This document shows, one piece after another, positions 1 to 64,000 of a DNA stretch of 64,000 nt. The notes below the pieces were generated by a model. That model had not been told where the DNA came from. It saw nothing but the letters and a program-made list of their open reading frames with translations, and ran no database searches. Origin of the DNA: Limnomonas spitsbergensis (taxonomy: Eukaryota; Chlorophyta; Chlorophyceae; Chlamydomonadales). The stretch spans positions 62,001-126,000 of the forward strand of contig JAYJMM010000020.1 in assembly GCA_037349105.1 (NCBI GenBank). Reading direction: 5' to 3'. Both the position numbers and the translations under genes were made by a program. How positions within the stretch are numbered: position 1 is the first letter of the stretch; each line of letters begins with the position of its first letter.

Positions 1-23
1 CTCGCATATCACGTTTCACTGAT

Positions 24-272
24 TTCCTTGTGACCTGATGCAGGAATTAAGACTGCGCCACCCGGAGGCCAAAATAAGGGAGGAGGACAGCTCCTAGGCT
101 TATCGGTGTCAAGGCTGGCCGATGATCAGGCTTGCATATAATGGTCCTGTCCCCTCCTTGTGACCTCATGTAGTATCTAAGGCAGCTCCTTTAAGAGGAC
201 AGAAGAGGGGCAGAGCACAGCGCCTGGGCTATTCGGTGGCATGCCTGGCCGACGACCTGGCTTGTGTCACCT
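24..272. repeat. two tandem copies of a ~130-bp unit
   Basis: Two imperfect copies, about 24-135 and 156-272, share the words CCTTGTGACCT, GAGGACAG and CTGGCCGA in the same order. Nothing coding is seen in bases 1-360. Confidence 0.6.
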
Positions 273-676
273 TCTCCTTTGCGAACGTCGTGACAGTCAT
301 GTTCTACGCCATTAAGTGAGTGGATAAGATGTTAATAAAGAAAGAAAGCTACGCCCCTTGGGGGAAGTGAGAGTTGAGGAAACAGCGCAGCCTGGGCCGA
401 GGCCACATCCGCGCCGCTACTCTTCTGATGAGTCCCGCAGCCTGACGGAAATGGTGCAGATGTGGCTCAGCCCAGGCTGCTATGATGCCCTCACTCTCAA
501 GCTTGCCCCCCACAGGGCATAGCTGTTGTTCTTTGTTTTGCCCCTGCTGGGCCTGCCCCTCTTTTTCTCTGACAAGTCCTGTGGCCTTAAAGCATCTGCG
601 GGGATGTGGACTCGGCCAGGGCAGATCCACCCTGTTTCCTTTGCTCTCATGCTGGCCGCAGAATGTCGTGAGCAGG

Positions 677-766
677 CTATCCTACCAACCTGGATAGAGC
701 TGCTGTGGGTCGAGCGGTTCTTACGCCTCCTGTTTCGGCGGAGGAGGAGTCTTTATTTATTTATTT
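677..766. repeat. ~90-bp dispersed repeat, copy 1
   Basis: Starts CTATCCTACCAACCTGGATA and runs through a GGAGGAGGAGTCTTT word. A close copy lies at 5519-5609 in the same orientation. The two copies are far more alike than their surroundings, which suggests a recent duplication or conversion. Confidence 0.8.
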
Positions 767-1125
767 CTCATGCTGCCCCTCCCACAGGGCCTAGCTTTCG
801 TTATATCTTTGGCCATGCTGGTAAGGGTGACAGTGTGGATGTGGCTTCGACCCAGGCTGCGCTGCTTCCCTTGCTCTTACTTCTCCCCTACAGGGCATAG
901 TTCTTTTCCTTTGGCCCTGCTGGTCCTTCCCCTCTCTTCTCTGATGGGTCTTAATGAATCACACCGTCTTACACTTAAGGCGTGGATGTGGCTTTGGCCC
1001 TGGACAGATCCCCCCTTTTTCTCTGGTGCGTCCAGCGGCAACCGCGTGGATGTGGCTTTGGTCCAGGTTGTTCTGTTTTCTTTGCTCTAACATCCCCCAC
1101 ATGGTGTAACTTTTGGTTTTTTATT

Positions 1126-1600
1126 TTGTACTGCTGGACCGACCCCCCCTTCTTTTGTACTGCTGGACCGATCCACCCTTATTTTGTACTGCTGGACCGA
1201 TCCATCCTTATTTTGTACTGCTGGTCCGATATCCCCTTTTGTACTGCTTGACCAATCCACCCTTCGTTTGTACTGCTGGACCCCCCCACCCCTCCTTTTG
1301 TACTGCTGGATCGACTCCCCCCTTCTTTTGTACTGCTGGACCGACCCCCCCTTCTTTTCCATTGTTGGACCGAGCCCCTTTCTCTGGTACTGCTGGACAG
1401 CCCCCCCCCTTTCTCTTGTACTGCTGGACCGCCCCCCCCCCCCTTATCTTGTACTGCTGGACGGATCCCCCCCCTTATCTTGTACTGCTGGACGGATCCC
1501 CCCCCTTATCTTGTACTTTTGGACGGATGCCCCTTCTCTTGTACTGCTGGACCGCCCCCCCCCTTATTTTGTACTGCTGGACCTATCCCCCCTCATTTTC
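1126..1600. repeat. ~30-bp minisatellite, about 16 units
   Basis: Each unit contains TTGTACTGCTGGACCGA followed by a C-rich run of variable length and a short T-rich end. The array interrupts the larger satellite. Unit length varies through the C run, so all frames drift, and the long C/L/P-rich ORFs over it are not credible genes. Confidence 0.9.
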
Positions 1601-3949
1601 TGAGTGGCCCGCAGCTTGACGTCAATGGCGCTGATGCGGATTCAGCCCAGGCTGCATGGATGCCTTGCCTCTAACAATTGCCACCTACAGGGCGCACCTT
1701 TCGTTATTTCTTTATTATCATGCTGAACCTTGCCCCCCCTTCCTTTTTTGAGTCCATGACAGTAATAGCGCGGATGTGGCATCGGCCCGGGCTGCATTGT
1801 TTCCTCTGCTCTCATGCCCCTCACAGGGAATAGCTTTTGTTTTCTTTGAACCCTGTACCAAATAGCTTTCGTTTTCTTTGGACCCTTCCTGTACCTTCCC
1901 CCATTCTTTTTGATGTTTCCCGCAGCCTAACAGTAATAGCGCAGATGTGGCTTCAGCCCGGGCTGCGCTGTTTCCTAAACTCTCACGCTCGCCGCCCAAA
2001 TGACAGTTACGTAACTTCCCTTGCTTTCTTTGGCCCTGCTGGTCCTACCCCCATTCTACCTTCTTCTATGATGACCTCCGGGGTCCATCAGTAACGGAGC
2101 AGATGTGGATAAGCCCAGGCTGGGCCGTTTCCTTTGCTTTAACACTCGCCAACATAGGGAACACATTTCATTATCTCTTAAGCCTGGCTTCATATAGGCC
2201 TGCTATACCTATTCTCCTTTTCTCTCTGATGCGTCTTGAGGCCTAACAGAAACAGCGCTGATGTGGATTAGCCCAGGCTGCACCGTTTCCTTTGCTCTAA
2301 CACTCGCCACCACGGGGAACAGTGCTTGCTATCTCTTCAACCCGGCTTTATGTCGGCCTCTTACGGCCTCCTGAACCTTTCCCCCTATCTCTCTGACGCG
2401 TCCGGAGGCCTTACAGTAACAGCTTGGATGTGGGTTCGGGACAGGCTGCGCTGTTTCCTGAACTCTCACCCTTGCCACCCACACGGCGCATAGCTTTTGT
2501 TCTCTTTTTTGGTCCAGCTGGACCTACCCCTGGCTCTTGTCTGACAAGTCCTGCAGCTGTGCGGTAATAGCATGGAGGTTGCTTTAGTGGCTTTCGCCCA
2601 GTCGACGCTGTTTCCTTTCCTTTCACATTTGCCCCCCCCACAGGGTGCAGTTTCGGTCTTTCTGGGCCCAGCTGGACCTACCCCTCTGCTTCTCTGGTGG
2701 GCCCCGCGGCGCTGCAGGAACAACGCAGATGTGGCTTTGGCCCCTATTTGCCCTGCTGGATCTGCCTGCCCTTTATTTTTCCTCTAATGAGTCCTGCGGC
2801 CTAAGTATGACAGCGCAGATGTGAATGCGGCCTACGTCATGCTGCGTCCTTCTCTCGCACCCTAGCCCCCCACAGGGCGCAGCTTTCTATATTTCTTGAG
2901 CCCGGCTTTATATAGGCCTGCTGGACCATTCCCCCCTTCCTCTCTGATGCGTCCCGCGGCCTTAAGGCAACAGCGCCGGTGCAGCTTTGACTCAGGTAGC
3001 GCTGTTTTCTCTGCTGTCCCCCCCTACACAGCGCGTACCTGTTGCTACATGTTTGGCCTGCTGGACCTACCCCTAATGTCTCTTGTAAATCCCGCAGCCT
3101 TGCCGTAACGGCACGGATGAGGCTCCGGCCCAGAATGCTTTGTTTTCTTCGCTGTCCCCACCCACACAGCGTGTAGCTGTCGTTCTACTTTTTGCTCTGC
3201 TGGATCTCCCCCGTTTTCCCCCTGCCAAGTCCCGCAGCTCTGCCGTAACGGCACGGATGGGGCTCCGGCCCAGACTGCGCTGTTTCCTTCACTGTCCTTC
3301 CCACACAGAGTGTAGCTGTTGTTCTATTTCTTTGCTCTGCTGGATCTCCCCCGTTTTTTTCCTGCCAAGTCCCGCAGCCTTTCGGTGACGGCACGGATGG
3401 GGCTCCGGCCCAGACTGCGCTGTTTCCTTCGCTGCCTCCCCCCCACACAGTACGCTAGTAGCCTCCAGGATGTAACTTCGTATTCTATCGTTGGCCCTGC
3501 TGGACCTCTACCTCTTTCTCTCTGATAAGTGTCGCAGCCTCGCGGTATCAGTGCGAACGCTGCGGATGTGGCTTCGTCCCAGGATCCGCTGTAACCTCAG
3601 CTCCACGCCCCCACAGGACGTATCTATTTTTTTTCTTTGGCCCTGCTGGACGCCTGAACCTACCCCCCTTTCCTTCCTGCAGCCTTAAAGCAACAGCGTA
3701 GGCGTGGCTTCTTCCCAGGGTGCATAGCTTTTGTGCTTTCGTTGAGCCTGCTGGACCTACCCCTCTACTGCCTGATGATGTGCCCTGCGCACTTGAGCTT
3801 GATTCATTTTCCGGAACTTGCCCTTGGGTGCCATGTGTTCCACACCCTTACCCTGTGACGTCGTTTATTTTCCGAGCCTTACTCCGCCGGTTGCCTTGCG
3901 CTTTGTACCCCTCCATATGTATTCATATGCTTGATCTTCCCTCGCCTGG

Positions 3950-4260
3950 TTGGTTGCTCTGCCCTCCGTCCACCAAACCTTATATACCTTCGTTTCCCTG
4001 ACCCCCCCCCCCCCCTGGCTCTCCCCCCAGTTGCCCTTTCCTCTGTCCATCCGACCTTCGATACCTTCGCTTGCCTGACCCCTCCCTCCTCTCCCCCTGT
4101 CGCCCTGGCTGCCCTCCCTTAATCAATCAACCATACTATCACTTGCCTGACCCCCTCCTCACTCACTCCTGCTGATTGCCATGCACTCTGGCAACCAAAA
4201 TCTCAATATCTTCACTGGTTTGATCCCCTCCCCCCCCCTGATTTCCCCCTTTGTCCGCTC
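3950..4260. repeat. C-rich degenerate tandem repeat, ~90-bp unit
   Basis: About four diverged units share a CCTTCG(T/C)TTGCCTGACCCC-like end followed by CCCTCC/CTCCCC runs. From about 4355 to 4465 the sequence becomes a CA-rich ACATCACACATC simple repeat. Confidence 0.6.
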
Positions 4261-4729
4261 CCAGCTACGTGACGAATGGAATGGTGGAGGGAAAGGAGGT
4301 GTTGCGGCCAGAGTGGCTCAGTCCCACCATGCACATGTTGAACACGTGAGTCGGGTCATCACACATCACACATCACACATCCCGCATCACATATACACAT
4401 CACACTGCCTACATTACTCATCACACATTCACGCATCGCACATCACACCTCACACATTTACACATTTAAAGAAAGAAAACATCGGCACGGATGTGGCTTC
4501 GGCCCAGGCTGAGCTGTTTCCTTACCTCACACGCCTCCCACGGGGCATAGCTTTTGTGATGTGAGGCGTGGCAGCACGGTAATCCAAGGACATCTCTTCC
4601 CCTGATGGTCATAGGGATAGCGGCGCGGTTGCCGTCCTGGCCTGAGTTTTCCTGTCTTTCTGACTGCCTGCATGCATGCAGGGTGGAAGAGTGACCAGCA
4701 GATCCACACCTTGTTCACTCATCTCCCAC

Positions 4730-4970
4730 CGCTTAGTTCTCAACACTCACCAGTCATCAGTCATTACTCAACACTGCCAATTGTATGTTTGCATGTGCGT
4801 GTGTGCATGCAGTGCAGTGGTGTGGGCGAACCTGCTGGTCAGTCTTCCACACATCGCTTAGTTCTCAACAATCAGCAGTCATCAGTCACTCAACACTGAC
4901 AATTGTGTGCTTGCATGTTCGTGTGTGCATGCAGTGCAGTGGTGTGGGCGGACCTGCTGGTCAGCAACCC
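4730..4970. repeat. tandem duplication of a ~120-bp unit
   Basis: Two copies of a unit running from CTTAGTTCTCAACA through CAGTCATCAGTCA, GTGTGTGCATGCAGTGCAGT and GACCTGCTGGTCAG. They differ at scattered sites. Confidence 0.8.
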
Positions 4971-4974
4971 TCGC

Positions 4975-5290
4975 CGGAGCTTCAGTGGCCGCGCCTACAT
5001 GAGCTGTTGCACCTTGTTCGCTTCATATGCCTCCTGGATCTTGCTTTGTAGTAAGGTGAGAGGATGGTATAAATATCCACTAGATGCGCTGGAGCTTCAG
5101 GGCCAGTGCCTCTACCAGCAGCTGCACCCTGTGCGCCTCATAAGCGTGCTGGGTTTTGCTTTGAAGTAAGGTGGTGGGGGTAAAGATCTTCTAGATCTAC
5201 TGGATTAACATTCCGGATCCACCAAAGCTTCTGGGCCAGTGCCTACATCAGCTGTTGCGCCTTGTTAGCCACGCGTATGGTAATGGCGCG
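4975..5290. repeat. three diverged ~113-bp units
   Basis: Units begin near GAGCTTCAGTGGCC, GAGCTTCAGGGCCAGTGCC and AAGCTTCTGGGCCAGTGCC. The first two carry a GGATCTTGCTTTGTAGTAAGG-like end. Confidence 0.6.
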
Positions 5291-5518
5291 GACGCGGCCT
5301 AGGCCCATGCCGCGCTGTTTCCTTAACCCTCACGCCCCTGTGGGGCGTAGGTTTATTTCTTTCTTTCTTTGTTTGCCTCGCCTATGTATGTCTGCTGGAT
5401 CTTGCTTTGTAGTTAGGTGAGGGTATAATGTCTTAAACCTTTCTAGTAGACCCGAGGTCTACTGGATCTACTGGACGGTCGGTTCCTTTACCTCTTCCTC
5501 AACAAGAATGCCGTGAGT

Positions 5519-5609
5519 GGTCTATCCTACCAACCTGGATAGAGCTGCTGTGGGTCGAGCGGTTATAACGCCTACTGCTTCAGTGGAGGAGGAGTCTTTC
5601 CTTCTTTCT
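5519..5609. repeat. ~90-bp dispersed repeat, copy 2
   Basis: Second copy of the repeat at 677-766. It keeps TAGAGCTGCTGTGGGTCGAG and the following GGAGGAGGAGTCTTT word with a few substitutions. Confidence 0.8.
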
Positions 5610-6540
5610 TTCCTCAACAAGGTACAATTCTCAACACGCAGGCCTCCCTCCACTCAGACATGTTCACCAAGTTTATGGTCTTACCACCTCGAGAGAAAAA
5701 CATTCGTTAAAGCTCATTCCTTCCGCTTCATCCTCAGGTCAACAGTCGGTTCCCGTACCCTTCCTCAAGGCAAAAGCTATTTAAAGCCCCTTCCACTACT
5801 TCCACTGTGCCCTCAGGTCAACAGTCGGTTAATCGGTTCCCCTACCCTTTCCTCAACAAAGTGCCCCTCTCAACACTCAGCCTCCCTCCACGCTGGAATT
5901 ATCTCCAGGTTAATGGTCGTTCGGAATGCCCTTTCTCAGAATGCATTTTTGTTCATTATTCCGCTGCGATCGCCATTCCTCATTTGGACGTTCGGTTCCT
6001 ATGCCTCTTCCTCAATAAGGTACCCTTCTCAACACGCAGGCCTCCCTCCACTCTCACATGATCTCATGGTTATTTTCCAATCTGATAACCCCTTCTCCAA
6101 AAGAAGACCTTTCTTAAAATCCTTCGACCATCGACCTAAGGATGCAGCGGAAGGAATTTCCCCCTACCCCTTTTTCAACAAAGTGCCCTTCTCAACAGTC
6201 AGCCTCCCTCCCCCTGACATTATCTCCACATATTCAATGTGTTAAACCCTTCTCCAAGCGAAACGTTCGTTATAGCTTGCTCCTTCCGCTGCATCCTCAG
6301 GTTGACGGTAGGTTCCCCCACCCCTTTCCTCAACAAACTTAGTGCCCTTCTCAACACTCAGCCTCCCTCCACTCCGACAGGATCACCAGCAGAAGGATAA
6401 TCTCCAATCTGACAACCCTTTCTCCAAAAGAAGACGGTTTCTAAGAGTCCTGCCTCCCACTGTATCCTCAGGTTGACGGTCGGTTCCCCTACCCCTTTCT
6501 CAACAAAGTACCCTTCCCGGCCGGATTCATATTCACTATG
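5600..6540. repeat. degenerate tandem repeat, ~110-170 bp unit
   Basis: The words CTCAACAAAGTGCCCTTC, TCAACACTCAGCCTCCCTCCA and CAGGTTGACGGTCGGTTCCC recur in the same order about seven times. The 242-aa plus-strand ORF over this stretch is repetitive and resembles no protein I know. Confidence 0.7.
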
Positions 6541-7789
6541 CTGCTGTCTCTGGCGGTGTTTGCCGCGTTTTTCAAGGTGGGTCATTGGGAGGCCATGCTT
6601 GTATGACAGCTCTGGCAAGCTATGCTGCTGGCTAACTTAGCAATACACCCAACTGGAAGCACACCTGCCTGGAATGAAGAAAGCAACACAGCAAGAAGAA
6701 CACCACATGAATCTATGAATCGCTCCGGCTGGACAAAACGCCAAACTATCATACAAACAAGGCATCCATCGAATGTATAACAGATCAGAACCTGAGCTGT
6801 TATATACATTGAATGTATAACAGCGCATAATTGAAATCTCCGTTGCAGAATGCAGATGTGGTCAGCTGTGTTTTCGGCCCGGTGAGGACCCTGAAATCGA
6901 GAGAGGGCGGAATAAAATGGACAAGTAATAGTTAGAAATTCGTTTGTTTTTTAAGAAACGGCTTAACTCTGATTCATTTTACCACATCAAGATTTTTTGC
7001 CCAATCCTGAGGTGACTTTTTACCACTCCGAGGTGTGTGGGGAGGGGCACCGTCTTTTTTTGGTTTCTCCGCCATTTACCGCATGCAATATTACAATCGA
7101 CCATGCATGAGCTGTAAGATGCCTTTTGTACGGCCACGCCGAAATCTCGGATTTTACCACGCCGCTCAAACCCCGAGAGCCGCTATTTTACGAATCGTGG
7201 TATATACCATGCCTTCAAAAAAATGGTACTTATAAATAATGTAAGTAGAAAGTTTACACCGCATTGTCCAGCCATCCATTGCTAAAGAGTGAGGTACACA
7301 TTGAAATGTGAATTGCCAACCGTAACGCCAGTTTGCAGTCAGTGCAGCTTATGTTTTGTGGTTGATAAGTGTCTGACCCAACGAATGAAGGCATCGTTTA
7401 CACAAACGAGTAATCCATTGCTTAGCAAGGGAAATAAGTTCCAGTCTACAGACTGAGAGCCGATGTCCATTTCCCCTCTTTCCTAAAAAAATTGAGTCGG
7501 CTGGTCGCTGTGTAATTCCTCCATTTGTTTTCCACCCTTTGTTTGCGCCCATCCTTCAGGTTGGGGCAACAGTCAACGTTGCGCTCAAGCGAGCTGTGAG
7601 AGCGGCGGCTCCAGTCCCAGCAGCAATACGGGCCACTAGCAACTAAGGGAAGAAAGCAGAATAACACATGTCAATAACGTTACACCTCTGGGCCCGCTCA
7701 AAGCTCGGCCGCGTGGGCGCCCAACGAAGATACCGGCCCCTGGACCAAAAGACCCAGCAGCCAGGCACATGGCACTTAATATACAAGCC
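6541..7789. other. no recognisable feature
   Basis: About 1.25 kb of mixed composition. ORFs are under 90 codons and show no domain or splice pattern I can support. Confidence 0.4.
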
Positions 7790-8740
7790 TGTCTAGTGTC
7801 TAGCCTGCCTGGGCCTTGCTCATTTGATAATGGCTTACATGCTGTGCAAAATTGTGCGGAACGTCATTCATTTCAGGTGGGTAATATGAACAGGAAACAA
7901 TGCAATCTGACAGAGAATTACCAGCTAGCCTCAACAAACGGGTAGCCATACTAATCCCAATCATAAACAATATGCCGCGGACCTCGTCAGATAGAGAGTC
8001 AGATTCCTCATCAGCCCTTGTAGAGTCTATCCCTGGACAAATTCGATATGGCTGTGCATGGTACCTGGACTAAAGCTCACCGAGCGTTAAATATGGCCCC
8101 GTGGGTGTGCACCGTTCTTAACCCATGAATACCTATCACGGAGCAAATGGTGATAGCCCGTGGCACCACCTGCCGAAGGGCATGCCCAGCCCCGTCCCGT
8201 CACTTCACCTTGATGGTCAGTACTAGGGCATTGGAGGCAGGCGTGTGGTACATCCTCCACATGCTCTCCGCCTCCCCATGCCTACCATCGCTGGATGGGA
8301 GCAGCATGGCTTATGCTTTCAACTGCGGTTCCATCCTCTTCCACCGGATCAATTTGCATGCATGGCTCCGCTTGCATGGCTCAATCCGAAAGTGGCTCTG
8401 CTTGCATGGCTCTATCCGGCCCGTCTATGTTGGCATGGCTCCGCTTGCATGGCCAAAGCATGGCTCTACTAGTATCTGGACCAGCATGTGTTTTGAGCAT
8501 GTCCAATTAAGGCCTGCTTTGGGCGGACAGGGCTTTAAACGACCCTGCTGTATCACATGAACATTTCAAATATGGTGACGTGGTGGTGAGCCTCGACAGA
8601 TCGTGGGACACATAACTACCTCAAAGATGTCTTCAAAGCACGACACATGGTGTATGTAACGGTTGACATCGTGTACCTCAGCCAGGGGGGACTGCGTCCC
8701 GATTTAAGGGAGTCACGGACCGCGAACCCCGCGAACCCTG
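7790..8740 (+). repeat. old interspersed repeat, copy 1 of ~0.85-0.95 kb
   Basis: Diverged but collinear with about 62150-62980 in the same orientation. Shared landmarks in order are GCCTGGG(C/A)CTTG, a GTGNAACGTCAT word, CCCCATGCCTA(C/G)CATCGC, AACTGCGGTTCCAT/AACCGCAGTTCCAT, CTCAATCCGAAAGTG, CCTGNTGTATCAC and GAGTCACGGACC. Inside, a short TTGCATGGCTC(C/T) unit is locally amplified at about 8350-8465. No coding capacity is recognised, so this may be a non-autonomous element or a segmental duplication. Confidence 0.7.
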
Positions 8741-8957
8741 CCTGTATGGACATCCTCTAATTCTCTTGTTAATGATCAGGGAAATAACAGGCTTTTATTA
8801 AGTTTCGGCTCCAGCCAAAGGTCGTCTTTTTTCTTTTCGGCTACCGCCGAACCTGCCATTTTTTCCTTCGCTCGGCCGTCTTCGTCGTTTCTTGGACCAG
8901 CCGAACGTCAAATTTTTTCTTTCGGCCAACTCCATTTTTATGGCTGACTCCGAAACT

Positions 8958-9345
8958 GTGCGGGACGCAGCCTGAGCTCGTATCGCACTCTTACCTGAAC
9001 CCTCACACCTCAGCATGGTGTAGTCTTCATTGTTTTATTTTTGTTGTACCTGTGCGGGACGCAACCTGAGCCCGTATCGCACTGTTTCCTGAATCCTCAA
9101 ACCCAAGCATGGTGCATTTTTTATTCTTTTATTTTTGAACCGGTGCAGGACGCATCCAGTTTGGGCCCATGTCGCACAGTTTCCTTGACCCTCACACCCC
9201 AGCATGTTGTAGTCTTCATTTTTTTTTAATTTACGGTGCGGGATGCAGCCTAAGTCCGTTTCGCACTGTTTACTGAACCCTCGCACCCCAACATGGTGCA
9301 GTTCTCTTTGTTTTTTTGTTTGTACCGGTGCGGGACGCAGCCTGG
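8958..9345. repeat. ~92-bp tandem repeat, four units
   Basis: The word GGTGCGGGACGCAGCC (with variants) starts at about 8958, 9053, 9143, 9236 and 9328. Each is followed by a CGTATCGCACTGTTTCCTGA-like stretch, CTCACACCCCAGCATGGTG and a T-rich end. Confidence 0.85.
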
Positions 9346-9612
9346 GGTTATCACGCGCCACAGTCGGCAATGGTACACTATTCGTAACATAATGATAGTC
9401 ATCCCGATGTAAATTTCCCTCGCAGCTTAAAGGATGAGACCAAAGGTCCGCCATGCCTCTTGCTCTTAAATGTATCCAAGTGTTGTCTATAAGTGCCACA
9501 CATGTTATTTACATCATTCACAAAATATCCATAACGAGAGATGCTCGGATTCAGTGGTCAGCTTTGGTCAACATATTTTGCCTCCCATTGCACTACCCGG
9601 CATATGTGGCAC

Positions 9613-11600
9613 CTACAACATGCCAACAATAAGGGCCACGGCCATGGCCGTGGTGAGCATGTACATGAGGGATGGTACGGTCAACAAGGACGCACCCTTC
9701 GAGAGGCTTGAGAAGCACGCACCGAGGGCGGCGGTCATCGTTGTACTGTTTGCTGCACATGTAGTATCTATCCCGTACTTGTTAAGGTTGTCGAGCCCGA
9801 CTTGAGTGAGGCCGGCGGCTTGAAGTTGCTTGAGGTATGTGGCATCCGCAATGCAAAAGGAAATAACGTTTAAGACACCCGAACTAACTACTGTTATGCC
9901 GGAAGCGAATGTGGCAGAGCCGGCAGATGACGCTGGTAGGAGCTTGGCTGTGGTGTAGAGCGGCTTGAAGGCAGCGAGCACGGAGCAATAACACGATGGG
10001 CAGTCGAAAGCAGTTTCTTGATGGACGGGAGGAGGAGTGGGAAGGGGACAGGTTGCAAAATAAATCCAGGGCAAGGGCTGTCAAGATTCGAATGACCCCA
10101 TCCTTGTAGTTGCCTATCTTCAAGCAGTACATGCAGGCATACAACAAACGCCTATTTCCAGTGAGTGAAATAACAATCTCAAATAGCATTGTAACACAAC
10201 ACCCGCCGCCTTAAACTCAATTTATTGCCATAATGTGTGACAATTCAACCATGCCATAGCAAGCACTTGTAAGATCAATTCATGTAGTTGCATGTACACG
10301 TGGGGCATGTCAATATTCATCACCGTGACCAGGGTTGGGAAAAGCTAGCAAAACTACTCACGGCATGCAGATACAAGGCTCGAGAGGCCCGTCAATGTCT
10401 CGCTCTTCAGGGACGCGGGGCAGGTTGAAGCAAAGACCGCGTCATTGTCACGCTTAGCTGCGAGGACAACAGATTTAACAATTGGTGGAGATCTAGATAA
10501 GGAACATATGACTTGCACAACTATTAAAGTGGCAGAAGGCCGTTGCAGTGCTTGGAGGAGGAACTTACTTCAGGACACAGCCTTTAGATAGGTAGGATAG
10601 ACTAGATAGACCAAGGTAATCACTCAAGCATAACTGTCAAGCCGTGAATAGCAGGGGACTAAGTGGACACTGGAGATCGAGTATGGTTCGGTTAAACAAT
10701 GTAAGTTTGAGGGCAAATGTCAAAGACAGTTTTATACTTAATTAAAAAATCAGTTCATGCATGAGAGAGTAGAGAGACTATCTGAGGGCTTGCAATGTAA
10801 GGCTGGACATGCTTGGTAGGTCCACAACTGAGCTTGTTCGAGCCCTCTCCGAACATGTTTTCTTAGCCTATGCATACAAATGTCCTGCATGATTACAACA
10901 GTGGACTAATTGTGTACACAATGGTCCCTCACCAAATAATCCATCAGATGAGCAGTATGCCCAAGGTTGATTAGCCGGCGTGGTATCAGGATCAGAGCCC
11001 GCAACTCTGGAGCAGTTCGCTGACGACACAACACACCATGGCTGAAATAAAAATAGGCTGGTGCAAGCGGTATAGCTCACATCCTTGTAGACGAAGGGGA
11101 ACACACATTTACACGGATCTGCATGCATGCAGGCAACGAAGGGGGCGGCGTGGGAGGCCGAGGAGGGATCGGCTAGTGAGGGGATGGAGGGGATGTAAAA
11201 CAGAGGAAAGTTGTCCAGTCAAGTAGGAATGCAGTGAAATACACATTTGATGTTAGTACGAGAGTTCTATCTGGTGTGTGGTTAACATAAGTAACGAGCG
11301 AGGACAACTGAAGCAAGGCGTCCGTCCGTCCTCAGATCAGAGAGTCGACTGTCGGGACGGATAATGCATAGTTTTGAAGGTAAATGATAGTTGATAGGGC
11401 GTACAGCTACTGCTGGCCTGGCGTACTAAGCATTATATTCTTGATTATTATTGGGCCATAATAACGACGAATCACATACACCTGCTGCGGTGCACCTGAT
11501 GCTTACCATCCGCTGCTGTTGTGAGGCCAGGTGCCAAGGAGATGAACACGGCATACAACAGCAGGGCGAGGAGGTTCGCCTCCGTCGACAGGATTACCAT
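9613..11600 (-). CDS. secreted/GPI-anchored protein with fibronectin type II-like module (4 exons)
   Basis: Spliced minus-strand model: exon 1 11600-11507, exon 2 11118-10933, exon 3 10457-10362, exon 4 10016-9613. That is 780 nt, or 259 residues. Donors read GTAAGC, GTGAGG and GTGAGT; acceptors end CAG, CAG and AAG behind pyrimidine tracts; all three introns are phase 1. Exon 1 starts MVILSTEANL and is a clear signal peptide. Exon 2 matches a fibronectin type II fold: CVFPFVYKDVSYTAC, then PWC, a middle Cys, then PWAYC (residues about 34-87). Such modules usually bind collagen-like or glycan ligands in animals; here only the fold is inferred. Exons 3-4 are Cys-containing and helical. The C-terminus is a hydrophobic stretch (SLMYMLTTAMAVALIVGML) typical of a GPI-anchor signal. 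A TGTAA word (9513-9509, minus), like the green-algal polyadenylation signal, follows the stop by about 100 bp. The function is unknown. Exon 4's acceptor is the least certain. Confidence 0.72.
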
Positions 11601-11660
11601 GATGATGACGAGTTCTTCTGCTTTGTCAGCAGTGATGGTTCGAGGGAGGTGATAAGATTG

Positions 11661-12690
11661 CAAGCAGGCATGTAAATGACTTGAACATGCATATATTGGT
11701 AAATCAAACAGTAGTGCGGTTGAATACCGGTCTTCGTGCTTACTGTATCGGTGTATATACTGAAGAGCGCGCGAGCGATACAGGGCATCTAGCTATACAT
11801 CAGGAATCAATGATGGATGGACTGCATGCTACCATCGCAACGTCAAAGATATCGGCCGAAGGCAGATACAATGCAAACACACCGCTAGAAAGAAAGAATG
11901 AAAACGCCTGAGCGTGGCTTGAGGAATACGGGATTTGAAACACCGTACACCGCTATATGCATGCATATCTGGTGGTCGGTCATCAGGAAGCGTGCCGTAA
12001 TCGTGTGATGCATGATGTTCAGCTGTGACACAGGGGTCTATGCGCAGAACTAGTACTGGCGATAGGTGGTAAAAATACATGACCACCAACCTTGTTTTTT
12101 CCTCCAGGGTGAGGATGCGTAGCTGTTGATGAAGAGTCTTCTGGCCATGTTATTTTGGTATACGAAAGGATCTTGATTGGGTTAGGGTTTGCCCGGACAA
12201 GCAGAAGACGTCATATATCATCAGGAAGCCGGCGACAGCGTGGTCCGGGATTGCTACCGAAGCTGCCGTGATGATCCCCTGGCGTTCAATCCGGGATTGC
12301 TACAGCCGATGTCCTCACGTCGGTAACATGTGAGCGATTGATTTGGCAGCTTGACAGCACGTTTCTGATTGGGACCTCGGAAAAAACGTGTACCACGGTC
12401 TTCTGGTCTTCAGACGGTACGGGGCAGGGACCAAGCAAGGGGGAAAAAATTCCCCCCCAACCGTAAACGGCCTAGTCCACAACGCCCAAGTGAATTAGAC
12501 ACCACAATTTCAACAATTTAGCACATTCGAATAGTAAAAATGTTTTATTCATGACGACGCTGCAATACCCCCTACTCGGCAATGACCCGAGGATTCTATT
12601 CACTGTCACAGGCCAAACATTGTCCGACCTGCGTCTAAAAGGCGATAGTAATAAAAGCTATGATGCAGCGGGTGGAGACGGGATCAAATA
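11661..12690. other. no recognisable gene
   Basis: The region upstream of the fibronectin-II-like gene should contain its promoter and 5' UTR near 11600-11900. No TATA-like element stands out, and the short ORFs show no recognisable domain. Confidence 0.4.
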
Positions 12691-12704
12691 GATCAAACTG
12701 GACA

Positions 12705-13822
12705 GCGCGTCGGCCTGGAGCAACCTGCTCGGCCATGTCGGCAACGCGATTGGCGCTTCGATTTGTCCACCTAACGGGAAGGCGCCGAGCCTGAGGGCCC
12801 TAGACGTCACGTATTCGTGGATCCCTGCCATGATGATCAAGGATAGGGCCGTGACTCAGCTCGACTGCGACCTAGAGGGGAGGCAGCTGGTCGTCATGAA
12901 CGCGAGCATGTGGGTGAAGGACGATGCTTTGAAGTGCCCTCAACTGCGAGAAGATGGCACGCTGTGTGGCGGGGAGTTAAAGCCGAAGGGCTACAAGGAC
13001 AAGGCCAGCTGCTCCAAAGGGGTCGGCAATGTGCACCTGGTCTACATGGCCAGCTATCCAAGAGTCTGCTCTTGCTGCAAGACAAAGGCCAGTGACTGAA
13101 TGATTATTAGTTTTCCTGACTGGTGGAGCATGGGCTGACTGATGGAGCATGGGCTGACTGATGCATCATGGGCTGACTGATGGAGCATGATGGGCTGACT
13201 GATGGAGACTGGGCTGGTTGCATGGGCGTCATGGCATGCATGGCATTCTTGTTTCCACTTTGCTCATGCTGCATGAGAGTGCCACTGTGCGCTAAGCATG
13301 TGTAATCATGCCCACAAACAACTAGGCCTGTTATAATCAAGGCATGGCCTGACCTAGCTAAATCCAAACCTCATAACGGAATATTTTTACTTTGACATTC
13401 TGCCCATTGCCATCACCTAGGTGCAAGACATCAATTTGCTGGATCAGATGCCCGCTGCTGTTCGCCACCTGATCCCAGTGGAACGCTCGCCACAGTCAGG
13501 CATACCCTCTAACCTGCAAGCCTTGATGATGACGCTCATCCCTCAGGGGGTGACCTTCACCCAGCTGGCCAATGCATTCAACAGCCTTATGCATGCTGAA
13601 CATGCAAGTCAGGAGCATGATCTGTATGAGAAGCTCAGTCGGCCAGGGCAGAGCTTTGGGCAAGAGAATTTCGCCTACCCTGACCTGACCTTTGCTAGCA
13701 CAATGCATCACCAGTTCCTGTCTAGGATGTACCTGGAGGCAGTGGAGCAGCTCCTCAAGACGCATCGGATCATCCAGGGCACCTTCTGTCACCACATCAT
13801 TAAGCTGGATCATGGCTTCAAG
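12705..13822 (+). pseudogene. DUF6729-like transposase-gene fragment, truncated
   Basis: Two plus-strand coding blocks, about 12705-13096 and 13421-13822, are separated by a stretch with an AG acceptor (CACCTAG) before 13421. Block 1 has a zinc-ribbon pattern: LKCPQL..DGTLCGG, a Gly-Tyr pair, then YPRVCSCC. Block 2 reads NLLDQMPAAVRHLIPVE and later GVTFTQLANAFNSL, ending KLDHGFK at a GTATAC donor. The order (paired Cys, L-P-x-x-V, later D-H-x-F-K) resembles DUF6729-type proteins linked to DDE transposons in algae and fungi, where the D-H-x-F-K Asp would begin the DDE domain. The rest of the DDE domain is absent: after 13822 only repeats follow. The first intron has no good GT donor. I recognised this from memory of the pattern and ran no search. 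Confidence 0.42.
13122..13215. repeat. ~19-bp minisatellite (GGGCTGACTGATGGAGCAT)
   Basis: About five imperfect copies, lying in the presumed intron of the DUF6729-like fragment. Confidence 0.9.
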
Positions 13823-13919
13823 GTATACTTTGGCTGTTATGTGGAGCTTGTGTTACAAAACGTGTATGCAATGCAAGCTGCTATGACAGTCTCATACGAT
13901 GCTCCCAGTTGGATTGTAT

Positions 13920-14110
13920 CTAAATTGCAGCTGAGCTGAATTGTAGATGAGCCTTGGATATTGTAGCTGAGCCATGGATTGCTGATTTGCAACTGAGCTG
14001 AATTGTACCTGGATTGAGCCCTGGGTTGTAGCTGAACTGAGCCCTGGGTTGTAGCTGAATTGTACCTGAATTGAGCCCTGGGTTGTAGCTGAATTGTAGC
14101 TGAATCACTG
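13920..14110. repeat. short tandem repeat, TTGTAGCTGAATTGTACCTG-like
   Basis: Degenerate units of about 20-45 bp alternate GAGCCCTGGGTTGTAGCTGA with AATTGTACCTG. They directly replace the expected continuation of the transposase-like gene. Confidence 0.8.
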
Positions 14111-14300
14111 AAATACATGTTGACATGCATTGCACGTAGGTATGAGCGCAACAGTTTGATACGATCGAGGCATCTGTTGAGATGAAGAAGGAGATGGAGA
14201 GGGCTTAGTAGCACGTTGAGCGACTTCAGTAGAACTCCAGTTTTTAGGTTTGCGTGTTAAGACAGCTTGAATGGCACACACCAGGGTTCAATGTATGGCT

Positions 14301-14323
14301 GATGATGATGATGATGATGATGA
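14301..14323. repeat. (GAT)n microsatellite
   Basis: About seven GAT units in a row. A second trinucleotide-rich patch (CTG/GAT) lies at about 15011-15055. Confidence 0.9.
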
Positions 14324-16069
14324 ATCAGGCTGCAGTTGTTCATGTGCACGTTTCACACTTGTGTGGCATGCTTATAACTGACTTTCCTTCTCTTGGTGGG
14401 GGAGGGGGGGTCCCTCATGTTCCTCTCTTTGTTTCCTCCTCTTGCATTGAATTTATTTTTTCCTACCAACGGGACATTGGGGTGCCCACGCGGCTGCTTT
14501 TTTTAGCAACTCTCCAAGGTGTAACGTCATTGACTTGTGTGATGTGAGTGGCATGCCAAGGTGGAACGGTAGCAAAACCCACTGTGCTCCAACAGACTCC
14601 AAACATCTTACAGATTTTTTTTATGCACACCAAAATATGTTTCACCTTTAAAATGTGTTATAATTGACATGTGGAGCTATCACAGCTCTGATGGGGGGGG
14701 GAAATTCACACACAAAAGGGGGGAAAACCTTTAAGCGTGTCGTAAGTGCAAGACAGAGCAATTAGAGGATATCTCAGCGTGAAACCCCTTTCTTCCCCCC
14801 CCCTTATTTTCCTTTTTTTCCCCTTTCCTTGGTCCCTGCCTCCTTTTCCCCCCCCACCCCCTTGGTCCCTGCGCGGTACCAAAACCAGGCTCAGGTGTGG
14901 TGTTTCTGCAAACAACCCGGAGCCAGACACCGGAACGTGAGGGCGCGTAATCTTGCGTGGTTCAGGGTTTACTGCGATATTGCCGAATGTGTGCCTAAAA
15001 TTTATCTGCGCTGTTGCTGCTGCTTCTGCTGCTGCTGATGATAATGATGATGATAGGGATGACTCGCACGCGGAGTGGCCAAGGCCGAGGCGGGCCGCGG
15101 CCTTTCTGCAGGGCGGCCCCCAAGACTACCGTCCGACAAGATCATGGGAAGAAAAACGCGGCGATTCTTATTTGTAAATAAAAGCCTTTCGAAGGCCTAA
15201 ATACACTCCGGGTCCTTTGGAATTTCCGGGGAGGGGCGGGGGGGGGGGTCCCCGAAAAAACAAGAGACGTACTGTACTACTCCTGGTGGTCTAAAGGGCC
15301 CGGAGATTTTTCGGGGTGCGGTGTTTCAGCTCAAAACAACCCGGAAACAGCCCGGAAAGTTTCCCAGGTCCAATCAGAAACGCGCTGTGATTCGACCCCC
15401 GGTTCAGACCACTGGAAGGCCTGAGGCTTGAACGCACCTGGTTTCAGACGGCAAACAGTCGTGGCCACTGACAAGTCGAATTGACATCTATCAACTGACA
15501 ATACTTAAAGTTACGTATGTTAATGAGCTACATGTAGTGAATATCAACGGCGATTGACACAGGCGCCTATCGCCGGTATTGATGTGACCCAGCTGGGACC
15601 CATGTACGTACTAGTGTAGGCAACCGACTTAAAACAACTTTCAGCAGTGACTTTCTCACGCCTCGCAGGCTTTGAATGCGATCGAAACTTGTATTGTTTT
15701 AGTTAGGCTTCAACTTACTGGGAAATCTAGCCCTCATTGACGAAGACAGGTTGTGGAACGAACGGGGCGCTTGAGAGCTCACTGTGACGACCGGTCTGAC
15801 CACGGGGTGACTCCCAGTACGTTGGAAGTTTTATGATAAGCTCCCCAGGGCTTCTAAGCAGCTTAAACAAGGTCACTAGGCTGCAGCAGCGGAAGCCTAC
15901 CAACATGTGTGCATGAGCAAGAGCTATCCGGCGGCTCATAATTTTGCCGCCCTAATAAGCAAACGGTCAGCAGCTGCGACAAGAGTAGAGGAGGCAGCAA
16001 CAGAAGGATACAGCGGTAGAGCCCTCAGTGTCAGGTATAGTCAGCATTGTGGGACTCGTTTTTCAGCTT
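14324..16069. other. no recognisable gene; homopurine/homopyrimidine runs
   Basis: Contains G or C runs at about 14693-14701, 14796-14803 and 15238-15249. A pair of similar 30-bp stretches (GGTGTTTC..CAAA..AACCCGGA) sits at about 14899 and 15319. ORFs are short and unconvincing. Confidence 0.4.
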
Positions 16070-17650
16070 GCATATCTGGCATGTGTTGTGCCTTGCCCAT
16101 ACTGTATGCACATCGCCCAAGCGCAGCGCCTCGCCTGCATGCACAACGCCCTTCATGCATGCACATTTCCCTCGAGCATGAGCAGCGCCCCCCACGTATA
16201 CTAGCACTTCCTGGTATTCCTATCGCCGGCCTGTTTGCACAGTGCCCTACCGGTACTTGAATCCGTAGCACCCGATCACTTCATGCGCATGCACAGCACC
16301 CCGCCCGATGGGCAATGCCGTCCATATGCCTCGCCGTCCTGCGGATTGGTGTAGTGCCCCACCCACCTGCTATGCCCGCCCGTATTATTTACTGTGCACA
16401 GCGCCCACCCGGATTACCGTGCCCCTCCGATAGGCGTAGTGCCCCACCCGCATGCACAGCGCTTGCCCGTATGGACAGAGCCATGCAAGTGGGTGCTACG
16501 CTCTTTCCAGGTAGACTGGCTCATGAGGGCAACGCATTATGAGGTGCAGAACAACAACCCTAAACCTTCACCGGTGTGCACCGCAATCGCCCATATTTCT
16601 AGTGCCCTACCGGTGGGTGCAGCGCTTAACCGGTGGGTGCAGCGCTTAACCGGTGGGTGTACCGCTTCATCGGCATGCGTCACAACGGCCTGTATTTCCT
16701 GTGCCCAGCCCGTGGGTGCAGTGCTTCACTGTCATGCACCGCAACCAGCCGTACAGCTGTACTTCATGTGCCCTACCGTTGGGTGCAACGCTTCACCAGC
16801 ATGAACCGCAACCACCTTAATTTCCAGTGCACAGCCGGTGGATGCAACGCTTGATCGGCATGCACCACAACCAACCGTATTTCCTGTGCCCAGCTGGTTG
16901 GGTGCAACACTGGCATGCACCACAACCGCCCGTAATTATTGTGCTCTACTGGTGGTTGCAACGCATGATCGGCATGCACCCCAACCGCCCGTATTTTCTG
17001 TGCCCTACTGGTGGATGCTGTGCTTCACCGGCATGCACCCCAACCGCCTGTATTTCCTGTGCCCTACCGGTGGGTGCAGTGCTTCACCGGCAAAGACCCC
17101 AACAGCCCGTATTTCCTGTGCCCTACTGGTGGGTGCAGTGCTTCACCGACATGCACCCCAACCGCCTGTATTTCCTGTGCCCTACTGGTGGGTGCAGTGC
17201 TTCACCGGCATGCACCCCAACCGCCTGTATTTCCTGTGCCCTACTGGTGGGTGCAGTGCTTCACCGGCATGCACCCCAACCGCCCGTATTTCCTGTGCCC
17301 TACTGGTGGATGTTGTGCTTCATCGGCATGCACCCCAACCGCCTGTATTTCCTGTGCCCTACTGGTGGGTGCAGTGCTTCACCGGCAAAGACCCCAACAG
17401 CCTGTATTTCCTGTGCCCTACCGGTGGGTGCAGTGCTTCACCGGCATGCACCCCAACCGCCCGTATTTCCTGTGCCCTACTGGTGGGTGCAGTGCTTCAC
17501 TGGCATGCACCCCAACCGCCTGTATTTCCTGTGCCCTACTGGTGGAGTGGTGGGTGCAGTGCTTCACCGGCATGCACCCCAACCGCCTGTATTTCCTGTG
17601 CCCTACTAGTGGGAGCAGTGCTTCACCGGCATACAACCCAACCGCCGTGC
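16070..17650. repeat. ~59-bp tandem array, degenerate on the left, homogeneous on the right
   Basis: Unit words in order: GGCATGCACCCCAACCGCC, TGTATTTCCTGTGCCCTAC and TGGTGGGTGCAGTGCTTCAC. About 16070-16900 is diverged; 16970-17640 is nearly uniform, with about 11 units. The unit is not a multiple of three and has no stop in any plus frame, which is why three overlapping plus ORFs of 219-280 codons exist. That argues against coding. Confidence 0.9.
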
Positions 17651-17676
17651 ATCCCGGTGTCACTGAATAAGGAGCT

Positions 17677-17700
17677 TTAAGAAGCTTTGGCCGTAAGCCT
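17677..17700. repeat. 24-bp direct repeat, left copy
   Basis: A perfect copy of the sequence at 20476-20499, containing AAGCTTTGGCCGTAAGCCT. The pair brackets the 58-bp and 168-bp arrays. Confidence 0.85.
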
Positions 17701-17808
17701 AGAACGCAGCAATGGTAATGACTTCGCTAAGCGCCCGCTATTTAGTACAATCACATGATGTCCTGTTTTAGTGGCCAGTGGCCCAAGGTTGTGTGTATAA
17801 TAGCTCAG

Positions 17809-18557
17809 GCTGTGTGCAAACACTGTCACTGGCGGTGCGGTGCGGCTGCCGGTACCGCTACGTCAGGCTGTGTGCAAACACTGTCACTGGCGGTGCGGTG
17901 CGGCTGCCGGTACCGCTACTTCAGGCTGTGGGCAAACACTGTCACTGGCGGTGCGGTGCGGCTGCCGGTACCGCTACTTCAGGCTGTGGGCAAACACTGT
18001 CACTGGCGGTGCGGTGCGGCTGCCGGTACCGCTGCTTCAGGCTGTGTGCAAACACTGTCACTGGCGGTGCGGTGCGGCTGCCGGTACCGCTGGCTGCTTC
18101 AGGCTGTGTGCAAACACTGTCACTGGCGGTGCAGCCGCCGGCACCGCTACTTCAGGCTGTGTGCAAACACTGTCACTGGCGGTGCGGTGCGGCTGCCGGT
18201 ACCGCTACGTCAGGCTGTGTGCAAACACTGTCACTGGCGGTGCGGCTGCCGGTACCGCTACGTCAGGCTGTGTGCAAACACTGTCACTGGCGGTGCGGTG
18301 CGGCTGCCGGTACCGCTACTTCAGGCTGTGTGCAAACACTGTCACTGGCGGTGCGGTGCGGCTGCCGGTACCGCTACTTCAGGCTGTGTGCAAACACTGT
18401 CACTGGCGGTGCGGTGCGGCTGCCGGTACCGCTGGCTGCTTCAGGCTGTGTGCAAACACTGTCACTGGTGGTGCAGCCGCCGGCACCGCTACTTCAGGCT
18501 GTGTGCAAACACTGTCATTGGCGGTGCGGCTGCCGATACCGCTGCTTCAGGCTGTGA
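17809..18557. repeat. ~58-bp tandem array, about 13 units
   Basis: Unit: GGCTGTGTGCAAACACTGTC, ACTGGCGGTGCGGTGCGGCT, then GCCGGTACCGCTACGTCA or a variant. Longer (GCTGGCTGCTTCA) and shorter (one GCGGT lost) variants occur. A six-unit block recurs about 342 bp apart (near 18089 and 18431), a small higher-order repeat. All three plus frames are open for 240-277 codons because the unit lacks stops and is not a multiple of three, so no protein is called. Confidence 0.92.
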
Positions 18558-18559
18558 AG

Positions 18560-20440
18560 GAATAGAGCGGGAGTGCTGGCCGCAATAAGCTGCGGTGATG
18601 CGGTGTGGCTATGGGTTCTTAATTTACTCAGTTTATCAGGCTGAACAGCTAATATCCCTGCAGCATGCTGCACACTAGCTAGGTCCAGTGGGCAGCAAGC
18701 CTCGACAGGAAGTCGATGACATTGCACCGCAGGGCCTTGACAGGAAGTGAAGGAATAGAGCGAGAGCGCTGACCGCAATAAAGTGCGGTGATGCGGTGTG
18801 GCTATGGGTTCTTAATTTACTCAGGTTCATCGGGCTAAACAGCCAATACCCCTGCAGCATGCTGCACACAACGGTAGCTAGGGCCAGTGGGCAGGAAGCC
18901 AAGACAGGAAGTGAAGGAGTAGAGCGTGAGCGCTGACCGCAATATGCTGCGGTGATGCGGTCTGGCTAAGTATGGATTATTAATTTACTCAGGCTCATCA
19001 TGATGAACAGCTAATACCCATGCAGCATGTTGCACTCTTGCTAGGGCCAGTGGGCAGCAAGCATTGACAGGAAGTCGATGACATGACAACCCTGGGCCTT
19101 GACAGGAAGTGAAGAAGTAGAGCGGGAGCGCTGACCGAAATAAGCTGCGGTGATGCAGTCTGGCTATGGGCTCTTAATTTACTCAGGTTCATCGGGCTAA
19201 ACAGCCAATACCCCTGCAGCATGCTGCACACAACGGTAGCTAGGGCCAGTGGGCAGCAAGCCTAAATAGGTTGTGAAGGAATAAAGTGGGAGCGCTGACC
19301 GCAATAAAATGCGGTGATGCGGTCTGGCTATGGGTTCTTAATTTACTCAGGTTCATTAGGCTGAATGAACAGCTTATACCCCTGCAGCATGCTGCACACA
19401 ACGGTGGCTAGGGCCAGTGGGCAGCAAGCCTTAGTTGCCAGGAAGTGAAGGAATAGAGCGGGAGTGCTGACTGCAATAAGCCGCAGTGATGCGGTCTGGC
19501 TATGGGTTATTAATTTACTCAGGTTCATTAGGCTGTTCAGCCAATACCCCTGCAGCATGCTGCACACAACGGTAGCTAGGGCCAGTGCCTGGGCAGCAAG
19601 TGTAGACATGAAGTGAAGGAGTAAAGCGGGAGCGCTGACCGCAATAAACTGCAGTGCCGATGTGGTCTGGCTATGGGTTCTTAATTCACTCAGGTTCATC
19701 ATGATGAACAGCTAATATCCCTGCAGCATGCTGCACTCTAGCTAGGGCCAGTGGGCAGCAAGCTTTGACAGGAAGTCGATGACATTGCACCTCTGGGCCT
19801 TGACAGGAAGTGAAGGAGTAGAGCGAGAGCGCTGACCGCAATGAGCTGCGGTGATGCGGTCTGGCTATGGGTTCTTAATTTACTCAGGTTCATCGGGCTG
19901 AACAGCCAATACCCCTGCAACATGCTGTACACAACGGTAGCTAGGGCCAGTGGGCAGCAAGCCTAGACATACAGGAGGTGAAGGAGTAAAGCGGGAGCGC
20001 TGACCGCAATAAACTGCAGTGATGCCGTCTGGCTATGGGTTCTTAATTTACTCAGGTTCATCAGGCTGAACAGCCAATACTCCTAATACTCCTGCAACAT
20101 GCTGTACACAACGGTAGCTAGGGCCACTGGGCAGCAAGTGTAGACATGAAGTGAAGGAGTAAAGCGGGAGCGCTGACCGCAATAAACTGCGGTGATGCAG
20201 TCTGGCTATGGGTTCTTATTTCTTAATTTGCTCAGGTTCTACGGGCTGGACAGCCAAGACCCTTGCATCATGTTGCACACTAGCTAGGGCCAGTGGGCAT
20301 CAAGTGTAGACATTAAGTGAAAGAATAGAGCGGGAGCGCTGACCGCGATAAGTTACGGTGATGCAGTCGGGCTATGGGTTTTTAATTTACTCAGGTTCAT
20401 CGAGCTGAACAGCCAATACCCTTGCATCAGTATAGCTACC
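18560..20440. repeat. ~168-bp tandem array, 11 units, two length classes
   Basis: The word GGGAGCGCTGACCGCAATAA (or variant) recurs at about 18580, 18770, 18935, 19130, 19297, 19467, 19638, 19836, 20006, 20176 and 20342. Spacing is about 165-171 bp, or about 190-198 bp where an extra segment around GTCGATGACATTGCACC is present. Each unit also holds TTCTTAATTTACTCAGGTTC and CCTGCAGCATGCTGCACAC. No coding is supported. Confidence 0.92.
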
Positions 20441-20475
20441 GGTAGGTAGATCTGCAATCGGTGTAAATGTAGAAG

Positions 20476-20499
20476 TTAAGAAGCTTTGGCCGTAAGCCT
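20476..20499. repeat. 24-bp direct repeat, right copy
   Basis: Perfect copy of 17677-17700. From here to 20607 there is plain sequence up to element C. Confidence 0.85.
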
Positions 20500-20607
20500 G
20501 GCCGGAAGCCCCGCATCATGCGCAGGGCCATGTTGTTCAGACCTTGGCTCTTGTCTCAGCATATTTTTGTATTCCTGAGGGCAGTAGTGCTCATGCATCT
20601 CAAATTA

Positions 20608-20850
20608 TGTCGCACCATAAAGCAGTAAACGTGCCAATATGGTAAACTCCGGAATCTCCGGTGAAGGCGCCTTAGAGAAGTGTCCTTCTACTCATAAACA
20701 CGGTACATTACCGTACACACAGACTCCTTGTACTTCAGACAAGAGCTGTTAACTGGCTACTGTAAGGTTCGGCCCTAGCATGAAGTCTCTCTGCCTAGGG
20801 GTAATGTCTGGGTGTCCCTGTCTTGTGGGTACCGCCCCTACTACTTCACT
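20608..20850 (-). repeat. element C repeat B2
   Basis: 243 bp, from TGTCGCACCATAAAGCAG to TACTACTTCACT. Its partner B1 is 40253-40495. It forms the outer left end of element C. Confidence 0.9.
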
Positions 20851-21423
20851 CTGAGAGCGGGGATGCACGGGGTTGCGAAGGAACGGCGACGGAGGTGACT
20901 TTGTCCGTGGGTTTTGTCGCCGGGCGGACTCAGCTGGAAGCTGGCACGCCGAGAGCTCCTGGTCGGCTTTGCGCCTCCTGGTCTATTTAGGTGAATATCT
21001 GCTTGGGACTGCTTGCCTGATTAGTCGTCTCCGATGGACGAGTAGTCAGGGATCGGCACCGTAGGTCGCGTGCTCTTCAGGGCGAGCTCCGTTGATCGCG
21101 TCGGCTGGGGATGACCAGTGATATGGATGGGGCTCGCTTGTCACTTGCTTATGCTATCACCACTTTCCGTGATGCTAGACTTGACTGAAGTGTAAGGTAC
21201 TGACTTAGTGGCGAGCAAGGGCTAGTATCCGTGAGAGCTAGGCCTATACTCTTTACACCAGAGGCCTGTCCTTCAAAAGGGACAAAAGTAGTAGCTTAGG
21301 CAATTGCCGGGATACAGGGACCCGGCAGGCCCAATTCAGAGTACAGATTATGCTAAATCACCCTGCGTAAGCGGGTTTCTAGGTCTCAGTTCAAATCAGG
21401 AGACTCCGCAGAGAAGCTGCGGA
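20851..21423 (-). repeat. element C repeat A2, left part (split by gypsy insertion)
   Basis: Matches A1 (60302-60938) from CTGAGAGCGGGGATGC up to GAAGCTGCGGA. It resumes at 40187-40250 after the inserted gypsy element and its GCGGA duplication. The intact A1 copy is an empty site that confirms the insertion point. Confidence 0.92.
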
Positions 21424-21836
21424 TGTAGAGGTCCTAGGTACCCTGGGGGGTAGGACTCTAATATCTAGTTAGGGACTCACTGTTGTGGAGGCTTGGAGAG
21501 GTAGCGACAGAAGGAGCGAGGTAGTCGGGAAGTTGTAGTCGTTCGGACAGTTGACCGGAGGGGGGACTGGGTGCTCACAAAGGGAGACTGCTGGAGACTT
21601 GTAAAAGAATAGTGGGACAGTCAGGTATTGAGCCTGATGGATTTATCTCGTCTGAGACTTCCCGATAACTAGCAGAGCTCGCTTATAAGGGAGTTGCAGG
21701 GTTTAACCTGTGAGGGTTCAGGACTGGGCTTGCCAGGCGACCCTGCAACTTCCGTATGGAGCGTAAGCGCCGATAACGTATGGCAGGTCGCGTCAGCGAC
21801 TGGTAATTCTGGGGTACTGGTTACATGACCATTACA
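21424..21836 (-). repeat. gypsy 3' LTR
   Basis: Direct copy of 39769-40181. A visible difference is AACGTATGGCAGG here versus AACGTAAGGCAGG in the other copy. Confidence 0.95.
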
Positions 21837-21849
21837 TACCTCCCCCCTT
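21837..21849 (-). promoter_or_regulatory. gypsy polypurine tract
   Basis: On the minus strand the bases abutting the 3' LTR read AAGGGGGGAGGTA, the expected plus-strand DNA primer. Confidence 0.75.
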
Positions 21850-22236
21850 GGCTGCGTGCCGAGCGCGGTGGAAGGTAAACGTCAGTGGTACTGGAGCATG
21901 AAATGTTGCAGAGTTTTCCATCCGAAAATGAAACTGGAAACTCGTTGTAGTTATCGCTGGACTGGTCCAGAAATTTTAATTCTGCTTGTGTACATGACTG
22001 TCCGGCTGGTCTGAATTTAATTGTCTGATACTGGTGCTGGGGCTAGGCAGAAAAATTAAATTCACTGGGACTGGTTCTGGGACTTGTCTCAAGAAAATAA
22101 TTCATTGGTCTTGTAATAATCTTGTGCTGGTCAGAATAAAATTCCCTTTAGCTAGTGGTAGAAAATGAATTCACTGGGGGTTTCAGAGTTAGGTCTTGAT
22201 CTGGGGACTAGGTGTATGGACCTTGTTTATTCTGGT
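21850..22236 (-). other. gypsy 3' non-coding region
   Basis: About 390 bp between the pol stop and the polypurine tract. It contains loose repeats of an ACTGG...AAAATT(A/C)A motif and no ORF of note. Confidence 0.6.
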
Positions 22237-25200
22237 TTACTCAAAGAGTTTCTGGGCAACAAGCAGTAAATCAGGGGTTAGGTTCTTGAGTGGCTCCCAC
22301 GAATTGTGAGTTTCATCGTAGCCAACCCATTTGATTAGAACTTGCTTGACTCGCTTTTTGCCGACTCGTCGAATACGATGCGACAGGAGAGACTCGACCT
22401 TGTATACTGGTAAACCATCGATGACTAGAGGCTCGACAGGTACTGGGTTTGAAATGGTACTGGGCTTGAACGGTCGTAATAGTGACACGTGAAAAACTGG
22501 GTGAACTCGGGTGTAATTCTCGGGAAGTTGCACTCTAGCAGCATTGCCACCAGAAGTCAAACTCAGGATTGTAACTGGGCCGATATACTTGGGATGGAGT
22601 TTCTTAACTCCGGTCTGGAACTTGAAATTTCGCGTTGACAGTAGGACTTGGTCACCTGGTTGAAAAGTGTGAGGGGCTCGGAAGCGCTTGTCAGCGTACG
22701 ATGACTGTCGATCTTGGGCACTGCGCAGCATTTTTTGAACTTGAACTAGTGTGTCATCCAGGTCACTGAAGACTGAATCTAGAGCTGGTATTTGCTTGTC
22801 TGGAATGTCGATTGACAAGGGTGTATGCGGGTTGCGACCGCAGTTCAGGTAGAACGGGGTGTGCCTGGTCGTACTGGTCTTGGCATTGTTAATGGACATA
22901 GCAACAACTGGTAGGAGTTCTTCCCAAGTGACATGGTTGCCATCGATGAAATGTCTCAGCACTTCTTCGACGACTCGGTTCATCCTCTCTGTTTGTCCAT
23001 CTGTCTTGGGGTGAAAGGCAGTTGAAAATCTTGGCTGCATACCGAGTCGTACGCACATGGTCTTCCAGAATGACGAAGTGAATCGTACATCTCTGTCAGA
23101 AATGATGTTTCGAGGGAAACCGTGATGCTGGAACACGTGAGAGATGAAAATTCGAGCAATATCCTCAGATGTGCTAGATTTCCTGACTGGTGCTAGGCAG
23201 ACAAACTTGGTAAGCTTATCCACAATGACCATGATACCATCATGACCACTGGCTGACTGGGGCAAGTCAAACACAAAATCCATGGTGACAGTGTGCCACC
23301 TGGAGTCAGGGATTGCTAGAGGCTGGTTTTGGCCAAAGGGTCTCTTGTTTGCAGACTTGTTCCTCTGGCATGAGGCACATGATGAGACATACTGTTGTAC
23401 ATCTGCCTGAATTGAGGGCCACCAAAATTGGCGCTTGATGTAATCTAGTGTAGTCTTCCAATTGAAATGACCTGCAAGGGGAGTATCATGGTGTTCTCGA
23501 ATGACTTCTTGTCGAAGTGCTGCTGGTATGATAACTAGGCCTGCGTGTGACCAGTAGCCATTTTTAAGGGACCACTCTCGAGTTGTACTGGAATTTTTGA
23601 ATTCTGGGTCAATGCTAGACTCGTTCTTGATTCTTTGCATGAAATCTGGGCAGGACTCGTTAACAGTGATTGCAAATAGCACTGCTTCATGGGAAGGACC
23701 TTGGTGTGGTAATCTGGACAGTGAATCAGCTGGGTTGGTAGCACCAGGTCGGTACTTCACAGTGAACTCGAATCGTGAAAGAAACTCGCTCCACCTGGCT
23801 TGCCTACGTGACAGGGTGGGTTGCTTGGAGAAAAATGTCAGTGGATTGTGATCAGTTACAATGTTTAGGCCATTGCCGCCTTCTAGATAGCATCGCCACT
23901 CCTTGAGTGCTTTGATGATGCCCAAGAGTTCTTGTTCGCCAGTTGTGTAATTGCGCTCGGCTGGTGAGAACTTGGCAGAGAAGTACGCGACAGGTCGATC
24001 TAGCTGCGTAAGCACTGCGCCACAACCCGTAACAGAAGCGTCAGAAATAAGTTCGTACGGTAAATCTGGATTTGGGTATGCAAGGACTGGAGGTGAAGCT
24101 AATGCTTCCTTGATAGCTTGAAAAGCCAGTAGAGCGTCAGCGTCTCCTGAGAACTGAACGGTTTTCTTGGTTAAATGGTATAGGGGTGCTGCCAGCCTGG
24201 ACAAGTTCGGTATGAATTTCCGAAAGTAGTTGGCCAGGCCTAGGAACTGCAACACACCTGTCGCACTGGTCGGGAATTCCCACTCGGTAAGTGACTTGAT
24301 TTTATCTGGATCGGCTGCGACTCCTTGTTTCGAAAGAATATGCCCTAGATACTTGACTTGATTCTGCAAGAATTTGCACTTTGAAAATTTGACCTGCAGT
24401 CCTGAATCTCGTATTTTGTCAAACACCTGTCGTAAATGCTGGAGGTGCTGTTCTGGTGTTTGGGACAGGATCATAATGTCATCAATATAGATGAGGACAA
24501 ATGCTAGGTTTGCAAAGATCTTGTTCACGGTGCTCTGGTATTGACTGGGAGCATTTGACAGACCCATGGGCAGGCAACGCCATGCATAATGTCCAAAGGG
24601 TGTAGCAAAAGCTGTCTTGGGCTGGTCTTCCTCAGAAATGAGCAGTTGGTGAAAGCCACCTGCCATGTCTAGGCAAGAGAAACATGAAGCTCCTCGAGCT
24701 GCATCTAGAAGATCATCGATTCTGGGTAATGGGTAGCGTAGCTTGACAGTGAGTTCATTCAAGGCTCGGTAATCAAGGCAGAACCGAAGTCCTCCATTCG
24801 GTTTCTTAATAAATAAGACTGGGGCCCCATAAGGACTGTTGACAGGAGTGATGATTCCTTTATCTAGTAGTTCAGCAACCTGTTTCTTGAGTTCTTCGGA
24901 CTCGGCTGGTGAGAGGCGAAAATTCCTGCGAAAAGGTGGTTTAGCGCCAGCGACCAGATCGATCGTGTGCTCTAGGGGTGGGACTTTTGCTCCGCCAGCT
25001 CGAGGTGTTTCCGAAAAAATGTCAGCGTACTCGTCGATCAGTGAAGTAATCGATGTGCGCATGTCTGGTGGTACATGGTTCAGGTTAAAAGTAATCTTTT
25101 CTCGACAAGTACTACTCGGCTCGTCTGGTTCTCCATCAGGGTTTGGTACTGGTTGTAGCTCTTCGTCTGGGTCGATAGCATGCGGTGTCAGGACAGCTAT

Positions 25201-26307
25201 GAATGCGCGGTGTCGACCAGACTTGAGATATCTGGCTGCGAGGCCAGCTGGGATTTGATCGGGACTGGTTGGGGATTCGTCTTCGGTTTCACTCAGTCCA
25301 GGGTTATTGCCATGTGTCGGATTCACCGGATCAGGGTATTCAGACGAAGCTGAATCGAGAGTGGTCTTCACAGTCTGCGTAACTATCACAGCCGCTGTGC
25401 CACGTAAACACACGGGTTGCATGAGCTTTACCTCTCCTTGTCGGAGGGTAAGTACTGATGACTGGTCTGGATTGTATTGTAGTTGACAGGAGTGTGTTTT
25501 CATGAAGTCCTCGCCGATTATCATATCAATCGAATCGAGAAACGCTGGTAGGACGTGAACCACAGTCTCAAAATCAGCCCGGCCGAACTTAATTAAGAGA
25601 CTAGCGGAACCTAGGACAATACAATCTCGACCAGCCGCTGTGGCCACAGCACGATATTTACTGGAACGAATCTGGAGTCCCAATTTCTTGGCAAGTTTTG
25701 CACCCATGAAGCAGGAAGATGCACCCGAATCAAATAGACACTTGAGCTTGTTACCATGTACCTGGCCGTCATAGATTGCTGCTAGTTGCTCGTCTTTCTT
25801 GTTCCTATTATTCGTATCAACTGGTTGTCCTGTCTGGTCTGTTTCATCACCTTGAACTTGTGCTAGAACTTGGCACTGGGCAGTTTCTCTCGTGTCAGCT
25901 GGGATTACGAATGCTAGTATGGGAGAAGGTTTCATACTCTTGTTCACAGCAGTACCAACAGCTGAGCTTGATTCAAACGTTTTGACTAGGCTGGATTGTC
26001 GTAATAGCGATTGTAAACCTGCTGCTTGTCTGGATGAAACTAGTAAGCAAGAACTGGTTTTGGGTCTGTTGTTTAAGTAAAGCCTTGCTGCAGCTCTAGT
26101 CTTAGCAACGTATATCTGGTGCGTATCTGGTGAGCGAGAAAGAATGACTGGGAGAGCACAGGTGCATTGGCAGCGTTCGTTACAAAGTACTGTGTCGTAC
26201 GTCAGGAAGCTGGCAGTCATAATCTCAGGCAAGGCAGTAGCAACCGCAGCGCACACGAGACATCTATGGACAGGAGGTGGACCCGGAAATACAACCTGTT
26301 CTAGTTC
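22237..26307 (-). CDS. pol: gypsy Pol polyprotein (PR-RT-RH-IN-chromodomain)
   Basis: About 1356 residues, in the same frame as Gag and directly after its single UAG (26310-26308), so it is probably made by stop-codon readthrough. There is no ATG near the start. Order: aspartic protease with FDSGAS (about 25731); RT with LDMAGGFHQL and YIDDIM (about 24478-24490); RNase H with LISDASVTGCGAVLTQ and VTDHNPL; integrase with an H-H-C-C zinc site (HDTPLAGHF ... CASCQRNK), DDE residues in MDFVFDLP, SDRDVRF and a TDGQTERMN block; C-terminal chromodomain (KWVGYDETHNSWEPLKNL). The chromodomain places it among chromoviruses and would bind modified histone tails to steer integration. All catalytic motifs are present and there is no internal stop, so the gene looks intact. 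Confidence 0.95.
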   Translation of the reverse strand, partial: ELEQVVFPGPPPVHRCLVCAAVATALPEIMTASFLTYDTVLCNERCQCTCALPVILSRSPDTHQIYVAKTRAAARLYLNNRPKTSSCLLVSSRQAAGLQSLLRQSSLVKTFESSSAVGTAVNKSMKPSPILAFVIPADTRETAQCQVLAQVQGDETDQTGQPVDTNNRNKKDEQLAAIYDGQVHGNKLKCLFDSGASSCFMGAKLAKKLGLQIRSSKYRAVATAAGRDCIVLGSASLLIKFGRADFETVVHVLPAFLDSIDMIIGEDFMKTHSCQLQYNPDQSSVLTLRQGEVKLMQPVCLRGTAAVIVTQTVKTTLDSASSEYPDPVNPTHGNNPGLSETEDESPTSPDQIPAGLAARYLKSGRHRAFIAVLTPHAIDPDEELQPVPNPDGEPDEPSSTCREKITFNLNHVPPDMRTSITSLIDEYADIFSETPRAGGAKVPPLEHTIDLVAGAKPPFRRNFRLSPAESEELKKQVAELLDKGIITPVNSPYGAPVLFIKKPNGGLRFCLDYRALNELTVKLRYPLPRIDDLLDAARGASCFSCLDMAGGFHQLLISEEDQPKTAFATPFGHYAWRCLPMGLSNAPSQYQSTVNKIFANLAFVLIYIDDIMILSQTPEQHLQHLRQVFDKIRDSGLQVKFSKCKFLQNQVKYLGHILSKQGVAADPDKIKSLTEWEFPTSATGVLQFLGLANYFRKFIPNLSRLAAPLYHLTKKTVQFSGDADALLAFQAIKEALASPPVLAYPNPDLPYELISDASVTGCGAVLTQLDRPVAYFSAKFSPAERNYTTGEQELLGIIKALKEWRCYLEGGNGLNIVTDHNPLTFFSKQPTLSRRQARWSEFLSRFEFTVKYRPGATNPADSLSRLPHQGPSHEAVLFAITVNESCPDFMQRIKNESSIDPEFKNSSTTREWSLKNGYWSHAGLVIIPAALRQEVIREHHDTPLAGHFNWKTTLDYIKRQFWWPSIQADVQQYVSSCASCQRNKSANKRPFGQNQPLAIPDSRWHTVTMDFVFDLPQSASGHDGIMVIVDKLTKFVCLAPVRKSSTSEDIARIFISHVFQHHGFPRNIISDRDVRFTSSFWKTMCVRLGMQPRFSTAFHPKTDGQTERMNRVVEEVLRHFIDGNHVTWEELLPVVAMSINNAKTSTTRHTPFYLNCGRNPHTPLSIDIPDKQIPALDSVFSDLDDTLVQVQKMLRSAQDRQSSYADKRFRAPHTFQPGDQVLLSTRNFKFQTGVKKLHPKYIGPVTILSLTSGGNAARVQLPENYTRVHPVFHVSLLRPFKPSTISNPVPVEPLVIDGLPVYKVESLLSHRIRRVGKKRVKQVLIKWVGYDETHNSWEPLKNLTPDLLLVAQKLFE

Positions 26308-27495
26308 CTACTGGGAGTCCTTGTTGGGGGGCCTGTTCTCTTTCTTGTCGGGGCAATCGCGTGCTCGGTGGCAGCCCCCTCGGCAGTACCAGCAGATGTT
26401 GTATTCGAGGAGTGAGGCCTTGGCTGCGGGAGACAGCGCACCCACGTAGCGCCAGTAGGGGCACTTCTCAGGGGGCTCCTTGTACTTCTTGGCCTCCTTC
26501 CCGGAGCTGGTCTGGTGCTCGTCAGACTTGCGCTTGGCCTCGGTGTGAGCCATGCGCCCCTTGATGCGGTTGGATCCCTGGGTCTGGTAGTCCTGTTTAC
26601 GGGAATGAAAAACTTGTCTGGGTGCGGTACTGGTAACTGGGTAGTAGCCAGATGTAGGCAGAGGGGTGGGCTGGGCTGGTACAGTCATGCGCAAGTTTTC
26701 AATTTGAGCATATTTCATGAGGTCTTTTAGAGACTGCCAAGTCTTGCCATTCTGGTCTAGAAAGCATCGCTGCCTCAGTTCAGGTCGCATGCCTGCTAGG
26801 TAATGTACGCACAGTGTGGTCTGGTTTTCGCTGGGCAGGAGTCTCGTGACATGCATGAACTGGTGGGTGTACTGCGCAGCTGTCTGGTTGCCCTGCGTAA
26901 TCAGGCCACCCACTAGTTGCTCTCTAGCTACGTCGACTGGGTCTCGTACCTCGCCTGAGACGAAGCTGGTGAGCTCCTGAACGAACTCGTCGTGCTCGAA
27001 CACCATGTGCGATAGCAGGAAGTTCATGATGAACTCCTTGATCTCTGGGTCGTCGACGAAGACGCTGATATCCTCTGGATAGTTGTGGCCGTTCTCGATG
27101 AGCCAGGTTCGCAGCTCCTCGAGTGTCATCGCAATTAGTCTCGGCTTGTCCTTGCATCGGATGAAGAACCTGGTATCCATCCTGCCAGGTGGCGGAAGGG
27201 CTGGGAGGGTACGACGTGGGCGGAAATTAGATTCCCTCGGGTGCAAGACATGAGTTGTTGCTCGTTGAACAAGTGTTGGGCCAGTGTGCAAGATGGGCTG
27301 GTTACGCATGTTCATGTGCACATTATTCGGCCTTGTATCGGAACTCATTCTGGGCAGGTCATTGTCGTCAGGGATGACAATCGGGCTGGTCTGGTACTGG
27401 ACAGGATTCACGACAGGATTTTGGGCTGGTACTAGGGTGGGGACTCCGTTCAAATTTGGAGAAGGCTGGTCAAGGAGAGAATTCCACAAGGTTAA
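26308..27495 (-). pseudogene. gag: gypsy Gag, distal part (capsid and nucleocapsid)
   Basis: C-terminal about 395 residues of Gag. They contain the retrotransposon capsid region (around FIRCKDKPRLIAM to LMKYAQIENLRM) and a CCHC zinc knuckle, CWYCRGGCHRARDC (about 26388-26347), which binds RNA. The gene is cut at 27492-27495 by the LINE; its 5' part is at 38872-39325. Taking out the LINE and one TTAA copy gives an open frame of 545 codons, so Gag was intact before the insertion. It ends CAG-UAG-GAA, in frame with pol. Confidence 0.9.
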
Positions 27496-27802
27496 GACAC
27501 GCCCAACCCCACGAAGCCCTCCATCGGAGGCCGATGCCCAGGTACTCACCCTCAACCTCTGTCCAACAGACTTAGAAATCAAAGTTCCCCAAACTAGCCA
27601 AATCCCTTGCCGCCCATCCAGTGACACCAGCCGACACAACATCCCAGCAACATTTTCCGTCGCTACGCTCACTCTGCTGATAATTGCATGCTTAATTCCG
27701 CTATCTGCTTCTTCTCCACCTATGCACACAACAACCCCGTTTTCTCCCGGCCCGACTCACCACGTGCATACACCAATTACGATTTCCTGCTTTCTTACCC
27801 AG

Positions 27803-30800
27803 ATGAGCGACGCGAATCTCGCGACCAACCCGCCTGCTGCTGTCCGTCACAGCGATGGCAACGTGGAAGCTACCATTTGGCTCACCGACCCTGACCTCCC
27901 TGCACTCCTCCGGAAATTCTCACACCGAGTCCTCGACGATGGCGAACAAAATGGCACGGTCTGCATGCAGACCCGACTGCAAAACTATCGAAAGGTCGTC
28001 GAGGGCTGCCAGCACACGTTCCACCTGACCGGCATTCCGAGAGACGAAGCGAGCATCCCTGCTGAGCAATCGAAACTGCTGCTCTTCTACAACCTGTACC
28101 CCCCCACCACGCCTGAGGCAGAGGTCCAAACGCTGCTCAAAACGTTTCTAAAACGGCTTGTCACCGCCACAGGCTGTGCGGTTGCGAACTTCGAGACTTA
28201 CACCACCAAAGGGGGTAACATCACGAGGGTCTATTTCGAGGACGCCCGTTCTGTTCTCCGCATCCACCTCATGCTTTACGACGACACGACGGCATTTGAA
28301 TGTCCTACACGCCTGCGTTCATTCGTGCGCACGGAGCTGGGCTTGACTGCCCCTTGCGACGACACCATGGAGCTCCAACTACGGGCTGTCGTACTGCAGG
28401 TGATGCCAGACACCCCCTTGCACACCACCCTGACGCAACACCTCAGCAATTACCCCCGCGGTGCCCCACGGGCTATTGCTCTCCGTGAGCTCTCCCGGGC
28501 CCTGTCACTTGCGGGTCCCAGCGTAGAGTTCCAGACGTTCGACTACGACCGCGACAACTCGCAGTTCATCTTCCATGCGGTCGTCACCGGAGAATCGTTC
28601 AGGGAACGCCTTATGGCGCAATCTACTACACCGGGCCAGCCCCGGGCAGGCATCCCAGTGGGTGATTCCCTCATGTGCCTTCTGCCATGTGACCTGTCCT
28701 TCTTGACCGCCCTCTACAACGACAGCAGGCACACACACACCGCATCCCCCCAATTTCAGCTTGCTGTGGCCATCACCAACAAGCCGGACCTCAACCGCCC
28801 TGATGTTGTGTTGAAGGCTGTCAAAGCCCTCTTCTTGGCTGCTGACAAAGTGTTGACCTCTGCACCCCGCCTTGTGCGCACCAACATGCGCCTGCAATGC
28901 AAGACGAACCCTTGCCAAATCTACGCCGTTTCTGTCGATCGCTTCGAAGATCTACTGCTCTTCACCAACCTCTCCCGCACCATCCGGGTGGGCGGCATCG
29001 ATTCAGACAAACTCCTCGTCGGTCCTGGGGGCCGTAACAATCCCTACGGACAGTGGCTGGACCTGAGCATCGGCAACCTCGGCGCTATCCTTGCCGAGTC
29101 AAAACAATCCCCCAGCGGCGTGTGGGAAACCTTCTCCGAGGTCATGGCCCGCCGGCCAGACCTGAAACAGAAGACACTTCATGAGCAACACCAGCAGGAT
29201 TACCTCACGTTGCACCCCGTACGGATGCCCCAGAACAAGCGCCCGGCAAACACCTCTGGCGGCTACCGCCAAAAGCCACGCATGACCCTGGTACGCCCTT
29301 TTGTGCCTGCCATGATTCCCCTTGATCTACATGACCCCATTCCCTGCTACCCTCTCTTGCCATACACCCCACACTCCATTCCAGTTTTACTCAGCTCTCA
29401 TCTTCACATTCCCACTGACACCTCTATTTTTCAACACCAAACAACCACCACACTAGCACTTTGTCATCACACACCACCTCCGCCCCCCTCCACATATCTT
29501 CCCTTCTCACTCCCTTTCACCCCTCGCTCCCCTTGCCCACCCCTTATTCCGCCCTTTAGGACTAGCAAGTCCACCAACGCCAAGTCTTCAAGCGCTCTGC
29601 CAGAGATATTAAGTTGGCTACGCCACGTGCAAAGTACAATTCTGCGTTATCAGATTCCTTGCCTTCACAGCCATAATTATGCCGTTACCCTGACCAATAT
29701 TCGAATACATCTATTAAACAGCATGGTTCACTTTGGAAACATTATTTTATTTGCTAGCACCCTCAGTTTCCTATGCAGTACACTGATTATACATCATATT
29801 TTATGCCTCCCCCACCCTTGTAATCCATCGCTCGGGAACTACCCACCGTCTCCATTAACCTCACCCCATGCCTCACAACCTACTCCCGCTATCCCGATCC
29901 CCGCTGTCCTTCAGGCCAGACATACACTTCCGCCCTCAGCTCATCTTCCTCTACCTCCAGCCCACATATCCCCCAAACCTACCACTCGCTCCACAACAAA
30001 ACAATGGCTACAATCTCTCTGGATCATAAAGATAACAAAATGCTACACCCCCCACCGTCATTATCAGCGGTTCCTACTGAGTAAGGCTAAGCGTCTTTTA
30101 GCACGTCTAACACATAGAAAAAAAACAGATCCTTCCGTACTCCGTCTCCTTTCCCACCACATCTCCTTGCTCCAACACCCTCCTCTATCTCCTAGACCTA
30201 CAAATATTTCCCCTTCTTTCCGTTGCCCCCCGATCGGAGGCATTTCTGAAACCCATGCCTTACAATGCTCACCTACCACCCCCCATATCCTGCCTATTGG
30301 TCTTTACTTCGAGCGTCAAGTGGCCCAATACTGCCAACTTCATGCATACAACAACCTTGTACAATACGCCTCCACTACATGCACTCAAATCTCTGCGTGG
30401 TGCACTCAACAAAGCCGCCTACCTAAATATCCACACCACAAGCGCCTCTGGCTCCATCCTGAAAACTACTACGACCCGTCCCGAGGAAATTTTTCTGACG
30501 CTCTCTTCTCCTTCTGGCTACATGAAACCCAACATCTCAATAAGACGCGCATCATGGACAGATCTACTCCCATAGTAACCCCCACTAACCTTGCCCACCT
30601 CTCCCAGCTCACCATACATGATCTAGACATGGCTCTCATTTCCATGCAACAGTCCCACGGATTGGCCTACCCTGGCTTTGTTGTTCACACCACAGAGCTG
30701 GCTGGATATGGGCACGCATCTACCCTCCTCAAGTACAACGGAGCCTGGATTTGGCTTGACCCTGATGACCCCACACGCTCCACCATTGTCGGGCCTGACG

Positions 30801-33800
30801 GTCACTATAACCTTACCCTCCTTCGCACTCTAGCATGCAGTGTCTTTGCCCTGGTCCCAAGTACCACGTTAGAAGCCTGCCTTGAGGCCTCGCACTTTCG
30901 TCCCTCGCACGCCACTCCTACCCCACCCGAATATGCCACCATCATTGACATTGACGTGGAGGGTGCACCACCCATGCACCTCCCAGCAGTGACACCAGTC
31001 CCCCAAGCTCCAATCCCCCACCCATCACAAAAATCACCTTGTACTGCTCCTTCTCCGCTCCGCACCATCGCCGCTCCAAACAGCACAGCGCTTCGCATTG
31101 CTCCTCCGACATCGCGATCATGTACTTCGCACTCCTTTTCCTCGGCCAAGACCCCCCCGCTTCAGTCAGGCTCCACATTCCAAGATTCCAAATCCATTTC
31201 TTTCACTACTTTTAATCACCAAGGACTACGTTCTAACTTACGAGACCTGTCCGACCTCGTCAAATCCAAATGCCCACACTTTCTCTTTGGACAGGAAACA
31301 CACATCTTTTCATCCCAGCATACTCAGCTTCGTAAAACTTGCTCGATTTTCGCGTCCTACGCTCTTTTTTTCAGCAGCTTACCCAACTCCACGGACCTCT
31401 CTCGATGCCGGCCAGGAGCTTCTGCACCAGGTGGAGTTCTCCTAGCAATAAAAAAAAAATACACCCAGCACCCTCTATTCAAACGCCAAACGATCCCTAC
31501 CAGCATCACAGGCTACTGCATACATGTTTCCCTGCCCATGGCCAATAATATGGTCCTCCATGTTCTAAGTGTCTACATGCCCCCCGGCCATGCCATCCTC
31601 AAAGCTGCATGCATGGACTACATTGCATCCCAAATCGCTACCCATGACCCAGTCTCACACTTCTTTATAATTGGCGGAGACTTTAATCATCATCTAGGCC
31701 CGGTCATGCACCCTGGCTTCAGCTCTTTCCTCCATGCCAGCAACCTCACCCCCATCAATGCTTCCTCTACTCAGCACACTACCCATTACCCCCACAACTC
31801 ACAGTGCAGGCCATCTATGATCGATGATATCCTCCTCTCTACCAACCTCCCCCGCTCTACTTACACAAGTATGGCAGACGTAACATGCCATGTCCCTACC
31901 TTTTGCCAATATTTCTCGGATCACCTGCCACTCAGTATTACCTGCCCCAAGGCTATGCTTCCGATCCTCAGGTCTCCAGTCCCATCTTCCCCGTCCCAAC
32001 CTCTTCTTCATCAGACCACTACACCCAACCCCTGTCCACCTGCCCCCATTGCTCGTCCCACTGAAGTTAAACAGCCCATACCCAAACCCAACCTAGATAT
32101 TACACGCCAAAAACTGAACACCAATCTATCCACAGCGTGTGACTCCCTATTGGCACACAGCACCCACCTCTTAGACCGCATATACCAAGATGTACCTCGG
32201 ACCTCTTGTGGCACCCGCCCCTCCATCCCTTGGACAGCATGTAAACAGATAATCAAAGACCTTCAGCTTGACATCCCATCGCTCGCCTCCTCCCACACAG
32301 ATCTCCTCGATGCGGCCTTGTTGATCATGAAACAGTGTTGCCCAACCAGAACTGTTGCCCCTCCAAACCCTTGTGGCCAAGCCCGCCCCCGACAATGCTA
32401 CCTCCCAAGAACTGTCCAGAAGAAAATATCCGCCCGTTTGCATACCATCACTGTCCTCTTCTTTGCACGACGTTTCCTCATGCGCCTGCTAAATTCTCCA
32501 GAGTTCCCCACCGCCGTCCATCCTAATACCGACCCCCACTTTGCCACACGTGCCCGGCTCCTCCTTGCACTAGAGTCTGAAACTTGCCTTGGTCAAATAA
32601 ATGCCCGTCATCCACATTGCCACAACACCCCTCACCGTGGTAACTTGGTCGACCTGCTCCCTTCTCTCCCTGCTTCCGATGGCCCTGACCCCCATGCTAC
32701 CTGGTCCAACTGGATCCACACATGCGACGCGCACATACGCTCCACCCGGAGGCGCATCCGAAACACCACTAAGCCACATAGTGAACGCAATACCCACCGA
32801 CGACGTCTGACACGCCTTCTCTTCACTTCCCCCCGTCAGGCCCACAACATCATCTTCCAGGATTCCACAGACACCGTATCTTCCGAAATCACCTCAGTCC
32901 GTAATACAACCACCCAACACCTTCTTACTGACCCAACGGACATGGTTCAATACACTGAATCCCACTTCGGCAGAGAATGGGCGCATGACCCCTCCCTCCC
33001 TACCCATGATCCCTTTCCTTGGGCGGCCACAGGCGCAATTGATGCATTCACTCTTGACACGCCTGCCAAATCCCACTCCACACCAACTTCTACCCTGCTT
33101 CCATATGTCACCCGAACACACCTCTTTCATCGTGTCCTCCACAAATTATCCAACAATAAAAAGCCAGGCCCAGACGGTGTCCCCAATGAACTTCTTCGCA
33201 TCATGCCATCTTCATTCAAGTCCTCCATACGTAACCTCCTTATCCTCATGTGGGTCACTGGCTCTACCCCAGACACATGGAAAGTCTCACATACCACTCT
33301 TCTCCATAAAAAGGACGACCCCTCTATCCTGACAAATAAACGACCCATTGGCATGCACAACACTATCTACAAACTTTGGACTCGTTTTGTCAGTACTGTC
33401 ATATCTGAATTTTCTGAGGACCACTGCATACTCAGTCCTTCCCAAGAAGGGTTCCGAGCTAAACATAACACCTCTCGCCATCTGCAACGTCTTGTACATC
33501 TTCTAGAGGATGCCCAAGCATCCAACCGCAATATCTACATTGCCTATGTGGACCTCACTAACGCATTCAACACCATAAACCATGACAAGCTCTACCGTAT
33601 TATGGATACCCTAGGATACCCTGAAGATTCTGTCGATGTCATCAAAGGCATCTACACTAATGCCTCTACCCGTATCATTCTCCAGCGGTCTTCAGGTCTT
33701 GCTACTCATCCTATCCCTGTGGGTCGAGGCACCATTCAGGGGGACACTCTGTCTCCCCTGGTTTTCAATATCTACATGGAACCTTGTCTCAGATGGTGCA

Positions 33801-36800
33801 ACACTGGTGGCCATGGCTTCACCCCCTCATGTGCTATCCCCCTAGGCATGAAACACCCTTGTGCCCTCACTCTCTCCACCCTCGCCTTTGCTGATGATAT
33901 GGCCCTTCTCTCCCATTCTCACGTTCGCCTCCTTCATCAACTTCAAAAACTCACTGATTATTGCACATGGGCAGGTCTGACGCTCAACGCTTCCAAATGT
34001 GCACTTACTGGGGCGGCTCACCATGCAGCTCTTACAGGATTGGCCCACACTATTGCCGAGCAAACCGCCCTCCTTCATGCCCAACTACACAATAAATTTT
34101 TTGTGAACGGCATCCCCTTTCCATTCTTCCCTCCCTCAAAATCTTACAAATACCTTGGTGTTTACATCAACACCCTTCTCAGCTTTAAAGATCATCTCGA
34201 TGCCATCACTGCCACTATCCAAGCGAAATCACGTAGCCTCATCATGGCCGATGTCGCCCCCCAACACATTCTCATGATCATCAACAGGGTCCTTCGCCCT
34301 AAAATTACGCATTCCCTATCCATTGCACCTTTCTCAGAAGTGGATATACGGATACTCGATACCCTGCTTGCCAGAGTCCTCCGCATTTGCATGAATCTTG
34401 GCCACTCCTACCCCACCGCCCTTATACTCACACCCACAGATCGGGGGGGTGTTGGCCTCACCTCCCTCCTGACAGATTACACCCAGATTTCCGCCCTTAC
34501 CCTCACCCGAGCCCTGAACGATGAAGGTTCCCTCGGGACCCTCACTTCTGGCGTTTTGAACCAACAACTGGACACTCATGGACAACTCCCCCTCACGTCG
34601 CTTGTGCGACCCACTAGAACTTTTCACTCGTTACCGCTCCCCATGCGTCAACTTTCCCTCATGCACCATGCTCAACTTGCTCTCCATCGTTGCTCATCAG
34701 GCCCTTCCCCTATTACCTCTGGAGTTCAAGAACTCCTCGGCAATGCCATGTGGCGACAACTGACCCACATCCTCTCACCCACACCTCCTCCACCTGACAC
34801 TACCCTGCCATTTATGCCTATTCCTCCCTACACTCCAACACCACAGAGTTCCACCCTCCTCATCACTCCAGAACTACTCCATCCTCTTTGTCGTCTGGGC
34901 ATCACGTCCTTGGAACCACTTACCGTCATGACTGGACCTCACATTTCTACCTTCCAGCCATCCACGTACCTGTCTGCAACATTCAAAGGTAAAGCGCGCC
35001 GTCGTTGGATACAACAGGCCCAAGTCTCGCTCAACCGTATCACCCTGCTCCTTAATGGGCATCCCTCTGACCAAGCCCTCAGCTACACGCGCTTTTCTGC
35101 ACTCCCCCTCCATCAGCGCCACATCACGATCGCCCATGACTTCTCCCAACTCCCTCAGGTTGTCTCGACCACCCTCCCCCACATCGCCTCTGCTCCCAGT
35201 GCCGACCAGGCCCTTGGTCTCCTCCCCCAATGCTTCTCCCCACGCCCTCAAGCAACTTCAAAGCGCGCCCGTCCCACTATCCCCCGTAGTACTCATACCC
35301 GCGCTCCAGAGCTCTTTCCCAACCCAGGCCTTCCCTCTAGCCCACCCCTTCCTCATGCTCCCTTTGTCCTACACTTGGGCACAACACCATGCCCCCTACT
35401 CCCCCACCATCCCAACTACATTCTCGACCTTTCATGCCCCCCTCCCTCTCCTCCCCCTGTCCCTTCCACCTTGCCCCACATCCCTCCTCCCACATTGTTT
35501 GTCCTGGACCTGGCTGCACCCCCCGGTCCCCCACTCCCTCATCATCATGACTACATTCTAGACCTCTCATGCCCCCCTCCCCCGCCCCCCCCCGTCTATG
35601 CCCCCCCACGACTCGCTCAGGATTGTTGGATCAACCGTTCGTCTCGTCCACCCTATCGTTCCTCTACCCCACACCACCCTCCCTTAAACCGTACATCCCT
35701 CTCACGTAAGCGGACATTACCAGACCAAGCACACCCACATACGGACCCCGCCTGTCCCTTGCTTCCTCCTTCCCCTACCCGTCCCCTTGACCTCGGCCTC
35801 ACAAACCTCCAACGTCAAGGGCTCTGGCGTTTACGCTCCACAAATCCCCATCCCCGCACCCAATGGGTCCCATCCTCTGCGAACCAAGATCACTCATGCA
35901 TCGACCAACACGTCTCCTTTAACATAAATCCTGTCCATCCTGACTTCGACATCATACCACCACATTCCTTCACTATCCAGATTGGACTCCACTCACCCTC
36001 TTCCGGCCCGTTACACCCTCCCCCCTTACCTTCCGCCCCTGCCTCTGATCCGCAACCCCTTCCATGGCAATGTCACTATGCCTACCTATACCGCCCAAAT
36101 GGCACTCTTGTTGGTTGCATCCCTGCCCGCCGCCTGCACTGGCTTCGTGCATGCTATGATCATACGAAACTTACCCTTCCTGCCCTACACCTCGCCCACT
36201 CTGAGGGTTCCTTCGAGCAAGATCTTGCTTCCCTTCTTGCCCGATACCCCATTCATACCAAGCACAAAACAGGAACCGCGCCTAACACGACTTGGTGTCT
36301 CCCGGAACCCATGATGCAAGTGCTCTCAGATACCATGTCCACCCATCTCCACCGTTTTGCTTCTCCTCTCGACGTCTCCTACCATGCACGCACATACTAT
36401 ACCACCCACCATCACGATTGTCTTTTTGGGGCTCTCCATAATGCGTACTCCACACCTTGGACCGGCAGCTCGTTCGTTCATCCAGACTTCAAGATAAAAA
36501 CAATCACAAAGGCAATCCGTTGGGCCGTCTCATCCGCCAGCATGACTACGGTACCCACATGCACTATTATCCTTACCCCAGTTTGGACGAACTCATCTTT
36601 CATGAATTGGACCTCCCGTGCCAATATGGTTCATGTTCTGACTCTTCATACCGACCCCAACTTTCGCTTTTCAGCCCCGGACCACTTGGCACACATCTAC
36701 ACAGCAACCCAACCAACATACGGCACTCCCAAATGGCCACTACAACTTCTTGTCATTGGTAACACAGAGGGCCTCGCTCGCTTCTACCCTGACCCACCTC

Positions 36801-38767
36801 CCACTGCTCCAGTCGATTCCAATGTGCACACACTATCTGGACATGGACACCCACCTGGTACCACACCTGCCCACCGTCCACACCCACCCACCCGGCGCCA
36901 ATCCCAACTTCCCGGTTCGCATGCGAAATGGCAACACCCCGCTGGATTCTCTGTAGCCTCCCACCTACACACGCACACTACCCCGCCTACCCCTCTCCCA
37001 CTTGCCCCACTCACTTTCCCCCTTATCCTTTTCGATGAACTCCGATCTCTCTACCCCCCTACCTATCCACTTGCTTGGCCGTTGCTTCCGGCATACTACA
37101 CAGACGGAGCTTGTATACAGGATGACGCCGGCAATAACTTGATAGGGGCTGCCTTTTACTTCACTGTCGATGGCTCCACCCATACAGTCAACCCTACTGG
37201 AAAATGTGAAACGGACACTATCACCAGGGCTGAACTTGGAGGCATTCATGCAGCCCTCGATCATGCCCATACACCTTCTGGCCCCGCCTTGACCATTGCC
37301 CCTTCCCTTACTATCTTCACTGACAGTCTTTGCAGCATGTACCTCATACAGAAAGCTGTCTTTTACCCACATGATCTCCTTGAGGACAAGCATGCACCGC
37401 TTCTCCTGGCCATCCGCCGCCTACTCCTTTCACGGGCCAACATAGGCCTACCAACGCTCATCCAGAAGGTGAAATCACATATTGGTATTATCGGCAATGA
37501 ACTTGCTGACATTGGGGCAACACGAGCCTTGGACGCACCCAGCACTTGTACATTTAACCTTTCCCATATCAACAACCAGTACATGGCTTCCCTCCCAGCT
37601 TGGCCTTGCCTACCCCAAGACGATACTCAAACGGATACAAACGACACCCCTTGGTTCACTTCTGACCTCACCTCCTCTATCAAGGCACACCTTCACTCTT
37701 CTTGCCCTCACGTTACGGACGGTGACACCACCATATCTTGTGCTACTTATACCCGCATAATCGAAGAAAATGCCCACTCTTTACCCTTGTATAACAATCA
37801 CATGTGGCAGTCTTCTGCTTGCCACTTTTCTCTGAAGCGCTGCATCCTCCGTATGCGAGCCAACCTCTTATGGACAGCTAAACGGGCACTTCTCTTCCGT
37901 ATTCCCTACAAAACAACAGTGCGCTCGTTTACCGATGGCCTTTGCCCCATATGTACACCACCTCCTACTGGCCCACCTGACGCTACTTCTGACACACAGG
38001 GACACATGTTTGGAAGATGCAGGCATCCCCGTATGCAGGCCTCTTATATCTCCCGACACAACAAGGCCCTCTGCCTCATCCAACGTTCCCTCCACAGAGG
38101 CACAAAGAGTGGAATGTTCACAATTATGGATGCCACACCCGCTACATCCCTCCCATCAGGAGTCTATGACACCCGTATCCCGCAATGGATGCTTCCCGCT
38201 GTCCCCCCTGCCACACTCTGCCGCCTTCGTCCTGATCTCCTCTTAATTGAAGGCCTTACCATTGCCGATCTCCACAGTTATCCTCCCGCCCGGCTTGCCG
38301 ACCCTGCCTTCCTTCTTGACCTCCAACACCGTTGTACCATCCATGTTATTGAGCTCGGGTTTACCTCCAATCTACAATTCTGCCTGTCCCACAAATCCAC
38401 ACAACATGCACAGTTAGTACAATTGCTTCGCTCCGCAGGATGGAACCTCACTACACCTGTTATAGACCCTCTCCACATTCCTGCCCCCCACCCTCTTACA
38501 TATCTGTTACCCCCCCCTGCTAAAGACATCCTCTACCCCTATGTTCACCTCGTCATCATTGGTTGCTCTGGCATTTTCTATAAAGATATCATGCACCTCT
38601 TTCCAGTCCTTGGTATCACACCCTTCAACGTCCCCCCACAGCTCAAACAACTAGCAGTTCACACCGTCCAATCTGCCTATTCCATTCATCGACTTCGCCG
38701 TTACCTTGAAAACAGTCCACCCGACTGCCGTCCAGCATCTCCCCCTGTTCTCACTGACCCGCCATAG
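27803..38767 (+). CDS. LINE polyprotein: gag-like N-term, Cys-protease-like, APE, RT, RNase H, RLE
   Basis: About 3654 residues from ATG 27803 (MSDANLATN); ATG 27722 is an in-frame alternative. Order by position: unassigned N-terminal region to ~29290; Pro/Ser-rich, locally hydrophobic linker; papain-like protease candidate with YCQLHAYNNLVQ (Cys codon 30332) and GHASTLLKYNGAWIWLDP (His ~30713), like a Josephin box; AP endonuclease ~31200-31950 (GQETH, GGDFNHH, SDHLPL); reverse transcriptase ~33150-34200 (PGPDGVPNELL, YVDLTNAFNTINH, GTIQGDTLSPL, AFADDMALL); Pro-rich segment with an internal duplication ~35355-35610; a second Cys box HHDCLFGALHNAY ~36410; RNase H ~37094-37520 (YTDGA, RAELGG, FTDSLCS, KSHIGIIGNELAD); zinc motif CPIC...GHMFGRC...H ~37942; restriction-like endonuclease RPDLLLIEG...HVIELGFTSN ~38228-38370. 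It would nick the target and prime reverse transcription there. No stops or lost motifs were seen. Confidence 0.88.
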   Translation: MSDANLATNPPAAVRHSDGNVEATIWLTDPDLPALLRKFSHRVLDDGEQNGTVCMQTRLQNYRKVVEGCQHTFHLTGIPRDEASIPAEQSKLLLFYNLYPPTTPEAEVQTLLKTFLKRLVTATGCAVANFETYTTKGGNITRVYFEDARSVLRIHLMLYDDTTAFECPTRLRSFVRTELGLTAPCDDTMELQLRAVVLQVMPDTPLHTTLTQHLSNYPRGAPRAIALRELSRALSLAGPSVEFQTFDYDRDNSQFIFHAVVTGESFRERLMAQSTTPGQPRAGIPVGDSLMCLLPCDLSFLTALYNDSRHTHTASPQFQLAVAITNKPDLNRPDVVLKAVKALFLAADKVLTSAPRLVRTNMRLQCKTNPCQIYAVSVDRFEDLLLFTNLSRTIRVGGIDSDKLLVGPGGRNNPYGQWLDLSIGNLGAILAESKQSPSGVWETFSEVMARRPDLKQKTLHEQHQQDYLTLHPVRMPQNKRPANTSGGYRQKPRMTLVRPFVPAMIPLDLHDPIPCYPLLPYTPHSIPVLLSSHLHIPTDTSIFQHQTTTTLALCHHTPPPPPSTYLPFSLPFTPRSPCPPLIPPFRTSKSTNAKSSSALPEILSWLRHVQSTILRYQIPCLHSHNYAVTLTNIRIHLLNSMVHFGNIILFASTLSFLCSTLIIHHILCLPHPCNPSLGNYPPSPLTSPHASQPTPAIPIPAVLQARHTLPPSAHLPLPPAHISPKPTTRSTTKQWLQSLWIIKITKCYTPHRHYQRFLLSKAKRLLARLTHRKKTDPSVLRLLSHHISLLQHPPLSPRPTNISPSFRCPPIGGISETHALQCSPTTPHILPIGLYFERQVAQYCQLHAYNNLVQYASTTCTQISAWCTQQSRLPKYPHHKRLWLHPENYYDPSRGNFSDALFSFWLHETQHLNKTRIMDRSTPIVTPTNLAHLSQLTIHDLDMALISMQQSHGLAYPGFVVHTTELAGYGHASTLLKYNGAWIWLDPDDPTRSTIVGPDGHYNLTLLRTLACSVFALVPSTTLEACLEASHFRPSHATPTPPEYATIIDIDVEGAPPMHLPAVTPVPQAPIPHPSQKSPCTAPSPLRTIAAPNSTALRIAPPTSRSCTSHSFSSAKTPPLQSGSTFQDSKSISFTTFNHQGLRSNLRDLSDLVKSKCPHFLFGQETHIFSSQHTQLRKTCSIFASYALFFSSLPNSTDLSRCRPGASAPGGVLLAIKKKYTQHPLFKRQTIPTSITGYCIHVSLPMANNMVLHVLSVYMPPGHAILKAACMDYIASQIATHDPVSHFFIIGGDFNHHLGPVMHPGFSSFLHASNLTPINASSTQHTTHYPHNSQCRPSMIDDILLSTNLPRSTYTSMADVTCHVPTFCQYFSDHLPLSITCPKAMLPILRSPVPSSPSQPLLHQTTTPNPCPPAPIARPTEVKQPIPKPNLDITRQKLNTNLSTACDSLLAHSTHLLDRIYQDVPRTSCGTRPSIPWTACKQIIKDLQLDIPSLASSHTDLLDAALLIMKQCCPTRTVAPPNPCGQARPRQCYLPRTVQKKISARLHTITVLFFARRFLMRLLNSPEFPTAVHPNTDPHFATRARLLLALESETCLGQINARHPHCHNTPHRGNLVDLLPSLPASDGPDPHATWSNWIHTCDAHIRSTRRRIRNTTKPHSERNTHRRRLTRLLFTSPRQAHNIIFQDSTDTVSSEITSVRNTTTQHLLTDPTDMVQYTESHFGREWAHDPSLPTHDPFPWAATGAIDAFTLDTPAKSHSTPTSTLLPYVTRTHLFHRVLHKLSNNKKPGPDGVPNELLRIMPSSFKSSIRNLLILMWVTGSTPDTWKVSHTTLLHKKDDPSILTNKRPIGMHNTIYKLWTRFVSTVISEFSEDHCILSPSQEGFRAKHNTSRHLQRLVHLLEDAQASNRNIYIAYVDLTNAFNTINHDKLYRIMDTLGYPEDSVDVIKGIYTNASTRIILQRSSGLATHPIPVGRGTIQGDTLSPLVFNIYMEPCLRWCNTGGHGFTPSCAIPLGMKHPCALTLSTLAFADDMALLSHSHVRLLHQLQKLTDYCTWAGLTLNASKCALTGAAHHAALTGLAHTIAEQTALLHAQLHNKFFVNGIPFPFFPPSKSYKYLGVYINTLLSFKDHLDAITATIQAKSRSLIMADVAPQHILMIINRVLRPKITHSLSIAPFSEVDIRILDTLLARVLRICMNLGHSYPTALILTPTDRGGVGLTSLLTDYTQISALTLTRALNDEGSLGTLTSGVLNQQLDTHGQLPLTSLVRPTRTFHSLPLPMRQLSLMHHAQLALHRCSSGPSPITSGVQELLGNAMWRQLTHILSPTPPPPDTTLPFMPIPPYTPTPQSSTLLITPELLHPLCRLGITSLEPLTVMTGPHISTFQPSTYLSATFKGKARRRWIQQAQVSLNRITLLLNGHPSDQALSYTRFSALPLHQRHITIAHDFSQLPQVVSTTLPHIASAPSADQALGLLPQCFSPRPQATSKRARPTIPRSTHTRAPELFPNPGLPSSPPLPHAPFVLHLGTTPCPLLPHHPNYILDLSCPPPSPPPVPSTLPHIPPPTLFVLDLAAPPGPPLPHHHDYILDLSCPPPPPPPVYAPPRLAQDCWINRSSRPPYRSSTPHHPPLNRTSLSRKRTLPDQAHPHTDPACPLLPPSPTRPLDLGLTNLQRQGLWRLRSTNPHPRTQWVPSSANQDHSCIDQHVSFNINPVHPDFDIIPPHSFTIQIGLHSPSSGPLHPPPLPSAPASDPQPLPWQCHYAYLYRPNGTLVGCIPARRLHWLRACYDHTKLTLPALHLAHSEGSFEQDLASLLARYPIHTKHKTGTAPNTTWCLPEPMMQVLSDTMSTHLHRFASPLDVSYHARTYYTTHHHDCLFGALHNAYSTPWTGSSFVHPDFKIKTITKAIRWAVSSASMTTVPTCTIILTPVWTNSSFMNWTSRANMVHVLTLHTDPNFRFSAPDHLAHIYTATQPTYGTPKWPLQLLVIGNTEGLARFYPDPPPTAPVDSNVHTLSGHGHPPGTTPAHRPHPPTRRQSQLPGSHAKWQHPAGFSVASHLHTHTTPPTPLPLAPLTFPLILFDELRSLYPPTYPLAWPLLPAYYTDGACIQDDAGNNLIGAAFYFTVDGSTHTVNPTGKCETDTITRAELGGIHAALDHAHTPSGPALTIAPSLTIFTDSLCSMYLIQKAVFYPHDLLEDKHAPLLLAIRRLLLSRANIGLPTLIQKVKSHIGIIGNELADIGATRALDAPSTCTFNLSHINNQYMASLPAWPCLPQDDTQTDTNDTPWFTSDLTSSIKAHLHSSCPHVTDGDTTISCATYTRIIEENAHSLPLYNNHMWQSSACHFSLKRCILRMRANLLWTAKRALLFRIPYKTTVRSFTDGLCPICTPPPTGPPDATSDTQGHMFGRCRHPRMQASYISRHNKALCLIQRSLHRGTKSGMFTIMDATPATSLPSGVYDTRIPQWMLPAVPPATLCRLRPDLLLIEGLTIADLHSYPPARLADPAFLLDLQHRCTIHVIELGFTSNLQFCLSHKSTQHAQLVQLLRSAGWNLTTPVIDPLHIPAPHPLTYLLPPPAKDILYPYVHLVIIGCSGIFYKDIMHLFPVLGITPFNVPPQLKQLAVHTVQSAYSIHRLRRYLENSPPDCRPASPPVLTDPP

Positions 38768-38871
38768 CCCCTTTCTCCCTTTAAGGGTATACAGACCGGG
38801 GCTTGGGCGTCTCGTCAACCTGTACTTCCCAAAATCCACGCCGCATCGGCGTTCTCTTTTCTTTTCTTTTC
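38768..38871 (+). other. LINE 3' UTR and tail
   Basis: About 100 bp ending in three TTTTC units. The pentamer tail suggests template slippage or end recognition other than poly(A). Confidence 0.75.
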
Positions 38872-39325
38872 TTAAATCACCTTGTTTCAGCATGGTAGCT
38901 AGTTCCTTCATGAAGGCTCGCTTGGTTGCAGGAGACAGCGAGCGCCTGCGCTCGTTGGCCTGGCGCGGCAGCGGGCCGGAGCTGGTTCCTGCCACGCAGG
39001 GAGTGATCACCTGGGTCGCAGCCTGGGGCGCGGGAGCAACCGCTGCAACCACTGCTACAGGTTCGGTGGCGGGAGTCACGACAGCGACGACTGGTGCAGG
39101 AGTCACGACAGCGACGATTGGGGTAAGGGCTGGCACCGCAGCGACGACTGGAGCAGGAGCTTGCACTGGGGCAGCAGCAGGGACCATGACTGGAGCCGCG
39201 ATATGAGCGGTCACGACATGAGCTGGGGCTGGTACTTGAGGGGGCAGCTGCACCACCGGTGGCTGGTTGAGATTCAAGTGGGTCACTGCGCGGTGGTTGG
39301 ATTTTGTTGCACGCTTAGAGACCAT
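38872..39325 (-). pseudogene. gag: gypsy Gag, proximal part
   Basis: Starts at ATG 39325 (MVSKRATKSN). The first 150 residues are rich in Ala/Pro/Val, with repeats of a V-V-A-V-V-T-P-A-type motif, followed by a basic/helical stretch (KRAFMKELATML). The LINE cuts it at TTAA; the rest is at 26308-27495. Confidence 0.88.
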
Positions 39326-39350
39326 TGTAAATGAATAAGTAATGAGTTAT

Positions 39351-39560
39351 TCAGTCACGAGGGTGCATTTTTGCCAAGACTGGTTTGTACGGAATTCTAA
39401 CCGACTCGAAGTCGAAATCGAACTCACTCGTCTGGGCCAACTCCGAAACGTTGCTGGTGTTGCTGGGTAGCGGGGGATACGCTGCTAGTCCTCCTTGGGA
39501 GTCGTACCAGTAGTAAATACTGTTGTACTCCTCTTCGGTGCTGGGTCCTGCTTTAGGCAC
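39351..39560 (-). CDS. small upstream ORF in gypsy leader
   Basis: 69 codons with an ATG-like start (MPKAGPSTEEEYN), ending 25 bp before the gag ATG in another frame. It is acidic and Tyr/Ser-rich. It could be a short leader peptide or the remnant of an N-terminal Gag extension; no family is recognised. Confidence 0.35.
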   Translation of the reverse strand: MPKAGPSTEEEYNSIYYWYDSQGGLAAYPPLPSNTSNVSELAQTSEFDFDFESVRIPYKPVLAKMHPRD

Positions 39561-39607
39561 TGGTCTGGATTCAGGCTTGAAGTTGAATAATGCAACCCTG
39601 ACAGTCT

Positions 39608-39735
39608 AAAGGGACGCGAGTGCCCAGCGCGCGTGTCTCAAAACTCTTTCGAGCCGACGCAGGATTCTGTCAAAGGGACGCGAGTGCCCAACGCGCGTGT
39701 CTCAAAACTCTTTCGAGCCGACGCAGGGTTCTGTC
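39608..39735. repeat. two 64-bp tandem units in gypsy leader
   Basis: The AAAGGGACGCGAGTGCCCA start recurs at 39608 and 39672, with a partial third at 39736. The two copies are nearly identical. Confidence 0.9.
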
Positions 39736-39753
39736 AAAGGAGTCGGCGACACT

Positions 39754-39767
39754 GGCTCAGGAAACCA
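39754..39767 (-). promoter_or_regulatory. gypsy primer-binding site
   Basis: One base inside the 5' LTR the minus strand reads TGGTTTCCTGAGCC, which would pair with a tRNA ending GGCTCAGGAAACCA. The tRNA is not identified. Confidence 0.6.
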
Positions 39768-39768
39768 C

Positions 39769-40181
39769 TGTAGAGGTCCTAGGTACCCTGGGGGGTAGGA
39801 CTCTAATATCTAGTTAGGGACTCACTGTTGTGGAGGCTTGGAGAGGTAGCGACAGAAGGAGCGAGGTAGTCGGGAAGTTGTAGTCGTTCGGACAGTTGAC
39901 CGGAGGGGGGACTGGGTGCTCACAAAGGGAGACTGCTGGAGACTTGTAAAAGAATAGTGGGACAGTCAGGTATTGAGCCTGATGGATTTATCTCGTCTGA
40001 GACTTCCCGATAACTAGCAGAGCTCGCTTATAAGGGAGTTGCAGGGTTTAACCTGTGAGGGTTCAGGACTGGGCTTGCCAGGCGACCCTGCAACTTCCGT
40101 ATGGAGCGTAAGCGCCGATAACGTAAGGCAGGTCGCGTCAGCGACTGGTAATTCTGGGGTACTGGTTACATGACCATTACA
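39769..40181 (-). repeat. gypsy 5' LTR
   Basis: 413 bp, direct copy of 21424-21836. It is followed by the GCGGA target duplication at 40182-40186. Confidence 0.95.
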
Positions 40182-40186
40182 GCGGA

Positions 40187-40250
40187 GGCTCCGCGGCCGC
40201 TAACGGCGGCTCAAACGGTTCTGTCACGTATACGGTAATATAATGTGACA
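40187..40250 (-). repeat. element C repeat A2, right part
   Basis: The 64 bp completing A2, from GGCTCCGCGGCCGC to AATGTGACA. Together with 20851-21423 it equals the 637-bp A1. Confidence 0.92.
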
Positions 40251-40252
40251 GC
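40251..40252. other. GC spacer at the A2/B1 junction of element C
   Basis: The junction reads GTGACA-GC-TGTCGC, so GACAGCTGTC is a perfect palindrome. Element D has the identical junction at 42641-42642. Confidence 0.9.
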
Positions 40253-40495
40253 TGTCGCACCATAAAGCAGTAAACGTGCCAATATGGTAAACTCCGGAAT
40301 CTCCGGTAAAGGCGCCTTAGAGAAGTGTCCTTCTACTCATAAACACGGTACATTACCGTACACACAGACTCCTTGTACTTCAGACAAGAGCTGTTAACTG
40401 GCTACTGTAAGGTTCGGCCCTAGCAGGAAGTCTCTCTGCCTAGGGGTAATGTCTGGGTGTCCCTGTCTTGTGGGTACCGCCCCTACTACTTCACT
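40253..40495 (-). repeat. element C repeat B1
   Basis: 243-bp direct copy of B2 (20608-20850) with about two differences (for example CCGGTAAAGG versus CCGGTGAAGG). It lies next to a C-run, oligo-G on the sense strand. Confidence 0.9.
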
Positions 40496-40505
40496 CGCCC
40501 CCCCG
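40496..40505 (-). promoter_or_regulatory. polypurine-tract-like oligo-G of element C
   Basis: On the sense (minus) strand AGCGGGGGGGCG directly precedes B1, as a plus-strand primer tract would precede a 3' LTR. It is the same arrangement as in element D. Confidence 0.6.
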
Positions 40506-41574
40506 CTCCTCAGCGTTAAGCCTAAAGGGCATGCGCTGGGAGCCGGAAAAAGGGGTCGGTACTGAAAGAAATCTGGAAAAATCTGTACGCCCAGAACTTG
40601 TCAGTTCCCTAACACTGAAGCCTCCTAACATCTGACTGCAATCCAGCCTGTCGGAAAAAAAATCCCCTGAAGAAAATCCACTGCAGGAAATGTGCTGCAG
40701 GACATCCACACAAGGAAATTCACCAAAGAAAAAATTCACTGAAACCCGTGGCGGACCCTAGGTCCACCCACGGTTCTGCACACTTGACAAAGGCCTCTGG
40801 GACCCTGATCTCTCTCCGGCCTGATCGGGGCACACAGAATCCGGTACCGTCACCAGTGTCATGCTTGGTTGCAGGCAATAAAGGGTCAGAACCCATCAGA
40901 AATCATCAGAAACCATCAGAAATCAGAATCTTTAAACTTCTGGAAAATATGTACGTAGAAGCTCAAATCGTCTCAGCAAATCTGCTTGGTTCAGGCTTTC
41001 TTCAAAAGAAAAAATCCATAGACTCTCAGCTGATGCGCAATGCGCAGAATCCTACAAATCCAGGCTGTTCAGCCCACTACTGGCTAGCAAACAGAGAAAT
41101 TTTCAAAGTTATCAGGTCAAGCTAAGAACAACCGCTGCTCTCGCCCCACTGCGCCATAGCCGCCTGGTCTTCAATGGCCACAGGAAATGTGCGCCGTAGC
41201 AGCGTGATCCGCCCCCTGCTGTGTTATCATCGCCCGAGTTGACTAATTCTCCTCGCTCATAATCTTCATAACATATGTACTACCGTAGCCTTGCTGCTAC
41301 GGTGTTTGAGAAACAAATTTTCACTATGTTGCTGCGATAGCTTTAACTCCAATCCTGCATCTTCCGTCTTCGGTCCGCTGGCTGCCGGCCCACTGCCTGC
41401 CGGGTACTAGGACAAGCCGCTCTGCGTCTGCATTTTCTGCTCTGTAGGCGCCTGCCCGCTCCTTGCCAGTTACGGCGTGGGTAACGTCACGTGCTCAGCG
41501 GCCTTGCCGCTCTGGGCTCGGCCTCAGGTCTCGGTAAGCTCCGCAAGGGCTGACTCCTCCTCTTTGTTGGAAGC
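40506..41574 (-). other. element C 3' non-coding region
   Basis: About 1.1 kb after the stop of the gag-like ORF. A small cluster of ATCAGAAA words lies near 40893-40926. I see no coding feature. Confidence 0.5.
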
Positions 41575-41853
41575 CTAGCGCCACCTTGGCCCATCTATGG
41601 ACCGCTCGCTGGGTGACATTGGCTTCTCTTCATCCAAGGAATATCTTTCTCCAAAAAGTCTCTCCCTCCAAGAAGCCTCTCGCGCCTCCTCCTCCTCATC
41701 CTCCTCTTCCTCCTCTTCCATCTCATTCTCCTCTTCTGCCTCTTCCATCTCATTCTCCTCTTCTGCCGTAGGCCTGTGATCTGTGACCATCAGGTCCCCC
41801 ATTTCCAGGGCGAACTTCTCCCACAGCACCACCTGCTGCGTCAGCACAGTGAT
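41575..41853 (-). pseudogene. element C gag-like ORF, 3' part
   Basis: The last 92 codons of the ORF whose 5' part is 53060-54724, separated by element D. They contain a leucine/valine heptad-like stretch followed by a long Glu-rich run (encoded by the CTCCTC repeat at 41685-41765) and end GPRWR. The frame is continuous with the 5' part once element D and one CTGC copy are disregarded. Confidence 0.8.
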
Positions 41854-41857
41854 CTGC

Positions 41858-41918
41858 TGTCGCGGCACAGGGGTGCACCCTAAGGAATAGGTGCACCAAG
41901 CGAAAATAACACAAGACA
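41858..41918 (-). repeat. element D repeat B2
   Basis: 61 bp, identical to B1 at 42643-42703 as far as I can read. Confidence 0.92.
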
Positions 41919-41919
41919 C

Positions 41920-42640
41920 AGTACTAATAAACTCTTACAGAGCTTATAGTAAGAGCTTCTCGATCCACTGTTGTAACTCAGTGAAGTCAGCTCGATAACA
42001 GGTGATAGCTCTTGCTACTTCACCTGGACTTCTTCGATACTGTTGACAAGATCTCGTAAAGCCTCGACACTTGAGGTACTTATGGGTTTCTTGGGACGAT
42101 CTTGGGCGATTGTGGCCGTTGATCTGTGGTGATGAGTCGCTTGCTTGGCGACTTCTGATGACTGAAGATATCTCTGATGAATCAGATGGTCGACTTGGAG
42201 CCAAAGGAAAGGCTGTAGATTGGAGGTGTGATGGTGGGTTGGTGGTAATATCCAGCTGTAGACTGGAGATATGCCTTGTTAAGAGGCAGGAATAACGCTA
42301 ATTGCTGCAGATGGTCGACTGTTGGCCTAGGTGCTCTGCCAGCTTCGTATCAGGAGACTTGTTGATGCTTATAGAGTCGCTGTTGGCCTAGTTGCTCTGC
42401 CAGTTTCCCCTTAGTAAGACTTGGATTGACGATTAACTTGCATGTTGATAATCAGGAACAATAGCTAGAAACGTTAAGAGTCTATTGTAGGCCGTGAGAT
42501 CAAAGTAAGAAAGAAAAAGTAAAGGACCCAGTTCGGGATCCTCTAAGACGGCAAACACACTTGTACAGGTTCACACATAACTTCCAACCGAAAAAGCAGT
42601 TGGCGCAGTCAAACGCACGGTGCAGTCATACGTCGTGACA
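41920..42640 (-). repeat. element D repeat A2
   Basis: 721 bp. It matches A1 (52339-53059) except for CCACTGTTGTAA versus CCACTGCTGTAA and TTGCATGTTG versus TTGCAGGTTG. Confidence 0.95.
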
Positions 42641-42642
42641 GC

Positions 42643-42703
42643 TGTCGCGGCACAGGGGTGCACCCTAAGGAATAGGTGCACCAAGCGAAAATAACACAAG
42701 ACA
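42643..42703 (-). repeat. element D repeat B1
   Basis: 61-bp copy of B2. It is separated from A2 by GC (42641-42642), forming the palindrome GACAGCTGTC. Confidence 0.92.
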
Positions 42704-42713
42704 TTCCCCCCCC
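42704..42713 (-). promoter_or_regulatory. polypurine-tract-like oligo-G of element D
   Basis: Sense strand GGGGGGGGAA immediately before B1 (TGTCTTGTG). The position is that of a plus-strand primer at a 3' LTR boundary. Confidence 0.65.
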
Positions 42714-43412
42714 AGATCGAAAAACACTGGAGGCGGTAATGAACAAGCACGACAGCGTTTTAAGAACTGCGTCTTGTTATCTGACTTCCCACCCTTGGGC
42801 CCTGCCCAGAGTCCATGGGGCACAAGTACCGGTAGGAAAAATAACCTCCGATATAATGCGTACGTTAGCTGTGACTTTTACGCATTACCGTAACTCGCCA
42901 CAGTCGCTTTAAGGGACCCTCTTCAAGCTGAAGAGCCCAGTTCTCGTCACCATCGGTACTGTTCACCTTCCCCCACGGCCCAATCGACCCCAAGTCCAGA
43001 AGACTACATCAGCCCTGCTCTAGTGCAATTGGTTTCCCAATCCACACCATCTGAAACTTCCCGATCACCTAACTAACACCTGATCGAGGATGCCTATAGG
43101 CTCGCGCCAGACATATGAGAATGCCACCTCACGGTAGACACCTCCTAAACCCTAAAAGTGCGTATTATGCACAACAACCTTTCCCCCCCCCAGATATTGA
43201 AAACTGCACGCAATTTTTATTTTATTTGAAATCAAGTGTTCACAGTCAAATATTCGCAGTCATTTAGTTCCAACTTTGGCTCACAATTCTCAGCACCAGA
43301 AAATTCAAAGCTCTATCCTAATTCCCAGCTCCCCCCCAGATCCAGTGAAAATTCAGCTCAGATACACCGTCAATTGCCAGAGTTGATGAAGGGGACACAG
43401 CTATATTCTGGC
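42714..43412 (-). other. element D 3' non-coding region
   Basis: About 700 bp. It contains two further CTGGGGGGG motifs on the sense strand (C-runs at 43183-43191 and 43331-43337). No ORF is supported. Confidence 0.55.
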
Positions 43413-46235
43413 TTAACGGATGAACGTGTGCATCGGTGTGATCATCCTGGCCCGGATAGCCGCTGTTGCAAATACGAGGATCCACACTTTGTTGCTGCAA
43501 TAGCCGTGAATGGATCGGTTAGCGCCCAGACCTGCTGTGAAGCTGACAGACTGCAAAATGACTAGCCGCCTTTTTCTCCGTAGTTGGGACAGCCACTCAA
43601 GCCTTGCTGGATGACACGTAAGGAAATCTTGGAAGACTAAGCAGCAGGCCACGTGACGCGCGTACTTGACCGCGAGAGCGCAGGAGATGTCAGCGTATTC
43701 AGCAGGAGGGTTTGTGATAAGGACATGCAGCCCATGCTGTCGTAGCAGAAACTCGTAGGTGGAGGGTTGCAGTGGGTCAGCACAGTAGTCTGCAGGGACG
43801 TTGACACCGATGCCCGAATAGGTGAGAACGTGGAGGGGTCGAGGGTAAGGGTAAAGCTGGCTGTTTTGCAGAAGCCCGCTGGCTTGCCCATTATCCTTGA
43901 ACAACAAAAGAATGCTGGGGGACAGGGATAGGTCAAGGCAGTCCAGCAGGGTGTTGCAGTCGCTGTCTTCAATGGTGAGAGGTGAAGGAGGGTAGAGTTG
44001 GTACGACCATCCTCCCGGCACCCTGTTGCCCAAGTAGACTGCGGCCTCATCGCGCTCTCGCCACACTCCAGGCATTAAAGGCTTCAGAGCATCCACCGCA
44101 TCTCCGCGAACACCCCAGTTGATGAAATCTGGGGGCACCCAAGGATGAGTGACATGGCTTTCGAACCTCTTGTTGGGGACGCGGATCCTCACGGATGCAC
44201 GGGTAGGGCGCTGATCATCAGTTTGCCCCTCCTCAGCGATTTCCTCCTTGCTGACAACTGCGACGGTCCTGGCAAGCTCAACCGCATTGCTTCCGGCACC
44301 GCCTGCGGCGGTCCCGGCAAGACAATCTGCGTCCTCTTCCTTGTCTTCAACGTGTCCTTCTTCTTCACCCTCAACAAGGCCACCGCCACTGGCGGCTCCC
44401 ATCACCCTTCCTGCCTTCTTTTGCTTAGCAGGCCGCAGCTGGTAACCTGTCACGGCGGCCGCTGGTTCCTCCAGTTCCGCCGCAACATCACGTCTTGCAG
44501 CACCAGTAGCGTCAGCTCCAGCAGTCCTACATTGCTCACAAATCCAGTAACCAGCAGGAACAGTAGTAAGCCGTGGTACCAAACAATACGTGTGAGTGCC
44601 TCGACCACAACTGCCACACATAATCATTTTCTTAGCATTATCAGGCAGCAGACATCTCTGGCAAGGGAAGTCTGGTGCTGGCTTTTGCCATCTTTTGGAT
44701 GGGGGTAAGAGTCCCTCTATGGGCAGATGACATGGTGCGCAGTTAATAGCGTTCTCAGCCACAGTCACCCCATTGCGACCAACCAGGATAATGACTCCAC
44801 TTGGCCGTACATCAAACACCCGAAGCACGTAAGGTCTTGCAGTGGAGTGCAGCCGGTTCTCATCCCGCACGTACACAAACTGCCCCTCAGTATACTTAGC
44901 TATTGATGGGAGGTAACCTCCACTACGAAGCCTTGCGTAACGCAGGGTATCTCGCTGTTGAGCAACCAGAAGATTCTGGCCGACCATCACGCAGTTCTTG
45001 GCTAGCAATTCAGAACGGGACAGTACAAGTTCAGCAGCAGAATCCACATCCAGGTAATCCACTGCCTGATCCCCATTCAACCTTTCCATGATAGCGGGAG
45101 GGATGACTGGCTCACAGGAAAACAGCAGCTGGTAGGGACTCATCAAGGTGCTAGCATGCTTAGTGACTCGGTACCCGAGTGCTATCCAGGGTAAATACAT
45201 GTCCCATTCTCGAGGCTCTCTTGAAACGTGCAAGTGCCTTGATAATGCAGTTTTTACTGTCTTTACCAGTCTTTCCGCTTGCCCATTGGCTTGGGGATGG
45301 AAAGAACTGGTAACTCTATGATCAATCATGGCACGAACAAGCAGTGAGTCCATTTCACCTTGAAATTCCCCACCACCGTCTGTGACTACTTCAGCGCATG
45401 CCCCGAATCGTGCCAATATGCCGTGCAGGAAATGGTAAGCTACTTCTTTAGATGATTTAGCAGTCATAGGAAATACCTCAACCCATTTAGAGTAGCTTTC
45501 TACAGCTACCATAACATAGGTATGGCCACGGTTAGAAGCCGTATAAGGACCAGAAAGATCCAAGTGCCATCGGTACATTAGACCTCTGATGGGTAAGGGA
45601 TGCATAACAGGCTGCATAGCATTAAACGATACTTTAGTGTAATCACAGGCCTCGCAGCACTGGACCACTCTCTTGCAGTCATTATACAAGCCAACCCACC
45701 AGTGAGTCATCATAACAAGCCCCGTTGTGCGGCGCCTGCCATAATGACCATTTTCTACATGCATTTTGTGCACGAGTGCCAACCGGTCACCAGGGGGTGG
45801 TACCACCTTGGTTGTACCGCCTGGCATTCGTCGATATAGAATACTCTTTTCTGCAGACCAGAGATAAAGCGCAGCTCGTCGTTGAAGACGCTTGCGTTCT
45901 ACAGGGGTCAGCATAGGCAACATTGTGTCAGTGGTACGCCTCAGATATTGCATAGCATTATTATCCAACCAGATACCTGCGAAGGAGCGAGACTCTTCCT
46001 CACGGGTCATGGGCTGCTCTATCAACTCAGCCGCTAAGGACTGAGCTGCATGTAAGATCAGGGAATCTCCAGCAGCAAACAAATGATTAAGCTGCTGAGA
46101 TATCTGATCACCATCCCCCCCCAGCTCCAGTCCTGAAGTGGCAAAGGAATGGGGGAGAAAATTATTGAAGGCAGGGGGAAAAAAAATCCTGCGAAGGTGG
46201 AACCGCTGCAAAGCGGACTGCGAGGCCAACAGCAA
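43413..46235 (-). CDS. element D integrase with PHD finger and NPP-motif methyltransferase-like domain
   Basis: About 940 codons, opening just after a TGA with no ATG; the first in-frame Met is about residue 76. Domains: HHCC zinc site (H159, H164, C194, C197); DDE catalytic core with D226 (WHLDLSGP), D286 (VVTDGGGEF) and E321 (ANGQAER), the classical D-D-35-E spacing; a C-terminal integrase region to ~500; a PHD finger at 525-569 with C4HC3 ligands C525, C528, C540, C543, H548, C551, C566, C569; an acidic/Ala-rich linker; and ~700-925 with ITNPPAEY (NPP 842-844) then a CCLVFQDFL strand and a VWILVF strand, resembling Dam-like N6-adenine methyltransferases carried by some DIRS elements. The integrase would join element ends to target DNA; the PHD would read histone H3 tails. 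It overlaps the DNMT ORF by 74 bp in another frame. The MTase assignment is the least certain part; Ala-Glu-Tyr replaces the usual aromatic after NPP. Confidence 0.85.
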   Translation of the reverse strand: MLLASQSALQRFHLRRIFFPPAFNNFLPHSFATSGLELGGDGDQISQQLNHLFAAGDSLILHAAQSLAAELIEQPMTREEESRSFAGIWLDNNAMQYLRRTTDTMLPMLTPVERKRLQRRAALYLWSAEKSILYRRMPGGTTKVVPPPGDRLALVHKMHVENGHYGRRRTTGLVMMTHWWVGLYNDCKRVVQCCEACDYTKVSFNAMQPVMHPLPIRGLMYRWHLDLSGPYTASNRGHTYVMVAVESYSKWVEVFPMTAKSSKEVAYHFLHGILARFGACAEVVTDGGGEFQGEMDSLLVRAMIDHRVTSSFHPQANGQAERLVKTVKTALSRHLHVSREPREWDMYLPWIALGYRVTKHASTLMSPYQLLFSCEPVIPPAIMERLNGDQAVDYLDVDSAAELVLSRSELLAKNCVMVGQNLLVAQQRDTLRYARLRSGGYLPSIAKYTEGQFVYVRDENRLHSTARPYVLRVFDVRPSGVIILVGRNGVTVAENAINCAPCHLPIEGLLPPSKRWQKPAPDFPCQRCLLPDNAKKMIMCGSCGRGTHTYCLVPRLTTVPAGYWICEQCRTAGADATGAARRDVAAELEEPAAAVTGYQLRPAKQKKAGRVMGAASGGGLVEGEEEGHVEDKEEDADCLAGTAAGGAGSNAVELARTVAVVSKEEIAEEGQTDDQRPTRASVRIRVPNKRFESHVTHPWVPPDFINWGVRGDAVDALKPLMPGVWRERDEAAVYLGNRVPGGWSYQLYPPSPLTIEDSDCNTLLDCLDLSLSPSILLLFKDNGQASGLLQNSQLYPYPRPLHVLTYSGIGVNVPADYCADPLQPSTYEFLLRQHGLHVLITNPPAEYADISCALAVKYARHVACCLVFQDFLTCHPARLEWLSQLRRKRRLVILQSVSFTAGLGANRSIHGYCSNKVWILVFATAAIRARMITPMHTFIR

Positions 46236-47901
46236 TCAGGTGACTGACAGCATTAGCATCAAAGGCTCCTCCTACGATCCTGTGACGCACAGAGAGGATA
46301 AGATCTTTTCCAGCAGTACAGTCAGCAGCATAACCCAGAGCACGTTCACGCTCATGTATGGTGAGAGAGTGTCTAGTGACAACTCCTGTCTGATCTGTTT
46401 CCAAAACAAGTCCAGGTTCATATTCAGGGTAGGGACGGAACACGTAAGAGTCTAGTCTTGCAACCATCGTAGGAAAAACCCGGAGGGGTTCATTCAAGAT
46501 GTTGGCTGGATGATATGGGTATCTGTTAACTTTGAAACAGGTACGGGGTTCTCTACCATGATCCAGTATGTCGGTCAGGCGCAATGTATCATCACGTACA
46601 AAGGACATTATCACCATCTGCAGAGAAGTGGGGGAACATATATTCTGCCAATAATTACGCAGGCGGTGGGCATAGCTGCCAACAACAACTGCGTCAAAGC
46701 AAACTGGATGTCCCAGCCTCTCCGTAAGCTCCTGGAACCCTTCTCGCATGGCCTGCGATTGGGCCATAGCAAATTGTACAGCGACATTTTCAATGAAGTA
46801 CATGGGTGGGCGTCTACCCTGTTGCATGTGCTGGAGAGATCCAAGAACCTTAATAAGAGGGAAGAAAGTAGAACTCTTCTCTCCTTGCAGTCCCATACGT
46901 TTCCCTGCAGAAGACAGGTCAGTGCACATAAATCCTGTTGTTAGCATCCACTGGGTACCATCAAGGCATCCAATGTCAATGAGATGTCTTTCATTAATAT
47001 CGTAGACATCCTGCGGCAGCCGGTTGAATGTGTTAGCAATAGCGTCATGGCTCAGAAGATTGGGATATTCCTCCATGAGTAACTTAAGTCTGTGCTTAGG
47101 ACAGGCCCTCGCACCATTATCAATGTCGGCATAGTAATAGTGGTTGATGCGGATGCCATTTCTTAGCATGCATTCTAATCCACCGCACATGCCACCAAAA
47201 AGCTCAATCAAGGAAATACCTTCTTGCACAGCAGTAAGGATGATGGTTTGGGGAACAGGCGTAGAATTTATTGACTGAATCCCTTTTCCCACTGGATTGC
47301 CCTCCTGAGAATGCTCCTGCACCTGCAGTGAGGTATAGTGAGAAGGAGGCAATTCCTGCAGATGCAGGCGACATTCTTCAACCTGCGAAGAAGCTGTTCC
47401 TCTTAAGGCGTTCTGTTTCTGAGACAGAGAATCCATCTGCGGCACATGAATACGGGTGGAGAATGAAGCAAAGCCATTAATCTCAAAATCAAAAGCAGCT
47501 GCAGTATCAAATGCATTGCAACAACTTATTTCATCCATGTCATCAGGATGCACGAAAGCAGTAGCTAATGAATGAATCTGGTTCGTAACAGATGGACCGA
47601 ACGTGGGGGAGGGCCAATAGGCACGAGTCCTAGGCAGTCCTGGCCACTCGGTTGGTGAAGGAAAAGATACTTCATCATCCTCAGAAATCATTTGTAATCC
47701 AGGAACAGCTTGCTCCTTATCAGGAGCTGGATCAGGATCAATTGCGGGGCCAAAGGGTTCTATGGCAAATCCCCACGGGACTGCACTCTGGGGAGTCCTT
47801 GACAAACACACAGCCATGAGGGAATACGCTAGTTTAGAGCTATTAGCAGTCAGGTCAGTGTTTACACCTGATCCACAGAACGCAGAATTCAAGATATGCA
47901 T
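46162..47901 (-). CDS. element D DNMT3-like cytosine-C5 DNA methyltransferase
   Basis: 579 codons from ATG 47901 (MHILNSAFCG). The N-terminal ~225 residues are unassigned and low in structure. The catalytic domain follows: motif I LIELFGGMCGG (231-241, AdoMet binding), motif IV GFMCTDLSSAG (323-333, nucleophile Cys326), motif VI IENV (370-373), motif VIII AHRLRNYW (411-418), motif IX/X LTIHERERALGY (513-524) and GGAFDANAVS (544-553). The C-T-D-L-S and A-H-R-x-R-x-x-W patterns favour the DNMT3/DRM branch over DNMT1 or bacterial Dcm. It would transfer methyl groups to cytosine C5 in nuclear DNA. Oddity: the residue before the catalytic Cys is Met where Pro is nearly invariant. Cytosine methyltransferases captured by retrotransposons are known from dinoflagellates and a charophyte alga. 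It ends at a T8C5 run overlapping the integrase ORF. Confidence 0.85.
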   Translation of the reverse strand: MHILNSAFCGSGVNTDLTANSSKLAYSLMAVCLSRTPQSAVPWGFAIEPFGPAIDPDPAPDKEQAVPGLQMISEDDEVSFPSPTEWPGLPRTRAYWPSPTFGPSVTNQIHSLATAFVHPDDMDEISCCNAFDTAAAFDFEINGFASFSTRIHVPQMDSLSQKQNALRGTASSQVEECRLHLQELPPSHYTSLQVQEHSQEGNPVGKGIQSINSTPVPQTIILTAVQEGISLIELFGGMCGGLECMLRNGIRINHYYYADIDNGARACPKHRLKLLMEEYPNLLSHDAIANTFNRLPQDVYDINERHLIDIGCLDGTQWMLTTGFMCTDLSSAGKRMGLQGEKSSTFFPLIKVLGSLQHMQQGRRPPMYFIENVAVQFAMAQSQAMREGFQELTERLGHPVCFDAVVVGSYAHRLRNYWQNICSPTSLQMVIMSFVRDDTLRLTDILDHGREPRTCFKVNRYPYHPANILNEPLRVFPTMVARLDSYVFRPYPEYEPGLVLETDQTGVVTRHSLTIHERERALGYAADCTAGKDLILSVRHRIVGGAFDANAVSHLIAVGLAVRFAAVPPSQDFFSPCLQ

Positions 47902-49925
47902 TTAAGTGACTGCAATTTAAAAAGTTGCAGTTTATAACATGCAATTTTAAGATCTGTAGCATTAGCTCTGCATGTTTTAGGATCTGCATTTCTAGAGCTG
48001 CAGACTGTACATATGCTGTGAAGAGATTCTTATTTTAAGAGTTGCAGTTTGACTGCTTCAAGATCTGTAACCCTAGATCTACAGGTTGTAAATCTGCAGA
48101 TGACGAGCTGCAAGCAGTCGATCTGCGTGTTTTAGGATCTACAGTTTCAGGATCTGCTGATCCACAAATGCAGCAAAAGTGATATCAAGCTGAAACTGAA
48201 ATCCCACTACTTGCGCTGTAAGAAATGCTGCAACATCTGGAATTGTGCACAATGGCAGTACAAGGCATGCAATCATGATATTTAAATCAAGGGGTGCCGG
48301 ACAAAGGCTTGGTACTGAGCCTCTCGGGTGAAATGGGAGAGGTATAGATAAAACCTAGGACACACCCATCAGGGTTTTAGTGAGCTTAAGGGTGCACATA
48401 GAAAATCAACCAAGACAGGCAGACTATCGTCTACGGGTTGAGTCAATTAGGCCAACTGTTCGGGTACATATATAGCCCCATCAGGTTAAAGGGATGATAG
48501 GGACATGCACGCAGCCAAGGTAAAAGAAGACAAGCAGAACTGTTGTTCTCTTGGCTATGTTACCAGGCAGATGACGACTAGTAGATGTCCCTCCAACGTT
48601 GCCCTCACGAGCGGCGCCAGCACAGACACCCTCTTTGAAGTCATGGTCTTCATGTACATCAGTGACGACGCTAGCGGCAGCTCCAGCGGCAGCGCTGATG
48701 GTGGCGCTGGCCGCTTTTAGAAGCTGTTGCCACCGTAGGCAACTGAAGCATTCGCGGCTCCGGCAGCGGCAGCTTTGGCCCTTGGGCCTTTCCACACGTG
48801 GCTGTCCAGATCCTGGTTTAAGTCCTCGTGGCCGGCTGCCCGGCAATTGGGTTTCCGCTGATTCCTCAGCTGTTTGCGTGCCTTGCGCTGCTCCCGCTCC
48901 TCTTCGCTGAGCGGTGGCTTGGGCGCCCTCACAAGAGGAGGTGCCTCGTCACCACCGGACGTCCGGGCACCATGCCTGCCCTGAGGCATATGCACTGGCC
49001 CTTCAGTCAGGCTCCTTCGGCCGGCCGGGTTTTCACCTCTGCCGTCGTTGGAGCCTTAGGCGCCGCCAGTTGCCTTACGCCCAATTAAAGACACGGCTTG
49101 ACGGCGCTCATCTTGCATCCTGCCCGCAACCGCTTGTCTTCTCATGATTGGATGATTGGCAGCGGCTCTCTTGCTGCCGCATGATGGCTGTGGTGGTGGC
49201 TCAGAGTGACGAAGTCCTTGAGGCCATCCATGGCATTTCCGCCAGCAATAGCGGGAACCGCCTGTCATATGCAGCAGTTCAACACAAATTAAGCCACTAT
49301 GCGGCTGAACTCATGACAGCCCATCTTCCCCCCCCAACCTGAGGCAAAACCAGGGGTCGAAGGTTCAGAAGGGGCTGTCTAAATTCTGGGATAGAAAGCC
49401 AGGGGAATAAAAAAAAATCCAATGAAGGCGCCTTATAGGCGAAGGCCAGCTGGCAGCTACGTGTTGCATGTGTGTACTGGCAGATGTGTACTGCAGAAAT
49501 GTACATCAGACATATACAACAGATATGCACTACAGAAATGTACTGGCTAGCTTAAACAGCAGATGTGTGTTGCATGAACACCATGCTCGAGGTACAGCTG
49601 TTGTACTGCATGTGTAACATGTGTACCGTACGGTATGAATATCAATAGTGGCCACGTACAACATGCAAGTCCTGGCAGGCATGTACAGCAGTGTACTGCA
49701 TGATTTGTACTGGCAGATGTGTACAACACAGCAATCAGTTGATGCACGATCGGATAGATGCATTCATCACGCTCAGGGCGGAATCACGAAATTAAATTGC
49801 AATGAACCATTTGTCCATTCAGGATTGGATCGAGTCCAAGGCGAAGCGTCCCTCAAGACAGCCATGACCGAACCCACATACCTTGAGGTGATCATCAAGG
49901 CTTTCATCAAAACAATAAAGAACTT
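47902..49925 (-). other. element D region between gag-like ORF and DNMT; repeat-rich, no long ORF
   Basis: About 47930-48170 is a degenerate repeat of TTTTAGGATCTGCAG-like words. A 92-codon minus ORF at 48717-48995 is basic (SEEEREQRKARKQLRNQRK) and could be a relic of a nucleocapsid or linker exon. About 49440-49740 repeats GTACTGGCAGATGTGTAC-like words. This is where a reverse transcriptase would be expected, yet no RT motif (such as a YxDD box) was found in any frame I read. Confidence 0.55.
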
Positions 49926-52247
49926 TTACCGGAGGTTCATGTTACTCCGGTCTGTCTTGGTCAGGCTGGCCTGCCCGTCACGCCGGCCGTGGGCACCTTG
50001 GGTCGGGGCACACAATGGGGAACGCTGCTTGCAGCTGTCAGTCAGCATGGGCAGGGCAGAGCACGGGATGGTCTGGCCTCGGTCACTAGCGGCCTGACCA
50101 GTGTCAGCCCACATCTGCCGAATCTCCCACTCCCCAATCACATGAGTCTGCACAAAATGGTGTGCATTAGACACAGCCTGATCCTCCAACTCAATTGGCT
50201 CGGGTGGGTCCTTGTTGAGGGGGCCCATCTCTAAAACAATCTCATTCTGCTCTCGACCATGACTCTCAAAGAGCGGGTCTCGCCTCCGGAACCTTGGCTC
50301 AGCTGCCAGAGATCTTGTGGGGGTCCCCCCCCCAGTTGTGATTGATACCTCACCTTGTGTGCGTGAGCCACGCTGCCTTGTAACTAAATCTAGGGTGACC
50401 TCCTGGTGCCCTCGTGATTCTCGGAACAGCTCAGTGCTTACCTGGATTCTGTCAGTGGAGGTTCCAAAATCGGCTTTTGAGGATTGCACACTACCAACCG
50501 AGTCGTGCTGATAGGAACCTCGGTTATGAGTCTGACTTACATCGGTGGTGCTGCCCATGACCACTTCAAACATTCCCTTCACCCTCTTTGTCAGAAATGA
50601 CCAGATGTTAGGGGACTCGCCGTCGGGGATGGAGGCCGGGTAACGTGACTTACCAGCTCCGGATCCACTCTCCGGAACCTCGAACCTTTGGTCGAAGGAG
50701 TATTCCTGCATGGGCACCGCCTCCGGGAAGCACACATGCTCTAGGGGCAGTGGCAACATTGACTGCCGGGATCCCATGTGAGTTTTAGGAATCGTCCCCA
50801 GAAACTGACCCAAGGTCGACAACAAGGACTCTTTACCTGGCGAGGTGCTCATGAACTGACTGGCCGCATGGCTCATTTCAGACACCGGACTGGATGGCCT
50901 GATCGACTCACATGCGTAAGAGACTGGAAGTATAGTGTGGTCCTCTACATGCCCGTCCTCGGTCTCCTCATGCAACATGGATGCGGAGGGCATGCTTGCA
51001 ATACTCTGCATGAGTTGTTCACCTTCATGTAGCCTTGCATGGGCTTGCATGGGACGCTCACTCGTTGTCTCCTCATGCGACATGGAAGCAGAGGACAAGT
51101 GCACATGGCACCGCATAGGCTGCGCACCTTCTGGCAGACTTGCATGGCTCTGCATGGGCTGCTCACCTTCATTGCTCACTGTGGTATGGAATGACTGCGA
51201 CACAGCAGGCCATGTGGAGCGATTACCTTGTGTATGGGGCTCTTCGTCACTGACTTCTTCACTCGTGCTTCCCCCAGACCCATCACCTTCCGGTTCTTCC
51301 GACACAAACGCCAGACCTTGCATCCGAGGCACTGCGTCCTCGTACCGTCCAGACTGTGGGTAGACAGGTGAGGTGTGCATCTGTCCAGCCGACCTTGCAG
51401 GGACTTGCGACGGCGGCGGCGGTGGTGGCGGTGGCGGATGTGATGATCCAGATTCCACACCATGACCTTCTCTCCTCACAGATGCACCCTGAACAGGCGC
51501 AGCATTGGAGGGAGGGACAGAAGCGGCAGCAGCAACAGGCACGAATACTGGGATGTCCGTAACATGCACATGCACTGGTGCACTCTGCGCCATGGGCTCG
51601 TGCACCGCAAAAGGCATTGACACGTGCACAGCAGGGGACAGTTCAGATGCTCTCTGGGGCGCGGCTACTGATGTAGCAGACCCAGACTGAGACCCACCCT
51701 CAGCATCAGCTACCTCAATCTGTTCTGCAAGCCGTGTGACTTGCGTCACCTTAGAAGGCGTTCCAGAGGACGCGTATCTGGTGTGTTGGTTACTGAAGTG
51801 ATCAAACACAGGGTTGTTGACTGGCCACATCACTTGCTCTGCAGTTGCGTTATTCGTGAAAGCCATTTGCACTTGTCTTGGCGACTCGATCAATCCCTGA
51901 TTGATAATAGCCTTTCGCTCATCCTCCAGCTTGGTGATCTTGGCAAACTCTGTCTTATACTGCTCTGGGGGAAGGTTATACGGAATAGTATTCATCGCAA
52001 GCTTCACTGCGGCATGCTTGTCCGATAACTTGTCCAGCAACACCCTTTCTTTGTCTCCAGCCTTGGCATACATCAGATCCCATGCACTACTGGCTCTCAC
52101 TGGCAGAACTGCAGAGCCAGATGATGCACCTTGATCAGCTTCTGAGGAAACTTTGGCTGCTATGGCTCCCCTGGTTCGGGTAGCAATGCTATCCTTATCA
52201 ATCTCTGGAGCGCCTTTGGGCACTTCTACAGCCCCTATTTCGCTCAT
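49926..52247 (-). CDS. element D gag-like / structural ORF
   Basis: About 773 codons from ATG 52247 (MSEIGAVEVPKG); the frame opens slightly further upstream at a GTG. Residues ~45-180 are helical and charged (DLMYAKAGDKERVLLDKL, EYKTEFAKITKLEDERKA-like), compatible with a coiled coil or capsid-like domain. The remainder is long, low-complexity and Ser/Pro/Gln/His-rich, with repeats of a MQSHASLPEGAQ-type motif and a poly-Pro run. No zinc knuckle, protease or RT motif was seen. As the first ORF after A1 it holds the gag position, and the name rests on that position only. Confidence 0.5.
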   Translation of the reverse strand: MSEIGAVEVPKGAPEIDKDSIATRTRGAIAAKVSSEADQGASSGSAVLPVRASSAWDLMYAKAGDKERVLLDKLSDKHAAVKLAMNTIPYNLPPEQYKTEFAKITKLEDERKAIINQGLIESPRQVQMAFTNNATAEQVMWPVNNPVFDHFSNQHTRYASSGTPSKVTQVTRLAEQIEVADAEGGSQSGSATSVAAPQRASELSPAVHVSMPFAVHEPMAQSAPVHVHVTDIPVFVPVAAAASVPPSNAAPVQGASVRREGHGVESGSSHPPPPPPPPPSQVPARSAGQMHTSPVYPQSGRYEDAVPRMQGLAFVSEEPEGDGSGGSTSEEVSDEEPHTQGNRSTWPAVSQSFHTTVSNEGEQPMQSHASLPEGAQPMRCHVHLSSASMSHEETTSERPMQAHARLHEGEQLMQSIASMPSASMLHEETEDGHVEDHTILPVSYACESIRPSSPVSEMSHAASQFMSTSPGKESLLSTLGQFLGTIPKTHMGSRQSMLPLPLEHVCFPEAVPMQEYSFDQRFEVPESGSGAGKSRYPASIPDGESPNIWSFLTKRVKGMFEVVMGSTTDVSQTHNRGSYQHDSVGSVQSSKADFGTSTDRIQVSTELFRESRGHQEVTLDLVTRQRGSRTQGEVSITTGGGTPTRSLAAEPRFRRRDPLFESHGREQNEIVLEMGPLNKDPPEPIELEDQAVSNAHHFVQTHVIGEWEIRQMWADTGQAASDRGQTIPCSALPMLTDSCKQRSPLCAPTQGAHGRRDGQASLTKTDRSNMNLR

Positions 52248-52319
52248 CTTCACCGTTTTATCGGCTTTAGAACGACCGATTTTCGCCACAGTCGACTAGA
52301 GGTGACACTAGCTAGTCGG

Positions 52320-52334
52320 ACTTTTTCTTTCTTA
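52320..52334 (-). promoter_or_regulatory. element D primer-binding-like site, inverted complement of a site in A
   Basis: Fifteen bases (plus strand ACTTTTTCTTTCTTA), four bases inside A1. They are the exact reverse complement of TAAGAAAGAAAAAGT at 52925-52939 in A1 and 42506-42520 in A2. The position fits a self-primed PBS as in Tf1-type elements. Confidence 0.5.
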
Positions 52335-52338
52335 AACA

Positions 52339-53059
52339 AGTACTAATAAACTCTTACAGAGCTTATAGTAAGAGCTTCTCGATCCACTGCTGTAACTCAG
52401 TGAAGTCAGCTCGATAACAGGTGATAGCTCTTGCTACTTCACCTGGACTTCTTCGATACTGTTGACAAGATCTCGTAAAGCCTCGACACTTGAGGTACTT
52501 ATGGGTTTCTTGGGACGATCTTGGGCGATTGTGGCCGTTGATCTGTGGTGATGAGTCGCTTGCTTGGCGACTTCTGATGACTGAAGATATCTCTGATGAA
52601 TCAGATGGTCGACTTGGAGCCAAAGGAAAGGCTGTAGATTGGAGGTGTGATGGTGGGTTGGTGGTAATATCCAGCTGTAGACTGGAGATATGCCTTGTTA
52701 AGAGGCAGGAATAACGCTAATTGCTGCAGATGGTCGACTGTTGGCCTAGGTGCTCTGCCAGCTTCGTATCAGGAGACTTGTTGATGCTTATAGAGTCGCT
52801 GTTGGCCTAGTTGCTCTGCCAGTTTCCCCTTAGTAAGACTTGGATTGACGATTAACTTGCAGGTTGATAATCAGGAACAATAGCTAGAAACGTTAAGAGT
52901 CTATTGTAGGCCGTGAGATCAAAGTAAGAAAGAAAAAGTAAAGGACCCAGTTCGGGATCCTCTAAGACGGCAAACACACTTGTACAGGTTCACACATAAC
53001 TTCCAACCGAAAAAGCAGTTGGCGCAGTCAAACGCACGGTGCAGTCATACGTCGTGACA
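52339..53059 (-). repeat. element D repeat A1
   Basis: 721-bp partner of A2 (41920-42640). Its outer end GTCGTGACA abuts the CTGC target duplication. Confidence 0.95.
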
Positions 53060-54724
53060 CTGCTCCTCATCGGTCATGCACAAGTACCCTGCCGGCACAG
53101 TGATCACGAACTTGCTCAGCTTGACCCTGGTGGCCACAGGCAGCCCTTCATAGAACATGTGCGAGACCGAGTGCCTTCTGCCAAAGTAGTCCACTGCATC
53201 CCTGGAGATATGTAGCAACTCTGCTGTGGACAGGACTCTGTGCGCAAACGCCTCTACTGTCTCCTCTGGCTTGACCTCTGGATCCAAAGTGGTCTTGACT
53301 CCCAGCTTGATGTTGGTGATCGCGGATCTCTCATCCGAGGTCGGCTTTCCCACTTCCGCCTGAACCACCTTGATCCACAAAGTGAGCAGCGAGGCCTCGC
53401 AACACTGCTCCTCTGCTGGGGCGATCCACTGCTGCCTGATCCGTTCCACTTCTCTGGCAATTCTGTTTCCTGCATGGGGCGCCGCCCTGATGGCTGCCAT
53501 CAGCGGCCCCACGCTAGCTGGCTTGCTGTCCCAAAGCTTGACCAGCGACTTGATCAGCAGTGTCATAGCTGACGGCGACTGGCACGATCCAGCTATTTCT
53601 CCGGCCACCACAGCCAGCGCTGGCTGGTCATCTGACATTGCCAGCCTGTTGTGCGATCCCCAGTATCCACACGCCTGGCAATATTTCCTGGCTGCAACTG
53701 CGCCTGGGTGCGACATATCCAGGACTGGCACGTTGCCTTGGATGGCTGGGATCTTGGTGACCTTGGCCACCCCTGTCAGCTGCAGGACCATCTGTTGCTG
53801 CAGCTGCAGGGTCACTCTCGCCTGCTCCCTGTCGATTCTCTTCATTTCTTGGTCGCTGGACTCCTGCCTGGTTCTTGGCCTGCGCCTGTCCGCTCCCCTT
53901 GGCTCTGAATCCGCTGATTCTGAGCGCGATCCATATCCACCTCCTCTGCCTCCTGATGGACTGCGACCTGGATAGTATCTGTCGAATCTGTTGTCATCGT
54001 CCTCCCGATCTTCCCGTGATGGCTGTCTGCCTGCTCTTCCTGCGGAGCTTCTACTCCCGTCGCGCGGCTGCCTCCCGGTCTCACTTCTGCCTGGTCTGTC
54101 GCCCGACCCGGGCCTCCAAGGATGTGCTCTGCCCGGTCCTGCCTGCCCTCTGGGCGGCTCCTGGCTTTGCCGATCCTGCTGTGCTCCCCTGCTGCATTCA
54201 TCTGTTCCCCTGGGTGGCTCCTGGCTTTGCTGCCTTGGCTGTTCCCAGCTGTCTGCCTGCCCCCTGGGCGGCTCCTGGCCTTGCCGATTCGGCTGTTCCC
54301 AGCTGTCTGCCTGCCCTCTGGGCGGCTCCTGGCTTTGCCGATTTGGCTGTTCCCTGCTGTCTGCCTGCCCCCTGGGCGGCTCCTGGCTTTGCCGGTACTG
54401 CTGTTCTTCACCGCTTGCTTGCCCCCTGGGCTGCCCTTGGTTCTGCCTTCCTGGCTGCGTCCCTCCTGTGTAATTCCTGGCGTAGGAATCAGATTGCGTT
54501 TCCCCTCTGGTTTCCTGCCTTCTTGGTCCACTGTTGCGCACACTGCCTACAGGCTCGTCCTGTTGTGTTCCTCTTGCTGCGCCCTCTTGCCTTTTCCTCA
54601 GGAACTCCTCGATGTAATCCACCTGGGTTTCCTGGCATGTATTCTCTTTGTCCTCGATTATGCGCAGGAGTGCATAAGACTCTTGCCTGTTTGCTCTGCG
54701 CGTTGCTACGCCTTGCTCAGCCAT
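53060..54724 (-). pseudogene. element C gag-like ORF, 5' part (interrupted by element D)
   Basis: From ATG 54724 (MAEQGVATRR) about 555 codons to the element D insertion; the frame then runs a few codons into D and stops. With the 3' part at 41575-41853 it would be about 647 residues. The first half is Gln/Arg/Gly/Pro-rich, with five repeats of about 18 residues built on QSQEPPRGQAD. The second half (~300-550) is helical and capsid-like (WIKVVQAEVGKPTSDERSA, ETVEAFAHRVLSTAELLHI), reminiscent of a retrotransposon Gag capsid. A short Cys pair (KYCQACGYW) precedes it. No enzymatic motif was seen. It overlaps the preceding 130-codon frame by 4 bp. Confidence 0.65.
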
Positions 54725-54744
54725 CCTGGCCAGCGATCGGCTAG

Positions 54745-55303
54745 TCAACTTGACTCCGCCCTTTCGCTGGCGGCTGGGCTACTGGCCCTGGGCTCTTCCC
54801 TGCCCCTTGGCCGCCCCCTGAGGCTTGGCTCGCTGCTGACCTCAAAAACCTCAGATCTGAGGGTTGGCGCGGTTCTTGCTTGCTGCTGCCACCTTTGGAC
54901 TTCCCTGAGCTCCTCAGGCCGCTGCCCCGCTGTTTCAAATCCTTCCCATGCCTGGTCCTCCTCATCTTCTGGCTCGGATCCCGGTTCCACCTGATTTCCT
55001 GTTACCTCATTGCACCACTCATCTGCGAAGGCCTTAACAGCCAGGGCTGCTTCGCGTCCAGCCCTTCCCTTGGATACCTGTCCAAGGGCGCTTAACAGCG
55101 TCGCCCTGTCCTGCCCTGTGTGGGGGATACCCAGCATGGCCTTTTGTTGCCCATCCCCTCAGATGATGGGCCTTGAACTCCTCAATGGCTGTGACCTGGT
55201 CCTGGAAATGCAAGAACGTCCTGGAGCAAACTTGCTTCCACAGGTCTGTTGCCCACTCACTGCAAAATTCCTGCCCAACCGATCGGTCCTTCTGACTCCT
55301 CAT
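54745..55303 (-). pseudogene. element C coding remnant in two frames
   Basis: Two overlapping minus ORFs, 55034-55303 (with SEWATDLWKQVC) and 54745-55137 (LLSALGQVSKGRAGREAALAVKAF), read like successive parts of one helical protein in different frames. This implies a frameshift or a small intron. The WAT..WK.VC motif recurs near the start of the 1380-codon ORF (QWATGVWKSVC), so the two ORFs may be related by duplication. Confidence 0.4.
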
Positions 55304-55431
55304 TCCGGCACACTAATCCCCCAGTCCCGGAGCGCTCTGGTTCTCTAGGTCTGGTATCCTGCGCCTGTGCTGTACCTTGATAAAATCCGCGCAGGATTTC
55401 CTTGTGGCTGCCGCCTGCTCGCATCTGGCTG

Positions 55432-58400
55432 CTAGATCCCTCCTGGGGTGTCTGCACAGGTCTGCCCACACTGGGCGTCCAAGTTGAATTTGGACAGCGG
55501 CGTCCCGTAGACTGTGGATCCCGCCCCTCTTTTAACCGGCACCTCCATCGGCTGCTGACGGGCACCTGTTGCGCGATTCTCCCAGATCCTGGCCAGCTCC
55601 ACATCTGCAGGCACCGCAGCATGGATTGCTACCAGGCACACATTCCTGCTGCTGCTGATGTCCACGTGTGCTGGCACCGGAGACCTGCTGCTCCTAGCTG
55701 CTTCCACGTTACTGTCAGCTGCCTTGCCTGCCATTGCCTGGCTGGACTTGCTGCAGCCGTCAGGGCCCAGACTCAGGCTAGGGCTGGCTTGACCCACTGG
55801 CCCACACGGCTCTGCTGAGCGGAAGCCCTCCTGCCTGGGCAATCTGGGCATGCACTCCTGGTGCTGCGGCGGCTGTGCCTCTTTTTTCGCCTCATGGCTG
55901 GCCTGCTCAGCCCCGTGCCCCCCGGGTAGTGCCACGTGCCATGTAACCATGGCTATCTGCTGCAGCTGCTGCTCTTCCTCTTCCTCACCTGTAGGCAGCC
56001 GCGCCTGTAGGTTCTGTTTGGCATGTTCCAAGCAATGCTTCACCATCCTCAGCTGTCTGGTCATCCTCATCTTCACTGCTATTATTGGCTGCTTGGCCAC
56101 CCACAGCTGCCTGGCCATTCCTTTAAGCTTCTGCCGGTACCAATTAACATTTTCCCTCAGCATGGGTATGGAGATTCCCTGCTCCTCTGACCCCTCAGGA
56201 TTCTCTGCCGCCTCCAGCTGTTTGCTGGCCTGCTGGGCCGCCCCTGGTTCTGATATTGGCACCTGGACCCCTCCTGGAGCTGCTGCCACTGGTGGTGTCA
56301 CAGGCCCATCCTCTTCTGGCTGGTGCATCTGCACCAGCACCGGCGCCTGCCTGTGCTCGTGGTCCTCAACCTCACTTGGGCCAACTGGTTCCTCAGCCAC
56401 CTTTTGGTTCAGCTTCTGCTCCCACGGATGCAGTTGGTCCGGCTCGCAGCCGCCGGCCACCACAGGTGTCACATGGGCTGCCTCCCTTGACAAACACAAA
56501 CGTGACGCCTGCACCTGCAGTTGGCCTGGCTCACAGCCACCGATCCCTACAGGTGTCACATGAATTGCCTCCCTCTGCAAGCACCGTCGTGACGCCTGCA
56601 ACTGCAGTTGGCCTGGCTCACAGCCCCCGGCCACCCCAGGTGTCACAGGAACGTCCTCCATCTGAAAACACAGCCGTGACGCCTGCACCTGCAGTTGGCA
56701 CGGCTCGTGGCCATCGGTCACCACAGGTGTCACAGGAACTGCCTCTCTCTGCAAACACAGCCGTGACGCATGCACCTGCAGTTGGCCTAGCTCACAGCCA
56801 GCGGCCGCCACAGGTGTCACATGGGCTGCCTCCCTCGGCAAACACAGCCGTGACGCATGCACCTGCAGTTGACCTGGCTCACAGCCACCGATCCCTACAG
56901 GTGTCACCGGAACTGCCTCTCTCTGCAAACCCAGCCGTGACGCCTGCACCTGCAGTTGGCTTGGCTCGTAGCCACCGGCCACCACAGTTTTCACAGGAAC
57001 TGCCTCCTTCTGCAAACACAGCCGTGATGCCTGCACCTGCAGTTGGTCTGGCTCACAGCCACCGATCCCTACAGGTGTCACAGGAACTGCCTCCATCTGT
57101 AAACACAGCCGTGATGCCTGCACCTGCAGTTGGTCTGGCTCACAGCCACCGATCCCTACAGGTGTCACAGGAACTGCCTCCATCTGTAAACACAGCCGTG
57201 ATAGTGCCTGCACCTGCAGTTGGTCTGGCTCACAGCCACCGATCCCTACAGGTGTCACAGGAACTGTCTCCTTCTGCAAACACAGCCGTGACGCCTGCAC
57301 CTGCAGTTGGCCTGGCTCACAGCCACCGGCCACCACAGTTTTCACAGGAACTGCCTCCTTCTGCAAACACAGCCGTGATGCCTGCACCTGCAGTTGGTCT
57401 GGCTCACAGCCACCGATCCCTACAGGTGTCACAGGAACTGCCTTTCTCTGCAAACACAGCCGTGACGCCTGCACCTGCAGTTGGCTTGGCTCGGAGCCAC
57501 CGATCCCTACAGGTGTCACAGGAACCGCCTCTCTCTGCAAACCCAGCCGTGACGCCTGCACCTGCAGTTGGCTTGGCTCGCAGCCACCGGTCACTGCAGG
57601 TGTCACCGGAACTGCCTCTCTCTGCAAACCCAGCCGTGACGCCTGCACCTGCAGTTGGCTTGGCTCGCAGCCACCGATCCCTACAGGTGTCACAGGAACT
57701 GCCTCCATCTGTAAACACAGCCGTGATGCCTGCACCTGCAGTTGGTCTGGCTCACAGCCACCGATCCCTACAGGTGTCACAGGAACTGCCTCCATCTGTA
57801 AACACAGCCGTGATAGTGCCTGCACCTGCAGTTGGTCTGGCTCACAGCCACCGATCCCTACAGGTGTCACAGGAACTGTCTCCTTCTGCAAACACAGCCG
57901 TGACGCCTGCACCTGCAGTTGGCCTGGCTCACAGCCACCGGCCACCACAGTTTTCACAGGAACTGCCTCCTTCTGCAAACACAGCCGTGATGCCTGCACC
58001 TGCAGTTGGTCTGGCTCACAGCCACCGATCCCTACAGGTGTCACAGGAACTGCCTTTCTCTGCAAACACAGCCGTGACGCCTGCACCTGCAGTTGGCTTG
58101 GCTCGGAGCCACCGATCCCTACAGGTGTCACAGGAACCGCCTCTCTCTGCAAACCCAGCCGTGACGCCTGCACCTGCAGTTGGCTTGGCTCGCAGCCACC
58201 GGTCACTGCAGGTGTCACCGGAACTGCCTCTCTCTGCAAACCCAGCCGTGACGCCTGCACCTGCAGTTGGCTTGGCTCGCAGCCACCGGCAACCACAGTT
58301 TTCACAGGAACTGCCTCCTTCTGCAAACACAGCCGTGATGCCTGCACCTGCAGTTGGTCTGGCTCACAGCCACCGATCCCTACAGGTGTCACAGGAACTG

Positions 58401-59574
58401 CCTCCATCTGTAAACACAGCCGTGATGCCTGCACCTGCAGTTGGTCTGGCTCACAGCCACCGATCCCTACAGGTGTCACAGGAACTGCCTCCATCTGTAA
58501 ACACAGCCGTGATAGTGCCTGCACCTGCAGTTGGTCTGGCTCACAGCCACCGATCCCTACAGGTGTCACAGGAACTGTCTCCTTCTGCAAACACAGCCGT
58601 GACGCCTGCACCTGCAGTTGGCCTGGCTCACAGCCACCGGCCACCACAGTTTTCACAGGAACTGCCTCCTTCTGCAAACCCAGCCGTGATGCCTGCACCT
58701 GCAGTTGGTCTGGCTCACAGCCACCGATCCCTACAGGTGTCACAGGAACTGCCTTTCTCTGCAAACACAGCCGTGACGCCTGCACCTGCAGTTGGCTTGG
58801 CTCGGAGCCACCGATCCCTACAGGTGTCACAGGAACCGCCTCTCTCTGCAAACCCAGCCGTGACGCCTGCACCTGCAGTTGGCTTGGCTCGCAGCCACCG
58901 GTCACTGCAGGTGTCACAGGAACCGCCTCTCTCTGCAAACCCAGCCGTGACGCCTGCACCTGTAGTTGGCTTGGCTCGCAGCCACCGGTCACTGGTTTGG
59001 GTGAAAAAGCATAGTTCCCTATCGGAACACAGTTGATCAGGTGCAGCTGCTCGCTAGCTACCGGGCTATCCTGCCTGGCTGGGCCGGCACTCTCTGCCGT
59101 AATACAGTTGATCAGGTGCAGCTGCTCGCTAGCTACCAGGCTATCCTGCCTGGGTGGGCCGGCACTCTCTGCCGTAATACAGTTGATCAGGTGCCTGGGA
59201 CTTGGCTCACTGTCACTGCTGAGGATATCAAACATGGACCAGCCGTTGGGGGACACCTGATTACCTGGCTGCTCCATACACCTGGTCAATGCCTCCAAGG
59301 GTGCGCGCTGCAGGGGTACAGCCAGACTGCTTAACCCCGCCTGCTCTGCGTCACACACACTTTTCCACACTCCAGTGGCCCACTGCCCTAGCCTGTTCCA
59401 CCCTATTGGCTGAGCCAGATCCTCCTTCCTTTTTACTGGGGGCCATTCCGCAGTGGCGGCTTTTGCTTCACCCACCGCCCGCAGATCTGCAGGTTTCCTG
59501 ATCACCTGACTTCCACCACGGGGCATCGTCCCGTTCTCCTTTTGAACGCACTGCGCAGCACTTGCCACTCTCAT
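55432..59574 (-). CDS. element C large repeat-bearing ORF
   Basis: 1380 codons from ATG 59574 (MRVASAAQCV). Residues 1-130 contain a helical stretch with QWATGVWKSVC. Next are two to three 25-residue units (HLINCITAESAG...), then about 29 units of 29 residues (GGCEPSQLQVQASRL followed by a Q-(R/K/M)-E-A-V-P-V-T-P-type stretch), one Cys in the first part of each unit. The C-terminal ~350 residues include a charged helical region (MLRENVNWYRQKLKGMARQLW) and a Glu/Gln run. The repeat unit is exactly 87 bp, so the frame is kept. It is the first ORF after A1, the gag position of the element. No known domain is recognised. The repeats could form an elongated structural protein, or the array may simply be expanding; a frameshift may separate it from the following remnant. 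Confidence 0.5.
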   Translation of the reverse strand: MRVASAAQCVQKENGTMPRGGSQVIRKPADLRAVGEAKAATAEWPPVKRKEDLAQPIGWNRLGQWATGVWKSVCDAEQAGLSSLAVPLQRAPLEALTRCMEQPGNQVSPNGWSMFDILSSDSEPSPRHLINCITAESAGPPRQDSLVASEQLHLINCITAESAGPARQDSPVASEQLHLINCVPIGNYAFSPKPVTGGCEPSQLQVQASRLGLQREAVPVTPAVTGGCEPSQLQVQASRLGLQREAVPVTPVGIGGSEPSQLQVQASRLCLQRKAVPVTPVGIGGCEPDQLQVQASRLGLQKEAVPVKTVVAGGCEPGQLQVQASRLCLQKETVPVTPVGIGGCEPDQLQVQALSRLCLQMEAVPVTPVGIGGCEPDQLQVQASRLCLQMEAVPVTPVGIGGCEPDQLQVQASRLCLQKEAVPVKTVVAGGCEPSQLQVQASRLGLQREAVPVTPAVTGGCEPSQLQVQASRLGLQREAVPVTPVGIGGSEPSQLQVQASRLCLQRKAVPVTPVGIGGCEPDQLQVQASRLCLQKEAVPVKTVVAGGCEPGQLQVQASRLCLQKETVPVTPVGIGGCEPDQLQVQALSRLCLQMEAVPVTPVGIGGCEPDQLQVQASRLCLQMEAVPVTPVGIGGCEPSQLQVQASRLGLQREAVPVTPAVTGGCEPSQLQVQASRLGLQREAVPVTPVGIGGSEPSQLQVQASRLCLQRKAVPVTPVGIGGCEPDQLQVQASRLCLQKEAVPVKTVVAGGCEPGQLQVQASRLCLQKETVPVTPVGIGGCEPDQLQVQALSRLCLQMEAVPVTPVGIGGCEPDQLQVQASRLCLQMEAVPVTPVGIGGCEPDQLQVQASRLCLQKEAVPVKTVVAGGYEPSQLQVQASRLGLQREAVPVTPVGIGGCEPGQLQVHASRLCLPREAAHVTPVAAAGCELGQLQVHASRLCLQREAVPVTPVVTDGHEPCQLQVQASRLCFQMEDVPVTPGVAGGCEPGQLQLQASRRCLQREAIHVTPVGIGGCEPGQLQVQASRLCLSREAAHVTPVVAGGCEPDQLHPWEQKLNQKVAEEPVGPSEVEDHEHRQAPVLVQMHQPEEDGPVTPPVAAAPGGVQVPISEPGAAQQASKQLEAAENPEGSEEQGISIPMLRENVNWYRQKLKGMARQLWVAKQPIIAVKMRMTRQLRMVKHCLEHAKQNLQARLPTGEEEEEQQLQQIAMVTWHVALPGGHGAEQASHEAKKEAQPPQHQECMPRLPRQEGFRSAEPCGPVGQASPSLSLGPDGCSKSSQAMAGKAADSNVEAARSSRSPVPAHVDISSSRNVCLVAIHAAVPADVELARIWENRATGARQQPMEVPVKRGAGSTVYGTPLSKFNLDAQCGQTCADTPGGI
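56450..59010. repeat. 87-bp tandem array with ~612-bp higher-order unit
   Basis: About 29 copies, each with CACCTGCAGTTGG, a GGCTCACAGCCACCGATCCC-like stretch, TACAGGTGTCACAGGAACTG and CTGCAAACACAGCCGTGA. Seven-unit blocks recur with a 612-bp offset (for example 57404-57718 versus 58016-58330); one unit per block carries three extra bases (GATAGTGCCTG). Confidence 0.92.
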
Positions 59575-60278
59575 CAGCCTCTTCTGCGTCGCGTATTCTG
59601 GCCCACTGCCTAGGTCTCTGCGTCCCTTTCTATTGGCTCATGGGATTAAGCTGGGTAGGCCTCGCCTTTCTGCTTTTCTGCTCACTAATTTTAATCTGGC
59701 GGAATCCTCCTTCGCCCTCTTTAGTACTTCTCACCTTTGCTGGCTGAGCTGCTTCTAGATGGCACACGTCCCGCGTGGATGTCTCGCGTCCTACGCGGAG
59801 GTATCCTCTTGCGTAGTGTCCGTTCAGCTCTGCGGTCCTGCGGGGATCCTTTGGTACACCCACAAAATTTCAAACCTGGATGTTCTATCCACAAGTTCAC
59901 TTCTGTCAATGATGAAAGATTGGATCCACCTGATCTCAATCTGCAGTCATACAGGTAATTATCTGCTGGATAAATCCCCAGCCAGATCTTCAAGCCTCTC
60001 CTGGACTCAACACTAAGCTGCCACGCTCAATGCACAGGGAATCAAGCTGGGTTTATAACTCCACAACTGGATCTTCGAGCTTCTCCCCAAGGCTCTTCAC
60101 AGCTGGAGTTTGCAAGATCTAATTTGGCGCGAAAAGCCCAAGCAGAATGCAGCGACAGATAGAGGTGCTTTTTCAAGCTGTCCAAGGCGAACAATTCAAA
60201 AAAATATTCCAGGTCAGACAAGCTTAGCTTCCCTCAGCGAGGAACTCGTTGGCAAGCAGCTGATCAGGCTGCAATACC
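59575..60278 (-). other. element C 5' leader
   Basis: About 700 bp between A1 and the first ORF. No supported ORF. It contains scattered GATCT/AGATC words. Confidence 0.5.
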
Positions 60279-60300
60279 ACTTTTGTCCCTTTTGAAGGAC
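60279..60300 (-). promoter_or_regulatory. element C primer-binding-like site, inverted complement of a site in A
   Basis: A 22-bp sequence, one base inside A1, is the exact reverse complement of 60719-60740 within A1 (also present in A2 near 21269-21290). The central word is TTTTGTCCCTTTTGAAGG. It matches the arrangement in element D. On the sense strand a TGGTATTGCAGCC word lies just downstream and is an alternative tRNA-type PBS. Confidence 0.5.
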
Positions 60301-60301
60301 A

Positions 60302-60938
60302 CTGAGAGCGGGGATGCTCGGGGTTGCGAAGGAACGGCGACGGAGGTGACTTTGTCCGTGGGTTTTGTCGCCGGGCGGACTCAGCTGGAAGCTGGCACGC
60401 CGAGAGCTCCTGGTCGGCTTTGCGCCTCCTGGTCTATTTATGTGAATATCTGCTTGGGACTGCTTGCCTGATTAGTCGTCTCCGATGGACGAGTAGTCAG
60501 GGATCGGCACCGTAGGTCGCGTGCTCTTCAGGGCGAGCTCCGTTGATCGCGTCGGCTGGGGATGACCAGTGATATGGATGGGGCTCGCTTGTCACTTGCT
60601 TATGCTATCACCACTTTCCGTGATGCTAGACTTGACTGAAGTGTAAGGTACTGACTTAGTGGCGAGCAAGGGCTAGTATCCGTGAGAGCTAGGCCTATAC
60701 TCTTTACACCAGAGGCCTGTCCTTCAAAAGGGACAAAAGTAGTAGCTTAGGCAATTGCCGGGATACAGGGACCCGGCAGGCCCAATTCAGAGTACAGATT
60801 ATGCTAAATCACCCTGCGTAAGCGGGTTTCTAGGTCTCAGTTCAAATCAGGAGACTCCGCAGAGAAGCTGCGGAGGCTCCGCGGCCGCTAACGGCGGCTC
60901 AAACGGTTCTGTCACGTATACGGTAATATACTGTGACA
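60302..60938 (-). repeat. element C repeat A1
   Basis: 637 bp, uninterrupted, so it shows the empty site for the gypsy insertion found in A2. It ends ACTGTGACA next to the ATTA duplication. Confidence 0.92.
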
Positions 60939-60942
60939 ATTA

Positions 60943-62149
60943 GCATGAAAAGCAAGCTACCGTTTGCCACGAATACGTTTTGAACTGCCGATTTGAGCTA
61001 GAGGCTTTGTGCCCGGTGGCCCAAGGGCACAAGGTGCCACTTGACAGGTTTGTGTGCGTAAGCCCTTCACTGCACGCTGTCAAACCTGCTGGGCCTCCTC
61101 CACAGTCATGGTAGCATGCTGAAGGTACCCTGCCTCTTCTCAGCTGCATACCGTAGATTCAAAATGATTGCAGACTAGCTGTTGCCCTAGGCCTGGCATT
61201 AAGCAGCCTGCCCAGGCATGGCATCTAATAACCCAATCAATGCTTGCAAGAAAATTTGATGCACTTCAGCCTTGCTCGTTGGGTTTGTTTTTGCAGCTTG
61301 GATGCGCCTCGGGCTGGCGTTAAAATACCTTGGTTTGGCACCTGATGGCATCCAATGACCTCTGACATAATTGATCTCATTTCTTGCAGCACAGCTAACG
61401 TAGCTGTCGCCTCGGGCTGGCGATAAAAGACCCTAGGCTACTGGCACCTGCTGGCAAGGTAGCACAATACGGCAAAACCGCAGCTCCGCTCCGGATATGG
61501 CAATACTGCTCCGATCCGGCTCACCATACAGGATTGTTTTTGCAGCCCTTCTGGGCGACATGGCAGGCCATGCAGCCCTTGCTTGCACACTTGCGGCTTA
61601 GACGCCTTAGGGGGCGGCTTCAACAACCACGCGATATTACGCCTGCATATCTTGTCCGATAGAACTGAGGACATCGCTGACGTTCTAGACATAGTCGTTG
61701 ATAACCTCGGGAAAACGCCCAAACCCTTTGACCCCTGTAAGTTGTCTTTCAATACACGATGGCGTTGCAAGCAATAATGCAAGCTAGAGTTTTCTGGCTC
61801 AGGTATGAAGAGGCCTTAAGCCCATTGCAACAAAGTGACAGCTACGGGAAAGATGTATGCGATCAATGGCTGTTTTGAGGAACAACGTGGCTGTTTTAAG
61901 GAACAACGAACTCCGAAAACAACAAAACACAACCATGACCGGTGTCCGTGAATACGGTATCGGCATCGTCCGATCGAGCAGCAATGCAGCACTTCACGAG
62001 CTAAAAAAATTCAGCCTTCACCCAGGGAACCCTGAGCCATAGTCGCAAATTCTGCGTACCGACGGTATCAGCAGGCGAGGTTGCAGATTTGAAGGGCAAG
62101 GGGTAAACTTGGTCACTTATTAGTCGTAACACGCCGTGCACGTCTAGCC
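60943..62149. other. flanking DNA, no confident gene
   Basis: A 65-codon plus ORF at 61583-61777 has protein-like composition (ILRLHILSDRTEDIADVLDI) but no recognised family. Plus-strand acceptor-like sites (TTTTTGCAG near 61297, TTTCTTGCAG near 61389) precede two similar stretches containing CCTCGGGCTGGCG (about 61306 and 61409), which looks like a small tandem duplication. I cannot assemble a gene model. Confidence 0.35.
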
Positions 62150-62980
62150 TGCATGCATGCCTGGGACTTGCCAATTTGAGCATGTGCACAATTGTGTGAA
62201 ACGTCATGCTTTTCTGGCAGGTAGCTAGCAGGGTAAGAACAGCATGGATTTCTGAGTTTTTCCGGCTACCCTCAAGCAAACCAAGTCACCAAGACTGTCC
62301 TACAAGACATGTCAGAGTCTCCTACCCATCCATGCATACTAGCCCCGGCGCAAATGTCCAACGTCCGCATGGCATGTCTGTCGGGAGGACCACCCACTCC
62401 CACTCCCTTCACTCCACCTTGACAGTAAGACAATGGAAAGAAGGTTGTAGTAAATCCTTCACATGCTCGACGTTTCCCCATGCCTAGCATCGCCGCGCTG
62501 GCAACAACATGGCTCCTGCTTTTAACCGCAGTTCCATTCTCTAATGTCGGCTCCATCTGCTTGCATAGCTCCGTTTGAATGGCTCAAATGCCTCAATCCG
62601 AAAGTGTGGCTCCGCTGGCATGGCTCCATGCCTCCGCGCCTCGCTCTGCTGGCATGGCTCCCCTTGCATGGCTTACGGTAATGCAAATGCATGGCTCTAC
62701 TGGGATCCCTGGTACTGGTATCTGTGCCCATATGTGTTGTGGGCTTTCCCAAATAAAGGCCAACACTGGGCCGACGGGAAACAAGCCTTGAACGTCCCTG
62801 TTGTATCACTGAAATATATCAAAATATTATGCACTGGTGGTGTGCCACGTCAGATCATGGGGAAGTTAATCACTTCACAGATATCTTTGAAGCAAGACAC
62901 GTGGTGTGACAACTGGCAATATTGAAGACCTCAGAGGGGTCAGCGTCGCTATTTAACAGAGTCACGGACCACCCCCTGAT
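62150..62980 (+). repeat. old interspersed repeat, copy 2
   Basis: Diverged partner of 7790-8740, same orientation and order of landmarks. It lies 1.2 kb outside element C. Confidence 0.7.
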
Positions 62981-64000
62981 CAGTACAAACTGAAACAACT
63001 GGATCTGTGAACACCACGACTCAGTAAACTCCAGATCTGCATGCCTCTATTGATACCTCAGATGAAAACGGCTTAAACGCAGCAGAAAGTAATCAAGTAT
63101 TGATTCACCTTGTCTCTGGGCTGCCTTTGTTCAGCTACAATTTATTTACCGGAGGTAGGCCTCATGCATGGCTTGCTGCCACCCGGCTTGCTGCATAACC
63201 CCCCCCTCGCAGCGGTTAGGTTCGAGGGGGGGGGGGCTGCATGGGCCACTGTTTGTTGTCCGGTACTGGTTAGACGTGAATCGGGCTTTTCGCGGCACAG
63301 CTGGCTCTTCGTAATCCAGTGCACATTTTCGGTGCTCCTGCCCTGGTTGGCCAATCAGAGATCCTGCTCCTGGTGAGACCAGCGCCAGCGTGGGCGTTTC
63401 CACAACCAACCATCGGATATTAGGGTTTCGATCACCAGATTGCGGGTTTTGGCGGGTCGAGAGGCGCGGTCGGTCCTTAAGAACACTGGCGATGGCCACC
63501 ATCCGCTTGCACACGCACGCTTTCCCCTCTCACCACCAGCAGGGACAATATTTCGATATTCTCGACCTAACTTCGATATCTCTGTTATTGGGCATTCTAG
63601 CAACCTATACCTCCCCAATTCCGCATAGCATCGGCATTATCTTCCTCCCTTCTATTTGAGTCGCAACCTCCTCTGGCCATCTCGTTAAAACCCTATCACA
63701 GGGTGGATGCTAAGACGATCGATAACAACAAGGTATGACCCTAACAGCCCGGCAGGGTCCCGATGCCACTGCTGCCGCGCATTACAGACCGCGAGGCCAT
63801 CTCTGTCCCGTCACAGAACCACATCTCCTCGGAATCTAACAGTAGTAGCGTCAGCATGTGCTGCATGGGAGAACACCAACCATGTCAGCGTCAGCGCATG
63901 GCGGGGCTGCTCATGGCGCAATGGTGCTATCCAGCCAATCTTGTCAGGATCTCCAACTTTGAGGACAGCAGCATGTGTTGCACGAGGTAGCACTGCCCCT
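62981..64000. other. no recognisable gene; one strong hairpin
   Basis: CCCCCCCCTCG at 63199-63209 can pair with CGAGGGGGGGG from 63223, with a loop of about 13 bases. ORFs here (up to 122 codons) have no recognisable domain. Confidence 0.45.

Follow-up and report, generated by a model that had tools for sequence, protein, structure and literature searches.

Which enzyme inserts a retroelement whose terminal repeats are split and whose coding region specifies a retrovirus-type integrase? The question is raised by two nested elements in a 64-kb window (the whole stretch of DNA analysed). Both lie on the minus strand, have TGTC/GACA ends and read A1-internal-oligo-G-B1-GC-A2-B2 on the sense strand. 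The inner element (41858-53059) is flanked by the target duplication CTGC and lies within the outer element (20608-60938), which is flanked by ATTA and has its A2 interrupted by an ordinary gypsy element (21424-40181). All of the inner element falls within the interval 41858..60938, along with just the right-hand part of the outer element. Within the inner element, A1 matches A2 at 99.7% identity (721 bp) and B1 matches B2 at 100% (63 bp). The B1-GC-A2 joint is the same palindrome in both elements, GACAGCTGTC, of which the window holds two copies against 0.13 expected. A first-pass annotation had described the common plan, the ends, both duplications and the shared palindrome for its elements C and D, presumably the outer (ATTA) and the inner (CTGC) element, respectively; the coordinates of every part bear this description out (Table 1).

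Table 1. Parts of the two nested elements, in window coordinates
Element	Feature	Position	Strand	Remark
Inner	Left target duplication CTGC	41854..41857	.	
Inner	B2	41858..41918	-	right end on sense strand, ends GACA
Inner	A2-B2 joint	41919..41920	-	short version; other copies mostly TTGTTTA + filler
Inner	A2	41921..42640	-	TGTC start at 42640
Inner	Self-primer copy in A2	42506..42520	-	15 nt complementary to PBS; position counted from A1
Inner	GC	42641-42642		between A2 and B1
Inner	Putative internal att site GACA-GC-TGTC (B1-GC-A2)	42637..42646	.	fixed length in 20/20 copies
Inner	B1	42643..42703	-	
Inner	Oligo-G polypurine tract	42706..42713	-	eight Cs on forward strand; tract in 20/20 copies
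Inner	Integrase + PHD finger ORF	43413..46235	-	940 aa; H2C2, rve, D226, D286, E321
Inner	C5 cytosine DNA methylase-like ORF	46162..47901	-	
Inner	Gag-like ORF	49926..52289	-	by position alone, without Pfam match
Inner	Putative primer-binding site	52320..52334	-	complementary to self-primer in A
Inner	A1	52340..53059	-	left end on sense strand, TGTC start; self-primer 52925-52939
Inner	Right target duplication CTGC	53060..53063	.	
Outer	Left target duplication ATTA	20604..20607	.	
Outer	B2	20608..20851	-	
Outer	A2, first piece	20852..21423	-	
Outer	A2, second piece	40182..40250	-	beyond gypsy insertion; TGTC start at 40250
Outer	GC	40251-40252		between A2 and B1
Outer	Putative internal att site GACA-GC-TGTC	40247..40256	.	
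Outer	B1	40253..40496	-	
Outer	Oligo-G polypurine tract	40498..40504	-	seven Cs on forward strand
Outer	Gag-like ORF	53064..54748	-	by position, without Pfam match; broken by inner element
Outer	Repetitive ORF	55432..59574	-	87-bp units, without Pfam match
Outer	Putative primer-binding site	60279..60301	-	23 nt complementary to self-primer 60718-60740 in A1
Outer	A1	60304..60938	-	TGTC start
Outer	Right target duplication ATTA	60939..60942	.	

Is this layout peculiar to one locus? GACAGCTGTC occurs 2196 times in the 260-Mb genome versus 344 times for the reversed control (6.4-fold), and the split plan is present again, by a repeat test, in 9 of 20 sampled loci; on these grounds a chance origin of the motif was rejected. 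The remaining 11 comprise a truncated inner-family copy (L001), five copies of another repeat (L009-L013) and loci with no relation apparent in their printed flanks (L003, L004, L007, L008, L014). Exact 4-bp target duplications flank 15 of 17 complete elements, which represent two repeat types, and 8 of 10 solo A-B copies; the other two in each set match at three of four bases. For this sample, both ends were obtained for 10 of 14 A1 candidates, the duplication test leaving out L068 and L070 (no A1 start), L057 (in tandem) and L069 (no B2 partner); loci L022 and L023 were left out of the analysis. Neither of the window elements and none of the 10 paired inner-family copies have identical LTRs at both ends; they begin with A1 and finish with B1-GC-A2-B2. 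At 191 genome sites A is followed directly by the primer-binding site (PBS), without an intervening B. In the complete copies sampled outside the window, the split plan returns together with its 4-bp duplications, instead of the ordinary B-A LTRs that the first-pass annotation had considered as a possible outcome.

The observed form was matched at about 88 sites (133 raw matches, + strand sites being mostly counted twice) versus none for the mirror form A-B-GC-A, in an exact-pattern search that required exact flanks and could miss mutated copies. L057 on C82, the one candidate for the mirror form (B-GC-A-PBS), was rejected, as an oligo-G tract precedes it and it belongs to a tandem. Terminal inverted repeats are clear in L018 (equalled by 0/2000 shuffles), weak in L020 (14/2000) and the outer element (29/2000), and not significant in the inner element (166/2000), L006 (101/2000) and L002 (335/2000). 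No relatives were confirmed in viral contigs.

Which enzymes do these elements encode? Relatives of both types specify a gypsy-type RNase H, a cytosine methylase, an HHCC/D-D35-E integrase and a PHD finger; reverse transcriptase (RT) has so far been matched in inner-type relatives. By Pfam, L021 and L006 carry RVT_1, RT_RNaseH and RT_RNaseH_2, while in L002, L018 and L020 a single open frame holds both RNase H and the integrase (RT_RNaseH, Integrase_H2C2, rve). L001 matches Integrase_H2C2 and rve, and the piece from L006 has H2C2 with no rve match. The HHCC and D-D35-E residues are invariant in an alignment of 10 integrase sequences. As in Ty3/gypsy elements, RT is combined with a gypsy-type RNase H, an H2C2-rve integrase lies downstream, and the target duplication is short and of fixed length (4 bp). 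No Pfam match to a tyrosine recombinase (Phage_integrase) was found in the 17 protein pieces scanned, which cover part of the complete copies.

The complete HHCC-DDE integrase that the first-pass annotation ascribed to D is indeed present in the inner element, and its relatives, in which a tyrosine recombinase without integrase might have been found, have RT and a DDE integrase. The claim that C and D are unrelated in coding sequence holds for the window copies, which share no ORF, but not for autonomous outer-type relatives, whose integrase is 43% identical to that of the inner element. Neither window copy looks complete, since the scanned ORFs of the inner element gave no RT match (the scan lay outside 47902-49925, where ORFs are short) and those of the outer element in the window gave no Pfam match.

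How is reverse transcription primed? In both types, part of A is complementary over 15-24 nt to the sequence following A1, and it is probable for this reason that reverse transcription is self-primed and that its LTR is B-GC-A; the polypurine tract (PPT) lies next to B and the PBS next to A, which leads to the same LTR. In the autonomous outer-type family, where the complement was sought after the site in A had been identified, 35 inverted pairs 425-437 bp apart were seen among the first 100 sites listed, and opposite-order pairs were absent from those 100. Among 18 elements, excluding the solo copies L035 and L037 (whose flank ends in GC), B1 and B2 differ at 0.28 of 61 positions within an element versus 1.40 of 61 between elements; both therefore appear to be renewed in each cycle.

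The two joints of the split end behave differently. All 20 inner-family copies compared have a B1-GC-A2 joint of one constant length, whereas A2-B2 takes 36 different forms among 74 sites, counting only those whose flanks match exactly and whose spacer measures 3-30 nt; some of these sites (C83, C101, C113) may be segmental duplicates. The variants include deletions, templated filler and, once, telomere repeats (about ten, in L024); as this is the sole exact site of its kind in the genome, telomere filler was rejected as a pattern. At 64 of the 74 sites the joint begins with TTGTTTA, which corresponds to the nucleotides following A1 and the start of the PBS, and one joint contains a copy of the whole 15-nt PBS (C86:391749). 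In four of 25 inner-family junction loci (L025, L026, L028, L029) other DNA follows A2, and the 1.2-1.6 kb retrieved contains no B2; in L028 the DNA joined on is a piece of the family itself in inverted orientation. B2 is reduced to its last 26 nt in L027, and A2 is truncated in L001. Because B1-GC-A2 is fixed and A2-B2 is variable, A2-B2 is probably the place where cDNA ends were joined, and GC the site used by the integrase. For the inner family, this suggests that a joint of both cDNA ends lies inside the integrated copy and is made anew each time. The scar-like A2-B2 joint, the fixed B1-GC-A2 and the self-primer/PBS pair marking B-GC-A all support the earlier proposal of a molecule with two tandem B-GC-A repeats opened at one GC.

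It is likely, judging from these sequence features, that the elements are gypsy-type, self-primed LTR retrotransposons with an integrase site in mid-LTR. Reverse transcription would produce an ordinary linear cDNA with B-GC-A as LTR at both ends, each LTR starting just after the oligo-G tract and ending just before the self-primer-binding site. GACA-GC-TGTC in each LTR would then serve as a preformed two-end att site, where one staggered cut could yield two processed CA-OH ends sharing GC. Integrase would cut the GC of the 5' LTR and insert the A1 start together with the cut-off B end, producing the 4-bp duplications that are observed. The two outermost cDNA termini, B and an A that carries some copied primer, would be joined by host end joining before insertion (as a 2-LTR circle) or after it, which would account for the variable A2-B2 joint, and the product would read A1-internal-B1-GC-A2-B2. 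The 5' LTR might be used alone if it were the first to become double-stranded in plus-strand synthesis. On balance, we lean towards a naturally occurring retroelement whose retrovirus-like integrase inserts a 2-LTR circle, or an equivalent cDNA with joined ends, by way of a preformed circle-junction palindrome in the LTR, with host end joining obligatory in every transposition.

Could integration come first? This variant of the order, compatible with the explanation above and tentatively entertained here as the less probable course, has the GC of the 5' LTR cut in linear cDNA, both ends inserted, and the host rejoining a chromosome broken and capped by cDNA ends, with no circle. It predicts the same end structure as insertion from a circle, and the telomere repeats of L024 and the long non-B stretches beyond A2 are what mending of a broken chromosome might leave. 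However, it needs a double-strand break at each insertion, the same fillers could form on free cDNA, and the inverted same-family piece at L028 fits cDNA joining before insertion.

It is improbable that the element is instead copied whole, from A1 to B2, with an inherited A2-B2 joint that varies as a mutation hot spot. The commonest joint, TTGTTTAA, is found at 19 of the 74 sites, as inheritance might suggest, and the outer-type joints examined appear to be alike: L005 has the same joint as the outer element, those of L002, L015 and L020 could all be one GCG-overlap join, and it is in the inner family that variability has been shown. In that family, however, joint and A sequence are unlinked: the nearest neighbour has the same joint in 2 of 30 cases (permutation p = 0.46), and L048, L052 and L056, whose A copies have no substitutions between them, carry three different joints. 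Fillers with telomere repeats or a whole PBS copy, and the homogenisation of B1 and B2 within elements, also argue against inheritance.

Slightly less probable again are ordinary LTR elements (LTR = A-B) that were reshuffled once in place, whether through nested self-insertion or unequal recombination. The solo A-B units that have target duplications do resemble ordinary solo LTRs, and the tandem forms joined by GC (L005; L057/L071 on C82) are the expected product of unequal A1/A2 exchange. Against this, the split plan and its duplications recur at the 17 complete loci in two repeat types, the A-then-PBS sites are numerous, a fixed LTR does not predict differing A2-B2 joints on the same A, and the position of PPT and PBS makes B-GC-A the LTR. 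The least probable reading, elements of the PAT/Ngaro/TOC1 type with a tyrosine recombinase encoded elsewhere and an incidental DDE integrase, draws on the A1-B1-A2-B2 order, which is the split-direct-repeat plan as outlined in PMC4157794, and on a dinoflagellate DIRS element with methylase described as A-coding-B-A-B in PMC5890265, but is opposed by the exact duplications of complete and solo copies, the integrase in frame with RNase H, the invariance of its HHCC and D-D35-E residues, and the lack of a Phage_integrase match in the scanned pieces.

How do these elements, read as self-primed retrotransposons with an internal integrase site, compare with known systems? They share gypsy-type RT-RNase H and an H2C2/DDE integrase with self-primed Ty3/gypsy elements (Tf1, Tj1). 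Tf1 is built as LTR-internal-LTR and integrates at its LTR ends. Unlike in Tf1 and Tj1, the integrase site here would be internal to the LTR, and integrated copies read A1-internal-B1-GC-A2-B2. The abutted ends of IS3, IS30 and IS21, 2-4 bp apart, are likewise a reactive substrate of a DDE enzyme, but these are bacterial DNA transposons without reverse transcription. As in the account of Tj1 in PMC4600332, the PBS is complementary to the element's own upstream sequence. PAT, Ngaro, VIPER and TOC, as portrayed in PMC4157794 and PMC6681497, have the same A1-internal-B1-A2-B2 repeats and use tyrosine recombinases, in contrast to the DDE integrase, 4-bp duplications and (in the inner family) variable A2-B2 joint found here. 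A cytosine methylase in pol is also reported for KnitGypsy-Dnmt3 and SymbioDIRS-Dnmt3, the former an LTR Gypsy element and the latter using a tyrosine recombinase; unlike here, the term PHD is absent from the main text of PMC5890265, and its passages on these elements name no internal integrase site. According to PMC11054761, Panganiban and Temin (1984) engineered a spleen necrosis virus with an LTR-LTR circle junction in the interior of its genome and reported integration through it; the claim that retroviral integrase uses the 2-LTR circle junction was later disproved, the precursor being linear DNA. Unlike that construct, the present family is a natural element with a junction-like palindrome in its own LTR.

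As far as its sequence reveals, a large family, probably from a green alga, combines a retrovirus-type integrase with a scrambled repeat layout. It departs from the rule by which split direct repeats imply a tyrosine recombinase, and classifiers based on repeat layout would misfile the family. A single event of cDNA end joining seems to be preserved in every inner-family copy, so that one genome provides a large archive of such scars, including one that contains telomere repeats. The 2-LTR circle junction is seemingly hard-wired into the LTR of this family, and an old retroviral question may thereby become testable in a natural system.

Both retroelements in the window show, on their sense strand, the order A1-internal-oligo-G-B1-GC-A2-B2, where A and B are the two repeats, with a TGTC start and a GACA end. 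The first-pass annotation had attributed this plan to two elements, C and D, with 4-bp target duplications ATTA and CTGC; because the duplications were listed in that order, C is taken to be the outer element and D the inner one. Mapping of the repeats bears out the plan and its ends, and the flanking duplications are present at the outer (ATTA) and inner (CTGC) elements.

Layout of the nested elements in the window
Feature	Position	Strand	Description
Inner retroelement	41858-53059	minus	inserted within gag-like ORF of outer element
Outer retroelement	20608-60938	minus	host of inner element; also split by ordinary gypsy LTR element
Ordinary gypsy-type LTR element	21424-40181		413-bp LTRs, apparent 5-bp duplication GCGGA; sits in outer element's A2
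LINE-like ORF, 3832 aa	27269-38767	opposite strand	inside gypsy element 21424-40181

The palindrome at the B1-GC-A2 junction, GACAGCTGTC, is identical in the two elements and occurs at 2196 sites in the 260-Mb genome, against 344 for the reversed control. When 10-kb stretches were fetched around the first 20 sites listed, nine showed the arrangement B-A-GC-B, in which the distal end of the second B lay 790-883 bp away from the junction. The B lengths observed (48, 63, 233, 234, 242, 243 and 246 bp) differ, and the plan is therefore common to several families. Copies retrieved with the inner repeat as query divide into 18 with B-A-GC-B, 10 with B-A only, six with A-GC-B and six with A only, these classes resting on 40 scored out of 727 candidates. 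Another repeat holding GACAGCTGTC, without split-repeat structure, is found around position 5000 in five near-identical copies (stretches L009-L013).

Ten A1 ends of the inner family were paired with their own B2, and the 4-bp flanks are identical in nine pairs and agree at three of four bases in one. When the inner family and the outer type are pooled, exact 4-bp duplications flank 15 of 17 complete elements, namely these ten, the window inner element, an element on contig C106, the window outer element and the genomic copies L005, L002, L015 and L020. Among the outer-type copies, the duplication is exact for the window element, L005, L002 and L015, and agrees at three of four bases in L020; solo A-B copies carry an exact duplication in eight of ten cases and three of four bases in two. 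The 4-bp duplication, which was to be tested on gathered genomic copies, is thus upheld, and the split plan is neither a chance arrangement nor limited to two copies.

What do these elements encode? Both window copies look incomplete: the inner one retains an integrase-PHD ORF and a C5-methylase ORF, and the outer one has two long ORFs without a Pfam match. The C-terminal part of the integrase ORF (43413-44300) contains, after the PHD finger, a VLITNPP stretch that has no Pfam match and resembles an adenine-methylase motif. An outer-element ORF (55432-59574) consists of repeats of about 29 residues, corresponding to 87-bp tandem units, with a higher-order periodicity. Elsewhere, the inner family includes copies with a 2253-aa open frame (49 of 1752 candidates scored). 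Pfam scans of frame pieces from the inner-type stretches L001 and L021 together detected RVT_1, RT_RNaseH, DNA_methylase, Integrase_H2C2, rve and PHD; L006, which has the A end of the inner type, gave RVT_1, RNase H and H2C2 and a methylase match below the cut-off, while its scanned pieces matched neither rve nor PHD. The outer-type L002, L018 and L020 gave RT_RNaseH, DNA_methylase (below the cut-off in L018), Integrase_H2C2, rve and PHD, while the scanned piece of L015 gave no meaningful match. The HMM check suggested in the first-pass annotation thus found reverse transcriptase in relatives and, in the 17 protein pieces scanned, no Pfam match to a tyrosine recombinase.

The integrase residues H159, H164, C194 and C197 (HHCC) and D226, D286 and E321 are invariant in a 10-sequence alignment. 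Integrase identity between the inner and outer types is 43% over 488 aa, versus 26% over 233 aa in the comparison with the window's ordinary gypsy element. The best homologue with an organism name among the matches listed (120 of 150) is from Chlamydomonas eustigma. Taken with the TTTAGGG filler described below, this would point to a green alga.

Part of A has a perfect complement directly 3' of A1, with a length of 15 nt (inner element), 23 nt (outer element), 22 nt (L005) or 23-24 nt (L072-L074, the A1 ends of the outer-type L002, L015 and L020). In this last group the A site was read first and its complement searched for afterwards, and the fetched ends agree with the predicted position of the primer-binding site (PBS). 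The 22-mer occurs at 1274 genome sites (control, 0); the first 100 listed include 35 inverted pairs 425-437 bp apart, all arranged the same way round, with no pair in the reverse order. An exact search with the inner A1-PBS 26-mer matched 191 sites (control, 0), and an oligo-G tract lies immediately 5' of B1 in 20 of 20 inner-family copies. On sequence grounds, the self-primer in A, the PBS after A1 and the oligo-G before B1 identify B-GC-A as the reverse-transcription LTR. A PBS complementary to the element's own sequence is a likeness to the self-primed elements Tf1 and Tj1, as described in PMC4600332.

The B1-GC-A2 joint is constant in length in 20 inner-family copies, with point changes only. 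The A2-B2 joint of this family is variable: its A2 side mostly ends in TTGTTTA, which comprises the bases after A1 and the first PBS bases, and is followed by filler or none and then by B. The window inner copy has a short deletion here, the filler in L046, L053 and L056 repeats the end of A or of B, and B2 is truncated in L027. At the L024 joint (899-975), about ten TTTAGGG telomere repeats, seeded by TTGTTTA, stand ahead of a duplicated stretch of B, and an exact search of the genome found no second site of this type. This filler looks like telomerase acting on cDNA or a chromosome end before joining. In four of 25 inner-family junction loci, A2 leads into other DNA and B2 was not found; L001 is a truncated copy. 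The A2 end in L028 (1-1590) is fused to an inverted integrase-region piece of another copy, about 97-99% identical.

Genome-wide, 74 A2-B2 joints with exact flanks fall into 36 strings, and one of the 74 holds a whole 15-nt PBS copy. Pairs sharing a joint are no closer in A (mean distance 0.0208 versus 0.0215, p = 0.46), the nearest neighbour in A has the same joint in two of 30 cases, and L048, L052 and L056, with no substitution among their A copies, have three joints. Joint type does not track A relatedness in the inner family. Compared over 61 bases in 18 elements, B1 and B2 differ at 0.28 positions when both come from one element and at 1.40 when they come from different elements, and the repeats are therefore renewed at each cycle. 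Our reading is that A2-B2 would be the scar of joining two cDNA ends, and that B1-GC-A2 would be copied through RNA. Joint variability has been shown for the inner family only; the outer-type joints, in a sample without the A1 ends of L018 and L019, seem alike and have short overlaps.

How might such elements insert? The two ends of a linear cDNA, B-GC-A-internal-B-GC-A, would become joined, and integrase would open the 5' LTR at its GC and then insert the element. Staggered cleavage of GACA-GC-TGTC, with each strand cut after its CA, would give two processed ends sharing the 2-nt GC and would be comparable to retroviral 3' processing. Opening of the 3' LTR instead would produce the mirror form A-B-GC-A-internal-B, for which an exact-pattern search of the genome gave 0 matches; the observed form gave 133 raw matches, at roughly 88 sites, and the oligo-G tract or internal sequence precedes B1 in 25 of 25 inner-family junction loci. 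The preference for the 5' LTR likely reflects its being the first to become double-stranded. Joining could occur either on free cDNA, as a circle, or after insertion, as chromosome-break repair, and the telomere filler and the four A2 ends leading into other DNA fit either order. GC-joined tandem copies, present in L005 and on contig C82, can stem from unequal exchange. The L005 tandem (2084-8799) is short and non-autonomous, A-internal-B-GC-A-internal-B-GC-A-B with duplication TTTG, and resembles the product of unequal exchange between copies of A.

Split direct repeats have been reported for tyrosine-recombinase elements (PMC4157794, PMC6681497), which have the same repeat plan, whereas the elements here encode a DDE integrase. 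In titles and abstract openings, with subscription journals little covered, no description of a DDE-integrase element with this plan was found, and phrases for split or permuted LTRs had no match; it may be described elsewhere. Retrotransposons bearing a methylase are already known (PMC5890265), relatives of Chlamydomonas are reported to have gypsy LTRs and PAT-like DIRS elements (PMC8226300), and retrovirus integration via an internal 2-LTR junction was claimed in 1984 and later refuted (PMC11054761). The elements described here are gypsy LTR retrotransposons by kind, with a possibly new route of integration.
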